In this document: positions 1-64,000 of the stretch, piece after piece
Numbering within the stretch: position 1 is the first letter of the stretch
Layout of the letters: every line of letters starts with the position of its first letter
Origin: Pseudomonadota bacterium
Lineage (GTDB): Bacteria > Pseudomonadota > Alphaproteobacteria > Rhodobacterales > Rhodobacteraceae
NCBI GenBank assembly: GCA_020161615.1
Contig: JAIUPD010000005.1
Coordinates: 62,001-126,000 of the forward strand
Length of the DNA stretch: 64,000 bases
Reading direction: 5' to 3'
Translations under genes and position numbers: made by a program
The notes under the pieces: model-generated
Database searches by the model: none
Told to the model about the DNA's origin: nothing
The model's input: only the letters and a program-made list of their open reading frames with translations

Positions 1-425
1 TGATCAACGTCGCGGGCGAGGCTTCGTGGCTGATGAACATGCAGGAGATGGGCACCGCGGTGCAGTTCCGCACGCCGGTCAAGCAGTTCATCCTCAACAA
101 CGAGCGTCTGGGCATGGTCCGCCAATGGCAGCAATTGCTGCATGGCGAGCGCTACTCGCATTCCTGGTCGGAATCGCTGCCCGATTTCGTCAAGCTGGCC
201 GAGGCTTTCGGCTGCAAGGGCATCCGGGCCGAGCATCCCGATGAGCTGGACGATGCGATCATGGCGATGCTGGATTACGATGGCCCGGTGATCTTCGACT
301 GCCTGGTCGAGCGGCACGAGAACTGCTTGCCGATGATCCCCTCGGGCAATGCGCATAACGACATGCTGCTTCCGTCGGACGATGTGCGCGGCGCCATCAA
401 GGGCATCGGCCTGACGCTGGTTTGA
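1..425 (+). CDS. ilvB: acetolactate synthase large subunit, C-terminal part
   Basis: Partial gene: the reading frame is open from the first bases of the window, and the last 140 residues are present. The sequence matches the C-terminal thiamine-diphosphate-binding part of acetohydroxyacid synthase, with INVAGEASWLMNMQE early and the conserved NNERLGMVRQWQ (residues 38-49 of the fragment) that lies near the ThDP/Mg site. The enzyme condenses pyruvate with pyruvate or 2-oxobutyrate, the first common step of valine, leucine and isoleucine synthesis, in the cytoplasm. The regulatory subunit gene ilvN follows 76 bp downstream on the same strand, the usual ilvBN arrangement. The start lies outside the window. 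Confidence 0.95.
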   Translation, partial: INVAGEASWLMNMQEMGTAVQFRTPVKQFILNNERLGMVRQWQQLLHGERYSHSWSESLPDFVKLAEAFGCKGIRAEHPDELDDAIMAMLDYDGPVIFDCLVERHENCLPMIPSGNAHNDMLLPSDDVRGAIKGIGLTLV

Positions 426-501
426 TCCTGACGGAACCGGTGGCCCCAGCGGGCCGCCGGACCCCTGCCCCTGTCCCTCCCGATTACCGAATGGAACCCC
501 C

Positions 502-1071
502 ATGTCCCCGCTTCACATCCAGCAAGGCTCGTCCAAGCATTCGGCCTATGACCTACGCGATCCCCATTCCGAGGTCATCGAATCCCATACTCTCGCGGTC
601 ATCGTCGCCAACGAACCCGGTGTCCTGGCCCGTGTCATCGGCCTGTTTTCCGGCCGCGGCTACAACATCGAAAGCCTGACAGTCGCCGAGACCGACCACA
701 AGGGCCACCGCTCGCGCATCACCATCGTGACCAAGGGCACCCCTGCGGTCATCGAGCAGATCAAGGCGCAGCTGGGCCGCATCGTGCCGGTGCACGAGGT
801 TCATGACCTGACGGTCGAGGGCGCCTCGGTCGAACGGGAGCTCGCGCTTCTGAAGGTCGAGGGCAAGGGCGAGGCCCGCATCGAGGCCCTGCGCCTGGCC
901 GAGATCTTCCGCGCCAATGTCGTCGATTCGACGCTGGGCAGCTTCGTCTTCGAAATCACCGGCGCGCCGGCGAAGATCGACGCTTTCGCCGATCTGATGC
1001 GCCCGCTGGGCCTGTCCGAACTGGCCCGCACCGGGGTCGCCGCCCTGCCCCGCGGCGGGGCCATGGGGTGA
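502..1071 (+). CDS. ilvN: acetolactate synthase small (regulatory) subunit
   Basis: 189 residues. An ACT domain begins around residue 30 (HTLAVIVANEPGVLARVIGLF, then GYNIESLTVAETD), the typical opening of IlvH/IlvN. The C-terminal half (from about residue 100) matches the second domain of the family. The protein binds the IlvB catalytic subunit and in the family gives feedback control by valine. It follows ilvB on the same strand. Its stop overlaps the GTG start of the next gene (GGGTGA), which suggests translational coupling. Length is slightly above the usual 160-180 because of about 25 extra N-terminal residues. Confidence 0.96.
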   Translation: MSPLHIQQGSSKHSAYDLRDPHSEVIESHTLAVIVANEPGVLARVIGLFSGRGYNIESLTVAETDHKGHRSRITIVTKGTPAVIEQIKAQLGRIVPVHEVHDLTVEGASVERELALLKVEGKGEARIEALRLAEIFRANVVDSTLGSFVFEITGAPAKIDAFADLMRPLGLSELARTGVAALPRGGAMG

Positions 1072-1508
1072 TCCGCCGGGCGCTGCCCCTCGTCACAGGG
1101 GCGGCGCTGGCCGCGGGACTGGTGCTCTGCCTCGTGGCCATGCTGCAAAGCTGGCAGCTGCACCGGCTTCGCCCGCCCGGCCACCGGACCGAAGCCGTGG
1201 TCCTGATCGCCGATCTGCGCCGGCCCGACCGCGAGACGCCCTGGCCCCGCGGCGAGGTGCGCCTTTTCATCTCGGACAGCGAGGCAGGGACCTTCACCGC
1301 CAGCCTTGACCATCCGCCCGCCTCACTGACCGAGGTCTGGGCCGGCGGCACAGTCGCGGTTGCGGTCACGCCAGGCGATCCGCCTCAGGTCGCCTTCTGG
1401 CCGGTGATCCCCGAGGCCCGGCGCCGCGTCACGCTGAGCGCCCTTGCCCTGACGCTGGCGCTTGCGGCAGTCTCGGGCCTTGCCGACCGCCTGATGAGAA
1501 GCCGATGA
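1068..1508 (+). CDS. small membrane protein of unknown function between ilvN and mtnN
   Basis: 146 residues, GTG start overlapping the ilvN stop by 4 nt; its own stop overlaps the mtnN ATG by 4 nt (ATGA). The double overlap and the codon pattern support a real gene although I do not recognise a named family. Two hydrophobic segments are visible, about residues 5-27 and 121-142, flanking a hydrophilic region of about 90 residues, so both ends may sit in the membrane with the middle on one side. The overall plan resembles small DUF3592-like membrane proteins, but that is only a resemblance. The function is unknown; position alone links it to the ilvN-mtnN transcript. Confidence 0.7.
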   Translation: MIRRALPLVTGAALAAGLVLCLVAMLQSWQLHRLRPPGHRTEAVVLIADLRRPDRETPWPRGEVRLFISDSEAGTFTASLDHPPASLTEVWAGGTVAVAVTPGDPPQVAFWPVIPEARRRVTLSALALTLALAAVSGLADRLMRSR

Positions 1509-2137
1509 CCCTGACCCGCCTTTCCGGCCATGACGTGCTGTTCGTGATGGCCGCCCGCGCCGAATTCGGCCCGCATCTGCAGGCCCGGATCACCCCCTTG
1601 ATCACCGGCGTCGGGCCCGTTGAAGCCGCGATTGCCACGGCCACGGTCCTCGCCCGGCTCGATGCCGCCGGGACGCGTCCCGATCTGGTGGTGTCGCTGG
1701 GCTCGGCGGGCTCGGCACGGCTCGCCCATTGCGGGCTCTATCAGGCCAGCGCGGTCGCCTGGCGCGACATCGACGCCTCGCCCTTGGGGTTCGAGAAAGG
1801 CACCGTGCCCTTCCTCGACCTGCCAAAGGTGCTGCCCCTGCCGCTTCGCCTTCCGGGGATCGAGGCCGCCACGCTCTCGACCGGCGGCAACATCGTGTCC
1901 GGTCCGGCCTATGCCGCGATTGCCGAGGATATGGTGGATATGGAAACCTACGCCGTGCAGCGCGCCTGCATGCAAGCCAGGTTGCCGCTGATCGCGCTGA
2001 GGGGGATTTCGGACGGACAATCGGACCTGACGGGCCTGCACGACTGGACCGAATACCTGCACATCATCGACGAGAAACTGGCCGGCGCGGTCGACATCCT
2101 GTCCACCGCGCTGGCTGACGGCCTGCTCAGAAGTTGA
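1505..2137 (+). CDS. mtnN: 5'-methylthioadenosine/S-adenosylhomocysteine nucleosidase
   Basis: 210 residues of the purine/uridine phosphorylase fold. Visible landmarks are the early VMAARAEFGPHL (acidic residue in the position of the catalytic Glu12 of E. coli Pfs), VVSLGSAGSA near residue 62, the substrate-binding VDMETYAVQRAC around residue 142, and the catalytic Asp in ALRGISDGQ near residue 166. The enzyme cleaves SAH and MTA to adenine plus thio-sugars, removing the product inhibitors of SAM-dependent methylation. It is a little shorter than the usual 230 residues. The start ATG overlaps the preceding stop. The 3' end overlaps the end of convergent lpdA by 11 bp. Confidence 0.88.
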   Translation: MTLTRLSGHDVLFVMAARAEFGPHLQARITPLITGVGPVEAAIATATVLARLDAAGTRPDLVVSLGSAGSARLAHCGLYQASAVAWRDIDASPLGFEKGTVPFLDLPKVLPLPLRLPGIEAATLSTGGNIVSGPAYAAIAEDMVDMETYAVQRACMQARLPLIALRGISDGQSDLTGLHDWTEYLHIIDEKLAGAVDILSTALADGLLRS

Positions 2138-3521
2138 TGACGCGGCCGTAGGCGTCCAGCACGCTTTCGTGCATCATCTCGCTCAGCGTCGGATGCGGGA
2201 AGACGGCGTGCATCAGGTCTTCCTCGGTCGTCTCCAGCGTCTTGCCGACGACATAGCCCTGGATCATCTCGGTCACTTCCGCGCCGATCATGTGGGCACC
2301 CAGCAGCTCGCCGGTCTTGGCGTCGAAGACGGTCTTGACCAGCCCCTCGGGCTCGCCCAAAGCAATCGCCTTGCCGTTGCCGATGAAGGGGAAGCGGCCG
2401 ACCTTCACCTCATAGCCCTGTTCCTTGGCCTTCGCCTCGGTCAGGCCGACGCTCGCCACTTGCGGGTGGCAATAGGTGCAGCCGGGGATCGAGGTCGCCT
2501 TGACCGGATGGGCATGCAGCCCCGCGATCAGCTCGGCTACCATCACGCCCTCATGGCTGGCCTTGTGCGCCAGCCACGGCCCGCCGGCGATATCGCCGAT
2601 GGCCCAGAGGCCCGGCACCCCGGTGCGGCAATGTTCATCCGTCACCACATGGGTGCGGTCGATCTTGACGCCCAGCTCCTCGAGCCCGAGGTTTTCGACA
2701 TTGCCGACGATCCCCACGGCGGAAATCACCGTGTCGAACTCAGCCGTCTCGGTCTTGCCGCCGGCCTCGAAATGGGCGACGACCTTGCCGTTGCCGCGCT
2801 CCAGCTTGGTGACCGTGGTCTTTTCTTTGATGACCATGCCCTGTTTGACGAAGGATTTCTTCGCCAGGGCCGAGATTTCGGCATCTTCCACCGGCAGCAC
2901 GCGGTCCATCACCTCGACCACCGTGGTCTTGGCGCCCAGCGTGTTGAAGAAGCTGGCGAATTCAATACCGATGGCTCCCGAGCCGATGACCAGCAGGTTC
3001 TTCGGCATGCGCTTGGCGACCAGCGCGTGGCGATAGGTCCAGACCAGATCGCCATCCGCCTCCAGCCCCGGCAATTCCCGCGCGCGGGCGCCGGTGGCCA
3101 GGATGATGTCCTTGGCCTTCAGGCTTTCCGATCCCTTCTCGGTCTTGACCGAGACGGAGCCGCCCTTGCCCAGCGTCGCCGTGCCCATCACCACCGTGAT
3201 CTTGTTCTTCTTCATCAGATGGCCGATGCCACCCGACAGCTGCTTGGCCACGCCCCGCGAGCGTTTGACCACGGCGTCCAGATCGAACCCGACCGAGCCC
3301 GCACTCAGGCCGAATTCCTTGGCGCGGCGCATCAGGTGAAAGACCTCGGCCGAGCGCAGCAGCGCTTTTGTCGGAATGCAGCCCCAGTTCAGGCAGATGC
3401 CGCCCAGGTTCTCGCGCTCGACGATGCAGACCTTCTTGCCCAGCTGCGCGGCACGGATCGCCGCGACATAGCCGCCCGGCCCTGATCCGATCACGACGAC
3501 ATCAAAGCTCTGCTCGGCCAT
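2127..3521 (-). CDS. lpdA: dihydrolipoyl dehydrogenase (E3)
   Basis: 464 residues. It has the FAD-binding GSGPGGYVAAIRAAQLG at the N-terminus, the redox disulfide motif GGICLNWGCIPTKAL (near residue 40), a second NAD-binding GSGAIGIEFASFF (near 180), and the catalytic HPTLSEMMHE near the C-terminus. It reoxidises dihydrolipoamide in 2-oxoacid dehydrogenase complexes and the glycine cleavage system, making NADH. The start at 3521 is preferred over the upstream ATG at 3536 because GGGAGG lies 5 nt before it. No E1/E2 genes are adjacent. A near-perfect 18-bp palindrome lies 22 bp upstream. Confidence 0.97.
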   Translation of the reverse strand: MAEQSFDVVVIGSGPGGYVAAIRAAQLGKKVCIVERENLGGICLNWGCIPTKALLRSAEVFHLMRRAKEFGLSAGSVGFDLDAVVKRSRGVAKQLSGGIGHLMKKNKITVVMGTATLGKGGSVSVKTEKGSESLKAKDIILATGARARELPGLEADGDLVWTYRHALVAKRMPKNLLVIGSGAIGIEFASFFNTLGAKTTVVEVMDRVLPVEDAEISALAKKSFVKQGMVIKEKTTVTKLERGNGKVVAHFEAGGKTETAEFDTVISAVGIVGNVENLGLEELGVKIDRTHVVTDEHCRTGVPGLWAIGDIAGGPWLAHKASHEGVMVAELIAGLHAHPVKATSIPGCTYCHPQVASVGLTEAKAKEQGYEVKVGRFPFIGNGKAIALGEPEGLVKTVFDAKTGELLGAHMIGAEVTEMIQGYVVGKTLETTEEDLMHAVFPHPTLSEMMHESVLDAYGRVINF

Positions 3522-3542
3522 GGATCCCTCCCGCATGGAATA

Positions 3543-3560
3543 TAGTTCAGCACTAAACTA
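3543..3560. promoter_or_regulatory. 18-bp palindrome upstream of lpdA, possible operator
   Basis: The sequence TAGTTCAGCACTAAACTA is an inverted repeat with 7 of 8 matching arm positions around a 2-bp centre. It lies 22 bp upstream of the lpdA start, inside the only AT-rich patch of the region, where a promoter would be expected. Length and symmetry fit a dimeric winged-helix repressor such as MarR. No regulator gene is adjacent, so which protein binds is unknown. Confidence 0.45.
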
Positions 3561-3643
3561 CTTTTGTTTCCGGTGCAACCGCGACGTGGTGCCAGGCGCG
3601 CCCCGGCGGGCAGCCCTGCATCGGGCGCATGGCCCGCCGCCGT

Positions 3644-4222
3644 TCAGCCCTGCAATTCCCGCACCACGGCCATATAGCCGCCCGCCTCCAGAAACGCCTT
3701 CTCCTCGGGCGTCGTCTCTCGGCCCAAAGCCTCGTTACGGAAGGGGAAACGGCGGAAGCGGCGGATGATCTCGCGATGGGCGCGGGCATGCAGCAGGGTC
3801 TCGGCCCCCGTCTCGGGCATCCGGGCCTTGATCAGCGCCACGGCACGGTCCTGATCAAAGGGGCTCTCGGAATGCTCCAGCGGCAGGTAGAAGAACTGGC
3901 GCATCGGCTCTTCGATCCTCAGATCGGATTGATTCTGCCAGGCGTGATGCGCCGCCCGCCGCGCCAGCGGGTCCGAGGCGAAGGCCTTGGCCTGCCCGCG
4001 AAACATGTTGCGGGGGAATTGGTCGGTCAGCAGCAGGAAGGCCAAGATCCCCTCGGGACAATGCATCCAGTCGCGATGGCCGCCCGCGATGACCGTGTTC
4101 CAGTCGCCCTCGAACCGCTCGCGGATCTCGGAATCCAGCGCCTCGCCGCCAGCATACCAACCGGCGGGGCCAAGGTCACGCCAATAGCTGAGCACAGCGT
4201 CGGCGCGGGGGCTGATGGTCAT
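3644..4222 (-). CDS. DUF924 family protein
   Basis: 192 residues matching the DUF924 family: it starts with VLSYWRDLGPAGWYAG and carries the conserved LTDQFPRNMFRG (near residue 65) and RQFFYLPLEHSE (near residue 109). The family is predicted to be all-helical with TPR-like packing. No biochemical role is firmly established to my knowledge. It is widespread in Alphaproteobacteria as a single gene of about 180-200 residues, so this copy is full length. It lies upstream of lpdA on the same strand, separated by about 120 bp that contain the lpdA promoter region, so co-transcription is doubtful. Confidence 0.85.
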   Translation of the reverse strand: MTISPRADAVLSYWRDLGPAGWYAGGEALDSEIRERFEGDWNTVIAGGHRDWMHCPEGILAFLLLTDQFPRNMFRGQAKAFASDPLARRAAHHAWQNQSDLRIEEPMRQFFYLPLEHSESPFDQDRAVALIKARMPETGAETLLHARAHREIIRRFRRFPFRNEALGRETTPEEKAFLEAGGYMAVVRELQG

Positions 4223-4282
4223 GGGAACCTCCGTTTCGCCCCAGCCTGCGACGGCGGCGCCAAGGGGTCAACCCCATGCCCT

Positions 4283-5515
4283 TCACGTCTCGGATTCTGC
4301 GCGTTCCATCGCCGCCTCGACCGTCACCACCGAGGCCGTGGGCGAGAGCGCGGTATAGCTGCCCTGCGCCTCAGGCGTGCGGCGGCGGCGCGTCATCCGG
4401 TACATCGCATAGGCGGTCAGCAGCGCAAAGATCACCGCCATGAACAGGAAGAAGCCCGAGGGTCCGATCACCCCCATCATCCAGCCGGTGATGATCGGGC
4501 CCGAGATGGCACCGAGCCCGTTGATGAAGATCAGCCCGGCCGAGGCCGCGGCCATGTCCGATTTCTCCAGGTAATCGTTCACATAGGCCAGGAGCAGCGA
4601 ATAAAGCGGGTTCGAGATGCCGCCCATCAGCGCCCCCACGCCGATCAGCAGCGGGAAGGGCAGATCGAAGATCACCGGCAGCATCAGCACCGCCGCCCCC
4701 ACCGCCGCCAGACCCAGGATCAGGAGCCGGCGGTCCATCCGGTCGCTGAGCCAGCCGATGGGGAATTGCAGGAACAGGCCGCCGACATAGATCGAAGCCA
4801 CGAAGATCGACAGGTCGCGGATGCTGAGCCCCGCCTGTGTCCCCCAGACCGCCGCCATGCCGAATTGCGCCGAGAAGACGCCACCCAGCAGGAACATGCC
4901 CACACAGCCCAGCGGCGAGGCCTGATAGAGCCGGCGGAAGCTGAGCGGCCGGGTCGATTCGAAAGCCGGCGCGGGCGAGACTGACAGCAGGATCGGCGTG
5001 AAGGCCAGCGACACCAGCACCGAGGGGATCACGAACAGGATGAAGCCCGAGGGATCGGCGAAATTCAGCAGGATCTGCGCGGCGATGATGCCGATCATCT
5101 GCACGATCAGATAGAGCGACAGCGCCTGTCCCCGCGTCTCGTTGGTCGAGGCGTTGTTGAGCCAGCTTTCCGCGGTGATATAGACACCCGAGAAGCTGAA
5201 ACCGATCAGCACCCGCATCGCCGCCCAGGCCATCCAGTTCGGCCAGGCGGCATAGAGGATCAGCACGGCCGAGATCATGGTCCCCAGGGCGGCGAAGACG
5301 CGGACATGGCCCACGCGGCGGATCATCTCGGGCGCGAGGCGGCTACCGAACAGGAAGCCGATGAAATAGCACGACATCACGATGGACATCTGCGTGGTCG
5401 AGAAATTCTCGATGGCGCCGCGGATGCCCAGCAACGTGCCCTGCATCCCGTTGCCCAGCATCAGAAGCATCAGGCCGAACAGAAGCGCCCAGGTCGAGGC
5501 AAGAACTTTCAGCAT
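4283..5515 (-). CDS. MFS transporter (YcaD/UMF2-like)
   Basis: 410 residues with about 12 hydrophobic segments, ending in a charged cytoplasmic tail (TRRRRTPEAQG onward). The MFS loop signature is seen between TM2 and TM3 (GSRLAPEMIRRVGHVR) and again in the second half (GWLSDRMDRRLL). It resembles the YcaD-type transporters whose substrates are mostly unknown. I chose the start at MLKVLASTWALLFG (5515) because the upstream 30 residues of the open frame are Arg/Pro-rich and look non-coding. The 160 bp upstream separate it from the rhodanese gene. The substrate cannot be told from sequence. Confidence 0.85.
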   Translation of the reverse strand: MLKVLASTWALLFGLMLLMLGNGMQGTLLGIRGAIENFSTTQMSIVMSCYFIGFLFGSRLAPEMIRRVGHVRVFAALGTMISAVLILYAAWPNWMAWAAMRVLIGFSFSGVYITAESWLNNASTNETRGQALSLYLIVQMIGIIAAQILLNFADPSGFILFVIPSVLVSLAFTPILLSVSPAPAFESTRPLSFRRLYQASPLGCVGMFLLGGVFSAQFGMAAVWGTQAGLSIRDLSIFVASIYVGGLFLQFPIGWLSDRMDRRLLILGLAAVGAAVLMLPVIFDLPFPLLIGVGALMGGISNPLYSLLLAYVNDYLEKSDMAAASAGLIFINGLGAISGPIITGWMMGVIGPSGFFLFMAVIFALLTAYAMYRMTRRRRTPEAQGSYTALSPTASVVTVEAAMERAESET

Positions 5516-5677
5516 GGGGTCTCCGGGCAGGCGGCGCAGGGGGCAGGCATGACGAGGCGGGCCTGAGTGACCCACCCGCCTAGACCTAGCACAGATCGGG
5601 CGCAAGACCGGAGCGAAAGCGGCATTTGGCCGCCGGGTTCGTCACTTTCCCGCCGGGCGGCCGGAAAGCCCCTGCCC

Positions 5678-6055
5678 TCAGCGCTGGACCGCGCCGCCGC
5701 CCTGTGCCCAGGCGCCCAGCGTGCCCAGGTTATGCACCTCGGCGAAGCCGTAAGAGCGCAGGATGCCCGCCGCCCGTCCCGACCGCGCGCCCGAGGCGCA
5801 ATAGAGGTAAAGCGGCAGACCGGCCTTCTTCGCCTCGGCCAGGCGCTTGTCGAAATGGCCGGAATTCGGATCGGCGGTCAGGTGCAGCCGGCTCAGCGGC
5901 AGGTTCAGCGCCCCCTTGGCCTTGCCCGAGGCACGGACCTCGGCCTCCTCGCGCACGTCGATCACCAGCGCGCGTTTCTCGGCCACGGCCTGCACGGCCT
6001 GGGCGGCGTTGACGGCAGGACCGCTGCCCATCAGGGAATTGAACAGGTTGAACAT
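5678..6055 (-). CDS. single-domain rhodanese-like sulfurtransferase
   Basis: 125 residues, one rhodanese domain. VIDVREEAEVRASGKAKGAL (residues 31-50) is the CH2A region, and the active-site loop CASGARSG begins at Cys86, the residue that would carry a persulfide. The N-terminus has a short hydrophobic stretch (MFNLFNSLMG) that does not look like a full signal peptide. The start at 6055 has a GGAG ribosome site 7 nt before it. The protein probably transfers sulfane sulfur in the cytoplasm; the partner is unknown. It is divergent from uvrA across 219 bp. Confidence 0.9.
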   Translation of the reverse strand: MFNLFNSLMGSGPAVNAAQAVQAVAEKRALVIDVREEAEVRASGKAKGALNLPLSRLHLTADPNSGHFDKRLAEAKKAGLPLYLYCASGARSGRAAGILRSYGFAEVHNLGTLGAWAQGGGAVQR

Positions 6056-6274
6056 TCTGGGTCTCCGGGGAGTGAGAGGGAGTGTCGGGATCGCTTGCCG
6101 CTCAGATAGCATGACAGGATTACATATTCAAGATAGGGAATGTTTTATTTGCGGCGTTGCAGCATCGTGATGCGGCCGCCGCGTAAGTTTCCTTTTTGTT
6201 CACGAATTCGCATTGGAGACTCGCCGCAAACGCACTATGTTCCCCGCGCAGAGGGTTTGCGCCGGGTATGGGAC

Positions 6275-9139
6275 ATGGCTGAACAGAAGTTCATCGAGAT
6301 CAGAGGCGCGCGCGAGCACAACCTCAAGGGCGTGGATGTCGATATTCCGCGCGATCAGCTTGTGGTGATGACTGGGCTTTCCGGTTCGGGCAAGTCGTCG
6401 CTCGCCTTCGACACGATCTATGCCGAGGGGCAGCGCCGCTATGTCGAATCGCTGTCGGCCTATGCGCGTCAATTCCTCGACATGATGCAAAAGCCCGATG
6501 TGGACCATATCGCGGGGCTTTCCCCGGCGATTTCCATCGAGCAGAAGACCACCTCGAAGAACCCGCGCTCGACCGTCGGCACGGTGACCGAGATCCACGA
6601 TTACCTGCGCCTGCTGTTTGCCCGCGCCGGCACCCCCTATTCGCCCGCCACCGGCCTGCCCATCGAGGCGCAGCAGGTGCAGGACATGGTGGACCGCGTC
6701 TTGCAGATGGAGGAAGGCACCCGCGCCTATCTGCTGGCCCCCATCGTCCGCGACCGCAAGGGCGAGTACAAGAAAGAGATGCTGGAACTGCGCAAGCAGG
6801 GTTTCCAGCGGGTCAAGGTCGACGGCGTGTTCCACGAGCTGGAGACGCCGCCGGAGCTGGACAAGAAATTCCGCCATGACATCGACGTGGTGGTCGACCG
6901 GATCGTGGTCCGCCCGGGGATGGAGACGCGGCTGGCGGATTCCTTCCGCACCGCGCTGGATCTGGCGAGCGGCATTGCTGTCCTCGAAATGGCCTCGGCC
7001 CCCGAGGGCGAGACGCCCGAACGCATCACGTTCAGCGAAAATTTCGCCTGTCCGGTCAGCGGCTTCACCATCCCCGAGATCGAGCCGCGGCTCTTCTCCT
7101 TCAACGCGCCCTATGGCGCCTGCCCGGTCTGCGACGGGCTCGGCGTCGAGCTTTTCTTCGACGAAAGACTGGTCGTGCCCGACGCCATGCTGCGGCTGGA
7201 AGACGGCGCCATCGCCCCCTGGCGCAAGGGCAAGACGCCCTATTTCCTGCAAACCATCGAGGCGTTGTCGAAGCATTACAAATTCGACGCGAAGAAGCCT
7301 TGGCGCGATCTGCCGGACAAGGTGAAGGACATCCTGCTGCACGGCTCGCAAGGCGAGGAAATCCCCTTCCGCTATGACGATTCCGGCCGCGTCTATCAGG
7401 TGACGCGCGTGTTCGAGGGGGTGATCCCCAATATGGAGCGCCGCTGGAAGGAAACCGATTCTGCCTGGGTGCGCGAGGAATTCGAGCGCTATCAGAACAA
7501 CCGCCCCTGTTCGACCTGCGGCGGCGCGCGGCTGAAGCCCGAGGCGCTGGCGGTCAAGATCGGCGGCCTCCACATTTCGCAAGTTTCCGAAATGTCGATC
7601 AAGGAGGCGCTGGCCTGGATCGAGGATGCGCCCAACCATCTGACCAAGCAGAAGAACCAGATCGCCACCGCGATCCTGAAAGAGATCCGCGAGCGGCTGG
7701 GCTTCCTGGTCAACGTGGGCCTCGATTACCTGACGCTTTCCCGCGCAGCCGGGACGCTTTCGGGCGGGGAAAGCCAGCGGATCCGGCTGGCCAGCCAGAT
7801 CGGCTCGGGGCTCACGGGCGTGCTCTATGTGCTGGACGAACCCTCGATCGGGCTGCACCAGCGTGACAACGACCGGCTGTTGACCACGCTCAGGAACCTG
7901 CGCGACCAGGGCAATACCGTGCTGGTGGTCGAGCATGACGAGGACGCGATCCGCACCGCGGATTATGTGCTGGATATCGGCCCCGGCGCCGGCGTCCATG
8001 GCGGACGGATCGTGAGCCAGGGCACGCCCGAGGAAATCGCCAGCGATCCGGCCAGCCTGACCGGGCAATACCTGTCCGGCCAGCGGCGGATCGAGGTTCC
8101 GGCCCATCGGCGTGAGGGCAATGGCAAGGCGATCCGGGTGGTCAAGGCCACGGGCAACAACCTGCAGGATGTGACGGTCGATTTCCCGCTGGGCAAATTC
8201 GTCTGCGTGACCGGCGTTTCCGGCGGCGGCAAGTCGACGCTGACCATCGAGACGCTGTTCAAGACCGCCTCCATGCGGCTGAACGGCGCCCGCCAGACGC
8301 CCGCCCCCTGCGAGACGGTGCAGGGGCTGCAACACCTCGACAAGGTGATCGACATCGACCAGCGGCCCATCGGCCGGACGCCCCGATCCAACCCGGCAAC
8401 CTACACCGGCGCCTTCGGCCCGATCCGTGACTGGTTCGCGGGCCTGCCGGAAGCAAAAGCGCGCGGCTACAAACCCGGGCGATTCAGCTTCAACGTCAAG
8501 GGCGGGCGCTGCGAGGCCTGTCAGGGCGACGGCGTCCTGAAAATCGAGATGAACTTCCTGCCGGACGTCTATGTCACCTGCGAGACCTGCAAGGGCAAGC
8601 GGTACAACCGCGAGACGCTGGAAGTATTGTTCAAGGGTAAATCAATTTCCGACGTGCTCGACATGACGGTCGAGGAAGCGCAGGATTTCTTCACCGCCGT
8701 GCCGTCGATCCGCGAGAAGATGGACGCGCTGATGCAGGTGGGGCTGGGCTATATCAAGGTCGGCCAGCAGGCGACGACGCTGTCCGGCGGCGAGGCGCAG
8801 CGGGTGAAGCTGTCGAAGGAGCTGAGCCGCCGCTCCACCGGCAAGACGCTCTATATCCTCGACGAGCCGACCACCGGGCTGCATTTCGAGGACGTGCGCA
8901 AGCTGCTGGAAGTGCTGCATGAACTCGTGGAGCAGGGCAACACGGTGGTGGTCATCGAGCACAATCTCGACGTGGTGAAGACCGCCGACTGGATCATCGA
9001 CATCGGCCCCGAGGGGGGCGACGGCGGCGGCCGCGTCGTGGCTGAAGGCACGCCCGAGGAGGTCGCCAAGGTCGAGGGCAGCCATACCGGCCATTACCTC
9101 GCGCCCTTGCTGAAACAGCGGCGGCGGGCGGCGGAATAG
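6275..9139 (+). CDS. uvrA: excinuclease ABC subunit A
   Basis: 954 residues, the standard length. Two ABC ATPase modules are present: Walker [10 protein letters not shown] near residue 33 with signature [16 protein letters not shown] near 500, and Walker [10 protein letters not shown] near residue 650 with signature [15 protein letters not shown] near 840. The C-terminal zinc module is CEACQGDG ... [12 protein letters not shown]. UvrA dimers find DNA damage and load UvrB in nucleotide excision repair. I chose the start [16 protein letters not shown], which matches the family N-terminus; the 45 upstream codons of the frame do not. No canonical alphaproteobacterial SOS box (GTTC-N7-GTTC) was found upstream. 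Confidence 0.98.
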
Positions 9140-9262
9140 GCGGTTCCAAGGGGCGGCATATAGGAGCGGCCCTCGGGGGCATCGAGCCCCTCGGGCCGCT
9201 CAGGGGGCGCTGCCCCCTGCGGCCTGCGGCCTACCCCCGGGATATTTGCAGAACGAAGATCT
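9140..9262 (+). repeat. intergenic hairpin element, copy 1 (with core)
   Basis: This fills the gap between the convergent ends of uvrA and the oxidoreductase gene. It holds a long hairpin, GAGCGGCCC ... GGGCCGCTC around a GCATCGA loop, then GGGGGC-GCT-GCCCCC, and ends with a diverged copy of the family core (CCGGGATATTTGCAG, then AACGAAGATC) at about 9236-9262. The loop piece GGGGGCATCGAGCCCC is shared with copy 4 at 33.8 kb. Confidence 0.6.
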
Positions 9263-11243
9263 AGAGGCTTCGGGCGATCTTGCGGCCATCATGGAAGGCG
9301 AAGGGGGCGAGGCGCGGGGCGGCGGCATCGCCGAGGAGCACCGGCGCCAGATCGGCGAGGTCTTCGGAGAGCGGGTAGAAGGCGCGGTTGGTGGTGGCCA
9401 TGACCAGCGCCGAGGCGGGGATTGTCTGTTCCTCTCCGGTCAGGAGCGAACGGATCCGCGCGCCCGCCCCGTTCCCCAGCCATTCGGCGATGGCGCTTTC
9501 GGTCAGGAAGGTGACGCCGCGCCGGGCCAGCGCCGTGCGGGCCGGACCATCGGCGGCGGTGCGGGCGAGGTCGCGGGCCACCATCGCGTCCGGGGTGACC
9601 AACGTCACCCGATGCCCGGCCTCGGCCAGGTGCCAGGCGGTGCCGATGCCCTTCCAGTGTCCGCCCTCGTCGTAAAGGATCACCTCGGTCCCCAGCCGTG
9701 CCTCGCGCCGCATCACCGCCTCGGCGCTCCAGACCGCGCCGCGCTCGACCCCCGGCAGGCTGTCATGCTGCGGCAGCCAGCGCTGGAAACCCGCGTCATC
9801 GGGCAAGGAGCCGGTGGCGAGAAGCAGGCGGTCGGGGTTGATCGCGCGGATGGCCGCGTCGTCCAGAAAAGTGTTGAGGCGCAGGTCGACGCCCAGCCGG
9901 GTCAGCTCGCGTTCGTACCAATCCAGCAGGTCGAGGATCTGCGCCCGCCGCGGCTGTTGCCCGGCCAGCCGGAACTGCCCGCCGATCTGCGGCTGGGCCT
10001 CGGCCAGCACCACGCGGTGGCCGCGGATCGCGGCGACGCGCGCGGCCTCGAGCCCCGCGGGACCCGCGCCGACCACCAGCACGTCCAGCGGTACCTCGGC
10101 GGGGGTGAAGCGGTCGCCGCCCCATTCCCATTCGCGGCCGGCCGAGGGATTGACCACGCAGGAAATCCAGTAATCGCGGGACCGCCGCCCCCAGCACATC
10201 TGGTTGCAGCTGAGGCAGGGCCGCACCCGATCCGCCTGCCCCGCCGCGGTCTTGGCCGCCAGATGCGGGTCGGCGATCTGGCCCCGAACGATGCTGACCA
10301 GATCGGCGGCGCCCGAGGCGATGACCTGTTCGCCGGTATCGGGAGTGCGAATCCCGGCCTCGGCGGTGATCTTCGCATGCCGGACCACCCCTTTCAGCAG
10401 CGCCGTGACCGGCACGGTCAGCGTGTCGGGCTCGGTGAAGGGCGGGATGATGCGGGCGAAATCGAGGTAGGACCCGGCGCCGCAGGTGACGTAATCGACA
10501 TGGCCGGTGGCATCGTGCAGCGCCACGATCTCGCAGAGCGCCTCGGCCTGCAGGGACACCGAATATTGCGCGTCATTGCTGATGGCGAGGCCGAGGATGA
10601 AATCCTCGCCACAGGTGCGGCGCACGCCCTCGATCAGTTCCCGCGAGAACCGGGTGCGGTTTTCCAGCGAGCCGCCCCAGCAATCCCCGCGCCGGTTCGA
10701 CCAGGGCAGCCAGAATTGGTCGATCAGGGAATTGTAGGCGGCCCAGACCTCCACCCCTTGAAACCCCGCCTGCTGCGCGCGGCGTGCGGCGGCGATATGG
10801 GCGGCGAGCAATTCCTCGATCTCGACCCCCGACATCGCATGCGAGCCATCCGCGTCGTGGTACGAGGGGCGGCCGGACGGCGACCAATGCGGCTGGAAAC
10901 TCAGGTCGGAATCGCCATGCCCGCCGATGTGATAGATCTGCTGGATGATCACCGCGCCCTCGGCCCGCACCGCCTCGGTCACTTTGCGGAAGGCGGGGAT
11001 GATGCTGTCATCCTCGTGCCGGTAATTCCCCCGGGTCAGGACGCCGGTGCGGTGGGCCGGCACCGGCTCGCACACCACCATCCCCGCGCCCCCCAGCGCG
11101 CGTTCGCGCAGATAGGCCAGGGTACGGGCGCCGGGCAGGCCGTCTTCCGCCATGTTGTTGGTATGCGCGCCGAAAACGATGCGATTGCGGAGTGTCTCGC
11201 CGCGCAGCTGCAGGGGCGACATCAGGCGGGGATGGTTGGTCAT
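9261..11243 (-). CDS. FMN/4Fe-4S/FAD oxidoreductase of the trimethylamine dehydrogenase / 2,4-dienoyl-CoA reductase family
   Basis: 660 residues. The N-terminal half is an old-yellow-enzyme barrel (MSPLQLRGETLRNRIVFGAH; later GGSLENRTRFSREL). Four cysteines in the family spacing C-x2-C-x3-C-x11-C (C343, C346, C350, C362) would hold a 4Fe-4S cluster. The C-terminal half starts with an FAD/NAD Rossmann motif, VLVVGAGPAGLEAAR (near residue 390). Relatives oxidise methylated amines or reduce enoyl-CoAs; the exact substrate here is not clear. The start at 11243 has a good GGAGG site and removes a non-conserved 79-codon extension. It is divergent from a dienelactone hydrolase, so the two may share a catabolic role. 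Confidence 0.85.
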   Translation of the reverse strand: MTNHPRLMSPLQLRGETLRNRIVFGAHTNNMAEDGLPGARTLAYLRERALGGAGMVVCEPVPAHRTGVLTRGNYRHEDDSIIPAFRKVTEAVRAEGAVIIQQIYHIGGHGDSDLSFQPHWSPSGRPSYHDADGSHAMSGVEIEELLAAHIAAARRAQQAGFQGVEVWAAYNSLIDQFWLPWSNRRGDCWGGSLENRTRFSRELIEGVRRTCGEDFILGLAISNDAQYSVSLQAEALCEIVALHDATGHVDYVTCGAGSYLDFARIIPPFTEPDTLTVPVTALLKGVVRHAKITAEAGIRTPDTGEQVIASGAADLVSIVRGQIADPHLAAKTAAGQADRVRPCLSCNQMCWGRRSRDYWISCVVNPSAGREWEWGGDRFTPAEVPLDVLVVGAGPAGLEAARVAAIRGHRVVLAEAQPQIGGQFRLAGQQPRRAQILDLLDWYERELTRLGVDLRLNTFLDDAAIRAINPDRLLLATGSLPDDAGFQRWLPQHDSLPGVERGAVWSAEAVMRREARLGTEVILYDEGGHWKGIGTAWHLAEAGHRVTLVTPDAMVARDLARTAADGPARTALARRGVTFLTESAIAEWLGNGAGARIRSLLTGEEQTIPASALVMATTNRAFYPLSEDLADLAPVLLGDAAAPRLAPFAFHDGRKIARSL

Positions 11244-11382
11244 CGGAACCTCCGGGCTGCGGTCAGGATGCGGGCGGCGGGCCGGTGTTTCGCGACCGGG
11301 GCCGTCACGCCGGAGGCCAAATGCGACCTTGACGCGCCCGGCGGGCCTGCCAAGTTGCGGCACAACCACAGGGAGGAACAGG

Positions 11383-12099
11383 ATGATCCAACGCGAAACG
11401 CTCGAATGGACCGATGGCACGATTTCGATGCGCGGCACGCTGTTGCGCGACGACGACCTGCAGGGTCCCGCGCCCGGCATCCTGATCGCCCCCGCCTATG
11501 CCGGGACCGGCCCGGTCGAGGAAGAGCGGGCCGAATTTCTGGCGCGGGCGGGCTATGTCGTGTTGCTTGGCGACTATTATGGCGAGGGCAAGCGCGCGGC
11601 GGATGCCGAGGAGGCGACGGCGCTGATGTTCGGGGTCGAGGGCCAGCGGCCGGTTCTGGCCAAACGCATGACGGCGGCGCTGGCGGCTTTGGCGGCGCAG
11701 GATTGCGTGGATGAAACGCGGCTCGGCGCCATGGGCTATTGCTATGGCGGCAAGGCGGTGCTGGATCTGGCGCGCAGCGGCGCCGATCTGGCCGTGGCGG
11801 GATCGCTGCACGGGGTGCTCGACCCGCCGCCGCAGCCGACGCAGGCCATCAAGGCCTCGGTTCTGGTGATGCATGGCTGGGACGATCCGCTGGCCAAGCC
11901 CGAAGCGGTCGTCGCTCTGGCGCAGGAACTGACCGCGGCGGGGGCCGAATGGCAGCTTCTGGGCTTCGGGCAGACCGGGCATTCCTTCACCAACCCTCGC
12001 GCCAACAGCCCCGAAAGCGGCATGGCCCATAGCGCGGCAGCGACGCAGCGGGCCTATGCGGCGCTGGACCGGCTGTTTGCCGAAAAGTTGGGGCGCTGA
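11383..12099 (+). CDS. dienelactone hydrolase family protein
   Basis: 238 residues with the alpha/beta-hydrolase fold. The nucleophile elbow is GYCYGG with Cys120 in place of Ser, as in true dienelactone hydrolases. The acid is in HGWDDPLAKPE and the histidine in GQTGHSFTNPRA, completing a Cys-Asp-His triad. Family members hydrolyse cyclic enol-lactones in chlorocatechol breakdown, but many paralogues act on other esters, so the substrate is open. The start follows GGGAGG at a 6-nt distance; a longer in-frame extension exists but has no ribosome site. It is divergent from the FMN/FeS oxidoreductase across 139 bp. Confidence 0.88.
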   Translation: MIQRETLEWTDGTISMRGTLLRDDDLQGPAPGILIAPAYAGTGPVEEERAEFLARAGYVVLLGDYYGEGKRAADAEEATALMFGVEGQRPVLAKRMTAALAALAAQDCVDETRLGAMGYCYGGKAVLDLARSGADLAVAGSLHGVLDPPPQPTQAIKASVLVMHGWDDPLAKPEAVVALAQELTAAGAEWQLLGFGQTGHSFTNPRANSPESGMAHSAAATQRAYAALDRLFAEKLGR

Positions 12100-12131
12100 C
12101 CCCTCTCGGGGCGACCGTCGCCAAACAGAAA

Positions 12132-12160
12132 CGGGCCCGTCACCATCGCGACGGGCCCGC
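12132..12160 (-). terminator. rho-independent terminator of gcdH
   Basis: A perfect 10-bp stem, CGGGCCCGTC / GACGGGCCCG, with an 8-nt loop. On the minus strand the stem is followed by GTTTCTGTTT, so it is placed and oriented to end the gcdH transcript. It also lies behind the dienelactone hydrolase on the plus strand, where no T-run follows. Confidence 0.75.
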
Positions 12161-12186
12161 AGTCGTTGCCTTGCAGCGGTGAGGCC

Positions 12187-13407
12187 TCAGAAGAAGGCCT
12201 GCAGCCCGGTCTGCGCCCGGCCGAGGATCAGCGCATGAACGTCATGCGTGCCCTCGTAGGTGTTGACCGTCTCCAGGTTCACCATGTGGCGAATGACCTG
12301 GAATTCCTCGGAAATCCCGTTGCCGCCATGCATGTCGCGGGCCACGCGGGCGATATCCAGCGCCTTGCCGCAATTGTTGCGCTTGATGAGCGAGATCATC
12401 TCGGGCGCGCCCTGCGCCTCGTCCATCAGGCGACCGACCTGCAGCGCCGCTTGCAGGCCCAGCGTGATCTCGGTCTGCATGTCGGCCAGTTTCTTCTGGA
12501 ACAGCTGCGTGCCGGCCAGCGGCTTGTCGAATTGCTTGCGGTCAAGGCCGTATTGGCGCGCGGCGTGCCAGCAGAACTCGGCCGCCCCCATCACGCCCCA
12601 GGCGATGCCATAGCGCGCCCGGTTGAGGCAGCCGAACGGACCCTTCAGCCCCTCGACATAGGGCAGCAGCGCGTCTTCGCCGACTTCCACGTTGTCCATG
12701 ACGATCTCGCCAGTGGTCGAGGCGCGCAAGCTGAGCTTGCCCTCGATCTTCGGCGCGCTGAGGCCCTTCATGCCCTTGTCCAGCACGAAGCCGCGGATGC
12801 GCCCGCCATGGGCTTCCGACTTCGCCCATACGACGAAGACATCGGCGAAGGGCGCGTTCGAGATCCACATCTTGGTGCCGGTCAGCTTGTAGCCGGTGGC
12901 GGTCTTCTCGGCGCGGGTCTTCATGCCCGCGGGGTCGGACCCCGCGTCGGGTTCGGTCAGCCCGAAGCAGCCGATCAGGTCGCCCGAGGCCAGACCCGGC
13001 AGGTATTTCTGCCGCTGCTCTTCCGAGCCATAGGCATAGATCGGGTACATCACCAGCGAAGATTGCACCGACATCATCGAGCGATAGCCGGAATCGACCC
13101 GCTCGATTTCCCGCGCCACCAGACCATAGGTCACGTAGCCTGCGCCAAGGCCGCCGTATTCCTCGGGGATCGTGGTGCCCAGAAGCCCGGCCTCACCCAT
13201 CAGCTTGAAGACGCCCGGGTCCGAAGTCTCATCGCGGAAGGCCTGGATCACGCGCGGTTGCAGCACCGATTGCGCGAATTCCTTGGCCGCGTCGCGCAGC
13301 ATGCGCTCATCCTCGGTCAGTTGGCCATCCAGCCGCAGCGGGTCATCCCACTGGAAACGGCCGAGGTCCGGGGCGTCCTTGGCTTTCAGTTTGGGGCGGT
13401 CGGTCAT
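12187..13407 (-). CDS. gcdH: glutaryl-CoA dehydrogenase
   Basis: 406 residues of the acyl-CoA dehydrogenase fold. The FAD/substrate signature is [13 protein letters not shown] near residue 150 and [18 protein letters not shown] near 190. The catalytic base sits in [16 protein letters not shown] near residue 382, the glutaryl-CoA dehydrogenase position. The enzyme oxidises and decarboxylates glutaryl-CoA to crotonyl-CoA in lysine/tryptophan and glutarate breakdown. The N-terminus [19 protein letters not shown] is typical of GcdH. It is divergent from a LysR regulator (87 bp apart), a common GcdH arrangement, so that protein is the likely regulator. Confidence 0.93.
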
Positions 13408-13460
13408 GCGGGATCCTCCTGTGCTGGCGGCGAAATACCATGCGACAGCGGGGCAAAAAA

Positions 13461-13472
13461 CCGATAAATCGG
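13461..13472. promoter_or_regulatory. palindrome between gcdH and the LysR gene
   Basis: CCGATAAATCGG, a perfect inverted repeat with 5-bp arms and a 2-bp centre, lies in the 87-bp divergent region, 23 bp before the LysR start and 54 bp before the gcdH start. LysR proteins normally bind dyad sites in this position. No longer T-N11-A box was obvious around it. Confidence 0.4.
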
Positions 13473-13494
13473 CATGAAGCCATGAGGGTTTGTA

Positions 13495-14376
13495 ATGATA
13501 CCGCGCCGCCTTCTGCCCAATACCCCCGCGCTGCTGGCCTTTGACGCCGTGGCCCGGACCGGCAGCTTCACCGCCGCCGCCCGCGATCTGGGCCAGACGC
13601 AGGGGGCGATTTCGCGGCAGGTGGCGCAGTTGGAGGGGCAGTTGGGGGTGCCGCTGGTGGACCGCGGCGCAAGGGCCGCCCGGCTGACGCAGGCGGGTAC
13701 GGCCTATGCCCGCGCCGTCAAGGCGGCGCTCGATGCGCTGGGGCGCGGCGCGATGGAGGCTTTGGGCCAGACGCAGGAGCGCGGGCTGCAACTGGCGATC
13801 CTGCCCACGTTCGGGACCCGCTGGCTGATGCCGCGCATTCCCCGCTTCGTCCGCCGCCACCCCGAGATCACGCTGCATTTCACCACCCGCATCGGCCGTT
13901 TCGATCTGGGCGCCGAGGGGATCGACGCCGCCATCCACTCGGGCCGCGGCGATTGGCCGGGCGCGCGGCTGACGCTGCTGATGGAGGAACGCGTGATGCC
14001 GGTCGCCGCCCCCGGCACCAAGGGCGTCGCGGGCCAGCCGCTGCTGGCGCTGGCGACCCGGCCGCAGGCCTGGGCCGACTGGTGGGCGCTCTCTGCCCTG
14101 CCCGGCCCGCTGCCCGCGCCGGCGATGCGGCTGGAACAGGTCTCGACGCTGGCGCAGGCCGCCGCCGCCGGGATGGGCGTGGCGCTGATGCCGGCCTTCC
14201 TCATCCGGCCTGAACTCGATTCCGGCGCGCTGGTGCCCTTGGGCCCCGAGACCGCCACCGGCTTCGGCTATTGGTTCGCCGAGCCGGACCTCGCCCCCGG
14301 GGAACGGGCGAAACCCTCGGTCGCGCGGTTCAAGGATTGGCTGATCACCGAGATCGACCGCGAGACCGTGGTCTAG
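13495..14376 (+). CDS. LysR-family transcriptional regulator
   Basis: 293 residues. The winged helix-turn-helix occupies residues 1-65: [35 protein letters not shown] and LTQAGTAYA are the classic LysR pattern, closest in style to GcvA-like members. The rest is the periplasmic-binding-like effector domain (from about residue 90, [18 protein letters not shown]). It lies divergent from gcdH, which suggests it controls gcdH, probably in response to glutarate or glutaryl-CoA; this is inference from position. Its stop is 1 bp from the stop of the convergent MFS gene. Confidence 0.92.
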
Positions 14377-14377
14377 C

Positions 14378-15526
14378 TCACGCCCGCCTGAGCAGCGCCC
14401 GCGCCACCAGCATGGCCAGCGCCAGCACCCCCGCCACCAGCGCGAAGGAGGCGCGCAGCCCCGCGACTTCGGCCATCAGCCCCAGCATCGGCGGGCCGAG
14501 GAAATAGCCCAGATAGCCCAGCACCGTGGCCCGGGCGATGGCGCGGCCGCGCTGCGCGGGATCGGCCAGCCGCCCGGTCAGCGCCATGGCGGTGGGCACC
14601 ACGACCGAGCCGCCCAGCCCCATGACCACGAAGCCGGCAAAGGCCATCAGCGGGCCGGTCGCCCCGACCACCACCACCAGCCCGGCGACCGAGACCGCCA
14701 TGCCGCCCAGCAGCATCCGCCGCTCCGGCAGGCGCCGTGCCAGGCCCTGCCCCATCAGCCGGCCGAAGCCCATGGTCAGCCCCATCAGCGCCGGGGCCAG
14801 CGAGCCCGAGCCGGTGGCGCCGCCCAGATCGCGCTCGATATAGAGCGCCGACCAGGCCTCGACCGCATTCTCGCTCATCAGCCCGGCCAGGATCAGCGCC
14901 CCGCCCAGCCAGGGCACCAGCCCCAGCGCCCCGCGACCCGCCGCCTTGCTGCCGCCCATCCCCTCGATCCGGCCGTCGCGCTCGATGGACAGGATCGCCA
15001 TCGCCACGCAGACCCCCGCCGCGACACCCAGGATCTGCGGCGCGCCCCAGCCCGCGGCGCGCGCCAAGCCGGTCAGCGCTGCCGCTGCCGCAAAGGCCAG
15101 CGAATAGAGCCCGTGGCTGAGGTTCATCAGGGGCTCGCCCCGCGCCGCCTCGATGGCCGAGAGCCGCGCGTTCATGTAGACATCGAGCGCGCCCGAGGTC
15201 AGCCCCATCCCCATCAGCGCCAGCAGAAACGCAAGGGGCGCGCTGACCAGCCCCATCAGGGCCAGCGACAGCCCCATGAGCGCAGCAAAGCCGGGCAGCG
15301 CCCAGCGGCCCAGCAGGGGCGCCACGCGCGGCGCCAGGCTCATCGCCGCGATGGCCGCGACCGAGCCCCAGATCAGCAGCAGGCCGAAAGGCCCGTCCTC
15401 GACCGCCAAAGCCGCCTTGAGATCCGGCATCGCGGCCATGAAGCCGCCCCAGACCACGCCCATGCCGACGAAACAGGCCGCAGGCCCCCGCGACGCGGCA
15501 AGTTGCAGACGAAAGGACACGCGCAT
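14378..15526 (-). CDS. MFS transporter
   Basis: 382 residues, Ala/Gly/Leu-rich, about 12 membrane segments. Recognisable parts are the early [20 protein letters not shown] and the intracellular loop [20 protein letters not shown] in the second half. The pattern (a small MFS protein opening with a substrate-free [11 protein letters not shown] helix) resembles the YbjJ/inner-membrane MFS group, often annotated as fucose-permease-like, but no substrate can be assigned. The start at 15526 has CCGGAGGTT before it. It is convergent with the LysR gene and divergent from rplY. Confidence 0.85.
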
Positions 15527-15724
15527 AACCTCCGGCACGGGCAGCGCCGCATCCGATCACGGGCGCGGGTGAAGGTCCAGCGGAAGCGCCGCCGTTGCCT
15601 CCCCTTGCCGAACCCCGGACGATTCCCCCTTTCCTTCACGCCGCCCTTGGGCTATGGCCAGCCGCGCTGCGCATCCACCCTTGGAGGGGCGTGGCCGATA
15701 GCAACCAATTTCAGGAGAACCGAT

Positions 15725-16342
15725 ATGGCTGGTGAGATCCAGGATCTGATCGCCGAGGTCCGGACGGGGTCGGGCAAGGGGGCCGCTCGTCAATCTCGTC
15801 GTGAGGGCAAGGTGCCGGGCGTTCTGTACGGCGGTGGCGCCGATCCCGTGAACCTCGACTTCGACTTCAACTACCTGCTCAAGAAGCTGCGTCAGGGCCG
15901 CTTCAAGTCGCAGCTGTGGAACCTCAAGGTCGAAGGCCAGGAAGACGTGCGCGTCATCTGCCGCGACGTGCAGCGCGATGTCGTCAAGGACATGCCGACC
16001 CACGTCGATCTGATGCGCCTGCGCCGCACCTCGCGCATCAACCTCTTCGTCCATGTGGAATTCATCAACCACGCCGCAGCGCCGGGCCTGAAGAAGGGCG
16101 GCACGCTGACCGTCGTTCGTCCCGACGTCGAGCTGAACGTGCTGGCCGGTGACATCCCCGAGAAGCTGGTGGTCGATCTGACCGGCCACAACATCGGCGA
16201 CGTGATCCACATCAGCGACATCGCCCTGCCCGAAGGCGTGAAGCCGACCATCGCCCGCAACTTCGTCATCGCCAATATCGCCGCGCCCTCGGGCCTGCGG
16301 TCGGCTGGCGGCGAAGAGGCCGATGAGGCCGAAGAGGCCTGA
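15725..16342 (+). CDS. rplY: 50S ribosomal protein L25 (general stress protein Ctc type)
   Basis: 205 residues. The N-terminal L25 domain binds 5S rRNA (residues 1-95: [26 protein letters not shown]). The C-terminal TL5/Ctc beta domain follows ([24 protein letters not shown] near 145). The acidic Glu/Ala tail ([11 protein letters not shown]) is common in alphaproteobacterial copies. The start is preceded by AGGAG. An efficient terminator follows directly, so the gene is probably transcribed alone. Confidence 0.96.
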
Positions 16343-16364
16343 TCGCCCCTTCCGCCCGATCTGG

Positions 16365-16395
16365 AAAACCCCGCCCCCTCAGGGCGGGGTTTTTC
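16365..16395 (+). terminator. rho-independent terminator of rplY
   Basis: A GC-rich stem, ACCCCGCCC / GGGCGGGGT, with a short CCTCA-type loop followed by TTTTTC on the plus strand. A run of four A residues in front makes it partly bidirectional, so it can also end the short minus-strand transcript of the two small SAP-like genes. Confidence 0.9.
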
Positions 16396-16414
16396 GTTGC
16401 GCGCCGACCATCGG

Positions 16415-16573
16415 TCATTCCCGCAGCAGGGCCGAGATCAGTTCCTCGCGCGTCATCATCGAGCGGCCTTTGATCCCCAGATCCTGCGCCAGCGCGACCA
16501 GATCCGCCCGGGTCCAGCCCGCATAGGGCGCGCGCGGCGGCGGGGGGGCGGGAATGCCGGGATAAACCGCCAT
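16415..16573 (-). CDS. small SAP/Rho-N-like protein, copy A
   Basis: 52 residues. A proline-rich start (PGIPAPPPPRAPY) leads into GWTRADLVALAQDLGIKGRS and then MMTREELISALL, a helix-turn-helix like SAP or Rho N-terminal modules that bind nucleic acids. The start at 16573 is clear: AAAGGAGG lies 6 nt before ATG, whereas the upstream ATG at 16597 has none. It is followed by the rplY terminator read backwards. The next gene upstream on the same strand is a paralogue (copy B). The function is unknown; a DNA/RNA-binding role is inferred from the fold only. Confidence 0.75.
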   Translation of the reverse strand: MAVYPGIPAPPPPRAPYAGWTRADLVALAQDLGIKGRSMMTREELISALLRE

Positions 16574-16634
16574 GGCAGGCCTCCTTTCAGCCAGCAAACG
16601 CGCGGCGATCCCGGCAAGTTCCCGGGGCCGGGCT

Positions 16635-16832
16635 TCAGTGGTTGCGCAGCGCCTCGATCAGCGCGGCCTTGGTCATCGTCGAGCGGCCGTCGATCCCGAT
16701 CTCCCGTGCCCTGTCGTACAGGTCGTCGCGCGTCCACTCCTCATAGGGGCGAGCCTTGCCGCCCTTTTCGGACGGATGCTGATCGGGATTGGCCCGCGCG
16801 TTCGAGATGCGGGCCGCCTTTTCCTTCGACAT
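16635..16832 (-). CDS. small SAP/Rho-N-like protein, copy B (DUF7218-like)
   Basis: 65 residues from MSKEKAARISNARANPDQHP. The C-terminal module, EEWTRDDLYDRAREIGIDGR then STMTKAALIEALRNH, is plainly paralogous to copy A. The full arrangement (GMSKEKAARI... followed by a glycine/lysine linker and the helical module) matches a widespread small-protein family often annotated as Rho termination factor N-terminal-like. The start is uncertain: 16832 has a poorly spaced AAGGGG, and an ATG at 16886 would extend the protein 18 residues and overlap the divergent pth start. The two copies are 61 bp apart and probably share a transcript. Confidence 0.75.
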   Translation of the reverse strand: MSKEKAARISNARANPDQHPSEKGGKARPYEEWTRDDLYDRAREIGIDGRSTMTKAALIEALRNH

Positions 16833-16884
16833 CCCCTTGCGGCCCGCATGGACAGGTCTTCGCCCAGACGCTAGAACCCGGGCC

Positions 16885-17592
16885 ATGAAACTCTTCGTCG
16901 GCCTCGGCAATCCCGGCGCGCAATACGCGCAGAACCGTCACAACATCGGCTTCATGGCATTGGACCGGATCGCCGAAGATCACGGATTCAGCCCCTGGAA
17001 AGCGCGGTTCCAGGCGCAGGTCAGCGAAGGGCGCCTCGGCGGCGACAAGCTGGTGCTGCTGAAGCCGCAGACCTTCATGAATCTCTCGGGCCAGGCGGTC
17101 GGCGAGGCGATGCGCTATCTGAAACTGAGCCCGGCCGATGTCGTGGTCTTCCATGACGAGCTGGACCTCGCCCCCGGCAAGCTGCGTCTGAAGGAGGGCG
17201 GCGGCCACGCCGGGCATAACGGCCTGCGCTCGATCCACCAGCATATCGGCGAGGCCTATCACCGCGTCCGCCTGGGCATCGGCCATCCCGGGCACAAGGA
17301 CCGCGTGGCGGGCTATGTGCTGCATGATTTCGCCAAGGCGGACGAGGAATGGCTGGACGACCTGCTGCGCGGCATCTCGGACGGGGCCGATGCGCTGGCC
17401 GCGGGCGACGGCCCGCGGTTCCAGAACGCCGTCGCCGCCCGCACGGCGCCCGCCCGCAATGCAGGCCGGGACAAACCGGCCCCGGCGGCACCGGGTCCGG
17501 TCAAGGCGGACCCCGAAGCCCCGAAAGCCGCGGCAGCCGCTGCCGTGGACACCCGCTCCGCCCTCCAACGCCTCGCGGACAAGTTCCGATGA
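16885..17592 (+). CDS. pth: peptidyl-tRNA hydrolase
   Basis: 235 residues. The catalytic region is complete: GLGNPGAQYAQNRHNIGF contains Asn9 and the catalytic His19, followed by LLKPQTFMNLSGQAV and VVFHDELDLAPGKLRLKEGG. The enzyme releases tRNA from peptidyl-tRNAs dropped by the ribosome. After about residue 185 there is a disordered Ala/Pro-rich tail of about 45 residues ending in ALQRLADKFR, longer than in enterobacterial enzymes but common in related bacteria. Its stop overlaps the next start (ATGA). rplY lies upstream on the same strand, but a terminator and the two small minus-strand genes separate them. Confidence 0.97.
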   Translation: MKLFVGLGNPGAQYAQNRHNIGFMALDRIAEDHGFSPWKARFQAQVSEGRLGGDKLVLLKPQTFMNLSGQAVGEAMRYLKLSPADVVVFHDELDLAPGKLRLKEGGGHAGHNGLRSIHQHIGEAYHRVRLGIGHPGHKDRVAGYVLHDFAKADEEWLDDLLRGISDGADALAAGDGPRFQNAVAARTAPARNAGRDKPAPAAPGPVKADPEAPKAAAAAAVDTRSALQRLADKFR

Positions 17593-18614
17593 CCACCCTC
17601 GGTGACGCGTTCCGCGCCCAGGCCGATGCCTGCGACAGTCTCGGCTCGCCCTTCATGGCCCGGCTCTGCACCCTGCTGGCCGAGCGGCTCACGCCCGATA
17701 CCCCCCTCACCCGTCGCCTCTTCGACTGGCCGGGCGACCTGACCCCGCGCGGGGAATCGGTGCCCCTGCGCCTCGCCGGGGCGCTGCATGCACTGGTGCT
17801 GCAGGGCGATCCTCTGGCCGGGGCCTATCCGCCCGGAACGGTGGACGACGCCAGCCTCTGGGCCGCCGTCTCGGACGCGCTGTCGCGGCAAGCCGCCTTC
17901 ATCGACCGCTTTCTCGACAGCCCGCCCCAGACCAACGAGGTCCGCCGCTCCGCCGCGCTCATCGCCGTGGGCCAATGGCTCGCCGCCCGCCATGACCTGC
18001 CCTTCACCTTCTCCGAGTTGGGCGCCAGCGCGGGGCTGAACCTCAACTGGGACCGCTTCGCCCTCGCCCTGGGCGAGCAGCGCTTCGGCCCCCGGGACGC
18101 GGCCCTGACCCTGCGCCCCTACTGGCAGGGCAATCCCCCGCCCCCGGCGCGGATCAGGGTGGCCGAGCGCGCGGGCGTCGACCTCAACCCGATCGACGCG
18201 CGGGATCCCGACCAGCGCCTGCGCCTCCTTGCCTATCTCTGGGCCGACCAGCCCGAACGCCTCGCGCTGACCGAAGCCGCCCTCGCCGCCGGCCCGCCGC
18301 TGCCCGAGCGCGCGGATGCCGTGGACTGGCTGGAAACCCGCCTCGCCCCCCGGCGCGAGAATCGGCTGCATCTCATCTGGTCAACCGTCGCCTGGCAATA
18401 TGTCCCGGCCGCCGGCCAAGCGCGCGGTCAGGCGCTGATCGAGGCCGCGGGCGCCCGGGCCACCGACAGCGCGCCCCTCGCCTGGTTCCGCTATGAGACA
18501 GACGGCGCCACGCCCGGCGCCGGGCTTTCGCTGCGCCTCTGGCCGGGCGACCTGAGCCTCGACCTCGGCCGCGCCGATTTTCACGGCCGCTGGATCGACT
18601 GGCGCGCGCCCTGA
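17589..18614 (+). CDS. DUF2332 family protein
   Basis: 341 residues, matching DUF2332 through FRAQADACDSLGSPFMARLC at the start, the motif TNEVRRSAALIAVGQWLAAR near residue 118, and FSELGASAGLNLNWDRFAL (near 143). The G-A-S-A-G-L-N motif resembles a SAM-binding loop, so an unproven methyltransferase-like fold is possible. The biochemical role is unknown. It starts inside the pth stop codon (ATGA), so translation is probably coupled. Length is normal for the family. Confidence 0.85.
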   Translation: MTTLGDAFRAQADACDSLGSPFMARLCTLLAERLTPDTPLTRRLFDWPGDLTPRGESVPLRLAGALHALVLQGDPLAGAYPPGTVDDASLWAAVSDALSRQAAFIDRFLDSPPQTNEVRRSAALIAVGQWLAARHDLPFTFSELGASAGLNLNWDRFALALGEQRFGPRDAALTLRPYWQGNPPPPARIRVAERAGVDLNPIDARDPDQRLRLLAYLWADQPERLALTEAALAAGPPLPERADAVDWLETRLAPRRENRLHLIWSTVAWQYVPAAGQARGQALIEAAGARATDSAPLAWFRYETDGATPGAGLSLRLWPGDLSLDLGRADFHGRWIDWRAP

Positions 18615-18666
18615 CCCCTCATCCCCTTGCTGAAATACGCAAAAGACGCAGCCATCGAGAGGCGCC

Positions 18667-19533
18667 ATGACCGATTTCGAAACCCGCAAGACCCAGGCCG
18701 CCGATTGGTTCCGCAGCCTGCGCGGCACCATCACCCAGGCTTTCGAGGCGCTCGAGGATACGACCGAGAGCGACCTTCCCCCCGGCCGGTTCGAGGTCAC
18801 GCCCACCGAACGGGACGCGGGCCGGGGCGGCGGCGGCATCATGTCGGTGATGCGCGGCGGCCGGCTTTTCGAGAAAGTAGGCGTCAACTGGTCGGCGGTC
18901 CATGGCACGCTGGGCGAGAGGGCCCAGAAAGCCATGGCCGCCCGCGGCGTGCCCGGCTTGGCCGAGGATCCCCGCTTCTGGGCCTCGGGCATCAGCCTGG
19001 TGGCGCATATGAGGAACCCGCATTGCCCGGCGGTGCACATGAACACGCGGATGTTCTGGACCCCCGGCGCCTGGTGGTTCGGCGGCGGCGCCGACCTGAA
19101 TCCCTGCCTCGAATACCCCGAGGATACGGCGCATTTCCACGCGCGGATGCAGGAAGCCTGCGCGGCGCATGACCCGGAGTATTACCCGCGCTTCAAGGCA
19201 TGGGCGGACGAGTATTTCTTCATCCCCCACCGCGGCCGGGCGCGGGGTGTCGGGGGGATCTTCTACGACGACCTCAACACCGGCGACTGGGACAAGGACT
19301 TCGCCTTCACCCGCGCCGTGGGCGAGGCCTTCCTGCCGGCTTTCGCCCCCCTGTGCGAAAAGCGCCGCGGCACGGCCTGGTCCGAAGCTGACCGCGAGGC
19401 GCAGCTCGTGCATCGCGGCCTCTATGCCGAATACAACCTGGTGTATGACCGCGGCACCAAGTTCGGTCTGGAGACTGGCCATGATGCGAAGGCAGTGCTG
19501 ATGAGCCTGCCGCCGCTCGCCAAGTGGATCTGA
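18667..19533 (+). CDS. hemF: coproporphyrinogen III oxidase, aerobic
   Basis: 288 residues. The conserved GVNWSAVHG is near residue 77. The family signature HMRNPHCPAVHMNTRMFW contains the catalytic/metal histidines. The block GGGADLNPC and the helix YFFIPHRGRARGVGGIFYDD complete the active site. The enzyme oxidatively decarboxylates two propionates of coproporphyrinogen III to vinyls, using O2, in haem and bacteriochlorophyll synthesis. It is about 10 residues shorter than E. coli HemF. The gene is preceded by a GAGAGG site. The repeat element begins immediately after its stop. Confidence 0.97.
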   Translation: MTDFETRKTQAADWFRSLRGTITQAFEALEDTTESDLPPGRFEVTPTERDAGRGGGGIMSVMRGGRLFEKVGVNWSAVHGTLGERAQKAMAARGVPGLAEDPRFWASGISLVAHMRNPHCPAVHMNTRMFWTPGAWWFGGGADLNPCLEYPEDTAHFHARMQEACAAHDPEYYPRFKAWADEYFFIPHRGRARGVGGIFYDDLNTGDWDKDFAFTRAVGEAFLPAFAPLCEKRRGTAWSEADREAQLVHRGLYAEYNLVYDRGTKFGLETGHDAKAVLMSLPPLAKWI

Positions 19534-19758
19534 GAGGTTTCGCCCTCGTTGCCCGCTGACGCGGGCACCGCGGGCGACCAGCTGCGCGGCAAAGCCGCGC
19601 CGGAGAAAGGGGGCCGTCGCCCCCCCCCCCTCTTGGCCTTCGGCTTGGTCCGGCCCTACGCTCGCGCTCGGGGCGTTCGGGCTTGACGACGCGCACTGGC
19701 GCCTCGTCCGTGCGGCCCTCGCCCCAGAGGATATTTGGAGAACAAAGATGAAGGTTTA
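19534..19758 (+). repeat. intergenic hairpin element, copy 2a (leader and core)
   Basis: It starts 2 nt after the hemF stop with GGTTTCGCCCTCGTTGCCCG, continues through GGGCGACCAGC and several GC-rich inverted repeats, a run of 11 C residues (19620-19630) and CGCTCGCGCTCGGGGCGTTC, and ends with the core AGAGGATATTTGGAG then AACAAAGATGAAGG (19725-19758). The stretch 19634-19705 is clearly homologous to 63558-63625. No gene is seen in this 350-bp gap. Confidence 0.75.
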
Positions 19759-19775
19759 AGGGGGCGTTAACCTGC

Positions 19776-19866
19776 CTTCTTTGCGCTTCAAATATTCTCG
19801 GGGGTTTCTCAAGGGGGTGGAAAACCCCCTTGAGCGGGGGGTGCGGGGGGCTGGCCCCCCGCCACT
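19776..19866 (-). repeat. intergenic hairpin element, copy 2b (inverted core and hairpins)
   Basis: A second core in opposite orientation (CCTTCTTTGCGCTTCAAATA then TTCTCGGGG, 19775-19804), followed by the hairpin CTCAAGGGGGT-GGAAA-ACCCCCTTGAG (19808-19834) and GGGGGGCTGGCCCCCC. Cores 2a and 2b are head to head, 17 bp apart, so they can pair with each other. The same head-to-head arrangement recurs at 38.1-38.2 kb. It lies behind the sensor kinase gene, whose stop is at 19884 on the minus strand. Confidence 0.75.
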
Positions 19867-19883
19867 TCCCGGCCATCCCCGCC

Positions 19884-22622
19884 CTATTCGGCAGCGCGCG
19901 CCCGCGCCTCCAGCCGCGCCGGGAAGCTCACGCGGAACGCCGCCCCGCCCTGCCCCGGCAGATAGGCGATGTCGCCGCCGAGATTGTGCATGATCTCGCG
20001 ACAGATGGCGAGGCCGAGGCCGGCGCCGCCCGCCTGATGGGTATCCGTCAGCCGGGCGAATTTCTCGAAGATCAGCATCTGGCTCTTCTTCGGGATCCCC
20101 GAGCCGTTGTCGATGAAATCGACCACCACCTTGCCGCCCCGCTGCCGCACGGCGATGCGCAGTTCGGGCGCCGCTGCGTCGCAGTATTTCCGGGCATTCG
20201 AGATGACGTTGATGAAGACCTGCGTCAGCCGGCCGATATCGGTGCTGAGGGCGATCTCTTCATCCGCGCTCTGGCGGCGCAGGGTGAACTGGCGGTGCGG
20301 CAGCACGGAATTCGAGGCCATCAGCGCCCGGTCGATCAGGTCGCCCAGCGTCGCCTGCTGGATATCCAGGTTGACCTGGCCGTTCTCCAGCACGCTCAGA
20401 TCCAGCAGGTCATCGAGCAGCCGGGTCAGCCGGATCGATTCGTCATGGATGATCCGGGCGTAGCGGATGATCTCGTCGCCCGTCACCTCATCATCCATCA
20501 GGATCTCGGAAAAGGCCCGGATCGAGGTCATGGGCGTCCTGAGTTCATGGCTGATCTGGCTGAGGAAACTGTCCTTCTGCACCGAGAGTTTCTGCAAGAG
20601 TTCGTTAGCCTCGCGCAGCTGCCGCGCGGTCCGGGCCAGCTCCTCGGATTTCGCTTCCAGCTGGGCGGAATGCTCCATGATCTGGGCGGTCTCGCTGGCC
20701 ACGGCCATCAGGTCATCGACCGTCACCAGCCGCCCGCCGACGATCTGGGCGATCATCGCATGCGCCGTGGCCGCCCCCACCGATCCCGCCAGCTCGCGTT
20801 CCAGCTTGTCGAGGAAATCGGGCGTCGGATCGGGCAGGAAACCCGCCTTGCCCTGGGCGCGGGTCTGGGCTTCGAAGAAGCTCTGCGCCTCGGCCGCGCC
20901 GAGGATGCGCTGGGACATGGCCAAGAGGTCCTCGGCCTCGTTCTCGGCCGCTTCGCGCGACCAGCCGCGGGCGCCGGGGCTCTCGTCGCCGGGGCCCAGG
21001 TCATAGACATTGACGAATTGCGCCGATTGCACGCGCTCGACCGGGCTGGGGAAACTGAGCAGCGAGCCGGTGATGAAGGCGGTGGCATTCAGCGCCAGCG
21101 ACCAGAAGAGCGCGTGCAGCAGCGGGTCCAACCCCTCGACCCCGAAGAGCGCATGCGGCCTGAGCCAACCGATGCCCAGGGGCCCCTCGGCCATCAGCTC
21201 GGCGCCGAGGATCACGCCCGGCCCGAAGGAGGGCAGGAACAGCGTATAGAGCCAGGCCAGCGCGCCCACCGCCAGCCCCGCAGCCGCGCCGATCCGGCTG
21301 GCGCCGCGCCAGTAGAGCGCACCGATCAGCGCCGGCAGCACCTGCGCCATCCCGGCAAAGGAGATGAGGCCGATGGCCGCCAGCGCCCGCGACCCGCCCG
21401 AGATGGCGAAATAGAGATAGCCCAGCCCGAGGATCACGCCGATGGAAAGGCGGCGCGCGTTCAGCACCAGCCCCCGCATGTCGCTGGCATCCCGCGCCGG
21501 CGCCAGTCCCCGGTCGGCGGCCCGCTGGCGCGAGGCCAGCCACATCGGCACGACGATATGGTTCGACACCATCGTCGCCAGCGCGATGGCGGCGATGATC
21601 ACCATCGAGGTCGCGGCGGAAAATCCCCCCAGGAAGGCCAGCATGGCCAGCCCGTTCTGCCCCAGCGCATGCGGCAGCGTCAGCACGAAAAGGTCGGGAT
21701 TGGCCCCTTCCGGCAAGAGGGTCAGCCCCGCCGCGGCGATGGGCAGCACGAAGAGGCTCATCGCCATCAGATAAAGCGGAAAGGCCCAGGAGGCGACGGC
21801 AAGATGGCTCTCGTCCGCGTTCTCGACCACCATGACCTGGAACATGCGCGGCAGCGTCAGGATCGCCACCCCCGCCAGAAAGGTCAGCCCCATCCAGCGG
21901 GCGGGGTCGATGGCCCATTCGGGGCGCTCGGCCTGGGCGATCTGGGCCAGCATGTCGGCCGGCCCCTCGGCCAGTCCCCAGACCACCCAGATCCCCACCG
22001 CCAGAAGCGCCACCAGCTTGACCACCGCCTCTACCGCGATGGCGGTGACGACGCCGTGGTGCTGTTCGTTGGCGTCGAGGTTGCGCGTGCCGAAGAGGAT
22101 GGTGAACAGCGCAAGCCCCACCGCCACCCACATCGCCAGTTGCTGCGGCGCCAGCGTCTCGCCCGCGGTGAAGGCGCCGAAGCTGAGCGCGATGGACTGG
22201 AGTTGCAGGGCGATATAGGGCGTGGTGGCGATCACTGCCAGCACGGTGACGATCACGCCCACCGCGTTCGACTTGCCATAGCGCGAGGAAATCAGGTCGG
22301 CGATGGAGGTGACGCGCTGCGCCTTGCCGATCCTGACCAGCTTCCTCAGCAGCCACCACCAGCCGACGAAGACCAGCGTCGGCCCCAGATAGATGGTCAT
22401 GAATTCAAGGCCCGAGCGCGCCGCGTAGCCCACCGCGCCGTAAAACGTCCAGGCCGTGCAATAGACCGACAGCGACAGCGTATAGACCAGAGGCGAGCGC
22501 AGGAAACGGGCCTGCCTGCCGCTGGCGCGCAGCGCCTCGGCCCGGCGTTCGGCCAGCGAGGCGATGGTGAACAGGAAGATCACATAGGCCAGCGCCGCCG
22601 GAACCAGGATGTTCAGGGTCAT
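19884..22622 (-). CDS. sensor histidine kinase with N-terminal sodium:solute symporter domain (CrbS-like)
   Basis: 912 residues. Residues 1 to about 545 form an SLC5/SSS symporter domain of about 13 membrane helices (YCTAWTFYGAVGYAARSG, GLTFLAGVAILTLPRMFQ, FSAATSMVIIAAIALATM). A STAC-like helical linker follows (about 575-650), then a coiled coil, then the kinase: phospho-acceptor His692 in SHELRTPMTSIRAFSEI, N box INVISNARKY, and ATP-lid motifs DNGSGIP and GLGLAICREIM. Known relatives (CrbS, PrlS, PutP-kinases) sense acetate or similar substrates, so a carboxylate signal is likely but not proven. The start overlaps the stop of the small membrane gene by 4 nt. Confidence 0.93.
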   Translation of the reverse strand: MTLNILVPAALAYVIFLFTIASLAERRAEALRASGRQARFLRSPLVYTLSLSVYCTAWTFYGAVGYAARSGLEFMTIYLGPTLVFVGWWWLLRKLVRIGKAQRVTSIADLISSRYGKSNAVGVIVTVLAVIATTPYIALQLQSIALSFGAFTAGETLAPQQLAMWVAVGLALFTILFGTRNLDANEQHHGVVTAIAVEAVVKLVALLAVGIWVVWGLAEGPADMLAQIAQAERPEWAIDPARWMGLTFLAGVAILTLPRMFQVMVVENADESHLAVASWAFPLYLMAMSLFVLPIAAAGLTLLPEGANPDLFVLTLPHALGQNGLAMLAFLGGFSAATSMVIIAAIALATMVSNHIVVPMWLASRQRAADRGLAPARDASDMRGLVLNARRLSIGVILGLGYLYFAISGGSRALAAIGLISFAGMAQVLPALIGALYWRGASRIGAAAGLAVGALAWLYTLFLPSFGPGVILGAELMAEGPLGIGWLRPHALFGVEGLDPLLHALFWSLALNATAFITGSLLSFPSPVERVQSAQFVNVYDLGPGDESPGARGWSREAAENEAEDLLAMSQRILGAAEAQSFFEAQTRAQGKAGFLPDPTPDFLDKLERELAGSVGAATAHAMIAQIVGGRLVTVDDLMAVASETAQIMEHSAQLEAKSEELARTARQLREANELLQKLSVQKDSFLSQISHELRTPMTSIRAFSEILMDDEVTGDEIIRYARIIHDESIRLTRLLDDLLDLSVLENGQVNLDIQQATLGDLIDRALMASNSVLPHRQFTLRRQSADEEIALSTDIGRLTQVFINVISNARKYCDAAAPELRIAVRQRGGKVVVDFIDNGSGIPKKSQMLIFEKFARLTDTHQAGGAGLGLAICREIMHNLGGDIAYLPGQGGAAFRVSFPARLEARARAAE

Positions 22623-22915
22623 GGCGCGCCCTCGTCCGGGGCGGGGCTGGTGCGCCGCTCGGCCGCTTCGGCATCGCGCCGCAGCGCCGCGCGCAGGGGC
22701 CGCGACAGCGCCGCCGCCGCCAGCACCAGCACCAGCCAGAGCAGGAACAGATAGACCGCCTCGGCCGCGGTGCTCACCCCCCGCCCCCGGGTCCAGAGCA
22801 CCGGCAGCAGGATCAGCACGAAACCCACGACCGGCAGGATCCGCGCCGCATCCATGATGCGGCGGCGGCGATAGGTCTCGCGTTGCAGGAACAGGGGGGC
22901 GCGGGGCGGCTTCAT
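22619..22915 (-). CDS. small two-helix membrane protein coupled to the symporter-kinase
   Basis: 98 residues. A basic N-terminus (KPPRAPLFLQRETYRRRRIM) is followed by two predicted membrane helices, about residues 22-40 (ARILPVVGFVLILLPVLW) and 48-69 (AEAVYLFLLWLVLVLAAAAL), and a charged tail. Its stop overlaps the kinase start (ATGA), and the receiver gene ends 7 nt upstream. Small 2-TM partners (DUF485/DUF4212, as YjcH with ActP) accompany many SSS symporters, so this is probably the accessory subunit of the sensor's symporter domain. That role is inferred from analogy and position. Confidence 0.75.
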   Translation of the reverse strand: MKPPRAPLFLQRETYRRRRIMDAARILPVVGFVLILLPVLWTRGRGVSTAAEAVYLFLLWLVLVLAAAALSRPLRAALRRDAEAAERRTSPAPDEGAP

Positions 22916-22922
22916 GCGCCGA

Positions 22923-23366
22923 TCATACACCGACCAGCTGGCGCACCGCAGCCAGCAATTCGGCATTGGCAAAGGGTTTGGCGATGAACATCGAGGCGCC
23001 CGCGGCCATCGCCTGTTCGCGCACCTGGGCCGAGCCCTTGGCGGTCAGCAGGATCACCGGCAGCCGGGCCGTCCCGGGCTGGCCCCTGAGCGCGCGCAGG
23101 ATCTCGAAGCCGCTGGCGCCAGGCAGCATCACGTCCAGGATCACCAGATCCGGCGCCTCGGCCCCGATCCGGGCCAGCGCGCCGGTGCCGGTGGCCTCGA
23201 TCGCCACCTCCCAGCCGTCGCGGCGCAGGATGAAGCGGATCGCCTCCGAGATATTGGGCTCGTCCTCGACCACCAGCACCCGGCGGCCGGCCCCCCGCCG
23301 GCCCGACACCGGCGCCACATCCGCCGTGCCGCCGCCCCCCGAGGCTTCGGCCCCGTCGTGGCTCAT
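22923..23366 (-). CDS. single-domain response regulator
   Basis: 147 residues. A flexible 28-residue N-terminus is followed by one receiver domain: RRVLVVEDEPNISEAIRFIL (acidic pocket), phospho-acceptor Asp78 in LVILDVMLPGASGFE, Thr108 in LLTAKG and Lys130 in IAKPF. There is no DNA-binding or enzymatic output domain, unlike CrbR, which ends in a LuxR-type helix-turn-helix. The start at 23366 has GGGAGG 8 nt upstream. It lies directly upstream of the 2-TM protein and the kinase on the same strand, so it is the presumed phosphorylation target. Confidence 0.93.
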   Translation of the reverse strand: MSHDGAEASGGGGTADVAPVSGRRGAGRRVLVVEDEPNISEAIRFILRRDGWEVAIEATGTGALARIGAEAPDLVILDVMLPGASGFEILRALRGQPGTARLPVILLTAKGSAQVREQAMAAGASMFIAKPFANAELLAAVRQLVGV

Positions 23367-23496
23367 GCGATGGTCCTCCCCGGTGGTCCACCCGGGCCGC
23401 GCGTCCCTCCCGAACGGGCGCCCGCAGGAACTATCGTGGCAATTCACAAACCTGTCAAAGCCTCCGTGCAGGCGGTGTTCCGCCGCCCCGCTCCGG

Positions 23497-24828
23497 TCAG
23501 CCCGACACGATCGAGGGCTCGCGCCGCGCCGGGCACAGCTCGCGCGGGCAGACCCGGCAGCTCGATCCCAGCGCCCGCACCGCCTCGCCCTCGCCCGGCG
23601 CCCCGGCGACCGAGGCGGGCGTGACCAGCATGCTGGCCTCCCAGGCGAAGGGCGGCTCGAAGCGCAACGGATCCCGGGCGCCCGCGACGGCATGGGCAAT
23701 GAAACGCCCGGGCGGGCGCCCGGCGAATTCCACCGGCGCGCGCACCGGGCGGTCAGGCCGCAACAGCGCCTCGTACAGCGGCCAGAGCGGGCAGGCCCCG
23801 CCGAAACGCGGCAGCTGGAACCCCTCGATCGGCCGCCGGAAGGTCAGCGTGCCCGAGCCGTCGCAGATCGCCAGACCGAAGCGCGGGATCCCCGGCTCGG
23901 GCGGCAGGGTCGCCAGCCGCCGGAACAGCTGCGCGAGGCCCACGCCGAAATGCCGCGCCAGATCCTCGGGCGCGAATCCCGCCCCGGCGGTGAAAACCCG
24001 CAGCAGCACCGGCATCAGCTGCGCCACCGGCAGGGCACGCGCATCCTCATGCGCACGCGCCAGCCAATCCCGGGCCAGACTGCGCGCCGCGGCCGAGGCC
24101 AGCTCGGCCTGCCCGGCGATCAGCGCCGCCCAATCGCCGCCTGTTTCGACCGCGGCGACGTGGAAGCCCTGCCGCTCCAGCCAGCTTTCCAGTTCCTCCT
24201 GCGGGGCGGCGAGGCCGGTCTCCTCGCTCGAGGTGTCGAGGAAGGCGACCAGCGCCTCGGCCGCATTGGCCAGCCGCACGGAATCGTCATGCACGTTGCG
24301 ATGGAAGAGCGCGCGCCACTCGGGCTCCAGATCCTCGGATTCGGCCAGGATGGCGGCGGTGGATTGCACCGAGGTCACCGCCGAGACGATCTCGTGCAGC
24401 GAAGCCGAAAGATTCGGGTCATGCGCCATCCGGTCCGACAGACGCTCGATGATCCGCTCCTGCGCCTCGGCCAGCGCCTGCAATTGCGCCAGCAACGCCG
24501 CCCAGCCGGGAAAACGGCCGACCAGCTCATCGGCGCGGTCGACCTCGGGCTCGGTGCCGGGCTGGGCCCGGGCGGCGGCGGCGCGCAGGATCTGGATCTG
24601 CGCGTCGCCCGCCCGCTCATCCAGCGCCTCGGCGGGGATCTGCAGGGCCCTGGCGATGGCCTCCAGCACGGGGGCCGAGGCGCGGCGGCGGTTGTGCTCG
24701 ATGAGGTTCAGATACGATGGCGAGACACCGGCCATCCGCGCCAGATCCGCCTGCCCCAGCCGCCGCGCGGTGCGCAGGGCGCGGATGCGCGTGCCGGACA
24801 AGGCGGGTCTGGGTGCGGGTCTGGGCAT
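23497..24828 (-). CDS. XRE-family regulator of the short-chain fatty acyl-CoA (ScfR/PccR/RamB) family
   Basis: 443 residues. The N-terminal HTH is at residues 10-65 (IRALRTARRLGQADLARMAG, VSPSYLNLIEHNRRR). The long C-terminal part fits DUF2083 and ends with a cysteine cluster, SSCRVCPRELCPARREP, which could bind a metal. Relatives are RamB of Corynebacterium and PccR of Rhodobacter sphaeroides, which control acetate or propionyl-CoA genes and respond to acyl-CoA status. It is divergent from accB (210 bp) and upstream of the receiver-kinase genes on the same strand. No TTTGCAAA-type PccR site was seen in the divergent region. The target genes are therefore not settled. Confidence 0.85.
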   Translation of the reverse strand: MPRPAPRPALSGTRIRALRTARRLGQADLARMAGVSPSYLNLIEHNRRRASAPVLEAIARALQIPAEALDERAGDAQIQILRAAAARAQPGTEPEVDRADELVGRFPGWAALLAQLQALAEAQERIIERLSDRMAHDPNLSASLHEIVSAVTSVQSTAAILAESEDLEPEWRALFHRNVHDDSVRLANAAEALVAFLDTSSEETGLAAPQEELESWLERQGFHVAAVETGGDWAALIAGQAELASAAARSLARDWLARAHEDARALPVAQLMPVLLRVFTAGAGFAPEDLARHFGVGLAQLFRRLATLPPEPGIPRFGLAICDGSGTLTFRRPIEGFQLPRFGGACPLWPLYEALLRPDRPVRAPVEFAGRPPGRFIAHAVAGARDPLRFEPPFAWEASMLVTPASVAGAPGEGEAVRALGSSCRVCPRELCPARREPSIVSG

Positions 24829-25038
24829 GGCCCTTGCCTCCTCGATCCCGCTGTTACACCATGCGCCCGACCGGCACGCAAGCGCCGCCGCCCGCGCCCG
24901 GCGCGGCCGATGGGAAGCCCGACGGGGAGAATGGCACTTTTCACGCGACGGGGCCTGACGTATAACCCCGCCGCACAACGCGGGACGCGTCAGACAACAT
25001 CGCAGGCCGGGACAGCACCCGCCGCAACGAGGATGTCC

Positions 25039-25542
25039 ATGAGCAAAGATCACATCACCTCCGACGTCGCCTTCATCAAGGCCTTGGCGGAACTTCTGAA
25101 CCAGAACGAGCTGACCGAGATTTCGGTCAAGCGCGAATACGGCGAGAACGACACGCTGAACGTCAAGGTTGCCAAGCAATCGCAGGTCGTCCAGGCGGCG
25201 CCGGTCAGCTATGCCGCGCCCGCGCACAGCGCCGCGCCGGCCCCCTCGGCACCCGCCGCTTCCGCCGCCCCGGCCGCCGCCGCGGCCTCGGCCGATCCCG
25301 CCGATCATCCCGGCGCCGTCGCCTCGCCGATGGTGGGCACGGCCTATCTGGCGCCCGAACCCGGTGCCGATCCCTTCGTCGCCGTCGGCCAGCAGGTCAG
25401 CGCCGGGCAGACCGTGCTGATCATCGAGGCGATGAAGACCATGAACCACATTCCGGCCCCGGCCTCGGGCGTGGTCAAGCGGATCCTGGTGACGGATGGC
25501 ACGCCTGTCGAATATGGCGCGCCCCTGATGATCATCGAATAA
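25039..25542 (+). CDS. accB: acetyl-CoA carboxylase biotin carboxyl carrier protein
   Basis: 167 residues. The N-terminal helical part ([20 protein letters not shown]) is followed by an Ala/Pro-rich linker (about residues 53-88) and the biotinyl domain. The biotinylated lysine is Lys133 in [18 protein letters not shown] carries CO2 from the carboxylase AccC to the transferase AccAD for malonyl-CoA synthesis. I chose ATG 25039 over 25033 because GAGG is then correctly spaced. accC begins 10 bp after the stop. Confidence 0.96.
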
Positions 25543-25552
25543 GGCCTTGGCA

Positions 25553-26899
25553 ATGTTCGACAAAATCCTCATCGCGAACCGGGGCGAGATCGCGCTGCGC
25601 GTCATCCGCGCCTGCCGCGAGATGGGCATCCAGTCGGTCGCCGTGCATTCGACCGCCGACGCCGACGCCATGCACGTGCGCATGGCCGACGAGGCGATCT
25701 GCATCGGCCCGGCGCCCTCGGTCGACAGCTATCTGCATATGGCGGCGATCATTTCGGCCTGCGAGATCACCGGCGCCCAGGCGATCCACCCGGGCTATGG
25801 CTTCCTGTCGGAAAACGCCAATTTCGTGCAGATGGTCGAGGATCACGACCTGACCTTCATCGGCCCGCGCGCGGAACATATCCGGCAGATGGGCGACAAG
25901 ATCACCGCCAAGGACACTGCCAAGGCGCTGGGGATTCCGGTGGTCCCGGGCTCGGCCGGGGGCGTGCCGGATATCGAGACCGCCAAGAAGACCGCGAGCG
26001 ACATGGGCTATCCCGTGATCATCAAGGCCACGGCCGGCGGCGGCGGTCGCGGCATGAAGGTGGCGAAATCGGAAGCCGAGCTGGAAATCGCCTTCCGTAC
26101 CGCGCGGTCCGAGGCTAAGGCCGCCTTCGGCAACGACGAGGTCTATATCGAGAAATACCTCCAGAAGCCGCGCCATATCGAGATCCAGGTCTTCGGCGAC
26201 GGCAAGGGCGGCGCGGTGCATCTGGGCGAGCGCGACTGCTCGCTGCAGCGCCGCCACCAGAAGGTGCTGGAAGAGGCCCCGGGCCCGGTCATCACCCAGG
26301 AACAGCGCGACCGGATCGGCGGGATCTGTGCCAATGCCATCGGCAAGATGCAATATTCCGGCGCCGGCACCATCGAGTTCCTGTTCGAGGACGGCGAGTT
26401 CTATTTCATCGAGATGAACACCCGGCTTCAGGTCGAGCATCCGGTGACCGAGGCGATCTTCGGCGTGGACCTGGTGCGCGAACAGATCATGGTCGCCGCC
26501 GGCAACCGGCTGTCGTTCCGGCAGGAAGATCTGACGATCCGCGGCCACGCCATCGAGGTGCGGCTGAACGCCGAGAAACTGCCGAATTTCACCCCCAGCC
26601 CCGGCCGGGTGAACACCTTCCACGCGCCCGGCGGGCTGGGCGTGCGGATGGATTCGGCACTTTATTCCGGCTACCGGATCCCGCCCTATTACGACAGCCT
26701 GATCGGCAAGCTGATCGTCCACGGCCGCGACCGGCCCGAGGCGCTGGCCCGGCTGAAGCGTGCCCTGGGCGAGTTGATCATCGACGGGATCGACACCACG
26801 GTGCCGCTGTTCGACGCGCTGCTGGACAACCCGGACGTGCTGGCCGGGCGCTATGACATTCATTGGCTGGAGAAGTTTCTGGCCAACGAGCTCGGGTAA
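25553..26899 (+). CDS. accC: acetyl-CoA carboxylase biotin carboxylase subunit
   Basis: 448 residues, full length. It begins [20 protein letters not shown], has the ATP-grasp glycine loop ([17 protein letters not shown] near residue 160), [17 protein letters not shown], and the catalytic [16 protein letters not shown] near 287. It carboxylates biotin on AccB using bicarbonate and ATP. It lies 10 bp behind accB in the usual accBC pair; accA and accD are elsewhere. A TTG 6 nt upstream is in frame, but the ATG matches the family start. A repeat element follows the stop. Confidence 0.98.
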
Positions 26900-27044
26900 G
26901 ACGAGCTGGGGGGAGGCGGGGGGCTGCCGCCCCCAGGGAACGCGAAAAGCGGGGGGCTGCCGCCCCCCGCACCCCCTGCTTCAAGCAGGGTTTTCCACCC
27001 TCCTTGAAAATCCTCCCGAGGATAGTTGACGCGCAAAGATGAGG
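26900..27044 (+). repeat. intergenic hairpin element, copy 3
   Basis: It contains two GCGGGGGGCTGCCGCCCCC hairpins, then TTCAAG-C-AGGGT-TTTCC-ACCCT-C-CTTGAA (26980-27008), then the core CCCGAGGATAGTTGAC and GCGCAAAGATGAGG (27013-27044). Copy 8 (52.75 kb) matches it over about 90 bp in opposite orientation. The core ends 4 bp before the aat start, so its GATGAGG also supplies the aat ribosome-binding site. Confidence 0.75.
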
Positions 27045-27048
27045 CGGA

Positions 27049-27681
27049 ATGCGGCTGACGCCTGAGGTGATCGTCAGGGCCTATGCGGGTGGGGTCTTCC
27101 CCATGGCCGAGACCGCCACCGATTCCGAAATCCACTGGTTCGAGCCGAAGCGCCGGGGCATCCTGCCGATTGACGGCTTCCACGTCTCGCGTTCGCTGGC
27201 CCGCAGCCGCAGGCGCGGCGATTTCCGCTTCTCCTGCGATACCGATTTCGGCGGCGTGGTACGGGCCTGCGCCGACCGGCCGGTCACCTGGATCAATGCC
27301 GAGATCCTGGGCGTGTTCGAGGCGCTGCACGGGCTGGGGCTGGCCCATTCCATCGAGGTGCGTCAGGCCGACGGCACCCTGGCGGGCGGGGTCTATGGCC
27401 TCGCGCTGGGGGCCGCCTTCTTTGCCGAGAGCATGGTCAGCCGGGTCACTGATGGCTCGAAACTGGCGCTGGCCGAGCTGATGGCGCGGCTGCCGCGCGG
27501 CGGCTTCCGGCTGGTCGATACGCAATACCTGACGCCGCATCTGGCCAGCCTCGGCGGGATCGAGATCCCGCGCCACGAGTACCGCACCCGCCTGGCCGAG
27601 GCGCTGGAGGCCGAGGCGCGGCCGGATCTGGCCTTCGCCCCGGTCAATCCCGACCGCGCGGACGGCGCCTTCTGGTCATAG
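27049..27681 (+). CDS. aat: leucyl/phenylalanyl-tRNA--protein transferase
   Basis: 210 residues. It shows the family pattern LRLTPEVIVRAYAGGVFPMA, IHWFEPKRRGILPID, WINAEILGVFEALHGLGLAH and GGVYGLALGAAFFAESM, with the C-terminal DTQYLTPHLASLGGIEI. It adds Leu or Phe from aminoacyl-tRNA to N-terminal Arg/Lys of proteins, marking them for ClpS/ClpAP (N-end rule). The ribosome-binding site lies within the 3' end of repeat copy 3. The 3' end overlaps the end of the convergent PLD gene by 6 bp. Confidence 0.97.
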   Translation: MRLTPEVIVRAYAGGVFPMAETATDSEIHWFEPKRRGILPIDGFHVSRSLARSRRRGDFRFSCDTDFGGVVRACADRPVTWINAEILGVFEALHGLGLAHSIEVRQADGTLAGGVYGLALGAAFFAESMVSRVTDGSKLALAELMARLPRGGFRLVDTQYLTPHLASLGGIEIPRHEYRTRLAEALEAEARPDLAFAPVNPDRADGAFWS

Positions 27682-29199
27682 GAAGCCATGGATCGGCAGA
27701 TGACCGATGCAGAAGGTCAGCGCCCGTTTCCACCAATTCGTGCCGGGCTCCTGATGGGTGCGCTCCTCGCCCCGGGTCCAGAGCAGCAGATGCTTGTCGC
27801 GGCTGACGCGCCAGCCCTGCCCCGGCGCGCAGGCTTCGTCCATGATCGCGTCGAGGCGGCGGATCTGTTCGGGATCGTCGAAGAGGATCCCCAACTCGGT
27901 ATTCAGGAAGGCCGAGCGCAGGTCGAAGTTGAACGAGCCCACGAAGGCGCGTTCGTCATCGACGATGAAGCTTTTCGCATGCAGCATCGTGTCCGGCTGG
28001 TCGGGTCGGGCGTATTCGATCAGCTTGATCCCGGCCTTCAGCAGCCGCGGCCGATACCAACGATAGGCGCCATAGACCAGCACGCTGTCCGAGCGGCCGA
28101 GGCCGTTGGTGACGATCTCGATCTCGACCCCGGATTGCGCCAGGTCGATCAGCGCCGCCATGCCGCGTTTTCCGGGCACCAGATAGGGCGTCATGATGCG
28201 AAGCTTGCGCTTGGCCGAGCGGACCACCGGCATGATCGAGCCGGGCATCCAGCCCTCGCGCCGCCGTTGCAGCGCCTTTTCCGGCGGATCGCCGATGAAC
28301 TCGATCCCCTTGATCCAGTCGAGACGGTCGATGCCCAGCGTCTCGATCGCCGTCTCGGCCGGGGGCAGGCGCAGGCGCTCGATCAGGCGACTGTTGCGGG
28401 GTTCGCTCAGGAAGCGCTGCAGGTAGAGGCGGAAGCGGCGCAGCCGCGTCGCCCGCCCGATGCGCAGCGTCCGCACCGGCAGGGCCACGTCCGAGTTCCA
28501 GAACGCGTCGAACAGATCCGCCATCGAGCGCAGCACCGGCCCGGCCAGGATCACGTCCAGATCGTCGAAGGTGATCCCGGCGCCGCGCTGCGCGCCGAAA
28601 TAAGGGTCGCCCACGTTCCGCCCGCCGGTGATGGCCAGCCGGTTGTCGGCCAGGAACATCTTGTTGTGCATGCGTCGGTTGTAGGGCAGCAGATTGACCA
28701 GCATTTCCAGCCCGCGCAGCAGGCTGCGGTCGCGGTTGCGGATCGGGTTGAAGAGCCGCACCTCGATCGAGGGGTGACGGTCGAGCGCCCGATAGGCCGG
28801 AACCCGGCGGATCAGGTTCACGTCGTCGATCAGCATGCGCACCCGCACGCCGCGGTCGGCAGCGGCCAGCACCTCGCCCGCCAGCATCCGGCCCGTCAGG
28901 TCGTCTTCCCAGATGTAATACATCAGATCGAGGCTGCGCTCGGCACCGCGCGCCAGCGACAGGCGCAGCGCCAGCGCCTCGCGTTCGCCAGGCACCAGCC
29001 GCATCCCGGAATGGCCGAGATGCTCGCGCTCCAGCGGTTCCAGCAGCCGGTCGTATTCCGTGTCCTCGCCCTGCGGCAGAACCGTCGAGGCCTTGCCGTG
29101 TCGATTCCTGGCGAAGCGCCCGGCCAGCCAGAGCCCCGCCACGGTCAGCACGACGAGGATCCCGAGCGCCCAGAGCGCCCCTTCAAGCCATGGATTCAT
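27676..29199 (-). CDS. phospholipase D-family protein, cardiolipin synthase-like
   Basis: 507 residues. One N-terminal membrane helix (residues 5-27) anchors a protein with two PLD motifs: HNKMFLADNRLAITGGRN in the first half and HAKSFIVDDERAFVGSFNFD near residue 415. The two H-x-K-x4-D active sites form one catalytic centre, as in ClsC/YmdC-type cardiolipin synthases, so transfer or hydrolysis of phosphatidyl groups is likely. The start ATG overlaps the stop of the upstream EEP gene by 4 nt. The pairing with an EEP-domain protein is common in Alphaproteobacteria and suggests a joint role in lipid or membrane metabolism. Confidence 0.88.
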   Translation of the reverse strand: MNPWLEGALWALGILVVLTVAGLWLAGRFARNRHGKASTVLPQGEDTEYDRLLEPLEREHLGHSGMRLVPGEREALALRLSLARGAERSLDLMYYIWEDDLTGRMLAGEVLAAADRGVRVRMLIDDVNLIRRVPAYRALDRHPSIEVRLFNPIRNRDRSLLRGLEMLVNLLPYNRRMHNKMFLADNRLAITGGRNVGDPYFGAQRGAGITFDDLDVILAGPVLRSMADLFDAFWNSDVALPVRTLRIGRATRLRRFRLYLQRFLSEPRNSRLIERLRLPPAETAIETLGIDRLDWIKGIEFIGDPPEKALQRRREGWMPGSIMPVVRSAKRKLRIMTPYLVPGKRGMAALIDLAQSGVEIEIVTNGLGRSDSVLVYGAYRWYRPRLLKAGIKLIEYARPDQPDTMLHAKSFIVDDERAFVGSFNFDLRSAFLNTELGILFDDPEQIRRLDAIMDEACAPGQGWRVSRDKHLLLWTRGEERTHQEPGTNWWKRALTFCIGHLPIHGFL

Positions 29200-29915
29200 G
29201 CATCGACCCTCACCCGCGCCCGGATCGGCAGATGATCCGAGGCGAGACGCGCCAGCGGCGAGACATGCGGCGCGAGGTCCAGAACCTCGGCCCTGGTGCA
29301 GCCGATGATCCGGTCGAGGGGCAGCATCGGGCGTCCGGCGGGAAAACTCGCCACCGTGGCCGCGCGCTCGACCGCATCGAGCCCCGTCTTCAGCGGCATC
29401 AGCGAACAGCCCGGCCCCTGCCGCCATTCGTTCAGATCGCCCATCATCAGCGTCGGCCGGTCGGGACTGATCTCGTCGGCCAGGCGCCGGGCCTGTTGCA
29501 GGCGGGAGTTCTTCAGAAGGCCCAGATGCGCGGCGATCACCCGAATGGGCAGGTCACCGAAGCGCAGATCGGCGACGATGGCGCCGCGCGGCTCCAGCCC
29601 CGGCAGGTCGATGACCCGCGCCTCCTCCAGATCGGCGCCACGAAAAAGCAGGAGGTTGCCGTGCCAGCCATGGGCCAGCGCCCCCTTGCGGCTGGTCAGC
29701 GGCACCGGCACCAGCCCGGTCGTGCGCTCCAGCTCGGCCAGATCCAGGATCCCGCGCCGGTCGCCGAAGCGGCGGTCGACCTCCTGCAGGGCGACCAGAT
29801 CGGCCTCCAGCTCGCGGATCACCGCGATGGTGCGCTGCGGGTCGCGCCGCCGGTCGGTGCCGACGGCCTTGTGCACGTTGTACGAGCCGATGATCAGATC
29901 ATTGCTGGAGGGCAT
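29196..29915 (-). CDS. endonuclease/exonuclease/phosphatase (EEP) family protein
   Basis: 239 residues with the EEP metal-dependent active-site set in order: Asn in SYNVHKAVG (near residue 12), Glu in LVALQEVDRRFG (near 45), MMGDLNEW (near 157) and the C-terminal SDHLPIRA. No signal peptide is seen. EEP enzymes cleave phosphodiesters in nucleic acids, sphingomyelin or inositol phosphates; the coupled PLD-family gene (4-nt overlap) favours a lipid or phosphodiester substrate, but this is inference. The likely promoter lies in the 65-bp gap from the next gene or further upstream. Confidence 0.87.
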   Translation of the reverse strand: MPSSNDLIIGSYNVHKAVGTDRRRDPQRTIAVIRELEADLVALQEVDRRFGDRRGILDLAELERTTGLVPVPLTSRKGALAHGWHGNLLLFRGADLEEARVIDLPGLEPRGAIVADLRFGDLPIRVIAAHLGLLKNSRLQQARRLADEISPDRPTLMMGDLNEWRQGPGCSLMPLKTGLDAVERAATVASFPAGRPMLPLDRIIGCTRAEVLDLAPHVSPLARLASDHLPIRARVRVDA

Positions 29916-29980
29916 CAGGGTCTTCCCGGGTTGCCCTGACTATATGGGGTGCCCCGCACGTCCGGCAATGGCGCGGAACA

Positions 29981-31798
29981 TCAGGGCTGTAAGAGGCAGC
30001 GGCGGACGAAATCCGCGACCTCGGCCAGGACCGGGCCGGGCCGGGCATAGAGCAGCAGCTGCCCCTCGCCCTCGATTTCGACGACATGGGCGCGGGCCCG
30101 CGCCTGGGCGAATTCCCGCACCGAGCGCAGGCTGACCACCGGGTCCAGCTCGCCATGGATCAGGTGCAGGGGGCAATCCGACCCCGCGACCAGCGCCGAC
30201 CAGTCGCGGGTCACGTGCCAGGCGTCGATCTGGAAGGCCTTCTGCCCCTGCGCCACGGTATAGCGATAGCCCTCAATGATCCGGTCGGCGACACCCGGGC
30301 GGTTGACCACCTCGCGGTCGCGCGAACCGGTCGGATAAAGGGGCGTCATGAATTTCTCGGCGCTGCTGGAATCGATCTGGGCAATGCCGGCGCGCAGCAC
30401 CGCCGGCAGCAGCGCCGGGGCGAAACGCGCGGTATAGGCCACCGCGCGCTGCCGGGGCGTCATCGCGGCGAATTGCTCGATCGAGGTGATGGGCACGCAG
30501 CCCGCCACGCCCACGACCCCCGCGACCGTCCGCCCCAGCCGTCCCGCCGCCGCATAGGCATAGATCATCCCCGCCATATGCCCCAGCAGCACCACCCGCG
30601 GCAGGTTCAGCGCCTGCAGCACGATGCCGAGGTCGCGGGCGAAGAGGCCCGGCGCCTCGCGGATGCGGGGATCGGCGAAAGAGGCGCCGAAATTCGCCCG
30701 CATCGGCGCATAGAGCCGGATCCCCGCCGCCTGCAAGGCGGGACCCAGATGCGAGAGCGAGGCGAGCCCCTCGAGCATGCCATGAACGAAGATCACCGGC
30801 AGCCCGTCCGGCGGCCCATAGGCCAGGACCGGCATCAGCCGCCCGTCGCCGACATCGACGACGATCTCCTGCTCGCTGGCGGCGGGGGCAGCCTCGGGGC
30901 GGTTGTCGGCCTCGGGCCCGTGCAGGACCAGCGCCGCAACCAGCCGCATCAGCTCGGATTGCGCGCCGGTGCGGGTCTTGGCGAAGACCGATTTCAGCTG
31001 CGCCCTGAGGGTGTTGAGCGAGCGGCCCGTGCGCAGCGACACGGCCGGCAGATCGCCGCCGCGGGTCAGTTCGCGCACCAGTTCCACCTCGCGCGGGGTC
31101 AGGCGGAAACTCTCGACCAGAATGCCGGACAGGGCCGGGGTCCAGCCGACGCTCAGGGCCTTCAATTCGGTCACGAAACCCTCGCCCTCGGGTGCGCGGA
31201 CCGTCACCGCCGCCACCAGCCCGCCGCCAGGCAGCGCCGCTTGCTCCGGGGCTTCGGCCAGCGACAGGACCGTGAAGCGGCCCGAGGCCGGGGCACGGTC
31301 GGCGGCGGTGAGATAGGCGGCAAGCCGGGCGGCGCTGTCGGGCTCCAGCGCGGTTCGGATCGCCTCGGCGGTGACCGGGCTGCCGAACAGCCTTTCGGCC
31401 TCGGGCCCGGCGCTCAGCACCGCGCCGCCCCGCCCCAGCCGGACCAGCGGCCCCCTTCCGTCCCCGGTTCCCGGCAAGACCGTCTCGCCCCGCCCCATCC
31501 GCTCGAACAGCGCGAAGGCCCGGCGGAAATGCGCCTCGATCACCGGATCCTCCAGCGTCCGGGCCGAGGGCTCGTCCGTCACCTGCATCTCGCCCAGCCG
31601 CCGCGCCACCTGATCGACGAAATCCGACCAATCGGCCATGAAACTGTCGAAATGCTCGGGGTTCAGCACGACTTCATAGATGCTGCCGATGAGGCGCGCG
31701 CGCCCGGGGTCCAGGGCCTCGGCCTGAGTCTGGGGCGGGCCGTCCACACCGGCGTCAGGCTGTTCGGCAGTCACGAAACCCTCGCGTCCCAGGATCAT
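29981..31798 (-). CDS. LuxR-type regulator fused to a catalytically incomplete alpha/beta-hydrolase domain
   Basis: 605 residues. The N-terminal third has a PAS-like region (about 30-200). A LuxR-type HTH lies at about 230-295 (FRLTPREVELVRELTRGG, RTGRSLNTLRAQLKSVFAK). From about residue 320 to the end is an alpha/beta-hydrolase fold (IFVHGMLEGLASLSHLGPAL; LHLIHGELDPVVS). The nucleophile elbow reads GHMAG, so the catalytic Ser is Met408; the usual histidine position reads GEGQLLLYARP with Gln580. The acid residue (ELDP) is kept. The domain probably binds a ligand without hydrolysing it, making this a one-component sensor. It is divergent from ggt with a 17-bp palindrome between. I chose ATG 31798; a TTG at 31837 is possible. 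Confidence 0.8.
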   Translation of the reverse strand: MILGREGFVTAEQPDAGVDGPPQTQAEALDPGRARLIGSIYEVVLNPEHFDSFMADWSDFVDQVARRLGEMQVTDEPSARTLEDPVIEAHFRRAFALFERMGRGETVLPGTGDGRGPLVRLGRGGAVLSAGPEAERLFGSPVTAEAIRTALEPDSAARLAAYLTAADRAPASGRFTVLSLAEAPEQAALPGGGLVAAVTVRAPEGEGFVTELKALSVGWTPALSGILVESFRLTPREVELVRELTRGGDLPAVSLRTGRSLNTLRAQLKSVFAKTRTGAQSELMRLVAALVLHGPEADNRPEAAPAASEQEIVVDVGDGRLMPVLAYGPPDGLPVIFVHGMLEGLASLSHLGPALQAAGIRLYAPMRANFGASFADPRIREAPGLFARDLGIVLQALNLPRVVLLGHMAGMIYAYAAAGRLGRTVAGVVGVAGCVPITSIEQFAAMTPRQRAVAYTARFAPALLPAVLRAGIAQIDSSSAEKFMTPLYPTGSRDREVVNRPGVADRIIEGYRYTVAQGQKAFQIDAWHVTRDWSALVAGSDCPLHLIHGELDPVVSLRSVREFAQARARAHVVEIEGEGQLLLYARPGPVLAEVADFVRRCLLQP

Positions 31799-32229
31799 TC
31801 GGCATCTTCTCCCGGCCCAGAATGCATCAACTTCCAATCCTTGGCGAGCGTTTTAACCCGAATGGGTGAAGCGGAAAACGGCGAATCCCGTCATCCTGAG
31901 ACTCGTTTCAGCACCCAGGATTTTTCATTCAATCCTTTTCCGTCGGGTTGTTTCAGGGAGGCCAGCGAACTGTCGCTGTCGGATGTGATCCTGCGGATCA
32001 CGGGTCGGCGGCGGGGGTGATTTCTTCCGCGGTCCCGCGTCCTTGAACCCGTTGCCCGCCGGACCTTCAGGCCGGTGCCGTTACAGGCGTCGGCGATCGC
32101 TGCCCAGGCGATTCTCTGGCCGGCCCGGTTCCTGCTGACCGGGCCGGCCAAACCCCTCCTGCGCCATCGAAGGCTTTTCAATCGGTGCTCCGCACCGCAT
32201 CCTGCCGGCCAAAGCCACAGGAGGATTCG
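31799..32229. other. 431-bp divergent intergenic region with a strong 13-bp hairpin
   Basis: No convincing gene is seen. An AT-richer patch with ATTTTTCATTCAATCCTTTT (near 31920) may hold a promoter. The palindrome at 31985 is listed separately. At 32117-32150 there is a perfect hairpin, TGGCCGGCCCGGT / ACCGGGCCGGCCA, with an 8-nt loop TCCTGCTG, about 80 bp before the ggt start. No T-run follows on either strand, so it is not a typical terminator; it could be a 5'-UTR structure of ggt. Confidence 0.6.
31985..32001. promoter_or_regulatory. 17-bp perfect palindrome, possible operator of the LuxR-type fusion
   Basis: GTGATCC-TGC-GGATCAC, 7-bp arms and a 3-bp centre, in the 431-bp gap between the divergent LuxR/hydrolase and ggt genes. 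Its size fits a site for a dimeric LuxR-type helix-turn-helix. No sequence-specific comparison was possible. Confidence 0.4.
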
Positions 32230-33816
32230 ATGCGCGATTTCCAGAGACCCGGCCGCTCGGCCGTCTATGCCGACAACGGGATGGTCGCCGCCTCGCATCC
32301 GCTGGCCTCGCAACTGGCGATCCGGCTCTTGCAGGAGGGGGGCAACGCCGTCGATGCCGCCATCGGCGCGGCCTTGTTGCAGGGCCTTCTCGAGCCGCAG
32401 ATGACCGGCCTTGGCGGCGACCTTTTCGCGCTGGTGAAACCGGCGAGCGAGGAACAGGTCCACGCCCTGAACGGCTCGGGTCGGGCGCCAGCCGGGCTTT
32501 CCGCCGCGGCGATGCGCGAGCGGGGGCTGACCCAGGTGCCGGTGCACGGGATCGAATCGGTGACGCTGCCCGGCGCGGTCGATGGCTTCTGCCGCCTGCA
32601 CGCGCAATGGGGCAGGCTCGACTTGGCGCAGATCCTGGCCCCGGTGATCGCCTATTTCGAGGCAGGCGTGCCGGTCGCGCCGCGTGTCGCGCATGACTGG
32701 GCGCAGGCCCGCCCGCTGCTGGGCGCCGCCGGGCGCCACTTTCTGCCGGGCGGCAAGGCGCCGGTGGCAGGCCAGCGCTTCGCCCTGCACGGCCAGGCCG
32801 AGGTCCTGCGCCGCATCGCCCGCGAGGGGCGCAAGGGCTTTTACGAGGGCGAAGTGGCCGAGGACATGCTCGCCGCGCTGCGCCAGCACGGCGGCTGCCA
32901 CACGGCCGAGGATTTCGCGGCCGTCGAGGGGCATTCGGGCCAGCCGGTCAGCGGCAGCTACAAGGGCGTGGACCTGCTCGAACACGCGCCGAACGGCCAG
33001 GGCGCCACCGCGATCCTGATCCTCAACATCCTGTCGCATTTCGACCTGTCGCGGATGGACCCATTCGGCCTGGAGCGCACGCATGTCGAGGCCGAGGCGA
33101 CGCGGCTGGCCTATGACGCGCGCAACCGCTTCCTGGCGGATGGCGATCATGTCACCCGGCTGGATCACATGCTGGCGCCCGAAACGGCGGCGAAACTGGC
33201 CGCGCTGATCGACCCCGACCGCGCCATGGCCGAACCCGCGCCGCTGACCGAGGCGGTGCACAAGGAGACAATCACCCTGTCAGTGGTGGATCGCGACCGC
33301 ATGGCGGTGTCGCTGATCTATTCGATCTTCCACGATTTCGGCTCGGGCTTGGCGTCCGACCGGTTCGGGATCCTGTTCCAGAACCGCGGGGCGGGTTTCA
33401 CGCTGGAGCCGGGCCATGCCAATGAAGCGGCGGGCGGCAAGCGGCCGATGCACACGATCATCCCGGCGATGCTCAGGAAGGGCGGCAAGGTGATGATGCC
33501 CTTCGGCGTGATGGGTGGCGCCTATCAGCCCTGCGGCCATGCCCGGCTGGTGTCGAACCTGGTGGATTACGGGATGGAGCTGCAGGCGGCGCTGGACGCG
33601 CCGCGGGCCTTCGCCGGGCTCTTTTCCGGCGTGGACGGGCTGGCGCTGGAGACGGGCTATGCCGCGCCGGTGGCCGAGGCCCTGGCGGCCAAGGGCCACA
33701 GAACCCGCTGGTCGCCCGAACCGCTGGGCGGCGCCCAGGCCATCGAGATCCGGGAGGATGGGGTTCTGGTCGGCGCCTCGGACCCGCGCAAGGATGGTTG
33801 CGCTTTGGGATACTGA
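32230..33816 (+). CDS. ggt: gamma-glutamyltransferase family protein (YwrD-like)
   Basis: 528 residues. Typical parts are MVAASHPLASQLAIRLLQEG, GGNAVDAAIGAALLQGLLEP, GLGGDLFALV and, at the large/small subunit border, KETITLSVVD, whose first Thr is the autocatalytic cleavage point and nucleophile. The C-terminal block GVMGGAYQPCGHARLVSNLV is the variant seen in YwrD-type glutathione hydrolase homologues rather than in classical GGT. There is no N-terminal signal peptide, so the protein is probably cytoplasmic. The start has AGGAGG 6 nt upstream. It may hydrolyse gamma-glutamyl amides or related acyl amides; the substrate is uncertain. Confidence 0.87.
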   Translation: MRDFQRPGRSAVYADNGMVAASHPLASQLAIRLLQEGGNAVDAAIGAALLQGLLEPQMTGLGGDLFALVKPASEEQVHALNGSGRAPAGLSAAAMRERGLTQVPVHGIESVTLPGAVDGFCRLHAQWGRLDLAQILAPVIAYFEAGVPVAPRVAHDWAQARPLLGAAGRHFLPGGKAPVAGQRFALHGQAEVLRRIAREGRKGFYEGEVAEDMLAALRQHGGCHTAEDFAAVEGHSGQPVSGSYKGVDLLEHAPNGQGATAILILNILSHFDLSRMDPFGLERTHVEAEATRLAYDARNRFLADGDHVTRLDHMLAPETAAKLAALIDPDRAMAEPAPLTEAVHKETITLSVVDRDRMAVSLIYSIFHDFGSGLASDRFGILFQNRGAGFTLEPGHANEAAGGKRPMHTIIPAMLRKGGKVMMPFGVMGGAYQPCGHARLVSNLVDYGMELQAALDAPRAFAGLFSGVDGLALETGYAAPVAEALAAKGHRTRWSPEPLGGAQAIEIREDGVLVGASDPRKDGCALGY

Positions 33817-33946
33817 CGGGAGGACGGGCGCCGGGGGGCATCGAGCCCCCCGACGCCCGGTGGGTTGCCACCCGCCCCCACCCGGGGGAGGGTTTTCCAC
33901 CCTCCCCGGACCCCTCCCGGAGGATATTTTCAGAGCAAAGATGAAA
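33817..33946 (+). repeat. intergenic hairpin element, copy 4
   Basis: It starts at the ggt stop. In order: CGGGCG-CGGGGGGCATCGAGCCCCCCG-CGCCCG hairpin (loop piece shared with copy 1), GGTGGG...CCCACC, GGGGAGGGT-TTTCC-ACCCTCCCC (33885-33907) and the core CCGGAGGATATTTTCAG then AGCAAAGATGAAAG (33915-33946). It lies between the convergent ends of ggt and edd. Confidence 0.72.
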
Positions 33947-33968
33947 GAAGGGCGTGGCGCAGCCGCGC

Positions 33969-35774
33969 TCAGAACAGGATCGAAGCGCCCTCGGTGGCGT
34001 CGCTGGCCCCGAGGCGCAGCCGGGCGAAGAGTTCGCGGCCGACGCCGAAATCATTGGCGCTGAGGTCGGCGGTCACGGCGGCACGGTCGGCGAAACCCTC
34101 GGCAAGGACCTCCAGCCGGCCGTTCACCGCGTCGAGCCGTACCAGATCGCCGTCCCGCACCCGGGCGATGGGCCCGCCCGCCGCGGCCTCGGGCGCGACA
34201 TGGATCGCCGCCGGCACCTTGCCCGAAGCGCCCGACATCCGCCCGTCGGTGACCAGCGCCACCTTCTGCCCGCGGTCCAGCAGCACCGACAGCACCGGGG
34301 TCAGCGAATGCAGCTCCGGCATGCCATTGGCCCGCGGCCCCTGGAAGCGGACCACCACCACCACATCGCCGGAAAATTCCCCCGCCTTGAAGGCCGCCTT
34401 CACCGCCTCCTGATCGTGGAAGACCCGGGCCGGGGCCTCGATCACATGGTTCTCGGGCTTCACGGCAGAGACCTTGATCGCCCCCTGCCCGAGGTTGCCG
34501 TTGAGCTGTTTCAGCCCGCCGGTCGGGGCGAAAGGATCGCGGGCCGGGCGCAGGATCCGGTCGTTGAGGCTTTCGCCCGGTCCCGCAACCCAGGACAGCG
34601 CGCCGTCGATCAGCTTCGGCTCCTGCGCGTAGCGGGCGAGGCCGGTGCCGGCGACGGTCTCGACATCCTCGTGCAGGAGGCCCGCGTCGAGGAGTTGGCC
34701 GATCAGATAGGCGAGGCCGCCGGCGGCGTGGAAATGGTTCACGTCGGCAAGGCCGTTGGGATAGACCTTGGCCAGGAGGGGCACCGCCCCCGCCACGGCG
34801 TCGAAATCCTCGAGCGTGAGGGTGATCCCCGCGGCTTTCGCCATGGCGGGCAGATGCAGGATCAGGTTGGTCGAGCCCCCCGTCGCCATCAGCCCGACCA
34901 TGCCGTTGACAAAGGCGCGCTCGTCCAGGATCCGCCCGGCCGGGCGCCAGTCGTTGCCCAGATGGGTGATCGCCGCAGCCCGGGCCACCGCCGCGCGGGT
35001 CAGCGCCTCGCGCAGCCCGGTGCCGGGATTGACGAAGGCCGCGCCGGGCAGCATCAGGCCCATGATTTCCATCAGCATCTGGTTGGTATTGGCCGTGCCG
35101 TAGAAGGTGCAGGTCCCCGGCCCATGGTAGCTGGCCATTTCGGACGCCATCAGATCGGCGCGGCTGGCCTTGCCCTCGGCAAAGGCCACGCGGACCTTGG
35201 CCTTCTCGTCATTGGGCAGGCCCGAGGTCATCGGCCCGGCCGGCACGAAGACCGCCGGAACATGACCGAAGGTCGCCGCCGCCATCACCAGCCCCGGCAC
35301 GATCTTGTCGCAGACCCCGAGCCAGAGCGCCGCATCGAAGCAATCGTGCGACATGGCCACGGCCGAGGCCAGCGCGATCGTGTCGCGTGACATCAGCGAC
35401 AATTCCATCCCCGCCCGCCCCTGGGTCACCCCGTCGCACATCGCCGGAACCCCGCCCGCCACCTGCGCCGTGGCCCCCGCCGCCCGCGCCGCCTCACGGA
35501 TCAGGGCGGGATAGGTTTCGAAGGGCTGGTGGGCCGAGAGCATGTCGTTATAGGCGGTGACGATGCCGAGATTGGGCAGCCGGTCGCCGGCCAGCGCCGC
35601 CTTGTCCTCGCCCATCGCCGCATAGGCATGGGCCGCATTCGAGCAGGACAGATGCGCCCGCGCCGGACCCTGCGCCGCCGCCTGTTCCAGCCGGGCCAGA
35701 TAGGCCTCGCGCATGGGGCGCGAGCGCTCAATGATCCGGTCGGTGACGTCACGGATACGGGCATCGAGGGGCAT
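33969..35774 (-). CDS. edd: phosphogluconate dehydratase (Entner-Doudoroff)
   Basis: 601 residues of the IlvD/Edd family. Cluster cysteines are in [11 protein letters not shown] (near residue 43), [20 protein letters not shown] (near 113) and [16 protein letters not shown] (near 218), the Edd-type set. [19 protein letters not shown] near the C-terminus is the family signature. It converts 6-phosphogluconate to 2-keto-3-deoxy-6-phosphogluconate for glycolysis by the Entner-Doudoroff route. eda is not adjacent. A LacI/GntR-type palindrome 50 bp upstream suggests sugar-acid repression. Confidence 0.97.
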
Positions 35775-35823
35775 GGCGGGCCTCGTCGGTTCGGAACGGG
35801 AGGGGTTCGCGCTCCCTATACGC

Positions 35824-35837
35824 CGTTATCGCTAACG
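35824..35837. promoter_or_regulatory. palindromic operator-like site upstream of edd
   Basis: CGTTATCGCTAACG, 5-bp perfect arms around TCGC, 50 bp before the edd start. The pattern GTTA-N4-TAAC with a CG-containing centre matches the known half-site style of LacI-family gluconate repressors (GntR of E. coli recognises a TGTTA..TAACA dyad). This makes repression by a sugar-acid-responsive LacI-type protein likely; no such gene is in this window. Confidence 0.5.
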
Positions 35838-35981
35838 TCGCAAGGGCGGCCAAGGCATGGCAGGAGCCTTGCACGCCGTGCAACCCGGCATTGCCGCATC
35901 GCCACTGGTAGATTGCTGCGTCGCGGCGTAACTTGGCTTCAGACAGAGAATAACGACGCCCCCGAGCAAAGGATGTCCCAG

Positions 35982-36149
35982 ATGACCGCTTATCCCTATG
36001 AACTCAGCAAGATGGAAGACCTGGACCTGATCGCGCTGGAGCGCCAGGCGCGCGCCATGCAGGCGCAGGCGCTGGCCCAATCCTTCACCGCGCTGCGCCG
36101 CAGCATCGCCGGTCTCTTCGGCCGCGCTACCGCCGCGCATACCGCCTGA
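35982..36149 (+). CDS. small DUF1127-like protein
   Basis: 55 residues: MTAYPYELSKMEDLDLIALE then RQARAMQAQALAQSFTALRR and a basic/aromatic end (SIAGLFGRATAAHTA). The pattern, a short acidic start then one amphipathic helix with Arg, resembles the numerous 40-60 residue proteins of Rhodobacteraceae annotated as DUF1127 or similar; I cannot assign the exact family. AAAGGA lies 8 nt before this ATG; another in-frame ATG at 35973 would add three residues. A terminator follows at 36195. The function is unknown; such proteins are often stress-induced. Confidence 0.7.
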   Translation: MTAYPYELSKMEDLDLIALERQARAMQAQALAQSFTALRRSIAGLFGRATAAHTA

Positions 36150-36194
36150 TCCAGACCGCACGAAAGCCGGGGACCCTCGCCCCGCGCCGAGCAG

Positions 36195-36227
36195 CCGCCC
36201 CGCCCCGGAGATCCCGGGCGGGGCGGT
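36195..36227 (+). terminator. hairpin terminator after the small protein gene
   Basis: The 11-bp stem CCGCCCCGCCC / GGGCGGGGCGG with a 10-nt loop is followed by TGTCGCTTTGG, a weak T-stretch. It lies 45 bp after the small gene and 68 bp before the methyltransferase gene. Confidence 0.6.
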
Positions 36228-36294
36228 GTCGCTTTGGCCTTCCGCCCCGGGCGCGGGAAAGCTATGGGTGGGGCAAGCCTTTCAGGATCGACCG

Positions 36295-37497
36295 ATGACC
36301 TCGCTTCCCTTCAGCCGCCCCGTTGTCCGCCTGCGCCCCAAGGCCGAGGCCCGCGCCATCCGCCACGGCTTTCCCTGGGTCTATGCCGATGAGCTGGTGC
36401 TCGACCGACGCACCAATGCGCTGGAACCCGGCGCGCTGGCGGTGCTGGAGGATGGCGAGCGGCGGCCGATGGGGCTGGTCACCGTCAATCCCAAGTCGAA
36501 GATCGTGGCCCGGATGCTGGACCGCGACACCGGTGCCGCGCTGGACCGCGCCTGGTTCGAGGCGCGCTTCGCCCATGCGCTGGCGCTGCGCGAACGACTC
36601 TATACCGAACCCTTCTACCGGCTGGTCCATGCCGAGGCCGATGGCTTCCCGGGTGTGGTCATCGACCGCTTCGGCGAGGCGGCGGTGATCCAGCCGAATG
36701 CCGCCTGGGCCGAGGCGCATCTGGAGACGCTGGTGACGGCGCTGCAAAGCGTGACCGGGGTCACCACCGTGGTCAAGAACGGCATCGGCCGGGCCCGCGG
36801 TCTGGAAGGGCTGACCGAGGAAACGGCGGTCCTGACAGGCGCGCTCGACGGCCCGGTGCCGGTGCGGATGAACGGCGCCACCTATATGGCCGACCTGACC
36901 GGCGGGCAGAAGACCGGGCTCTTCTACGACCAGCGCGACAACCACGCCTTTGCGGCCAGGCTGGCCAGGGGCGGGCGCGTCCTCGATGTCTTCAGCCATG
37001 TCGGCGGCTTCGGCCTGGCGGCGCTGGCGGCGGGCGCGGAATCGGCGCTGGCAGTCGACGGGTCGGAACCGGCGCTGGCCCTGGCCGACCAGGGCGCGGC
37101 GGCGATGGGCATGGCCGCGCGCTTCGCCCGCCGCCAGGGCGATGCCTTCGACACGCTCGAGGCGCTGCGTAGCGAGGGCGAGAGCTTTGACCTGGTGGTC
37201 TGCGACCCGCCCGCCTTCGCCCCCCATCGGCAGGCGCTGGAGGCAGGGCTCAGGGCCTATGAACGCGTGGCCCGCCTCGCCGCGCCGCTGGTGGCGCCGG
37301 GCGGGTATCTGGTGCTCTGCTCCTGCTCGCATGCCGCGGATCTGGGCCAGTTCCGCGCCGCTTCGACCCGGGGCATCGGCAAGGGCGGCCGGCGGGGGCA
37401 GCTGATCCACACGGGCTTCGCCGGCCCCGATCATCCGATGCTGCCGCAACTGGCGGAAAGCGGCTATCTGAAGTCGCTCGCCTTCCGTCTTGACTAA
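36295..37497 (+). CDS. RlmI-like class I SAM-dependent RNA methyltransferase (RSP_2647 family)
   Basis: 400 residues. An N-terminal PUA-like domain (RLRPKAEARAIRHGFPWVYA, residues 10-85) is followed by a linker domain and a Rossmann methyltransferase: LTGGQKTGLFYDQRDNH, VLDVFSHVGGFGLAALAAGA (SAM loop) and the catalytic-loop motif VVCDPPAFAPH, then YLVLCSCSHAA with the Cys of m5C-type enzymes. RlmI methylates C1962 of 23S rRNA; this homologue likely modifies rRNA, exact site unknown. Its stop overlaps the TTG start of the PIN gene. The pair is conserved in Rhodobacteraceae (RSP_2647/RSP_2648), from memory of family names. Confidence 0.88.
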   Translation: MTSLPFSRPVVRLRPKAEARAIRHGFPWVYADELVLDRRTNALEPGALAVLEDGERRPMGLVTVNPKSKIVARMLDRDTGAALDRAWFEARFAHALALRERLYTEPFYRLVHAEADGFPGVVIDRFGEAAVIQPNAAWAEAHLETLVTALQSVTGVTTVVKNGIGRARGLEGLTEETAVLTGALDGPVPVRMNGATYMADLTGGQKTGLFYDQRDNHAFAARLARGGRVLDVFSHVGGFGLAALAAGAESALAVDGSEPALALADQGAAAMGMAARFARRQGDAFDTLEALRSEGESFDLVVCDPPAFAPHRQALEAGLRAYERVARLAAPLVAPGGYLVLCSCSHAADLGQFRAASTRGIGKGGRRGQLIHTGFAGPDHPMLPQLAESGYLKSLAFRLD

Positions 37498-38005
37498 AGC
37501 CTTCCTCGATACCTGCGTCCTCTACCCGCCGATCCTGCGCGACCTGCTGCTGGGACTGGCCGACGCGGGCCTCTACCGGCCGCTCTGGTCGGAAGGCGTG
37601 GCGGCGGAATGGCTGCACATGACGGCGCGCAAGGGCGAGGCGGGCGCGACCGAGGCGCTGAGGCGGATGCGCGCCCGCTGGCCCGGGGCCGAGGTCATGG
37701 GGGGCGAGGCGGGCTGGCTCGACCTCCCCGACCCCGGTGACCGCCACGTCCTGGCCGGCGCCATCGCCGGCGAGGCGGCGCTGCTGATCACGCTGAACCT
37801 GCGCGACTTCCCCCGCCGCAGCCTCGCCCCGCACGGGCTGCGCGCGATGTCGCCCGACGATTTCTGCATGGAGCTGTGGCTGGCTCAACGCGATGCGGTC
37901 GAGGCCGAGGTTGCCCGGGTCTGGCCCGGCCTCACCGCTCGCCCGCTCAGGAATGCGCTGAAAAAAGCCGAACTGCCGCGGTTGGGCCGCGCGCTGGAGA
38001 CCTGA
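37490..38005 (+). CDS. PIN-domain protein (RSP_2648 family)
   Basis: 171 residues with a PIN nuclease fold: the opening TKAFLDTCVLYPPILRDLLL carries the first acidic residue, and DPGDRHVLAGAIAGEAALLITLNLRDFP carries the later acidic pair. The start is a TTG inside the last codons of the methyltransferase gene; no ATG or GTG fits the conserved N-terminus. There is no antitoxin-like gene beside it, and the partner is a methyltransferase, so a toxin role is not indicated; an RNA-processing or tRNA/rRNA quality-control role is a guess from the pairing. Confidence 0.85.
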   Translation: MTKAFLDTCVLYPPILRDLLLGLADAGLYRPLWSEGVAAEWLHMTARKGEAGATEALRRMRARWPGAEVMGGEAGWLDLPDPGDRHVLAGAIAGEAALLITLNLRDFPRRSLAPHGLRAMSPDDFCMELWLAQRDAVEAEVARVWPGLTARPLRNALKKAELPRLGRALET

Positions 38006-38165
38006 CGGGAGGGGTTTCGCCCTCGTTGCCCGCCGCCGCGGGCGCCTCGGGCGACCAGCGGCGCCGCGTTCCGCGGCGCCGAAACAGAAAGGGGGGCCTT
38101 CTGCCCCCCTCTTGGCCTGAAGGCCAATTCACCCCCCGAGGATATTTGGAGCGCAAAGATTCAGG
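38006..38165 (+). repeat. intergenic hairpin element, copy 5a (leader and core)
   Basis: It begins right after the PIN stop: GGAGGGGTTTCGCCCTCG, GGGCGACCAGC, hairpins GGCGCCGCG-TTC-CGCGGCGCC and GGGGGGCC-TTCT-GCCCCCC, GGCCTGAAGGCC, then the core CCCCCCGAGGATATTTGGAG and GCGCAAAGATTCAGG (38132-38165). This is the best-preserved leader-plus-core copy. No gene is seen in the 348-bp gap. Confidence 0.8.
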
Positions 38166-38185
38166 TTAAGGGGGCGCTAAGCCGC

Positions 38186-38262
38186 CTTCTTTGCGCTTCA
38201 AATATCCTCGGGGGTATCCAAAGGGGGTGGAAAACCCCCTTTGGCGGGGGGCGCGGGGGTGA
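38186..38262 (-). repeat. intergenic hairpin element, copy 5b (inverted core and hairpins)
   Basis: The inverted core CTTCTTTGCGCTTCAAATAT then CCTCGGGGG is followed by CCAAAGGGGGT-GGAAA-ACCCCCTTTGG (38218-38244) and GGCGGGGGGCGCGGGGG. It is head to head with 5a, as in copy 2. It lies behind metK, whose stop is at 38354 on the minus strand. Confidence 0.8.
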
Positions 38263-38353
38263 GCGGCGTCTCGGAAACGCGCCAGTGGCGCGTTTCAGCC
38301 GCGAACGCCGCGCCCGTGGCGCGGCCGGACCTGGCCCCCGCCTCCGGCAGCCC

Positions 38354-39520
38354 TCAGAAAGCCGCCTTGAGGACCTCGGCGAGGTCGGTCTTCTCCCAGG
38401 AGAAACCGCCATCCGCCTCGGGCGCGCGGCCGAAATGGCCATAGGCCGAGGTCCGGGCGAAAATCGGCCGGTTCAGCCCCAGATGGGTGCGGATCCCGCG
38501 CGGGGTCAGGTCCATGCTGCGGGCCACCGCCGTCTCGATGGCCGCGTCGTCCACATTCCCCGTGCCATGCGTGTCGACATAGATCGACAGCGGCTTCGCC
38601 ACGCCAATGGCATAGCTGAGCTGCAGGGTGCAACGCTTGGCCAGCCCTGCCGCGACCACGTTCTTCGCCAGATAGCGCGCGGCATAGGCGGCCGAGCGGT
38701 CGACCTTGGTCGGGTCCTTGCCGGAAAACGCCCCGCCGCCATGGGGCGCGGCGCCGCCATAGGTATCGACGATGATCTTGCGCCCGGTGAGCCCCGCATC
38801 CCCGTCGGGGCCCCCGATCACGAATTTGCCGGTCGGGTTCACGTGCCATTCGGTCGCCGCGTCGATCCAGCCCTCGGGCAGGGTCTGACGGATATAGGGC
38901 TCGACGATGGCCCGCACATCGGCCGAGCTCAGCGACGGATCCAGATGCTGGCTCGAAAGGACGATCGAGGTCACGCCCACCGGCTTGCCGCCGACATAGC
39001 GGATCGACAGCTGCGACTTGGCGTCCGGCCCCAGCTTCGGCTCGGTGCCGTTCTTGCGCACCTCGGCCAGGCGCTTGAGGATGGCATGGGCGTAGAGAAT
39101 GGGCGCGGGCATCAGTTCCGGCGTCTCGTCCGTCGCATGGCCGAACATGATCCCCTGATCGCCCGCGCCCTCGTCCTTGGCCCCTGCGGCATCGACGCCC
39201 TGCGCGATATCGGCGGATTGGGCGTGCAGGTAGCTGTCGACCTTGAGGTTGGCCCAGTGGAACCCGTCCTGTTCATAGCCGATGTCGCGGACACACTCGC
39301 GGGCGATCTCCTCGACCCGGGCGATGACCGAGGCCGGGCCCCGCACTTCCCCGCCGATCACCACGCGGTCGGTGGTGGCGAAGGTCTCGCAGGCCACGCG
39401 GGAATAGGGATCCTCGGTCAGGAAGGCGTCGAGGATGGCGTCCGAGATCCGGTCGCAGACCTTGTCCGGGTGCCCCTCGGCCACGGATTCCGAGGTGAAG
39501 ACGTAATTCTGTCGGCTCAT
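38354..39520 (-). CDS. metK: S-adenosylmethionine synthetase
   Basis: 388 residues. The start [20 protein letters not shown] is the family start; [16 protein letters not shown] (near residue 118) and [16 protein letters not shown] (near 256) are the two signature motifs for ATP/methionine and metals. It makes SAM from methionine and ATP. Translation is very likely controlled by a SAM/SAH riboswitch that covers the ribosome-binding site (GGAG, 10 nt before ATG). It follows lnt on the same strand but has its own promoter. A repeat element lies behind it. Confidence 0.98.
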
Positions 39521-39527
39521 GGGGATG

Positions 39528-39571
39528 TGCTCCATTGCATGTCGCCCGTCACGCCAGGAAGCCGTTGTGAC
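39528..39571 (-). ncRNA. SAM/SAH riboswitch in the metK leader
   Basis: Read on the minus strand the leader shows P1 GTCAC / GTGAC around AACGGCTTCCTGGC, then a 12-nt joining stretch and ATGGAGCA. Order, spacing and the AACGGCTTCCTGGC loop match the known SAM/SAH class (RF01727) that precedes metK in Rhodobacterales. The 3' segment ATGGAGCA contains the metK ribosome-binding site and can form the pseudoknot, so bound SAM or SAH should block translation. The ATG is 7 nt after the motif. Confidence 0.93.
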
Positions 39572-39583
39572 AGGAGTATGATG

Positions 39584-39612
39584 GGGCTATCCCTCCTTGC
39601 AGGCAGCGTCAA
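39584..39612 (-). promoter_or_regulatory. sigma-70-type promoter of metK
   Basis: On the minus strand TTGACG and TAGCCC are 17 bp apart; the -35 box overlaps the last bases of lnt. The predicted start would fall at about 39577, just before the riboswitch, which gives a minimal leader. Confidence 0.6.
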
Positions 39613-41174
39613 CCGCTTTGTCTGGCGCCTTTTCCGTCGCCCCGCCGACGGAAGGCGGCCCAGGCCAGCGCCAGCATTCCAAGGGCCAGAAGCCCGTGCC
39701 AGGGGCCGTCGCCCCAGCGCGCATAGGGCGTGGGCGGCAGCGCGCCCGGCAGCGCCGCGTCCAGTGCCCCGGTCACGTCCAGCGGCAGCGAGGCCAGCAC
39801 CCGGCCCCGGGCATCCGTCACCGCCGAGATCCCGGTATTGGCCGCGCGCACCAGCGGCAAGCCGGTCTCGACGGCCCTGAGCCGGGCCTGCGCGAAATGC
39901 TGGTAGGGGCCGAGCCGATGCCCGAACCAGGCATCGTTCGTCGCCTGCAGCAGCCAGTCGGGACGCTCGGTGCCGCGCAGGTCGCGGGGGAAAACCGCCT
40001 CGTAGCAGATGAGCGGCAGCGCCCGCCCTGCCCCACCGAGGTCCAGCAGTTCCGGCCCCGGCCCCGGCGTGTAGCCGTCGAGCATCTGCTGGGCGAGCCC
40101 GCCCCAGCCCTGTGCCCGGGCCCATTCGCCGATCAGGGGGATGTATTCGCCGAAGGGCACCAGATGGTGCTTGTCATAAACCGCGCCGACGCTGCCGCCC
40201 TCGCCGATCACCGCCAGCGAATTGTAATAGCGGCTGATCCCGGCGGCGTCGCGCGCGCGCCGCTGGATGCCCATAACCAGGGGGGCGCCCGCGGCCTCGG
40301 CCGCCATCGTGAGCCCGGCACCGGGATTGTCCAGCAGGAAGGGCGCAGCGGTCTCGGGCCAGATCACCAGATCGACGGGGCTCTCTCCGGTCGACAGGTC
40401 AAGGTGGCGCTGGAAGAACATCTCGATCAGATCGCGCTGCCACTTCTGGTCCTGCGGCACATTGGCCTGCACGAGCCGCAGCGTCAGGCCCGGCCCCTCG
40501 GGCAGGGGCTGGGCCAGACGCGCCGTCCCCCAGCCCCAGGCGCCCGCCAGCGCCAGCGCGCCAAGCCCCAGGGCGATGCCCGCCAGTGCCTTGCGCCCGC
40601 CCTGCCAGCGCAAGGCGGCCACCGCCAGCGCCGCCGACAGCGAGAGGGTCAGCGCGCTGAGGAGCAGCGCTCCACCGAGCGAGGCCAGCTGGTCAGGCGG
40701 CGTGCCGATCCAGACATGGCCGCTCAGCGCCCAGGGAAAGCCGGTGAACAGGATGCCGCGCAGATCCTCGAAGGCCAGCAGCGCCAGCGCATAGCGCCAG
40801 ACCCGTGCAGTCGGCCGTGAGGTGCCCGACACGGCAAGCCAGGCGGGCACGGCCCAGAAGAGCGCCATGCCCGCCGCCATCAGCGCCAGCGCGAAGGGCG
40901 CCATCCAGCCTGTGACCTCGGGCTCGACGAAGAAGGGTTCGACGATCCAGGCCATGACCGGCAGGAAATGCCCAAGCCCGGCCAGGAACGCCCGTCCGAA
41001 CGCCCCCCGGGCCGAGGGCGCGCGCGCCACCAGCCAGAAGGCCCAGGCCAGCCCCAGAATCGTCAGCGGCCAAAGCCCCCAGGGCGCCTGTCCCGGCGCG
41101 GCCAGCGCCCCGGCGGCCAGCGCCGACAGGATCACCGGCCAGCGCCCGAACCGCCCGCCCGTCTCAGCCCGCAT
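39609..41174 (-). CDS. lnt: apolipoprotein N-acyltransferase
   Basis: 521 residues. About seven membrane helices surround a periplasmic nitrilase domain. The Glu-Lys-Cys catalytic set is visible in order: VIWPETAAPFLLD, DKHHLVPFGEYIPL and LICYEAVFPRDLRG. The enzyme adds the third acyl chain to the N-terminal Cys of lipoproteins in the inner membrane. It begins 11 bp inside the end of corC. I used the ATG at 41174; the upstream frame is Arg/Cys-rich and not conserved in the family. Confidence 0.96.
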   Translation of the reverse strand: MRAETGGRFGRWPVILSALAAGALAAPGQAPWGLWPLTILGLAWAFWLVARAPSARGAFGRAFLAGLGHFLPVMAWIVEPFFVEPEVTGWMAPFALALMAAGMALFWAVPAWLAVSGTSRPTARVWRYALALLAFEDLRGILFTGFPWALSGHVWIGTPPDQLASLGGALLLSALTLSLSAALAVAALRWQGGRKALAGIALGLGALALAGAWGWGTARLAQPLPEGPGLTLRLVQANVPQDQKWQRDLIEMFFQRHLDLSTGESPVDLVIWPETAAPFLLDNPGAGLTMAAEAAGAPLVMGIQRRARDAAGISRYYNSLAVIGEGGSVGAVYDKHHLVPFGEYIPLIGEWARAQGWGGLAQQMLDGYTPGPGPELLDLGGAGRALPLICYEAVFPRDLRGTERPDWLLQATNDAWFGHRLGPYQHFAQARLRAVETGLPLVRAANTGISAVTDARGRVLASLPLDVTGALDAALPGALPPTPYARWGDGPWHGLLALGMLALAWAAFRRRGDGKGARQSG

Positions 41175-42078
41175 CCGGCACCGGCAGGGCCAGCACCTCG
41201 GGCGCGGCCCCGGCCTTGCGCAGGCGGACACGCTTCACGCGGCGGGGATCGGCGTCGATCACCTCGATCTCGTGCCCTGCGGGATGTTCGATCACCTCGC
41301 CCCGGGCCGGCACCCGGCCCAAAAGCAGATAGACCAGCCCGCCCATCGTATCGACATCCTCGTCCTCCAGCCCCTGGCGAAGGTCGAACCCCAGCGCGTC
41401 CTTCAGGTCGTCCAGCATGGCGCGGGCCTGGATCAGCCAGACCCCCTCGCCATCCTCGGACCAGAGATGCTCGTCCTCGGTGTCATGCTCGTCGTCGATC
41501 TGACCCACGACCTGCTCCAGCAGGTCCTCGATGGTGACCAGACCGTCCACGCCGCCGTATTCGTCGATCACCAGCGCCATATGCGTCCGCTCGGTCTGCA
41601 TCTTCTGCAACAGCACCACCAGCGGCATCGACGGCGGCACATAGAGCAGAGGCCGCAGCATGGACGAGACGTCGATCTCGCCCCCCAGATCGAACCCCTG
41701 CTTCAGGACCAGATCCTTGAGCAGCAACAGGCCGATCGGCTTGTCGAGCGTCTCATTGTACACCGGCAGGCGCGAGAAGCCCGATTCGCGGAACACGGCG
41801 ATCAGCCCGTCGCGGTCGATGTCCTTGGGGATGGCGACGATCTCGGCCTTGGGGATCGAGACATCGGCGACCCTGAGACGCCTCAGATTGGCCAGCCCCG
41901 GTAGTACCTGCCGCATCGAGGCGTTCAGCGCGCTTTCGGCTTCGCCCGCGTCCTGCGGGGCGATGGCGTCGAATAATCGTCCCAGCAATCCCCGTTCTCG
42001 GGTACTGCCGTCCGGACTCTGGTCCGCGCTGCCATCAGCCTCTGCCGAGGGCACCGAACCGGAAGTGAGGTCAGTCAT
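41164..42078 (-). CDS. corC: CorC/TlyC-type CBS-domain protein (hemolysin family)
   Basis: 304 residues. Two CBS domains (about 75-200: VSIPKAEIVAIPKDIDRDGL, then SRLPVYNETLDKPIGLLLLK, and HMALVIDEYGGVDGLVTIED) are followed by the CorC_HlyC domain (about 215-295). The N-terminal 50 residues are acidic and variable, and there is no membrane domain. Relatives modulate magnesium/cobalt efflux. It sits between ybeY and lnt in the same order as in Enterobacteria; stop and start overlap with lnt. Confidence 0.92.
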   Translation of the reverse strand: MTDLTSGSVPSAEADGSADQSPDGSTRERGLLGRLFDAIAPQDAGEAESALNASMRQVLPGLANLRRLRVADVSIPKAEIVAIPKDIDRDGLIAVFRESGFSRLPVYNETLDKPIGLLLLKDLVLKQGFDLGGEIDVSSMLRPLLYVPPSMPLVVLLQKMQTERTHMALVIDEYGGVDGLVTIEDLLEQVVGQIDDEHDTEDEHLWSEDGEGVWLIQARAMLDDLKDALGFDLRQGLEDEDVDTMGGLVYLLLGRVPARGEVIEHPAGHEIEVIDADPRRVKRVRLRKAGAAPEVLALPVPDAG

Positions 42079-42106
42079 GGGTCCTTTCCGGGGTCATCAC
42101 AAAAAA

Positions 42107-42649
42107 TCAATCCGCCCCGGCCACATCGGTGGCCGGATCCGACTCGTCCCCTGCATATGGATCCGCGATCCCCATGGTTGCAAGGATGGCAATCTCGGTT
42201 TTCTCCATCAAAGCCGCATCCGCATCGGTTTCGTGATCGTATCCCAGCAGATGCAACACCGAATGAACGATCAGATGCGTCACATGGTCCCCGAAGGGCT
42301 TGCCCTGTTCGGCCGCCTCGCGCTGGCAGGTCTCATAAGCCAGCGCGATGTCCCCCAGCGCTTCGGGCTCCTCGGCCGTACCCGTCTCGGGCGCGTCGGG
42401 CATGCCGCCAGCGGTCTCGGCCGACAGATCCCAGGCGGGCCAGGACAGAACGTTGGTCGGCTTGTCCTTGTCGCGAAAACCCGCGTTCAGACCTTGGATG
42501 CGGGCATCGTCACAGGCCAGCAGGCTGACCTCGAAACAGGCGGGATCGTGGCCCAGATGGGCGAGCGTCGCGTCAATGGCGGCGCGCGCCAGGGGGTCGA
42601 GATCCCCCCAGCGCGGCTCTTCCGCGTTGATGTCGAGTGACACGCTCAT
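42107..42649 (-). CDS. ybeY: endoribonuclease YbeY (16S rRNA maturation)
   Basis: 180 residues. The zinc motif HLIVHSVLHLLGYDHETD is complete (H-x3-H-x5-H), near residue 123, and NVLSWPAWDL and ALGDIALAYETC are the family blocks. An acidic insert of about 20 residues (SAETAGGMPDAPETGTAEEP) lies between these blocks and makes the protein longer than E. coli YbeY (155). YbeY trims the 16S rRNA 3' end and takes part in ribosome quality control. It is 36 bp downstream of phoH and 28 bp before corC. Confidence 0.95.
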   Translation of the reverse strand: MSVSLDINAEEPRWGDLDPLARAAIDATLAHLGHDPACFEVSLLACDDARIQGLNAGFRDKDKPTNVLSWPAWDLSAETAGGMPDAPETGTAEEPEALGDIALAYETCQREAAEQGKPFGDHVTHLIVHSVLHLLGYDHETDADAALMEKTEIAILATMGIADPYAGDESDPATDVAGAD

Positions 42650-42685
42650 CGTTCGGGCGCCTCTCGCCCCTTTGACCTGAGCCCC

Positions 42686-43744
42686 TCAGACCTGAGAAGG
42701 CGACTGTCGATCATAGGCCTCGACGATCCGCGCCACCAGCGGGTGCCGCACCACGTCGACCGAGGTGAAATAGCTGAACCCGATGCCCTTGATCCCCTGC
42801 AGGATCCGCTCGGCCGCGGCCAGCCCCGAGGTCACGCCGCGCGGCAGGTCGACCTGGCTGCGGTCGCCGGTGATCGCCATGCGCGAACCCTCGCCCAGAC
42901 GGGTCAGGAACATCTTCATCTGCAATTCGGTGGCGTTCTGCGCCTCGTCCAGCACCACGAAGGCCGAAGACAGTGTGCGCCCCCGCATGAAGGCCAGAGG
43001 CGCGATCTCGATGCGCTTTTCCTCCATGTATTTCTGCAAGGACTTGGCGGGCAGGAAGTCGTTCAGCGCGTCATAGAGCGGCTGCATGTAGGGATCGACC
43101 TTTTCCTTCATGTCGCCCGGCAGATAACCCAGCTTCTCGCCCGCCTCGACGGCCGGACGCGACAGGATGATCCGGTCCACATGCCCCTCGGTCAGGAAAT
43201 GCACGGCGGCGGCGACGGCGATATAGGTCTTGCCGGTGCCCGCCGGGCCGATCCCGAAGTTCATCTCGTTCTCGAAGAGCGCGCGCGCGTAATCCTGCTG
43301 CGCCTTGGTGCGCGGCGCCACGTTCTTCTTGCGGGTGCGAATCTCGACCTGGCCGGTGCGGAACATCTCCAGTTGCCGCTCACCGGCCTCGCCCGCCGAC
43401 AGGCGCACCGCGCCATCGACATCGCCAGGCTCCATCCCCTTGCCGTCCTTCAGCCTTGCATAGAGCGATTTCAGGGTTTCGGCCGCCCGCGCGCGGACAT
43501 GCTCCTGACCCATGATGTGCAGCTGGTTCCCCCGGTGGATGATCTGGACGCCAAGTTCCGCTTCCAGCTTGACCAGGTTGCGGTCGTATTCGCCGCACAG
43601 GTCTACCAGCAATCTGTTGTCGGCGAACTCAAGCAGGGTCTGCATGCTGTCGCCGGCGGCGGGCGGGGGGGTCAGCGCACTTATGCCCAAGCGGGTCTCC
43701 TCTCTGGCGGTCTCTGCGGACGGGTCCGGCTGAGATATGTCCAT
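42686..43744 (-). CDS. phoH: PhoH-like ATPase (YbeZ)
   Basis: 352 residues. The N-terminal KH-like region (LLEFADNRLLVDLCGEYDRN) is followed by the PhoH ATPase: Walker A GPAGTGKTYIAVAAA near residue 158, Walker B SAFVVLDEAQNATELQMKMF near 258, and MAITGDRSQVDLPRG near 285. The protein works with YbeY in RNA metabolism. The start at 43744 is preceded by GAGGGG; the upstream ATG at 43789 has no ribosome site. It lies 187 bp downstream of miaB on the same strand. Confidence 0.94.
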   Translation of the reverse strand: MDISQPDPSAETAREETRLGISALTPPPAAGDSMQTLLEFADNRLLVDLCGEYDRNLVKLEAELGVQIIHRGNQLHIMGQEHVRARAAETLKSLYARLKDGKGMEPGDVDGAVRLSAGEAGERQLEMFRTGQVEIRTRKKNVAPRTKAQQDYARALFENEMNFGIGPAGTGKTYIAVAAAVHFLTEGHVDRIILSRPAVEAGEKLGYLPGDMKEKVDPYMQPLYDALNDFLPAKSLQKYMEEKRIEIAPLAFMRGRTLSSAFVVLDEAQNATELQMKMFLTRLGEGSRMAITGDRSQVDLPRGVTSGLAAAERILQGIKGIGFSYFTSVDVVRHPLVARIVEAYDRQSPSQV

Positions 43745-43931
43745 GCTGCCCCTCAATTGCACCTGCGGCAAGTTACGTTCGCATGACATTTAAGCATGGA
43801 ACGCGCCAAAGCCGAATCTTGTTCCGCAGCGATGCAGAAATGCGACATGTGGTGCACATGCCGCTTTCGACCGCTATCCGTGCTGCCCGGTCTTGACCGA
43901 AAACCCGCCCGGGTGTTGACTCCCGCCCGCG

Positions 43932-45266
43932 TCAGAGTACCCGCCCCGCCAGCGAATTGGGCGCCGAGCCGGTGATCCGCACCCGGATCAGCTCGCCGGG
44001 CGTCGCCGCGCAATCCGCGACATGCACCGCATGCAGATGGTCGGACTTGCCCACCATCTGCCCCGGCAGCCGGCCCGGTTTCTCGATCAGAACCCCCACC
44101 TCGCGCCCGACCATCGCCTCCTGCGCCGCGCGCTGCTGCTCGGCGATCAGCGCTTGCAGCCGGTGCAGCCGCGCATCCAGCACCGCGTCGGGCAGGACCG
44201 GACGCTCGGCGGCGGGCGTGCCCGGGCGGGCCGAATATTTGAAGGTGAAGGCCGAATGATACCGGACCGCCCGGACCAGCGCGAGCGTCTCCTCGAAGTC
44301 GGCCTCGGTCTCGCCCGGGAAGCCGACGATGAAATCCCCCGAGAGCGCCAGATCCGGCCGCACCCCCCTGAGCCGCTCGATCAGCCGCAGGTAATCCTCG
44401 GCCCGATGCTTGCGGTTCATCGCCTTCAGCACCTTGTCCGAGCCCGATTGCACCGGCAGATGCAGATAGGGCATCAGCTTCTCGACCTCACCATGCGCGG
44501 CGATCAGGTCATCCGACATGTCATTGGGATGGCTGGTGGTATAGCGGATGCGCCACAACCCCTCGATCCCCGCCAGCTCCCGCACCAGCCGCGCCAGCGA
44601 CCAGACCGTGCCGTCCGGCCCCAAACCATGATAGCCGTTGACGTTCTGGCCCAGCAGCGTGATCTCCCGCACCCCGCGCTCGACCAGATCCCGCGCCTCG
44701 CGCAGCAGGCGCTCGGCCGGGCGGCTGACCTCGGCCCCCCTGGTATAGGGCACGACGCAGAAGGCGCAGAACTTGTCGCATCCCTCCTGCACCGTCAGGA
44801 AGGCGGTCGGCCCGCGCGAGGCCCGCGGCCCTTTCGGCAGCCGCTCGAACTTGTCTTCCTCGGGAAAATCGGTGTCCACCGGCCGCGCGCCGGCCCGCGC
44901 CGCCGCCTCCATCTCGGGCAGCCGGTGATAGGTCTGCGGCCCGACCACCAGATCGACCACCGGCGCCCGGCGCAGGATCTCCTCGCCCTCGGCCTGGGCG
45001 ACGCAGCCGGCGATGCCGATCTTCAACTCGGGATTGGCCTCCTTCAAGGGCCGTAACCGCCCCAGTTCGGAATAGACCTTCTCGGCCGCCTTCTCGCGGA
45101 TATGGCAGGTGTTGAGCAGGATCATGTCGGCGTCTTCCGCCCGATCCGTGGTCACATAGCCATTGGCGCCCATGGCCTCGGCCATGCGCTCGCTGTCATA
45201 GACATTCATCTGACAGCCATAGGTCTTGATGAACAGCTTCTTCGGCGCGGAAACGGAGGCGGTCAT
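43932..45266 (-). CDS. miaB: tRNA-2-methylthio-N6-dimethylallyladenosine synthase
   Basis: 444 residues. The N-terminal MTTase domain carries three cluster cysteines ([40 protein letters not shown]). The radical SAM motif is [15 protein letters not shown] near residue 165. A C-terminal TRAM domain ([20 protein letters not shown]) completes it. It adds the methylthio group to i6A37 of tRNAs reading UNN codons. It is the first gene of the miaB-phoH-ybeY-corC-lnt run. Confidence 0.97.
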
Positions 45267-45337
45267 GCGGGCGATCCTGTCAACTCAACCCCGCCCCATA
45301 CCGCAACCCGCGTCCCGCATCAACGCCGCGCCCCGCC

Positions 45338-45464
45338 CCATCTTTGCGCTGCAAATATCCACGGGGTTTCCAAAGGGGGGCGTGCCCCCCTTTGGCGAGG
45401 GGGCGCGGGGGGCGAGCAGCCCCCCGCCTTGGTCGCCCGAAGGCGCAGCCGAGGGCGAAACCCC
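45338..45464 (-). repeat. intergenic hairpin element, copy 6 (complete: leader, hairpins, core)
   Basis: Read on the minus strand it begins at the fabA stop with GGGGTTTCGCCCTCGG and GGGCGACCA, continues with GCGGGGGGC-TGCTC-GCCCCCCGC and the perfect 12-bp stem CCAAAGGGGGGC / GCCCCCCTTTGG (45370-45395), and ends with the core GTGGATATTTGCAG then CGCAAAGATGGGG. It is the one copy that has both the leader and the hairpin/core parts. Confidence 0.8.
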
Positions 45465-45974
45465 TCAGCTCTCGCTCAAGGCGACCTTCATGTCCTTGAC
45501 CTGATAGATCACCTCGCCATCGGCCTCGACGATCCCGTCCGCGACGCCCATGGTCAGCCGCCGGGTCTGGATCGCCTTGGTGAAATCCACCTTGTAAGTC
45601 AGCATCTTGCGGTCGGGCCGCACCATGCCGGTCAGCTTCACCTCGCCCACACCCAGGGCGTAGCCCCGCCCCTGCCAGCCGCGCCAGCCCAGGTTGAAGC
45701 CGGTCAGCTGCCAGAGCCCGTCCAGCCCCAGACAGCCCGGCATGATCGGATTGCCCGGAAAATGGCAGTCGAAGAACCACAGCTCCGGGGTGATGTCGAA
45801 TTCCGCCACCACATGCCCCTTGCCATGCAGGCCGCCGTCGCCGGAAATCTCGGTGATCCGGTCCATCATCAGCATCGGCGGCGCGGGCAGCTGGGCATTG
45901 CCGGGACCGAACAGCTCGCCCCGGGCGCAGGCCAGCAGGGCTTCCTTGTCAAAGGACGAGGGATAGGACGACAT
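45465..45974 (-). CDS. fabA: 3-hydroxydecanoyl-ACP dehydratase/isomerase
   Basis: 169 residues, the usual length. The active-site pair is in [27 protein letters not shown] (catalytic His and Asp); the start [18 protein letters not shown] is typical. It dehydrates 3-hydroxydecanoyl-ACP and isomerises the product to cis-3-decenoyl-ACP, starting unsaturated fatty-acid synthesis; FabB at 47.6 kb elongates this product. It has GGGAG before ATG and a promoter at 46017-46045, divergent from irr. Confidence 0.97.
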
Positions 45975-46016
45975 GGCGGAAAGCTCCCTGGATACGGTCT
46001 CGAGGCGGATTTCCTC

Positions 46017-46045
46017 CTCTAGCATCCCGCTTTCCGCCCTGACAA
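46017..46045 (-). promoter_or_regulatory. promoter of fabA
   Basis: On the minus strand TTGTCA and CTAGAG are separated by 17 bp, about 43 bp before the fabA start codon. It lies within the 162-bp fabA/irr divergent gap. Confidence 0.5.
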
Positions 46046-46136
46046 GCCGCCGGGTCGGACGCCGCGCGCCAGCCCAGCCGGGCCAAACCCCGCCCAGGCC
46101 ATTGAATCCTGCCGCGGCTCGGCCTAAAATGCAGGA

Positions 46137-46577
46137 ATGATCCGCGAATTCGCTCCCCAGACCCAGGTAGCCCGCGCGCGTGCCTCCGACTGGCTTCTCC
46201 AGGCCGGGCTGCGCCCCACCCGTCAGCGCCTGGCGCTGGCCACGCTGGTCATGGGCGATGGCGAGAACCGGCATGTGACGGCCGAAAGCCTGTTCGCCGC
46301 CGCCGCCGAACGGGGCGAGAAAGTCTCGCTCGCCACCGTCTACAACACGCTGCGCGCCTTCTGCGAGGCAGGGCTTCTGAATGAGATCACGGTCGACGCC
46401 TCGCGCTCCTATTTCGACACGCGGACGGACGATCACCCGCATTACTTCTGGGAAGACAGCCAGAAGCTGACCGACGCGCCCTCGGACCAGCTGGAAATCC
46501 TGCGCCTGCCGGAAGCGCCCGAGGGCTGCGAAATCGCCCGGGTGGATGTGGTCATCCGCCTGCGCCGCCGCGACTGA
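46137..46577 (+). CDS. irr: iron response regulator Irr (Fur family)
   Basis: 146 residues. The Fur-type winged helix is at about residues 15-90 ([58 protein letters not shown]). [18 protein letters not shown] is the Irr-type histidine region, where Fur proteins have other residues, and the C-terminus [15 protein letters not shown] fits rhodobacterial Irr. Irr represses or activates genes through ICE sites according to haem or iron status. The position next to fabA is typical for Alphaproteobacteria. mbfA, a known Irr target in other Alphaproteobacteria, lies 5 kb away. Confidence 0.9.
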
Positions 46578-46623
46578 CGCCCCCCCTTTTTCACCCCGGC
46601 CTTCAGCGAAGGGGCAGCCCCGA

Positions 46624-47394
46624 ATGCTCTCCTACCAGCATCTCTATCATGCCGGGAATCTGGCGGATGTGCACAAACACGCGCTTCTCGCCTGGACGCT
46701 CGACTATCTGACGCAGAAGGACAAACCCCTCACCTATCTCGAAAGCCACGCCGGCCGCGGGCTCTACGACCTCGCCGCGCCCGAAGCGCTGAAGACCGGC
46801 GAGGCGGCGCAGGGCATCGTGCGTCTGGAAACCCGCCTGCCCGCCGACCACCCCTACCGCCGCGTGCTGGCCGGGGTCCGGGCCGAGCACGGCCCGACCG
46901 CTTATCCCGGCTCGCCCCTGATCGCCGCGCGGCTTCTGCGTCCGGGCGACAGCGTGCATCTGGCCGAGAAACACCCGCAGGAACACGCGGCGCTGGCCGA
47001 GGCGATGATGCCCTACCCGGTGCGGGCGCATAAGGCCGACGGGCTGGCGAAGGTCCTGGAACTGACCCCGCCGCAACCCCGCCGCGGGATTCTGCTGGTC
47101 GATCCCTCGTTCGAGAGCCCGGCGGAATACGAGGCCATCCCCCGTTTCCTGGGCCAGGTGGCGCGGAAATGGAACGTGGGCGTGCTGGCGCTCTGGTATC
47201 CGCTGCTGCGCGAGCCGCGCCACGGGGTGATGCTGGCCGCGCTTGAAGCCGCCCACCCCGAAGCGCTGCGGCACGAAATCCGCTTTCCCCCCGCCCGTGA
47301 GGGGCACCGGATGACCGGCTCGGGCCTTTTCGTGGTGAATCCGCCCTGGGGTCTGGCCGGCGAAGCGGCCCGACTGTCGGCGATCTTCGCGTGA
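46624..47394 (+). CDS. rlmJ: 23S rRNA (adenine-N6)-methyltransferase RlmJ
   Basis: 256 residues. It begins [20 protein letters not shown], the RlmJ (ComA/DUF519) signature; [13 protein letters not shown] holds the SAM loop. The catalytic motif IV reads [13 protein letters not shown], where E. coli has DPPY, so the second Pro and the Tyr are replaced; a Phe can replace Tyr in stacking the target base. It modifies A2030 of 23S rRNA. It lies 46 bp after irr, so co-transcription is plausible, and a repeat copy begins at its stop. Confidence 0.93.
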
Positions 47395-47530
47395 GACGAG
47401 GGGTTTCGCCCTCGTTGCCCGCGCCTTCGGCACGAGCGCCTCGGGCGACCAGCGGCGCGGCGTGCCGCCGCGCCGAAGAAAGGGGGCCCAAGGGTCCCCT
47501 TTGGCGGGGGGTGCGGGGGGCTGGCCCCCC
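47395..47530 (+). repeat. intergenic hairpin element, copy 7 (leader and hairpins, core lost)
   Basis: It starts 2 nt after the rlmJ stop: GAGGGGTTTCGCCCTCGTTG, GGGCGACCAGC, GCGGCG-TGC-CGCCGC, then AAGGGGGCCC...GGGTCCCCTTT and GGGGGGCTGGCCCCCC. No clear core follows; the region to the fabB start (47531-47640) holds only TTGCAAATAATCGG-type AT-richer sequence, where the fabB promoter is expected. Confidence 0.72.
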
Positions 47531-47640
47531 GCCGCCCGCCGCGGCAACCCGCGCCCTTGCAAATAATCGGTAGCAATTTCGCCTCAGGATAGCTACATAC
47601 CCACCGCCGGTGAAACCGGCTCCAGGAACAGGGAGATCTC

Positions 47641-48870
47641 ATGCGCCGCGTCGTCATCACCGGGATCGGCATCATCTCGCCCATCGGGAATTCCGCCGCC
47701 GAGGTGGAAGCCAGCCTGCGCGCCGGCCGGTCGGGGATCGTCTTTGCCCCGGAATACGCCGAGCGGGGGTTCCGCAGCCAGGTCCATGGCATGCCGCAGA
47801 TCGACCTGGCGGCCCATATCGACAAGCGCGACCTGCGCTTCATGGGGCCGGGAGCCGCCTACAACTTCCTCGCCATGCAGCAGGCCATCGCCGATGCGGG
47901 GCTGAGCGACGCCGAGGTCTCGAACGAGCGTTCGGGCCTGATCATGGGGTCGGGCGGGCCTTCGACCTCGAATTTCTTCGTGGCCCATAACACCGTCGTC
48001 GAGAAGGGCAGCCCCAAGCGCATGGGTCCCTTCATGGTCACACGCTGCATGTCGTCCACGAACTCGGCCTGCCTCGCCACCCCCTTCAAGATCAAGGGCG
48101 TCAACTATTCGATCACCTCGGCCTGCTCGACCAGCGCCCATTGCATCGGCAATGGAACGGAGCTGATCCAGATGGGCAAGCAGGACATCGTTTTCGCCGG
48201 CGGCGGGGAAGAGCTGGACTGGACCCTCTCCTGCCTCTTCGACGCCATGGGCGCCATGTCGTCCAAGTACAACGACACGCCCGAACTCGCCTCCCGCACC
48301 TTCGACGCCAGCCGTGACGGTTTCGTCATCGCCGGCGGTGGCGGGGTCGTGGTGCTGGAGGAGCTGGAGCACGCCCGCGCCCGCGGCGCCAAAATCTATG
48401 CCGAAGTCACCGGCTATGGCGCAACCTCGGACGGGCACGACATGGTGGCCCCTTCGGGCGAGGGCGGCGAGCGGTCGATGCGGCTGGCCATGGCCACCCT
48501 GCCCCAGGGCCGCAAGATCACCTATATCAACGCCCATGGCACCTCGACCCCCGCGGGCGACGTGACCGAGGTGAAAGCCGTGCGCCGCGTCTTCGGCGAG
48601 GGCAAGGTGCCGCCCATCGCCTCGACCAAGTCGATGACCGGGCACAGCCTGGGCGCCACCGGCGTGCATGAGGCGATCTATTCGCTTTTGATGATGCAGG
48701 GGAATTTCATTGCCCCCTCGATCAACGTCAAGGACCTGGACCCCGAGATCAGGCCCGAGGAAATCTGCACCGAGCTGCGCGAGGGCGTGGAGCACGATTC
48801 GGTCCTGTCCAACAGCTTCGGCTTCGGCGGCACCAACGCCACCCTCGTGATGTCGAAATTCCGGGAGTAA
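47641..48870 (+). CDS. fabB: beta-ketoacyl-ACP synthase I
   Basis: 409 residues. The nucleophile is Cys162 in [14 protein letters not shown]; the two catalytic histidines lie in [12 protein letters not shown] and [13 protein letters not shown]. The N-terminus [16 protein letters not shown] is canonical. FabB elongates the cis-3-decenoyl-ACP made by FabA, and is needed for unsaturated fatty acids. It has GGGAGA before ATG. fabI follows after 5 bp, an operon. Confidence 0.97.
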
Positions 48871-48875
48871 CGCCG

Positions 48876-49664
48876 ATGGCCGATCTGATGAAGGGCAAGC
48901 GCGGGCTGGTGATGGGCGTGGCCAATGAGCGGTCCATCGCCTGGGGCATCGCCTCGGCGCTGGCCGCCGAGGGGGCGGAGCTGGCCTTCAGCTATCAGGG
49001 CGAGGCTTTCGGCAAGCGGGTCGAGCCGCTCGCGGCCTCGGTCGGCTCGGACTTCCTGGTCGATGTCGATGTCACCAGCGACGAGAGCCTCGAGGCCGCC
49101 TTCGGCCAGATCAAGGAGCGGTGGGGGACCATCGACTTCCTGATCCATGCCATCGCCTATTCCGACAAATCGGAACTCGCGGGCCGCTTCATCCATACCT
49201 CGCGCGCCAATTTCAAGCATTCGCTCGACATTTCCTGTTTCTCGCTGATCGACGTCGCGCGCCGCGCCTCGGAGCTGATGCCCGAGGGCGGGTCCATCGT
49301 CACCCTGACCTATGGCGGGTCGAACCGGGTGACGCCCTTCTACAACGTCATGGGCGTGGCCAAGGCGGCGCTGGAAGCCAGCGTGCGCTACCTGGCCAAT
49401 GACCTCGGGCCGCAGGCAATCCGGGTCAATGCCATCTCGCCCGGCCCGATGAAGACGCTCGCTGGCGCGGCCATCGGCGGCGCGCGCAAGACCTTCCGCC
49501 ATACCGAGGCGAACGCGCCGCTGCGCCACAACGCCACGCTGGAATCGGTGGGCGGCGCGGCCGTGTTCCTCTGCTCGGATTACGGCAATTGCACCACGGG
49601 CGACGTGATCATGGTCGATTCGGGCTATCACGTGCTGGGGATGCCCCAGCCCGAGAACATCTGA
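48876..49664 (+). CDS. fabI: enoyl-ACP reductase (NADH)
   Basis: 262 residues of the short-chain dehydrogenase fold. GLVMGVANERSIAWGIASAL is the FabI-type nucleotide loop. The catalytic Tyr-x6-Lys is FYNVMGVAKAALEASVRYLA. The C-terminus RVNAISPGPMKTLAG fits FabI rather than FabL/FabV. It reduces trans-2-enoyl-ACP in each elongation round and is the usual triclosan target. It lies 5 bp after fabB. Confidence 0.97.
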   Translation: MADLMKGKRGLVMGVANERSIAWGIASALAAEGAELAFSYQGEAFGKRVEPLAASVGSDFLVDVDVTSDESLEAAFGQIKERWGTIDFLIHAIAYSDKSELAGRFIHTSRANFKHSLDISCFSLIDVARRASELMPEGGSIVTLTYGGSNRVTPFYNVMGVAKAALEASVRYLANDLGPQAIRVNAISPGPMKTLAGAAIGGARKTFRHTEANAPLRHNATLESVGGAAVFLCSDYGNCTTGDVIMVDSGYHVLGMPQPENI

Positions 49665-49669
49665 CCGCC

Positions 49670-50416
49670 ATGCCGCCCCCCACGCCGCCGCGCTATCTGG
49701 TGCGGCGGGCGCTGGCCGCGCTTCTGGACCATACCGTCGCGCTGGTCCTGATCACGGCCGTCTTCCTGCCCTTTGCCGACCTCGGCCTGCGCCTGCCGCA
49801 GCCCATGGGGCAGTTGCGCACCGTCGCCTGCACCGATCTGGAAGCCGCGCCCGACTGGCTGCTGGCCGACTTGACCGAGCCCCGTTTCGGCGTGCTGAGG
49901 GTCTGCGAGAACGCCCTCTGGGGCCGGCCCAACGGGCAGGAGCTGATCGCCGCCTACAGCGATATCCAGACCGACGGCACCCGCATCACCGCGCTGACCC
50001 GCACGCCCGTGGACGCGGACCTCACCCCCACCGGCATCCCCGACCTCTCGGCTGCGGCCGTGCTGGTGCTGATGGCGCTGATCGCCGCGCTGCTGGGCGC
50101 CCGGGGCTGGCCCACACCCGGCAAGGCGCTGCTGCGGCTCAGGGTGACCGGGGCGCATCCCTGGCGGCGCGAGGCGCTACGCCTCGGCCCGCTGGTGCTG
50201 CTGACCGCGCTGCCCGCCCTCGTGCCGGTCGAGCCCCTGACCTGGCCCTTCGGCGCCATCCTGGGCGGGTCCGCGCTGATGGCGCTGGCGCTGACCTGGT
50301 ATTACCTCTGGCCCTTCGCCCACTGGACCGGCCAGAGTCGCCACGACCGGCTGGCCGGCACGCGGGTCACCGCCGCCAGATCCGCGCCGGGATCATCGTG
50401 CTTCCGTCCGGGGTGA
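49670..50416 (+). CDS. RDD-family membrane protein
   Basis: 248 residues. The opening RYLVRRALAALLDHTVALVL shows the Arg-Arg...Asp pattern of RDD proteins and a first membrane helix. Further helices lie at about 124-143 (LSAAAVLVLMALIAALLGAR), 175-190 and 195-220. PTPGKALLRLRVTG is the usual loop after the second helix, and GQSRHDRLAGTRV is the family end block. The large hydrophilic segment between helices 1 and 2 (about 90 residues) is unusual. The function is unknown; some RDD proteins are ion transporters. It follows fabI by 5 bp, and its last 50 bp overlap the convergent next gene. Confidence 0.85.
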   Translation: MPPPTPPRYLVRRALAALLDHTVALVLITAVFLPFADLGLRLPQPMGQLRTVACTDLEAAPDWLLADLTEPRFGVLRVCENALWGRPNGQELIAAYSDIQTDGTRITALTRTPVDADLTPTGIPDLSAAAVLVLMALIAALLGARGWPTPGKALLRLRVTGAHPWRREALRLGPLVLLTALPALVPVEPLTWPFGAILGGSALMALALTWYYLWPFAHWTGQSRHDRLAGTRVTAARSAPGSSCFRPG

Positions 50417-51533
50417 AGACCACCTCGGTATTGGGCTCGGGAAATTCCTGCACCAAGGCCCCGTCACCGATCCGATAGGCAAAGGCCCGGCCCATCCCGG
50501 TCCGCAGATACAACAGCTTCGAGCGCGGGATGAACCGCGCCTCGGCATACCAATCCCCGGGCTCATGGCGAAGGGCCAGCCGCTGCCCGCCGCTCGCCCC
50601 GTCCCAGAGCGTCACCGCGCCGCCCGTGGTCACCGCCAGCACCAGAGCGCCCCCGGCCGAGAATTCCACCCGGACCGGCGTCTCGCCCAGCGGTAGTTCC
50701 GCCAGCGGCAGGTCGGCGGGCGCCCAATCCGCCACATCCTGCCAGATCCTGACCGAGGGCACGGCCACCGCCCGGAACACCCCGTCCTGCTGCCCGGCCC
50801 GTGCCGGATCGACCGGCGGCAAGGTCGCGAAACGGCCGCTCACGGGGTCGATGGCGGCCAGTTCCTCATAGGGGCCATAGGCGCCCGGCAGCGCGGCATA
50901 GGCTGCGTCGCATTCCGCGCCGGCGCAGCCCTGCGGCAGGCCGTCCATGGGGGCGGTCAGGGTGAAGGCCTCGGAATCGACGACCAGCCGCGCGCCATCC
51001 TCGACCAGCCACATCTGCCGGTGCGGCCGCATCGCATCGGTCTCGATCCGGCCGCCCACCCGTCCGTCGCGGTCCAGCACCAGCAGCGGCCCCCTGTCCT
51101 GCGCCACCAGCAAGGTGTCGCGCCAGGGGTCATGGATCACGTCATTGATCCTGAGTTCCGCGTCAAACCGCAGATCCGCAAGCGACGCCGCGCCGGGCAG
51201 GTCCCACAGCCGCAGCCCTTCGCGGTCGAAGGAAAAGACCCGGCCGCCATCGGCGAAGCGAAAGATCGCATAGAGGGGAAAGCCGCCCTCCAGCCGCGCC
51301 TCCAGCTTGCCATCGGCCAGCCGCCAGATACCGCCGACAAAGGTGCCGTCGCGCAGCAGGGTCCCCGCCACCCGGTCACCCTCGGACGACAGGCTCAGCG
51401 CGCCGATCTCCGCGCCCGGGTCCAGCTGCAACTCCCCGACATGCCGCCAGGGGCCCTGTTGCGCCGCCACTGGCCCCGCCAGCGCCAGCAGCGCCGCAAT
51501 CCCGATCCCTGCCCGTCTCCACGCCCGACCCAT
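50367..51533 (-). CDS. exported beta-propeller-like protein
   Basis: 388 residues. A Sec signal peptide (RRAGIGIAALLALAGPVAAQ, cleavage after AAQ) is followed by repeats with WD40/YVTN character (LDPGAEIGALSLSSEGDRVA, FSFDREGLRLWDLPG, VTLWDGASGGQRLALRHEPG). The repeats end in W-D or similar pairs, suggesting a propeller of about 6-7 blades in the periplasm. I know no function. The start at 51533 has CGGAGG at 5 nt. Its 3' end overlaps the RDD gene by 50 bp on the other strand. Confidence 0.78.
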   Translation of the reverse strand: MGRAWRRAGIGIAALLALAGPVAAQQGPWRHVGELQLDPGAEIGALSLSSEGDRVAGTLLRDGTFVGGIWRLADGKLEARLEGGFPLYAIFRFADGGRVFSFDREGLRLWDLPGAASLADLRFDAELRINDVIHDPWRDTLLVAQDRGPLLVLDRDGRVGGRIETDAMRPHRQMWLVEDGARLVVDSEAFTLTAPMDGLPQGCAGAECDAAYAALPGAYGPYEELAAIDPVSGRFATLPPVDPARAGQQDGVFRAVAVPSVRIWQDVADWAPADLPLAELPLGETPVRVEFSAGGALVLAVTTGGAVTLWDGASGGQRLALRHEPGDWYAEARFIPRSKLLYLRTGMGRAFAYRIGDGALVQEFPEPNTEVVFTPDGSTMIPARIWRR

Positions 51534-51764
51534 GCCAGCCTCCGCCACAGCCTTTCCCAAGGGAAACACCGCCCCCGAGTCGCGTCAACGCCGCTGCCGC
51601 GACCAGTACCCGGGACTCTCCGGCAGAACCGCTAACCAACGCGGGCAAGCCTTTGTTTCTCCTGACACGCCGCCCTTGTCCCAGGCGTGGGACACCCTGT
51701 CCCCTTGCCCCGCCCCGACCCCCTGCCTAGACTCCTCGTGCAGAGATCAGTCCGAAGGCCCCCC

Positions 51765-52742
51765 ATGCTGCCCAATTACGGTTCGCGCCGTCGTTTCCGC
51801 GACCTCTCGGAACAGGAAATCCTCGCGCTGGCGATCTCCTCGGAAGAGGACGATTCCCGCATCTACCGGACCTATGCCGAACGGCTGCGCGCCGATTACC
51901 CCGCCTCGGCCGCCGTCTTCGACGGCATGGCCGAGGAAGAGGACCGCCACCGCCAGCGCCTGATCGCGCTGCACCGCATCCGCTTCGGCGAGGTGATCCC
52001 CCTGATCCGCCGCGAGCATGTCGCGGGCTTCTACGCCCGAAAGCCGGTCTGGCTGATGGACACGATGAGCCTCGACCAGATCCGCGGCGAGGCCGAGGCG
52101 ATGGAACGGCAGGCCGAGCAATTCTACGTCGCCGCCGCGCAGCGCACCTCGGACGCCGAGACACGGCGCCTTCTGGGCGACCTCGCCGCCGCCGAGGCGT
52201 CGCACGAACACAACGCCCATCGGCTTGAGCAGAAGAACCTCGGGGACGACGCCCGGGGGTCCGAGGACGAAACCGCGCGCCGCCAGTTCCTGCTGACCTG
52301 GGTGCAGCCGGGGCTTGCCGGGCTGATGGACGGCTCGGTCTCGACGCTGGCGCCGATCTTCGCCACCGCCTTCGCCACGCAGAACACCCATACCACCTTC
52401 CTGGTGGGCCTCGCCGCCTCGGTCGGCGCCGGCATCTCGATGGGGTTCACCGAGGCCGCCTCGGACGACGGCCAGCTGTCGGGCCGCGGCTCGCCCCTCA
52501 AACGCGGCACCGCCGCCGGGGTGATGACGGCCATCGGCGGGCTCGGCCACGCGCTGCCCTATCTGATCCCGCATTTCTGGACGGCCACTGCGCTTGCCAT
52601 GGTGGTGGTCTTCGTCGAACTCTGGGCCATCGTCTGGATCCAGAACCGCTTCATGCAGACCCCCTTCCTGCGCGCCACCTTCCAGGTGGTGCTGGGCGGC
52701 GCGCTGGTCTTCGCAGCCGGCGCCCTCATAGGCGGTGGCTGA
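51765..52742 (+). CDS. mbfA: membrane-bound ferritin / VIT1-type iron exporter
   Basis: 325 residues. The N-terminal ferritin-like domain (about 1-150) has the di-iron Glu/His set in SSEEDDSRIYRTY, GMAEEEDRHRQRL, AEAMERQAEQFYV and AAEASHEHNAHRL. The C-terminal VIT1/CCC1 membrane domain (about 175-325) carries LMDGSVSTLAPIFATAFAT and GFTEAASDDGQLSGRGSPLK. MbfA exports iron and protects against iron and peroxide stress in Agrobacterium and Bradyrhizobium, where Irr represses it. irr is 5 kb away in this window. No ICE-like TTTAGAA site was found in the 230 bp upstream. A repeat copy begins at its stop. Confidence 0.92.
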   Translation: MLPNYGSRRRFRDLSEQEILALAISSEEDDSRIYRTYAERLRADYPASAAVFDGMAEEEDRHRQRLIALHRIRFGEVIPLIRREHVAGFYARKPVWLMDTMSLDQIRGEAEAMERQAEQFYVAAAQRTSDAETRRLLGDLAAAEASHEHNAHRLEQKNLGDDARGSEDETARRQFLLTWVQPGLAGLMDGSVSTLAPIFATAFATQNTHTTFLVGLAASVGAGISMGFTEAASDDGQLSGRGSPLKRGTAAGVMTAIGGLGHALPYLIPHFWTATALAMVVVFVELWAIVWIQNRFMQTPFLRATFQVVLGGALVFAAGALIGGG

Positions 52743-52835
52743 CCCCATCTTTGCGCTTCAAATATCCACGGGGATTTTCAAGGGGGGCGTGCCCCCCTTG
52801 AAGCAGGGGGTGCGGGGGGCGGCAGCCCCCCGCCT
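52743..52835 (-). repeat. intergenic hairpin element, copy 8
   Basis: Read on the minus strand: GGCGGGGGGC-TGCC-GCCCCCCGC, CACCCCCTGC, the stem CAAGGGGGGC / GCCCCCCTTG (52780-52801) and the core GTGGATATTTGAAG then CGCAAAGATGGGG (52746-52774). It matches copy 3 (26.9 kb) over about 90 bp. It lies between the ends of mbfA (+) and potI (-). Confidence 0.8.
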
Positions 52836-53639
52836 CTACCCGGTCCGCTTCGACTGCCGCATCAGCAGCAGCCCGGCGATGGTCACCGCCACCGCGACGA
52901 TGACGATGATGATCGTGGCCAAAGCGTTCACGTCGGGGCTCACCCCCAGCCGCACCTTCGAGAAGATGACCATCGGCAGGGTCGAGGCCCCGGGGCCCGA
53001 GACGAAGCTGGCGATCACCAGATCGTCCAGCGACAGCGTGAAGGCCAGCAGCCAGCCCGAGACCAGCGCGGGCGCGATCACCGGCAGGGTGATGTCGAAG
53101 AACACCCTGACCGGCCCCGCGCCCAGATCGCGCGCGGCCTCTTCCAGGCTTTCGTCCATGTCGCGCAGCCGCGACTGGGCGATGACCGCGACATAGGCCG
53201 AGGTAAAGGTCGCATGGGCGATCACCACCGTGGTCAGCCCTCGTCCGGCGGGCCAGCCCAGAGCCAGCTCCATCGCCACGAACAGCAGCAGCAGCGACAG
53301 GCCGATGATCACCTCGGGCATGACCAGCGGCGCGGTCACCATGCCGGTCAGCAGCAATTTCCCTCGGAACTTGCCGAACCGCGTGAGCACGAAGGCGGCG
53401 AGCGTGCCGATCACCGTGGCGATGGTCGCGGCCAGCACGCCGACCTTGAGGCTGATCCAGGCCGCGGCCAGCATCTGCCCGTCGGCCAGCAACTCGCCAT
53501 ACCAGCGGGTCGAGAAACCGCCCCAGACCGTCACCAGCCGGCTCTCGTTGAACGAGAAGATGATCAGCGACGCGATGGGCGCGTAGAGGAAGCAGAAGCC
53601 CAGCGTGGCGACGATGGGCAGGAACCAGCCGCGTCTCAT
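52836..53639 (-). CDS. potI: putrescine ABC transporter permease PotI
   Basis: 267 residues, six membrane helices. The permease EAA loop is DESLEEAARDLGAGPVRVFFDITLP, near residue 175. The protein closely matches PotI/PotC of the polyamine importers (FSFNESRLVTVWGGFSTRWY at the start; FTLSLDDLVIASFVSGPGAS near the end). It forms the channel with PotH. Its start overlaps the potH stop by 4 nt. It is the last gene of potFGHI. Confidence 0.95.
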   Translation of the reverse strand: MRRGWFLPIVATLGFCFLYAPIASLIIFSFNESRLVTVWGGFSTRWYGELLADGQMLAAAWISLKVGVLAATIATVIGTLAAFVLTRFGKFRGKLLLTGMVTAPLVMPEVIIGLSLLLLFVAMELALGWPAGRGLTTVVIAHATFTSAYVAVIAQSRLRDMDESLEEAARDLGAGPVRVFFDITLPVIAPALVSGWLLAFTLSLDDLVIASFVSGPGASTLPMVIFSKVRLGVSPDVNALATIIIVIVAVAVTIAGLLLMRQSKRTG

Positions 53640-54697
53640 GGCCTGTCCTCCTGCCGGTTCTGCACGGATTGCAGCCACATCATCGGGATCACCACCAGGA
53701 TCAGCATGATGATCGCCACCGCCGAGGCCACCGGCCAGTCCCGGGCCGAGAAGAACTCGTCCCAGAGCGTGCGGCCGATCATCAGCGTATCGGGCCCGCC
53801 CAGCAGCGCCGGGATCACGTATTCGCCGATGGCCGGGATGAAGACCAGCATGGACCCGGCGATCACCCCCGGCAGCGACAGCGGCAGGGTCACGGTGAAG
53901 AAGGTGACCATGGGCGAGGCGCCAAGGTCCGAGGCCGCCTCCAGCAGCGCGCCGTCCAGCTTCACCAGATTGGCGTAAAGCGGCAGGATCATGAAGGGCA
54001 GATAGGTGTAGACGATCCCGATATAGACCGCGAAATCGGTCTGCATCATCACCAGCGGCTCGTCGATCACCCCCAGCCAGGTCAGGATGTTGTTGATCAC
54101 CCCGTCGCGTCTGAGGAAGCCGATCCAGGCGTAGACCCTCAGCAGGAACGAGGTCCAGAAGGGCAGCACCACCAGCAGCAGCAGGAACGAGCGGCGCGGC
54201 TCGGGCGAGCGGGCGATGTAATAGGCGATCGGATAGCCCAGCAGCAGGGCGAAGACAGTCGAGACCGCGGCAATCCTGATCGACGACAGATAGGCGTTGC
54301 GATAGAGCGCATCGCCCAGGATGAACCAGTAATTCTGCAGGCTGGCGATGATCTCGACATTGCCCTGCGCATCGGTTTCCCACAGCGGCGAATAGGGCGG
54401 CCGGGCGATCATCGTCTCCGACAGCGAGATGCGCCCCAGCACGAAGAAGGGCACCAGGAAGAAGATCCCCAGCCACAGAAGCGGCACGGCGATGACCATC
54501 CAGCGGTCGGACCAGCCCATGAAGCGGCTGAACAGGAAATAGAGGACCCCGCCCGCGACCAGCACCGACAGCAGCAGGGCGCTGGTCGCGCTGAGCGTCA
54601 GAAAACTGACCGCCACCGCCCCGCCGAGGCCTGCCAGCCCCAGGGCCAGGATCCGCAGCGGCAGGCCCGCGCGGCGCGGCTCGCTGGCCCCGCTCAT
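53636..54697 (-). CDS. potH: putrescine ABC transporter permease PotH
   Basis: 353 residues. It has the PotB/PotH pattern: YWFILGDALYRNAYLSSIR, IAYYIARSPEPRRSFLLLLV, RVYAWIGFLRRDGVINNILT and the EAA loop GALLEAASDLGASPMVTFF. About 40 extra N-terminal residues add one or two membrane helices compared with E. coli PotH. Overlap of 4 nt at both ends (potG stop, potI start) shows a tightly coupled operon. Confidence 0.94.
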   Translation of the reverse strand: MSGASEPRRAGLPLRILALGLAGLGGAVAVSFLTLSATSALLLSVLVAGGVLYFLFSRFMGWSDRWMVIAVPLLWLGIFFLVPFFVLGRISLSETMIARPPYSPLWETDAQGNVEIIASLQNYWFILGDALYRNAYLSSIRIAAVSTVFALLLGYPIAYYIARSPEPRRSFLLLLVVLPFWTSFLLRVYAWIGFLRRDGVINNILTWLGVIDEPLVMMQTDFAVYIGIVYTYLPFMILPLYANLVKLDGALLEAASDLGASPMVTFFTVTLPLSLPGVIAGSMLVFIPAIGEYVIPALLGGPDTLMIGRTLWDEFFSARDWPVASAVAIIMLILVVIPMMWLQSVQNRQEDRP

Positions 54698-55830
54698 TCG
54701 GTCAGCACCCGGAAATCCGCCGGCTCGAAGCTGACATGCACATTCTCGTCCCAGGAAATCGGGTTGTCGCGGCGCCCCTCGTTGGCCTGGGTCACGCGGA
54801 CCAGACGGCCGGTTTCCAGCTTCACCATATACGAGGACATATGCCCGACATAGCCCATGTCCTGCACCACGCCCGGCACGCAATTGACCGATTCCGCCGG
54901 GCGCTCGCGCGTCAGCCAGGCGCGTTCCGGCCGCATCGCCAGCCAGACGGTCTGGCCCTGGGTCAGGCCCGCCACCGGCGGGGCGACGACCGGGCCCAGA
55001 TCCTCGGTCTCGACGCGCATGAGGTCGGGCGCGGCCGGACCGACGCGGCCCTCGAACAGGTTCACGGAACCGATGAAATCGGCGACGAAGCGCGATTTCG
55101 GCGTCTCGTAGATCTCGCGCGGTTCGCCCACCTGCTCGATCACCCCCTCGGTCATGACGCCGATGCGGGTGGCCAGCGTCATCGCCTCGTCCTGGTCATG
55201 GGTCACGACGATGAAGGTCACGCCCAGCGTCTCCTGAATGCGGATCAGCTCGAACTGGGTTTCCTCGCGCAGTTTCTTGTCCAGCGCGCCCAGCGGCTCG
55301 TCCAACAGCAGCACCTTGGGTTGCTTGGCCAGGGCCCGGGCCAGCGCCACCCGCTGCCGCTGCCCGCCCGAGAGCTGATGCGGCTTGCGGCGGGCGAATT
55401 TCTCCAGCTGCACGAGCTTGAGCATCTCGGCCGCGTGGGCAAAGGCCTCGGCCTTGGATTTCCCTTCGCGCAGAAGTCCGTAGGCCACATTCTTCTCGAC
55501 CGACATATGCGGGAAAAGGGCGTAGGACTGGAACATCATGTTGGTCGGGCGACGGTCCGGCGGGGTGCCCGCCAGATCCACGCCGTCGATCAGGATCTTG
55601 CCCTCGGTCGGCGTCTCGAACCCGGCCAGCATGCGCAAAAGCGTGGACTTGCCGCAGCCCGACCCGCCCAGCAGGCAGAACAATTCCCCGCGATAGATAT
55701 CCAGCGACACATCGTTCACGGCGGTGAAATCGCCGAACCTCTTGGTCACGTTGCGGATCGAGATGAAGGGCTTGGCGGCGGGATCGCGCCAGGGCCGGGT
55801 GTTCGCGGCAATCGCCGGGTTGCTGGTCAT
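54694..55830 (-). CDS. potG: putrescine ABC transporter ATP-binding protein PotG
   Basis: 378 residues. It starts with an N-terminal 20-residue extension like E. coli PotG; the ABC domain has Walker [10 protein letters not shown], signature [16 protein letters not shown] and Walker [16 protein letters not shown]. From about residue 250 a TOBE domain ([19 protein letters not shown]) contacts the substrate regulation site. It powers putrescine import. A terminator-like hairpin and a hairpin over its own ribosome site lie between it and potF. Confidence 0.95.
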
Positions 55831-55837
55831 CGAAACA

Positions 55838-55896
55838 CCTTTTGCAAAAGGCCTGGGCAGAAAGGAAGCCCCGCCCGCAGGGGATACGGGCGGGGC
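55838..55896 (-). terminator. attenuator-type hairpin and ribosome-site hairpin between potF and potG
   Basis: Two structures lie in the 72-bp gap. At 55868-55896 a perfect 10-bp stem GCCCCGCCCG / CGGGCGGGGC with a 9-nt loop is followed on the minus strand by TTCCTTTCT. At 55838-55851 CCTTTTGCAAAAGG is a perfect palindrome whose 3' arm AAAAGG is the potG ribosome-binding site (7 nt before ATG). Both would lower potG expression relative to potF, the common pattern for binding-protein transporters. Confidence 0.65.
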
Positions 55897-55902
55897 AAGG
55901 GC

Positions 55903-56994
55903 TTACTGGCCGGTCCGCACGCGGGTCCACATCCGCGTGATCATCCGGTCGGTGCGGCTGTCATGCGGGCGCAGGGTCCAGAAATTGGCCTGCGTCTCGG
56001 CCGGCGGATAGATGGTCGGATCGCTCAGCACCGCCTCGTCGATAAATTCGTTCGAGGCCGCAACCGCGTTCGGATACTGGATGTAGTTGGTGTTGCGCGC
56101 CGCCACCTGGGCGTCGATCATGTAGTTGATGAAGGCATGCGCGGCCTCGGGGTTCGGCGCGTCGGTCGGGATCGCCATCATGTCGAACCACAGGTTCGCG
56201 CCCTCGTTCGGGATGGCATAGGCGATCTCGATGCCGTTGCCGACCTCTTCCGCCCGGGCGGCGGCCTGCAGGATATCGCCCGACCAGCCGACGGCCACGC
56301 AGATCTCGCCATTGGCGAGGTCCGAGATGTACTGCGACGAATGGAAATAGCGCAGCGAGGGCCGGATGGTTTCCAGCATCGCCACCGCCTGCTCCAGATC
56401 CGCCTCGGCGGTCGAGAGCGGGTCGAGGCCGAGATAGCGCAGCGCCGGCGGCAGGATCTCGGTGTGGTCATCGAGGAAGGCAATGCCGCAATCCGCGAAT
56501 TTCGAGGCGATCTCGGGGTCGAAGACCAGCGCCCAACTGTCGACCACGTAATCGTCGCCCATCCGCTCGCGCACGGCCTCGACATTATAGCCGATGCCGG
56601 TGGTGCCCCACATGTAGACGACGGCATGTTCGTTGCCCTCGTCAAAGGCCGAGGCCAGCTCCATCAGATGCGGGTCGAGGTTCGACCAGTTCGGGATCAG
56701 GTCGCGGTTCAGCGGCTGATAGACACCCGCGGCGATCTGGCGTTGCAGGTAGTTGCCGGTCGGCACCACCACGTCGAAGCCCGAGGAACCGGCCAGCATC
56801 CGCGCTTCGAGCGTGTCGTTCGAATCGTAGACGTCGTAATTGACGGTGATGCCGGTCTGGGCGGTGAAGTCGGCGAGGTTCTCCTCGGCGATGTAATCCG
56901 ACCAGTTGTAAACGTTTACCACGTTCTGGGCTTGGGCAAGGCCGCCAGTCGCGGCGGTGGCGACCAGCAGGGTCGTGCTCAGCAGTTTGCGCAT
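55903..56994 (-). CDS. potF: putrescine-binding periplasmic protein PotF
   Basis: 363 residues. A Sec signal peptide (RKLLSTTLLVATAATGGLAQ, cleavage after AQA) is followed by NVVNVYNWSDYIAEENLADF, YDVYDSNDTLEARMLAGSSG, ATTGIGYNVEAVR-like motifs (GTTGIGYN) and the ligand region RYFHSSQYISDLANGEICVA, all very close to E. coli PotF. It captures putrescine for PotGHI. It is first in the operon; its promoter should lie in the 168-bp gap upstream (56995-57162). Confidence 0.96.
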   Translation of the reverse strand: MRKLLSTTLLVATAATGGLAQAQNVVNVYNWSDYIAEENLADFTAQTGITVNYDVYDSNDTLEARMLAGSSGFDVVVPTGNYLQRQIAAGVYQPLNRDLIPNWSNLDPHLMELASAFDEGNEHAVVYMWGTTGIGYNVEAVRERMGDDYVVDSWALVFDPEIASKFADCGIAFLDDHTEILPPALRYLGLDPLSTAEADLEQAVAMLETIRPSLRYFHSSQYISDLANGEICVAVGWSGDILQAAARAEEVGNGIEIAYAIPNEGANLWFDMMAIPTDAPNPEAAHAFINYMIDAQVAARNTNYIQYPNAVAASNEFIDEAVLSDPTIYPPAETQANFWTLRPHDSRTDRMITRMWTRVRTGQ

Positions 56995-57109
56995 GCGCTT
57001 TCACTCTCCGTTGGGCCCCTTCCGGGGGTCGTTTGGCTGGACTCTGAAGGTCCTTGACCAAAACTCTGCGAAAATATGATCAAGACCTCAAGCAAGGATT
57101 TTGCAACAC

Positions 57110-57140
57110 GCGGGGGCCTGGTGCGAACAGCTGCCCCCGC
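57110..57140 (-). terminator. hairpin behind the SAF-domain gene
   Basis: GCGGGGGC and GCCCCCGC form an 8-bp stem with a 15-nt loop in the gap between the SAF-domain oxidoreductase and potF, followed on the minus strand by GTGTTGCAAAATCC. The T-run is weak, so it is only a probable terminator. Confidence 0.4.
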
Positions 57141-57162
57141 CGAGAGCGAAAGTGCCCAAAGC

Positions 57163-58473
57163 TTAGCCAGCGCCCAAGGATGCGGCAAGCATCTCTCTGC
57201 GCAGGCGCACACCGGTCAGCGATTCGTCGAGCTCGACATCCGACATGCCCAGAATTTCACCTTTCCGGCGGTCGCAGCGCATCCGGACCCTGTGGGCCAG
57301 TCCGATGGGCAGCAATGCCCTGGCCGCCGAGACGCCGGCGGGGCAGGCCCTGCCCCAGACGGTATAGCCACCCTCGCCGTCCAGCATCTCGCCGGCTTTC
57401 AGGTCGCGCTTGGCCACGGCCACCGCGTCGCCCCGCCACGCGCGGCTCTGCCCCGTCGCCTCGCCCCGCAGCGCGGCGGAGAGTACGCTCACCGACAATT
57501 CCATGCCGATCAGATGGAAGGGTTTGTACATCGAGGCGTATTGCCCCGTCGAATCGGTCGGCAACCCGTATTGGCGGAAACAGCCCGCCGCGTAATCGTT
57601 CTGCGCCTTCAGCACGACATAGACGCCCCAGCGCAGATCGCGGAACACTGGCCGACCGTCGCGTTCGAGCGAGGACACCACCTCGACCATCCCGTCGCGG
57701 TCGAGGTGCCCGCCGATGGCCCGGGGCCGCAGCACCTGCGCCAGATCGTCCACGCCGCAGGGCGGGAAGGCCAGCCCCTGCTCCGGCACGTCAAGCCCGC
57801 AGGCATTGGCGATGGCCGACATCTCGATGGCGGATTTGGTGCCGTCGAGGAAGGAATTGAACATCTGCGGATTCATCCCCGCCTCGGCCGCCTGCTCGGG
57901 TGTCAGCCCGTAATGCGGCCAGACGCCCTCGGGCGTGACATCGTGATAGAGCGGCAGATATTTGGTGCCCTTGCCCGCCGCCGCTATCTGAAAACCGGTC
58001 GCCTGCGCCCAGTCCACCATTTCGGCCACCAGCGCCGGCTGGTCGCCATAGGCCATGGAATAGACCAGCCCGGATGCCCGTGCCTGCGCCGCCAGAACCG
58101 GCCCGGCCAGCACATCCGCCTCGACATTCACCATGACCACATGCTTGCCGGCATCGAGCGCGGCGCGGGCGTGGTTGAGCCCGGCCTCGGGCGCACCGGT
58201 GGCCTCGATCACCACCTCGACCGGGGTGCGGGCCACCGCCAGCCCGTCCTCCAGAAAGGTCGTGGCGGCGATGCGCTCGGCGCTCCAGCCGACAGCGCGG
58301 CAGGCGGCACGGGCACGGTCGGGGCTGAGGTCGGCGATATGCGTGACCGTCAGCCCGGCGATATGGGGCACCTGCGCCAGGAACATCGAGCCGAATTTCC
58401 CGGCGCCGATCAGGGCGACGCTGACGGGGCGGCCGGTTTCGGCACGGGCGCGGGCCAGGGCGGCAAGGTTCAT
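57163..58473 (-). CDS. homoserine-dehydrogenase-like NAD(P) oxidoreductase with C-terminal SAF domain
   Basis: 436 residues. The N-terminal Rossmann motif is VALIGAGKFGSMFLAQV (residues 19-35), then VVIEATGAPEAGLNHARAAL and HVVMVNVEADVLAGPVLAAQ, as in homoserine dehydrogenase-like enzymes. The C-terminus is a SAF domain (VAVAKRDLKAGEMLDGEGGY), the module of antifreeze/sugar-acid lyases. Proteins of this two-part type are found in carbohydrate or sugar-acid gene clusters, but the substrate is not known to me. It has a GAGG ribosome site and lies 17 bp after the MFS gene. Confidence 0.82.
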   Translation of the reverse strand: MNLAALARARAETGRPVSVALIGAGKFGSMFLAQVPHIAGLTVTHIADLSPDRARAACRAVGWSAERIAATTFLEDGLAVARTPVEVVIEATGAPEAGLNHARAALDAGKHVVMVNVEADVLAGPVLAAQARASGLVYSMAYGDQPALVAEMVDWAQATGFQIAAAGKGTKYLPLYHDVTPEGVWPHYGLTPEQAAEAGMNPQMFNSFLDGTKSAIEMSAIANACGLDVPEQGLAFPPCGVDDLAQVLRPRAIGGHLDRDGMVEVVSSLERDGRPVFRDLRWGVYVVLKAQNDYAAGCFRQYGLPTDSTGQYASMYKPFHLIGMELSVSVLSAALRGEATGQSRAWRGDAVAVAKRDLKAGEMLDGEGGYTVWGRACPAGVSAARALLPIGLAHRVRMRCDRRKGEILGMSDVELDESLTGVRLRREMLAASLGAG

Positions 58474-58490
58474 GCAGGGCTCCTCTCGGC

Positions 58491-59678
58491 CTAGGGACGC
58501 AGCAGGATCAGGGCAACCAGGCTCAGGATCGCGGGCAGGGCAAAGACCATGCCCGGCAGGTCGATCACCGCGCCCGAGCCGGTGAAGGCAGCGAAGACCT
58601 GGGTATAGACGAAGGGCGCGGCGATCATCCCCATGGCGTGCAGCGAGGCCAGCGCGCCCTGCAATTCGCCCTGCTGGCTGGCCTCGACCCGGTCCGACAT
58701 CTCGGCCCTGAGCGCAGGGTTGATCAGCCCCGACAGCGACGAGATCGGGATCAGCACCAGCGCCAGCATGCCGCTTTCCACCACCGTGAGAAAGGCGAAG
58801 GACACCAGCGCTGCCGCGGATCCTAGGATCATGGCGCCGCCGCGGCCCAGCCAGCGGATCGCGCCGCGCATCAGCACCCCCTGCACCAGCACCATCCCCA
58901 GCCCGTAATAGGCCAGCGACAGCCCGACCTGCCCCGCGCTCCAGCCAAAGCGCGCTGTGGCGAAATAGGCCCAGATGACGGGATAGACGGTGAAGGCGAA
59001 TTCGAAGGCGAAATAGACGGTCAGAAAGCGCCCCAGCCCCGGCAGGCGGCCGATATTCTTGAAGGCGCCAAAGGGGTTGGCCCGCCGCCAGTCGAAGGCG
59101 CGGCGGTTCTCGGGCTTGAGCGATTCGCGCATGACGACAAGCCCGAAGAGCAGGTTCAGCGCGGCGACGCCCGCAGCAGCGAGGAAGGGCGCGCGGGTGC
59201 CGTATTCGCCCAGCATCCCGCCGACGGCCGGGCCCAGGATGAAGCCCGCGCCAAAGGCCGCGCCGATCAGACCGAAGCGCTGCGCCTTCTGTTGCGGGGT
59301 CGAGATATCGGCGATATAGGCGCTGGCGGTGCCATAGGTGGCCGAGGTCACGCCATTGACCAGCCGCGCCAGAAAGATCAGCCAGATGCTGCCCGCCAGC
59401 GCCAGCACCAGGTAATCCGCGGCCAGCATGCCCAGGGACAGCAGCAGCACCAGCTTCCTCCCGTAGCGGTCCGAGAGGTTGCCGATCACCGGGCCGAAGA
59501 GGAATTGCATGACCGCGAAACCGCCGGTCAGCAGCCCGCCCCAAAGCGCGGCATGCGACAGATCCTCGCCCGTGACCTCGCGGATCAGGTCGGGCATGAC
59601 GGGCATGATCAGCCCATAGCCGATGGCATCGAGCATCAGCGTGATCAGGATGAAGACGACGGGCAGCGATTGGCGCAT
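58491..59678 (-). CDS. MFS transporter, TetA-like (DHA1)
   Basis: 395 residues, twelve helices. GNLSDRYGRKLVLLLSLGML is the inter-helix loop between TM2 and TM3, and YIADISTPQQKAQRFGLIGA, GFILGPAVGGML is motif C of drug/H+ antiporters. It closely resembles TetA-type exporters, but this does not prove drug efflux. The start at 59678 is ATG. It lies 32 bp after pcaD and 17 bp before the SAF oxidoreductase, so the three may be one transcript. Confidence 0.87.
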   Translation of the reverse strand: MRQSLPVVFILITLMLDAIGYGLIMPVMPDLIREVTGEDLSHAALWGGLLTGGFAVMQFLFGPVIGNLSDRYGRKLVLLLSLGMLAADYLVLALAGSIWLIFLARLVNGVTSATYGTASAYIADISTPQQKAQRFGLIGAAFGAGFILGPAVGGMLGEYGTRAPFLAAAGVAALNLLFGLVVMRESLKPENRRAFDWRRANPFGAFKNIGRLPGLGRFLTVYFAFEFAFTVYPVIWAYFATARFGWSAGQVGLSLAYYGLGMVLVQGVLMRGAIRWLGRGGAMILGSAAALVSFAFLTVVESGMLALVLIPISSLSGLINPALRAEMSDRVEASQQGELQGALASLHAMGMIAAPFVYTQVFAAFTGSGAVIDLPGMVFALPAILSLVALILLRP

Positions 59679-59710
59679 GGGTCAGCCGGCTTGGGGGTGT
59701 CGGGGCGGGC

Positions 59711-60505
59711 TCAGGCCGCCAGATGCCCGGTTTCGTGGATAAAGGCGGTCAGCGCCTCGGCATAGTCGGCCGGTTTGTCGACGCAGGGCAGATGGCCCGC
59801 GCCCCGGATCAGATGGAAGCGAGAGCCCGGCACCAGATCGGCGGTTTCGCGCACCAGATCGGGCGGGGTCGAGCCATCCTCGCTGCCAGCGATGGCCAGG
59901 ACCGGCAGCCTGAGGCCGCTGGTCGGCGTGTAGAAATCGGTGCCCGCGATGGCATGGGCGCAGCCGACATAGCCGTTGACCGGCGTGCGGGTGACCATGT
60001 GACGCCAGGCGCGCGCCTCGTCCGACTGGCGAAAGGGCTTGGGAAACCAACGCTCCAGCGTGGCGTCGGCGATGGCCTCCAGCCCCTTCTCCTCGATCAG
60101 GGCGATGCGCTGGCGCCAGATCTCGGCCGTGCCGATCTTGGAGGCGGTGTTGGACAGGACCAGCCCCCGCACCAGATCCAGCCGCTTGACCGCCAGCCCC
60201 TGCGCCACCAGCCCGCCGATGGAAAGCCCCACGACCAAAGCCTCGCGCATGCCGACATGCTCCATCAGCCGCTCGGCATCGCGCACCAGCGTCCCCATCG
60301 GATAGGGCGGGTTCGGCGCGTCGGACAACCCATGCCCCCGCAGCGAATAGCGCAGCACCCGCAGGCCCCGGGGCAGCAGCGGCAGGATCTTGTCCCAGAG
60401 CCTCAGGTCGGTCCCCAGCGCATGAATCAGCAGCAGGGGCGGCCCCTCGGGATCGCCATGCAGCTGGTAGTTCAGGCGCACATCGCCCAGATCGGCCATC
60501 AGCAT
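59711..60505 (-). CDS. pcaD: 3-oxoadipate enol-lactonase
   Basis: 264 residues, alpha/beta-hydrolase fold. The nucleophile is Ser95 in VVGLSIGGLVAQGLAVK; the acid lies in LAIAGSEDGSTPPDL and the histidine in IRGAGHLPCVDKPADY, a full triad. LNYQLHGDPEGPPLLLIHAL and ALGTDLRLWD match PcaD. It opens 3-oxoadipate enol-lactone in the protocatechuate branch of the beta-ketoadipate pathway. The start has GGGAGG at 7 nt. No other pca genes are adjacent, so the function is by similarity only. Confidence 0.82.
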   Translation of the reverse strand: MLMADLGDVRLNYQLHGDPEGPPLLLIHALGTDLRLWDKILPLLPRGLRVLRYSLRGHGLSDAPNPPYPMGTLVRDAERLMEHVGMREALVVGLSIGGLVAQGLAVKRLDLVRGLVLSNTASKIGTAEIWRQRIALIEEKGLEAIADATLERWFPKPFRQSDEARAWRHMVTRTPVNGYVGCAHAIAGTDFYTPTSGLRLPVLAIAGSEDGSTPPDLVRETADLVPGSRFHLIRGAGHLPCVDKPADYAEALTAFIHETGHLAA

Positions 60506-60612
60506 GGGCCACCCTCCCCTGTTCCGGGCTCAATGTCGCACTTTTCGCGCCCGCGGCAAGCGGCCTTGAAACTCGGGGGCAGAGTTGCGATCTGAGACGC
60601 CGGAGGTACCTG

Positions 60613-61188
60613 ATGACTGATGCCAATCCGGTGATGGATTTTCTCCTCACCCGCCGCTCGAAACCCGCCGCCGCGCTGACCGCCCCCGCCCCCGAGGGCG
60701 CCGCGCTGGACCAGCTGCTGACCGCCGCTGCCCGCGTGCCCGATCACGGCGCGCTGGTGCCCTGGCGCTTTCTGGTGATCGAGGGGCCGGCCCGCCATCG
60801 CCTCGCCGGTCTGGTGCGCGAACGAGGCCCCGTCCTGGGCGTCGATGCCGCGAAGGTCGAAAAATCGGCGTCGCTGTGGGAAAAATCGCCGCTGGTCGTG
60901 GCGGTAATCGCCTCGCCCGTGCCCTCGGAAAAGGCGCCCGAGCTGGAACAGATCCTCTCGGCCGGCGCGGTCTGCGCGGCGCTGGTGAACGCGGCGCTGG
61001 CCTCGGGCTGGGGCGCCGCCTGGATCACCGGCTGGGCCGCCTTCGACCGCGATTTCATGAGCCGCGGCCTGAACCTTGCCCCGCAGGAACAGGTGGCGGG
61101 CTTCGTCCATCTGGGCAGCTGCGACACCGCCGTCGGCGACCGCCCGCGCCCGGACCTCTCGGCCATCGTCACGCGGGTGTCGGCATGA
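60613..61188 (+). CDS. nitroreductase family protein (YdjA-like)
   Basis: 191 residues, a compact FMN-binding nitroreductase. It has the early RRS motif (FLLTRRSKPAAALTAPAP), AARVPDHGALVPWRFLVIEG, and GAVCAALVNAALASGWGAAWITG. It probably reduces small electrophiles using NAD(P)H and FMN as a dimer; natural substrates in this subgroup are unknown. The start has GGAGG 7 nt before it. It is divergent from pcaD across 107 bp. Its stop overlaps the start of the EI24 gene by 4 nt (ATGA). Confidence 0.9.
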   Translation: MTDANPVMDFLLTRRSKPAAALTAPAPEGAALDQLLTAAARVPDHGALVPWRFLVIEGPARHRLAGLVRERGPVLGVDAAKVEKSASLWEKSPLVVAVIASPVPSEKAPELEQILSAGAVCAALVNAALASGWGAAWITGWAAFDRDFMSRGLNLAPQEQVAGFVHLGSCDTAVGDRPRPDLSAIVTRVSA

Positions 61189-61874
61189 TCCTGGGGGCGA
61201 TCTTCGCCGCGCTGGGCCAGTTCGGCGACCCGCGGTTCCGCCGGGTCGTCTGGCTGGGGCTCGGCCTGTCGGTGGCGCTGCTCTTCGCGCTCTACTGGCT
61301 CTTGGTGCTGGTCATCCAGTTGCTGGTGCCCGACAGCGTGGGCCTGCCCTGGATCGGCCCGGTCGGCGGCCTCGACACGGCGCTGACCCTGGCCTCGATC
61401 CCGGTCATGCTGCTGCTCAGCGTCTTCCTGATGGTGCCGGTCGCCTCGGCCTTCAGCGGCTTCTTCCTTGACGAGGTGGCCGATGCCGTCGAGGCCGAGC
61501 ATTACCCCCAGCTGCCCCCGGCCGACAGGGCGGGCTTCTGGGACTCGCTCAAGGACGCGCTGCGCTACACCGGGCTCTTCATCCTGCTGAACCTGATCGG
61601 GCTGATCATCGTGATCTTCACCGCGGGTCTGGGCTTCGTCGTGTTCTGGGCGATCAACGGCTATCTGCTGGCGCAGGAATATTTCACCACGGTGGCCCTG
61701 CGCCGCATGGGCCCGGCCGAGGCCGCGCGGATGCGCAGCGCCAATATGGGAACGCTCTGGATCGCGGGGGTACTGTTCGCCATCCCGCTCAGCGTGCCGG
61801 TGCTGAACCTCTTCGTGCCGGTGTTCGGCGTGGCGGCCTTCACCCACCTCTTCCACCGCATCGCGATGCGGTGA
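61185..61874 (+). CDS. EI24-domain membrane protein (CysZ-like)
   Basis: 229 residues. Hydrophobic segments at about 23-46, 65-90, 125-150 and 185-212, and the pattern FSGFFLDEVADAVEAEHYPQL and GYLLAQEYFTTVALRRMGP, match the EI24/CysZ family. CysZ transports sulfate in E. coli, but many EI24 proteins have no known role. It starts inside the nitroreductase stop codon. It is convergent with the DUF1467 gene, with a shared terminator region. Confidence 0.85.
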   Translation: MILGAIFAALGQFGDPRFRRVVWLGLGLSVALLFALYWLLVLVIQLLVPDSVGLPWIGPVGGLDTALTLASIPVMLLLSVFLMVPVASAFSGFFLDEVADAVEAEHYPQLPPADRAGFWDSLKDALRYTGLFILLNLIGLIIVIFTAGLGFVVFWAINGYLLAQEYFTTVALRRMGPAEAARMRSANMGTLWIAGVLFAIPLSVPVLNLFVPVFGVAAFTHLFHRIAMR

Positions 61875-61899
61875 AAAAGGGCGCCCTTATGGGGCGCCC
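61874..61899 (-). terminator. terminator of the mce-DUF1467 operon
   Basis: A 7-bp stem, GGGCGCC / GGCGCCC, with a 7-nt loop is followed on the minus strand by TTTTTCACC. It overlaps the last codons of the DUF1467 gene (stop at 61887) and lies at the end of the EI24 gene. Confidence 0.75.
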
Positions 61900-62165
61900 A
61901 TCCAGCGGTGCAGGACGTCCACGTCCTCGATCGTTATCCAGCCCGAGACGATGATCCCCACCACCACGGCCCAGATCAGCGTCCCGGCGATGGTCGTAAC
62001 CAGCATCTTGCGGCCGATCCTGGGGTCATGCGGCGCCGATTCCGGGGTGCCCGCGACGATCCGGCCCGCCTCGCCCTGCGTGGTCAGCCTGAGCGGCAGG
62101 ACAACCAGCAAGGTCAGGAACCAGATGAAGGCGTAGAGGACGAAAGCGGAAAAAAGCGGGATCAT
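61887..62165 (-). CDS. DUF1467 family protein
   Basis: 92 residues. Two membrane helices (about 3-25, FSAFVLYAFIWFLTLLVVLP, and 55-75, LVTTIAGTLIWAVVVGIIVS) flank a loop with RLTTQGEAGRIVAGTPESAP and DPRIGRKML, the DUF1467 pattern. Its start overlaps the mce stop by one nt (TGATG). The family accompanies mce in many Alphaproteobacteria; its role is unknown. Confidence 0.9.
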   Translation of the reverse strand: MIPLFSAFVLYAFIWFLTLLVVLPLRLTTQGEAGRIVAGTPESAPHDPRIGRKMLVTTIAGTLIWAVVVGIIVSGWITIEDVDVLHRWMGAP

Positions 62166-62569
62166 CAGACCTGCTCCAGCTCGATCAGGCAGCCGTTGAA
62201 ATCCTTGGGATGCAGGAAGAGCACGGGCTTGCCATGGGCGCCGATCTTCGGCTCGCCACTGCCCAGCACCCGCGCGCCCTCGGCCTTCAGCTTGTCACGG
62301 GCGGCAAGGATATCGTCCACTTCGAAACACATGTGGTGAATGCCGCCCGAGGGGTTCTTGTCCAGGAAACCCCGGATCGGGCTGTTTTCGCCCAGGGGAT
62401 AGAGGAGTTCGACCTTGGTGTTCGGCAGGGTGATGAAGACCACGGTCACGCCATGGTCGGGCTCGTCCTGCGGCGGGCCGACCTCGGCCCCCAGCGTCAT
62501 GCGGTACTGGGCCGCGGCGGCCTCGAGGTCCGGCACGGCGATGGCGACATGGTTCAGGCGTCCGATCAT
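62165..62569 (-). CDS. mce: methylmalonyl-CoA epimerase
   Basis: 134 residues with a double glyoxalase-type fold. LNHVAIAVPDLEAAAAQYRM carries the first metal His; GGIHHMCFEVDDI the second; LIELEQV the last acidic ligand. It interconverts (2S)- and (2R)-methylmalonyl-CoA in propionyl-CoA use. This fits an acyl-CoA-using lifestyle (ScfR regulator, AccBC). It is divergent from the receiver gene across 128 bp. Confidence 0.95.
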   Translation of the reverse strand: MIGRLNHVAIAVPDLEAAAAQYRMTLGAEVGPPQDEPDHGVTVVFITLPNTKVELLYPLGENSPIRGFLDKNPSGGIHHMCFEVDDILAARDKLKAEGARVLGSGEPKIGAHGKPVLFLHPKDFNGCLIELEQV

Positions 62570-62697
62570 GATCTCTTCCTCTGCAGGTTCGGTGCCTGAA
62601 TATAGGCCGGGGCGCGGAAAGCAAGCGACGCGAGGCCGCAGCTTAACCCCGCATGAACCATTCGCCGCCAGGATGGGCCGGTCAACCGGAGGTGCCC

Positions 62698-63414
62698 ATG
62701 CCCAACGCGCCCTATGCGGCAGACCAGCCGCGCCCCCTGCCCGACCGTGCCGCCGTCGTGGCCTTCGCCATGCCGCCCCGCACCCTGCTGCTGGTCGAGG
62801 ACAGCCGCCTCGCCGCCGAGGCGGTGCGCCTGATCTGCCGCCGCGCCGGGATCCGCCTCAGGCGCGCCGAGTCGCTGGCCTCGGCGACGCTGCATCTGCG
62901 GGTCTACCGGCCGGATATCGTGCTGGTCGACCTCGGCCTGCCGGACGGATCGGGCCTCGACCTGATCGCCGCGCTCGCCCCCTCGACCCTGCGGCCCCAG
63001 CGGCTGGTGGCGATCAGCGGCGACGCGGGGCTGGAGGGGGCGGCGATGGCGGCCGGCGCCGATGCCTTCCTCGCCAAACCGGTCAGCATCGCGCGCCATC
63101 TGGCGGTCCTGATCGGCGAGCCGGTCGGGGACGGGCTGCCCGACTGGCCGGTCCGGCTCGACGCGATGCGCGACCGCGGCGCGGGCGGCGACCCGATGGC
63201 GCTGCGCGACGACCTGCGCCGCGCGACCGACCTGCTGAACGGGCGCGGGGATTCGTCGCAACATCGCTACGCCGCCCAATTCCTCGCCTCGGTCGGCCAG
63301 ACCCTGCGCGACCCCTCGCTCACCGACCTCGCCGAACGCGCCGCGCGGATGGGCGATTACGGCAGCCTCGCCGCCCTGGTGCGCGCCCGCGCCGCGGTGA
63401 TCCCGACGATCTGA
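62698..63414 (+). CDS. response regulator receiver protein with C-terminal helical domain
   Basis: 238 residues. Receiver domain at residues about 28-142: RTLLLVEDSRLAAEAVRLIC, phospho-acceptor Asp78 in DIVLVDLGLPDGSGLDL, Ser108 in VAISGD and Lys127 in FLAKP. Residues about 143-238 form a helical tail (DRGAGGDPMALRDDLRRATD, QHRYAAQFLASVGQTLRD) without a recognisable DNA-binding or enzymatic domain. The start at 62698 has GGAGG 5 nt before it; an ATG at 62653 would add 15 residues. No kinase gene is adjacent, so the partner is unknown. Confidence 0.88.
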   Translation: MPNAPYAADQPRPLPDRAAVVAFAMPPRTLLLVEDSRLAAEAVRLICRRAGIRLRRAESLASATLHLRVYRPDIVLVDLGLPDGSGLDLIAALAPSTLRPQRLVAISGDAGLEGAAMAAGADAFLAKPVSIARHLAVLIGEPVGDGLPDWPVRLDAMRDRGAGGDPMALRDDLRRATDLLNGRGDSSQHRYAAQFLASVGQTLRDPSLTDLAERAARMGDYGSLAALVRARAAVIPTI

Positions 63415-64000
63415 GGGGGGATGCGGCGGCCCGGCCGCTGCCACCTCCTCCCTGCCCTTCGCGGCAGCAGACGAGGTGAGGAGCCCCCCGGAGCCGGAGG
63501 TGTTTCGCCCTCGGCCGCACCGCGCCGAGGAAGGGCGCGGGCCTTCTGGTCCCCTCCCGGCCTGAAGGTCCGGCCCCGCGCTCGCGCGCCGGGCGTTCGG
63601 GCCTGACAAGGCATCCCTGGCGCCCCCTCCGGGCGACTCCGATCCCTGTTAGCCATACAAAGAACGACGATGACGAAGGCCCGGGTCCGACCGGGCGACA
63701 CGCCGGTCTTATCACTTTGCCAAAAATACGCCGGGGGGTCCGGGGGGGCCGCCCCCCTGGGGCCGCAACCAGCGCCGACCCCTCCGCGGCGGGAGGCACG
63801 CGGGGAGGGCGGGTGGGAGCGTGCCTCCCGCCGCTTCGCGCAGGCAAGGGCAGCGGGGTCCCTCGGTCAGGCCTCCGCTTCCTGCTCCGAGCCGCCCCGG
63901 CGACCGGTTCGCCGTCCCAGGGAACCAGATGCCTTGCGGCCATGACCCCCCCCCCGAGTCGCACGAGCCTTGGAGATTTCCGTCGATGAAAGAAACCGGG
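63415..64000. repeat. 586-bp gene-free region with degenerate copies 9a/9b of the hairpin element
   Basis: No gene is supported. From 63495 a leader-like GTGTTTCGCCCTCGG begins, and 63558-63625 (CGGCCCCGCGCTCGCGCG, GGGCGTTCGGGCCTGACAAG, CTGGCGCC) matches copy 2a at 19634-19705. At 63714-63740 CTTTGCCAAAAATACG then CCGGGGGG looks like a degenerate inverted core, followed by GGGGGGCC-GCCCCCC. A run of 10 C residues lies at 63946-63955. The rest is GC-rich and without clear signals; the edge of the window cuts it. Confidence 0.55.

Follow-up and report, generated by a model that had tools for sequence, protein, structure and literature searches.

Copies of the element and the anatomy of its core

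The window, by which we mean the whole 64,000-nt stretch of Pararhodobacter DNA analysed here, carries ten copies of a repeated element. All ten sites listed in the original prediction were found to be present (9.24+, 19.73+, 19.79-, 27.02+, 33.92+, 38.14+, 38.20-, 45.35-, 52.76- and 63.73- kb). Its statements that copies occur on both strands (strands per copy are given below) and always outside genes agree with our results, the cores being extragenic in 10/10 cases in the window and in 52/53 over 864 kb with our own gene caller. The features are as follows:

9163..9242, +, stem-loop module upstream of copy 1 (fold, MFE -53.0)
9238..9264, +, core copy 1, subfamily A
19652..19731, +, stem-loop region upstream of copy 2 (fold, MFE -38.6)
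19727..19753, +, core copy 2, inverted pair with copy 3 (left half)
19754..19772, no strand, centre of the copy 2/copy 3 inverted pair, GTTTAAGGGGGCGTTAACC
19773..19799, -, core copy 3, inverted pair with copy 2 (right half), offset 46
19795..19874, -, stem-loop module of copy 3, TTTTCCA loop (fold, MFE -47.6)
26943..27022, +, stem-loop module of copy 4
27018..27044, +, core copy 4, in a same-strand gap, its end 4 nt short of the next called start
33845..33924, +, stem-loop module of copy 5
33920..33946, +, core copy 5, in a convergent gap
38063..38142, +, two-hairpin module of copy 6
38138..38164, +, core copy 6, inverted pair with copy 7 (left half)
38183..38209, -, core copy 7, inverted pair with copy 6 (right half), offset 45
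38205..38284, -, stem-loop module of copy 7, TTTTCCA loop
45336..45362, -, core copy 8, GTGG variant, in a same-strand gap
45358..45437, -, stem-loop module of copy 8, CAC loop
52743..52769, -, core copy 9, GTGG variant, directly adjoining the convergent gene's called stop
52765..52844, -, stem-loop module of copy 9
63707..63733, -, copy 10, subfamily B (pattern match 63712-63732)
63729..63808, -, stem-loop module of copy 10

Each element reads in the order stem-loops, CCCC-GGA(G)-TATTT, a variable 3-nt spacer and a "word" of about 11 nt ending in GAAR. The left box GGA(G)TATTT is common to the whole family and the word is lineage-specific, with 1-3 words per genome. Across five genomes the left box holds 1.4-1.9 bits, the spacer (+5..+7) 0-1.0 and the word (+8..+18) mostly 0.6-1.9; beyond the word most columns stay below 0.6 bits, and where sets are small individual columns reach 1.2. 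The searches in four genomes imposed GG..TATTT and AWGAAR (CCAAGAAGT for G018), leaving the spacing, the spacer variety and the remaining word positions free of the search pattern, and the window's own genome was searched with its consensus at up to 7 mismatches. The spacer is constrained in the latter (+5 is G in 51/68 copies, +7 is A or G in 58/68) and holds 0.8-1.0 bits in G018. The prevailing +9/+10 pair is CG in this genome (35/52), AA in P. aggregans (43/61), AG in CCB-MM2 (10/13) and AC in Oceaniglobus (7/7). The core of this genome's dialect is a weak inverted repeat and those of other dialects are not. A dif-like recombination site, judged by the arm and spacer lengths of dif sites, was dropped; these lengths are similar for this dialect only.

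The core string as first written had no exact match, and its two halves taken singly were weakly above chance (12 vs 5.8 expected and 13 vs 6.2 expected). Joined into a 27-nt consensus, GAGGATATTTG-NNGNN-CAAAGATGAAG, and allowed at most 6 mismatches, they gave 9 matches in the window, compared with 0 in 29 of 30 Markov-resampled windows, 1 in the remaining one, and 0 for the reversed pattern, confirming that the core is far commoner than chance. The copy at 63.73 kb, previously taken as degenerate, is not decayed; it belongs to a second subfamily, GGCGTATTTNNNGCARARTGA-like, with 35 copies genome-wide and 0 in the reversed control.

Abundance and distribution

The expectation of several hundred copies per genome was borne out, with a counted minimum of 191 + 35 = 226 and about 380 by extrapolation from two 400-kb stretches together. 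Each stretch holds 29 copies, so that the density in the window, with 10 in 64 kb, is roughly double. As the stem-loops do not form one family, patterns and profiles took the place of a covariance model. No Rfam family reached its threshold at the elements (the best score at 38.0-38.4 kb was 24.8 bits vs a threshold of 63), and the only Rfam match in the window was a SAM/SAH riboswitch elsewhere.

As predicted, the core recurs in relatives: 9/17 of the same genus had matches, with 237 in P. aggregans, and about half of the sampled Rhodobacteraceae genera seem to carry such elements (74/149, hand tally, at least 10 matches). A class-wide search with a single pattern gave no excess outside the family. 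A phage origin was rejected, with 1 exact match in viral contigs. No named family had been thought to fit, and we found no description in the literature as judged from search listings, subscription papers and ISfinder being outside its scope. This is a widespread, apparently unnamed Rhodobacteraceae repeat family, with hundreds of copies at gene ends in this Pararhodobacter genome.

Restriction to one family, lineage dialects, both orientations and inverted pairs near gene ends would be consistent with a self-recognition (uptake-type) sequence serving transformation or gene-transfer-agent recipients, as in Neisseriaceae, whose DNA uptake sequences are described as dialects conserved within species (PMC3630211); those of H. 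influenzae are described as often paired in terminators (PMC5217627). We consider this very unlikely, however, as copies number roughly 50-80 per Mb rather than thousands per genome and several words coexist within one genome (2-3 in some).

Stem-loop modules and placement at gene ends

Hairpins neighbouring the cores match between copies, as had been noted. The modules at 45.35 and 52.76 kb agree at 85/96 alignment columns, and the likeness reported between copies 3 and 8 (19.79 and 45.35 kb) amounts to 72/99. Mosaic modules of 60-125 bp recur at high identity within genomes, and inverted core pairs are frequent at about 45 nt apart (12/15 pairs at 44-46 nt). At the pair centre a CtrA site was considered and not taken further: 4/6 of the sites with the CtrA-site pattern TTAA-N7-TTAA in 864 kb adjoin a core, which is too small a number to build on. 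The stem-loops lie on the TATTT side, the 75-nt MFE being lower upstream than downstream in 119/142 copies. Among 11 distinct stems with loop TTTTCCA, pairs 1, 4, 6, 7 and 8 change on both sides with pairing kept, pair 9 is formed in 6/11 and pair 10 in 9/11. These stems represent module families and not independent events. A triplex (mirror repeat) of the stem arm with the C-rich linker was dropped: given symmetric informative arms and a linker that moves along with its module, the pairing modes are indistinguishable.

Convergent gaps are enriched in cores (30/52 cores vs 66/439 gaps) and divergent gaps are nearly without them (2/52 vs 125/439). This placement at gene 3' ends, the side on which the stem-loops lie and the stems changed on both sides would suit unusual intrinsic terminators or read-through shields, in which the stem-loop with TATTTNNN would end transcripts and the downstream word would tune RNA polymerase pausing; TATTTNNN is 8 nt, about the distance at which intrinsic terminators release RNA. 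In same-strand gaps there is also a slight sense bias (42 vs 25, p 0.05, the tally combining singles from one set with all copies from another), and ordinary terminators are slightly rarer with a sense core (2/33 vs 43/439 without). However, ordinary T-run terminators at convergent ends are no less frequent with a sense core (13/74 vs 28/176 without a core; 11/38 with an antisense core only), 25/67 same-strand copies are antisense, and a looser pattern in this genome gave 14 sense vs 14 antisense. A terminator also has no need for a lineage-specific word past the release point, and we regard this explanation as somewhat unlikely. Still less probable, and in our view highly improbable, is an RNase E site whose AU box after a protective stem-loop would trim mRNA 3' ends. 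The AU-rich TATTT does come after the stem-loop, and the R. sphaeroides enzyme is described as preferring AU (PMC6238624), but neither the word nor antisense copies would be needed. As for the regulatory RNA module raised in the original prediction, the word is conserved past the U-rich box and copies lie in either orientation to transcription, both of which speak against a module that would act at the RNA level only.

Orthologous copies were compared for one species pair, this genome and P. aggregans. Of 12 orthologous gaps, 8 have an identical pattern and none a clean insertion, and in one the two species carry different subfamilies. At one further site P. aggregans has a core pair that this genome is without, bordered by a short repeat; a deletion also explains this difference. 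Stem-loop modules swap, and at C1:372143-372163 the core has been replaced in place with its flanks kept. Among the 9 pairs whose flanks are clean, differences affect the spacer at 14/27 positions, the flanks, which are partly constrained as a yardstick by hairpins and coding ends, at 34/540, and the boxes at 2/135, box 2 being favoured by the choice of pairs with the subfamily A word in both species. Over all pairs the spacer differs at 39/81, more than the four-fold p-distance of 0.198 (p ~1e-8), which may understate neutral change in a GC-rich genome, and more than the 95th-percentile gene at 0.298 (p 4e-4). An ungapped comparison of 21 pairs, a few of them mispaired across subfamilies, agreed with this. 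Change in the spacer thus seems unusually fast. At +9/+10, CG here faces AA in P. aggregans at 12 loci and the reverse at 0; this direction is not independent evidence because it largely follows from the species' differing prevailing pairs. Within this genome the spacer is common to 3/37 module-sharing pairs vs 156/2111 unrelated pairs, and within P. aggregans to 19/54 module-sharing pairs.

These results bear on the REP/MITE-like character originally proposed. The element is REP-like in where it lies in the genome, in its copy number, stem-loops and inverted pairs and in being mosaic; spread by RAYT and MITE-like spread are not supported. A REP-associated transposase had been suggested as worth looking for, but no Y1_Tnp match was found in this genome or in P. 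aggregans, despite its 237 core matches, and any match at all occurred in 2/24 family genomes. A RAYT-driven REP was rejected on the missing Y1_Tnp match in this genome, and a plain MITE on the 0/12 orthologous gaps with a clean empty site, the presence/absence site at the short repeat being the exception. A REP/BIME-like or MITE-like non-autonomous family spread by a transposase not recognised here would account for the mosaic modules, the fixed-spacing inverted pairs, the gap with differing subfamilies and the P. aggregans pair at the short repeat. Against it stand the scarcity of Y1_Tnp matches, the 12 gaps, of which 8 are identical in pattern and none cleanly empty, and the spacer, which in this genome is not inherited with the module; moreover, of two genes flanked by cores on both sides in 864 kb, neither is transposase-like by eye. 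We think such a family unlikely.

A candidate recognition site and its relation to known systems

The element is one lineage's version of a Rhodobacteraceae family lying in gene-3'-end gaps, and consists of a bipartite core flanked on one side by stem-loop modules. Tentatively, we favour reading it as a bipartite site for a candidate lineage-specific factor, homogenised by inter-copy exchange and set beside terminator-like stem-loops. The core would be a putative recognition site, most likely in DNA, for a factor of lineage-drifting specificity. Exchange among copies (gene conversion or recombination), with breakpoints in or beside the core, may keep copies alike within a genome; swapped stem-loop modules, cores replaced in place and turnover of the spacer would all follow from it. 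A further probable role of the stem-loops is to help to end transcripts or to block read-through into the next gene, and the element would be tolerated at gene ends because of this. A bolder reading, which we judge unlikely, is a transposase-free counterpart of REP/RAYT. In it the constant and the drifting half of a family-wide bipartite DNA site would be read by a co-evolving factor cutting or recombining at the 3-nt spacer, so that hundreds of gene-end elements, without leaving their places, would trade modules and change dialect in concert.

Should a factor read the core, it could be sought through the lineage words, which provide a ready handle, and a change of dialect in a genome-wide recognition site could be followed between sister species. 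If the role of the elements is to end or shield transcripts, one class of gene ends escapes terminator prediction in Rhodobacteraceae. The family is large and well studied, yet we found no name for elements that seem to occur in about half of its sampled genera.

Like intrinsic terminators, the element has a GC stem-loop and a U-rich box at gene 3' ends; unlike them, its U box is just TATTT, a weak U tract, a conserved word follows and the orientation is often antisense. It resembles the Neisseriaceae uptake dialects, described as kept within species (PMC3630211), in belonging to one family, and differs in its much lower copy number, in having long stem-loop modules and more than one word in a genome, and in its fast spacer. 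REP/BIME with RAYT are described as having more than 100 extragenic copies, stem-loops, regularly spaced inverted pairs, a mosaic structure and species specificity (PMC2817692), and the element (191 + 35 copies) is alike in all of these. It differs in that its genome is without a RAYT/Y1 transposase match and in that module copies in this genome bear unrelated spacers. The REP repeat unit is an imperfect palindrome with a conserved head tetranucleotide, whereas the conserved part here is a linear bipartite core beside a hairpin whose stem sequence varies. Rhizobial RIME/ABC are mosaic palindromes and share the element's alphaproteobacterial, intergenic and mosaic nature; we know of no lineage-variable core in them. 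The element is REP/BIME-like in place and architecture, and its core is not a REP.

Copy number and genomic placement of the core

The core comprises box 1 (shared GGA(G)TATTT), a 3-nt spacer (+5 to +7) and box 2, a lineage-specific word ending in GAAR. All ten window sites named in the original prediction are real. With up to 6 mismatches allowed, the consensus GAGGATATTTG-NNGNN-CAAAGATGAAG matched nine times in the window, compared with 0 or 1 match in each of 30 resampled windows, and the reversed consensus had none at that threshold across 864 kb (the window plus two 400-kb stretches). The tenth site is not a degenerate copy as had been proposed, but falls in a second subfamily (B), GGCGTATTTN{3,5}GCARARTGA, of which the genome holds 35 copies, this one included. 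Across the 4.87-Mb genome (26 contigs), a 2-mismatch pattern of the first subfamily found 191 copies (control 0).

With gene positions from our own gene caller, 52 of 53 copies across the 864 kb were intergenic. Convergent gaps hold 30 of these 52 copies, versus 66 of the 439 gaps of at least 50 nt (p ~2e-12), and divergent gaps hold 2, versus 125 of 439 (p ~6e-6). Single copies from this genome and related loci (n=73; nine loci titled non-Rhodobacteraceae excluded, some related loci being orthologues of our own) were convergent in 36 cases, same-strand sense in 25, same-strand antisense in 12 and never divergent; the GAAR end lay within 40 nt of a neighbouring called gene in 44 of the 73. Copies in pairs (n=74) were convergent in 41 cases, sense in 15, antisense in 13, divergent in 4 and within a gene in 1. 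Adding every copy from stretches of four other genera, picked around known matches, gave a sense to antisense ratio of 42:25, and a looser pattern in our own genome gave 14:14, with 5 divergent. Core orientation relative to transcription is therefore weakly biased at most. At two places the downstream gene, by our gene caller only, begins at the ATG within the core's CAAAGATG:

C1 (contig of this genome) 44889, - strand, called start codon
C1 388768, - strand, called start codon

Stem-loops and inverted pairs

Stem-loops (the module) lie on the core's left side: of 142 copies taken from five genomes, 119 had a lower 75-nt folding energy upstream than downstream (61/68, 14/19, 23/31, 10/12 and 11/12 genome by genome). 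Among 11 distinct stems (23 copies) carrying a TTTTCCA loop, pairs 1, 4, 6, 7 and 8 vary on both sides and are paired in all; pair 5 is unpaired once, and for pairs 9 and 10 pairing holds in 6/11 and 9/11. Two other loops were out of register and uninformative. A terminator role is plausible for the stem-loop part, although an exclusion test gave it no support. The information profile of the five genomes dips at the spacer and drops beyond about +19, with exceptions.

Inverted pairs have an offset of 44-46 nt in 12 of 15 cases. Their centre (window 19727-19799 and other pairs) is GGTTAAGGGGGCGTTAACC-like and fits the CtrA pattern TTAA-N7-TTAA; 4 of the 6 such sites in the 864 kb adjoin a core.

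Spacer divergence between two species

Reciprocal best matching with Pararhodobacter aggregans gave 441 genes, 400 of them used for four-fold sites (p-distance 0.198; aligned intergenic sequence 0.11 across 232 gaps). Of 12 orthologous gaps in which at least one species has a core, 8 showed an unchanged pattern (a thirteenth, only 1 nt long, was discounted); the other four showed decay (2), a different subfamily (1) and a pair versus a single copy (1), and none of the 12 was a clean empty site. Elsewhere, one P. aggregans pair is absent from our genome and has a short repeat at its bounds, which suggests deletion or insertion.

The subfamily A word was present in both species in 27 of 32 orthologous cores, and switched or unclear in 5.

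Differences between orthologous subfamily A cores (27 pairs; 9 pairs with 80% or more identity in each flank)
Spacer +5 to +7: 39/81; 14/27
Position +8: 0/27; 0/9
Positions +9/+10: 25/54; 8/18
Box 1: 10/243; 2/81
Box 2: 2/162; 0/54
Flanks: 449/1620, many from module swaps or indel shifts; 34/540

Spacer change exceeded the four-fold rate (p 9.5e-9 for the 27 pairs, 2e-4 for the 9), a yardstick to be read with the four-fold rate depressed by GC bias and some flanks coding or structural. At +9/+10, CG here stands against AA in P. aggregans at 12 loci, the reverse at none, and AC/AA at one; the prevailing pair is specific to each species. At C1:372143-372163 one species carries a subfamily B core and the other a subfamily A core, between flanks that align on both sides. 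The right flank alone was kept in 5 of the 27 pairs, and the left alone in 5.

Module-sharing copies had the same spacer in 3 of 37 pairs in our genome, as among unrelated copies, and in 19 of 54 in P. aggregans, where the separation of module and spacer is thus less strong. Recent copying by itself leaves the variable spacers between fixed boxes unexplained, and independent point mutation does not easily account for so many parallel dinucleotide differences or for the core swapped in place. Both would be accounted for if a putative factor recognised both boxes and copies exchanged sequence among themselves.

Distribution and comparison with known families

The pattern of our own genome occurred in 9/17 relatives of the same genus, 1/18 other genomes of the family and 2/24 of the class (single matches each); named loci of P. 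aggregans, P. marinus and P. oceanensis were among the matches listed. In 149 family genomes, one per genus, GGAGTATTTN{4,11}AWGAAR was present in 80 and GGATATTTN{4,12}AWGAAR in 111, many holding few matches, close to the reversed control (0-3); at least 10 matches were found in 45 and 43 genomes respectively, and in 74/149 with either (hand tally). Class-wide, in 142 genomes scanned with the GGAGTATTTN pattern, nearly all from families other than Rhodobacteraceae, 24 had a match, with a maximum of 3, the control level. One match came from viral contigs, and two short plasmid matches had no annotated feature beneath them. The word after the spacer differs by genome among the matches listed.

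Words after the spacer in other Rhodobacteraceae genera, among the matches listed
G183: AACAGAAGAAG
G133: ACCCAAAGAAG
G169: GAATAATGAAR and GCCCAAAGAAG
G027: CCACRATGAAA, CAACGAAGAAG and AACAGAAGAAG together

Other repeats and features were also observed:

L218 (locus of G169) ~14152-14277 and 5060-5180, inverted-pair units of ~125 bp, ~80-92% identity, in tens of places
C1 55765-55930, 63286-63361 and 115807-116144, second dispersed palindrome family, GTAGGGTGGGATTTCATCCCACC with GTAG-head variants, REP-like, in a genome with no Y1_Tnp match
C3 (another contig of this genome) 143259-143435 and 314515-314647, same palindrome family
C3 203606-204144, convergent gap with several CCTCCTCCCTGGG-like units amid palindromic sequences
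Window 39528-39576, - strand, SAM/SAH riboswitch aptamer (Rfam comparison, 57 bits)

No Rfam family matched the element, and the REP-associated transposase gene (RAYT) that the original prediction had proposed looking for was not found in the genome. Titles, opening parts of abstracts and passages from the literature (including PMC6238624, PMC7866481 and PMC11497788) hold no description of it, nor do the abstracts of PMC2817692 and PMC3630211. In the part of PMC5217627 consulted, motif pairs with similar spacers were thrown out as duplications, and the present analysis follows the same logic.
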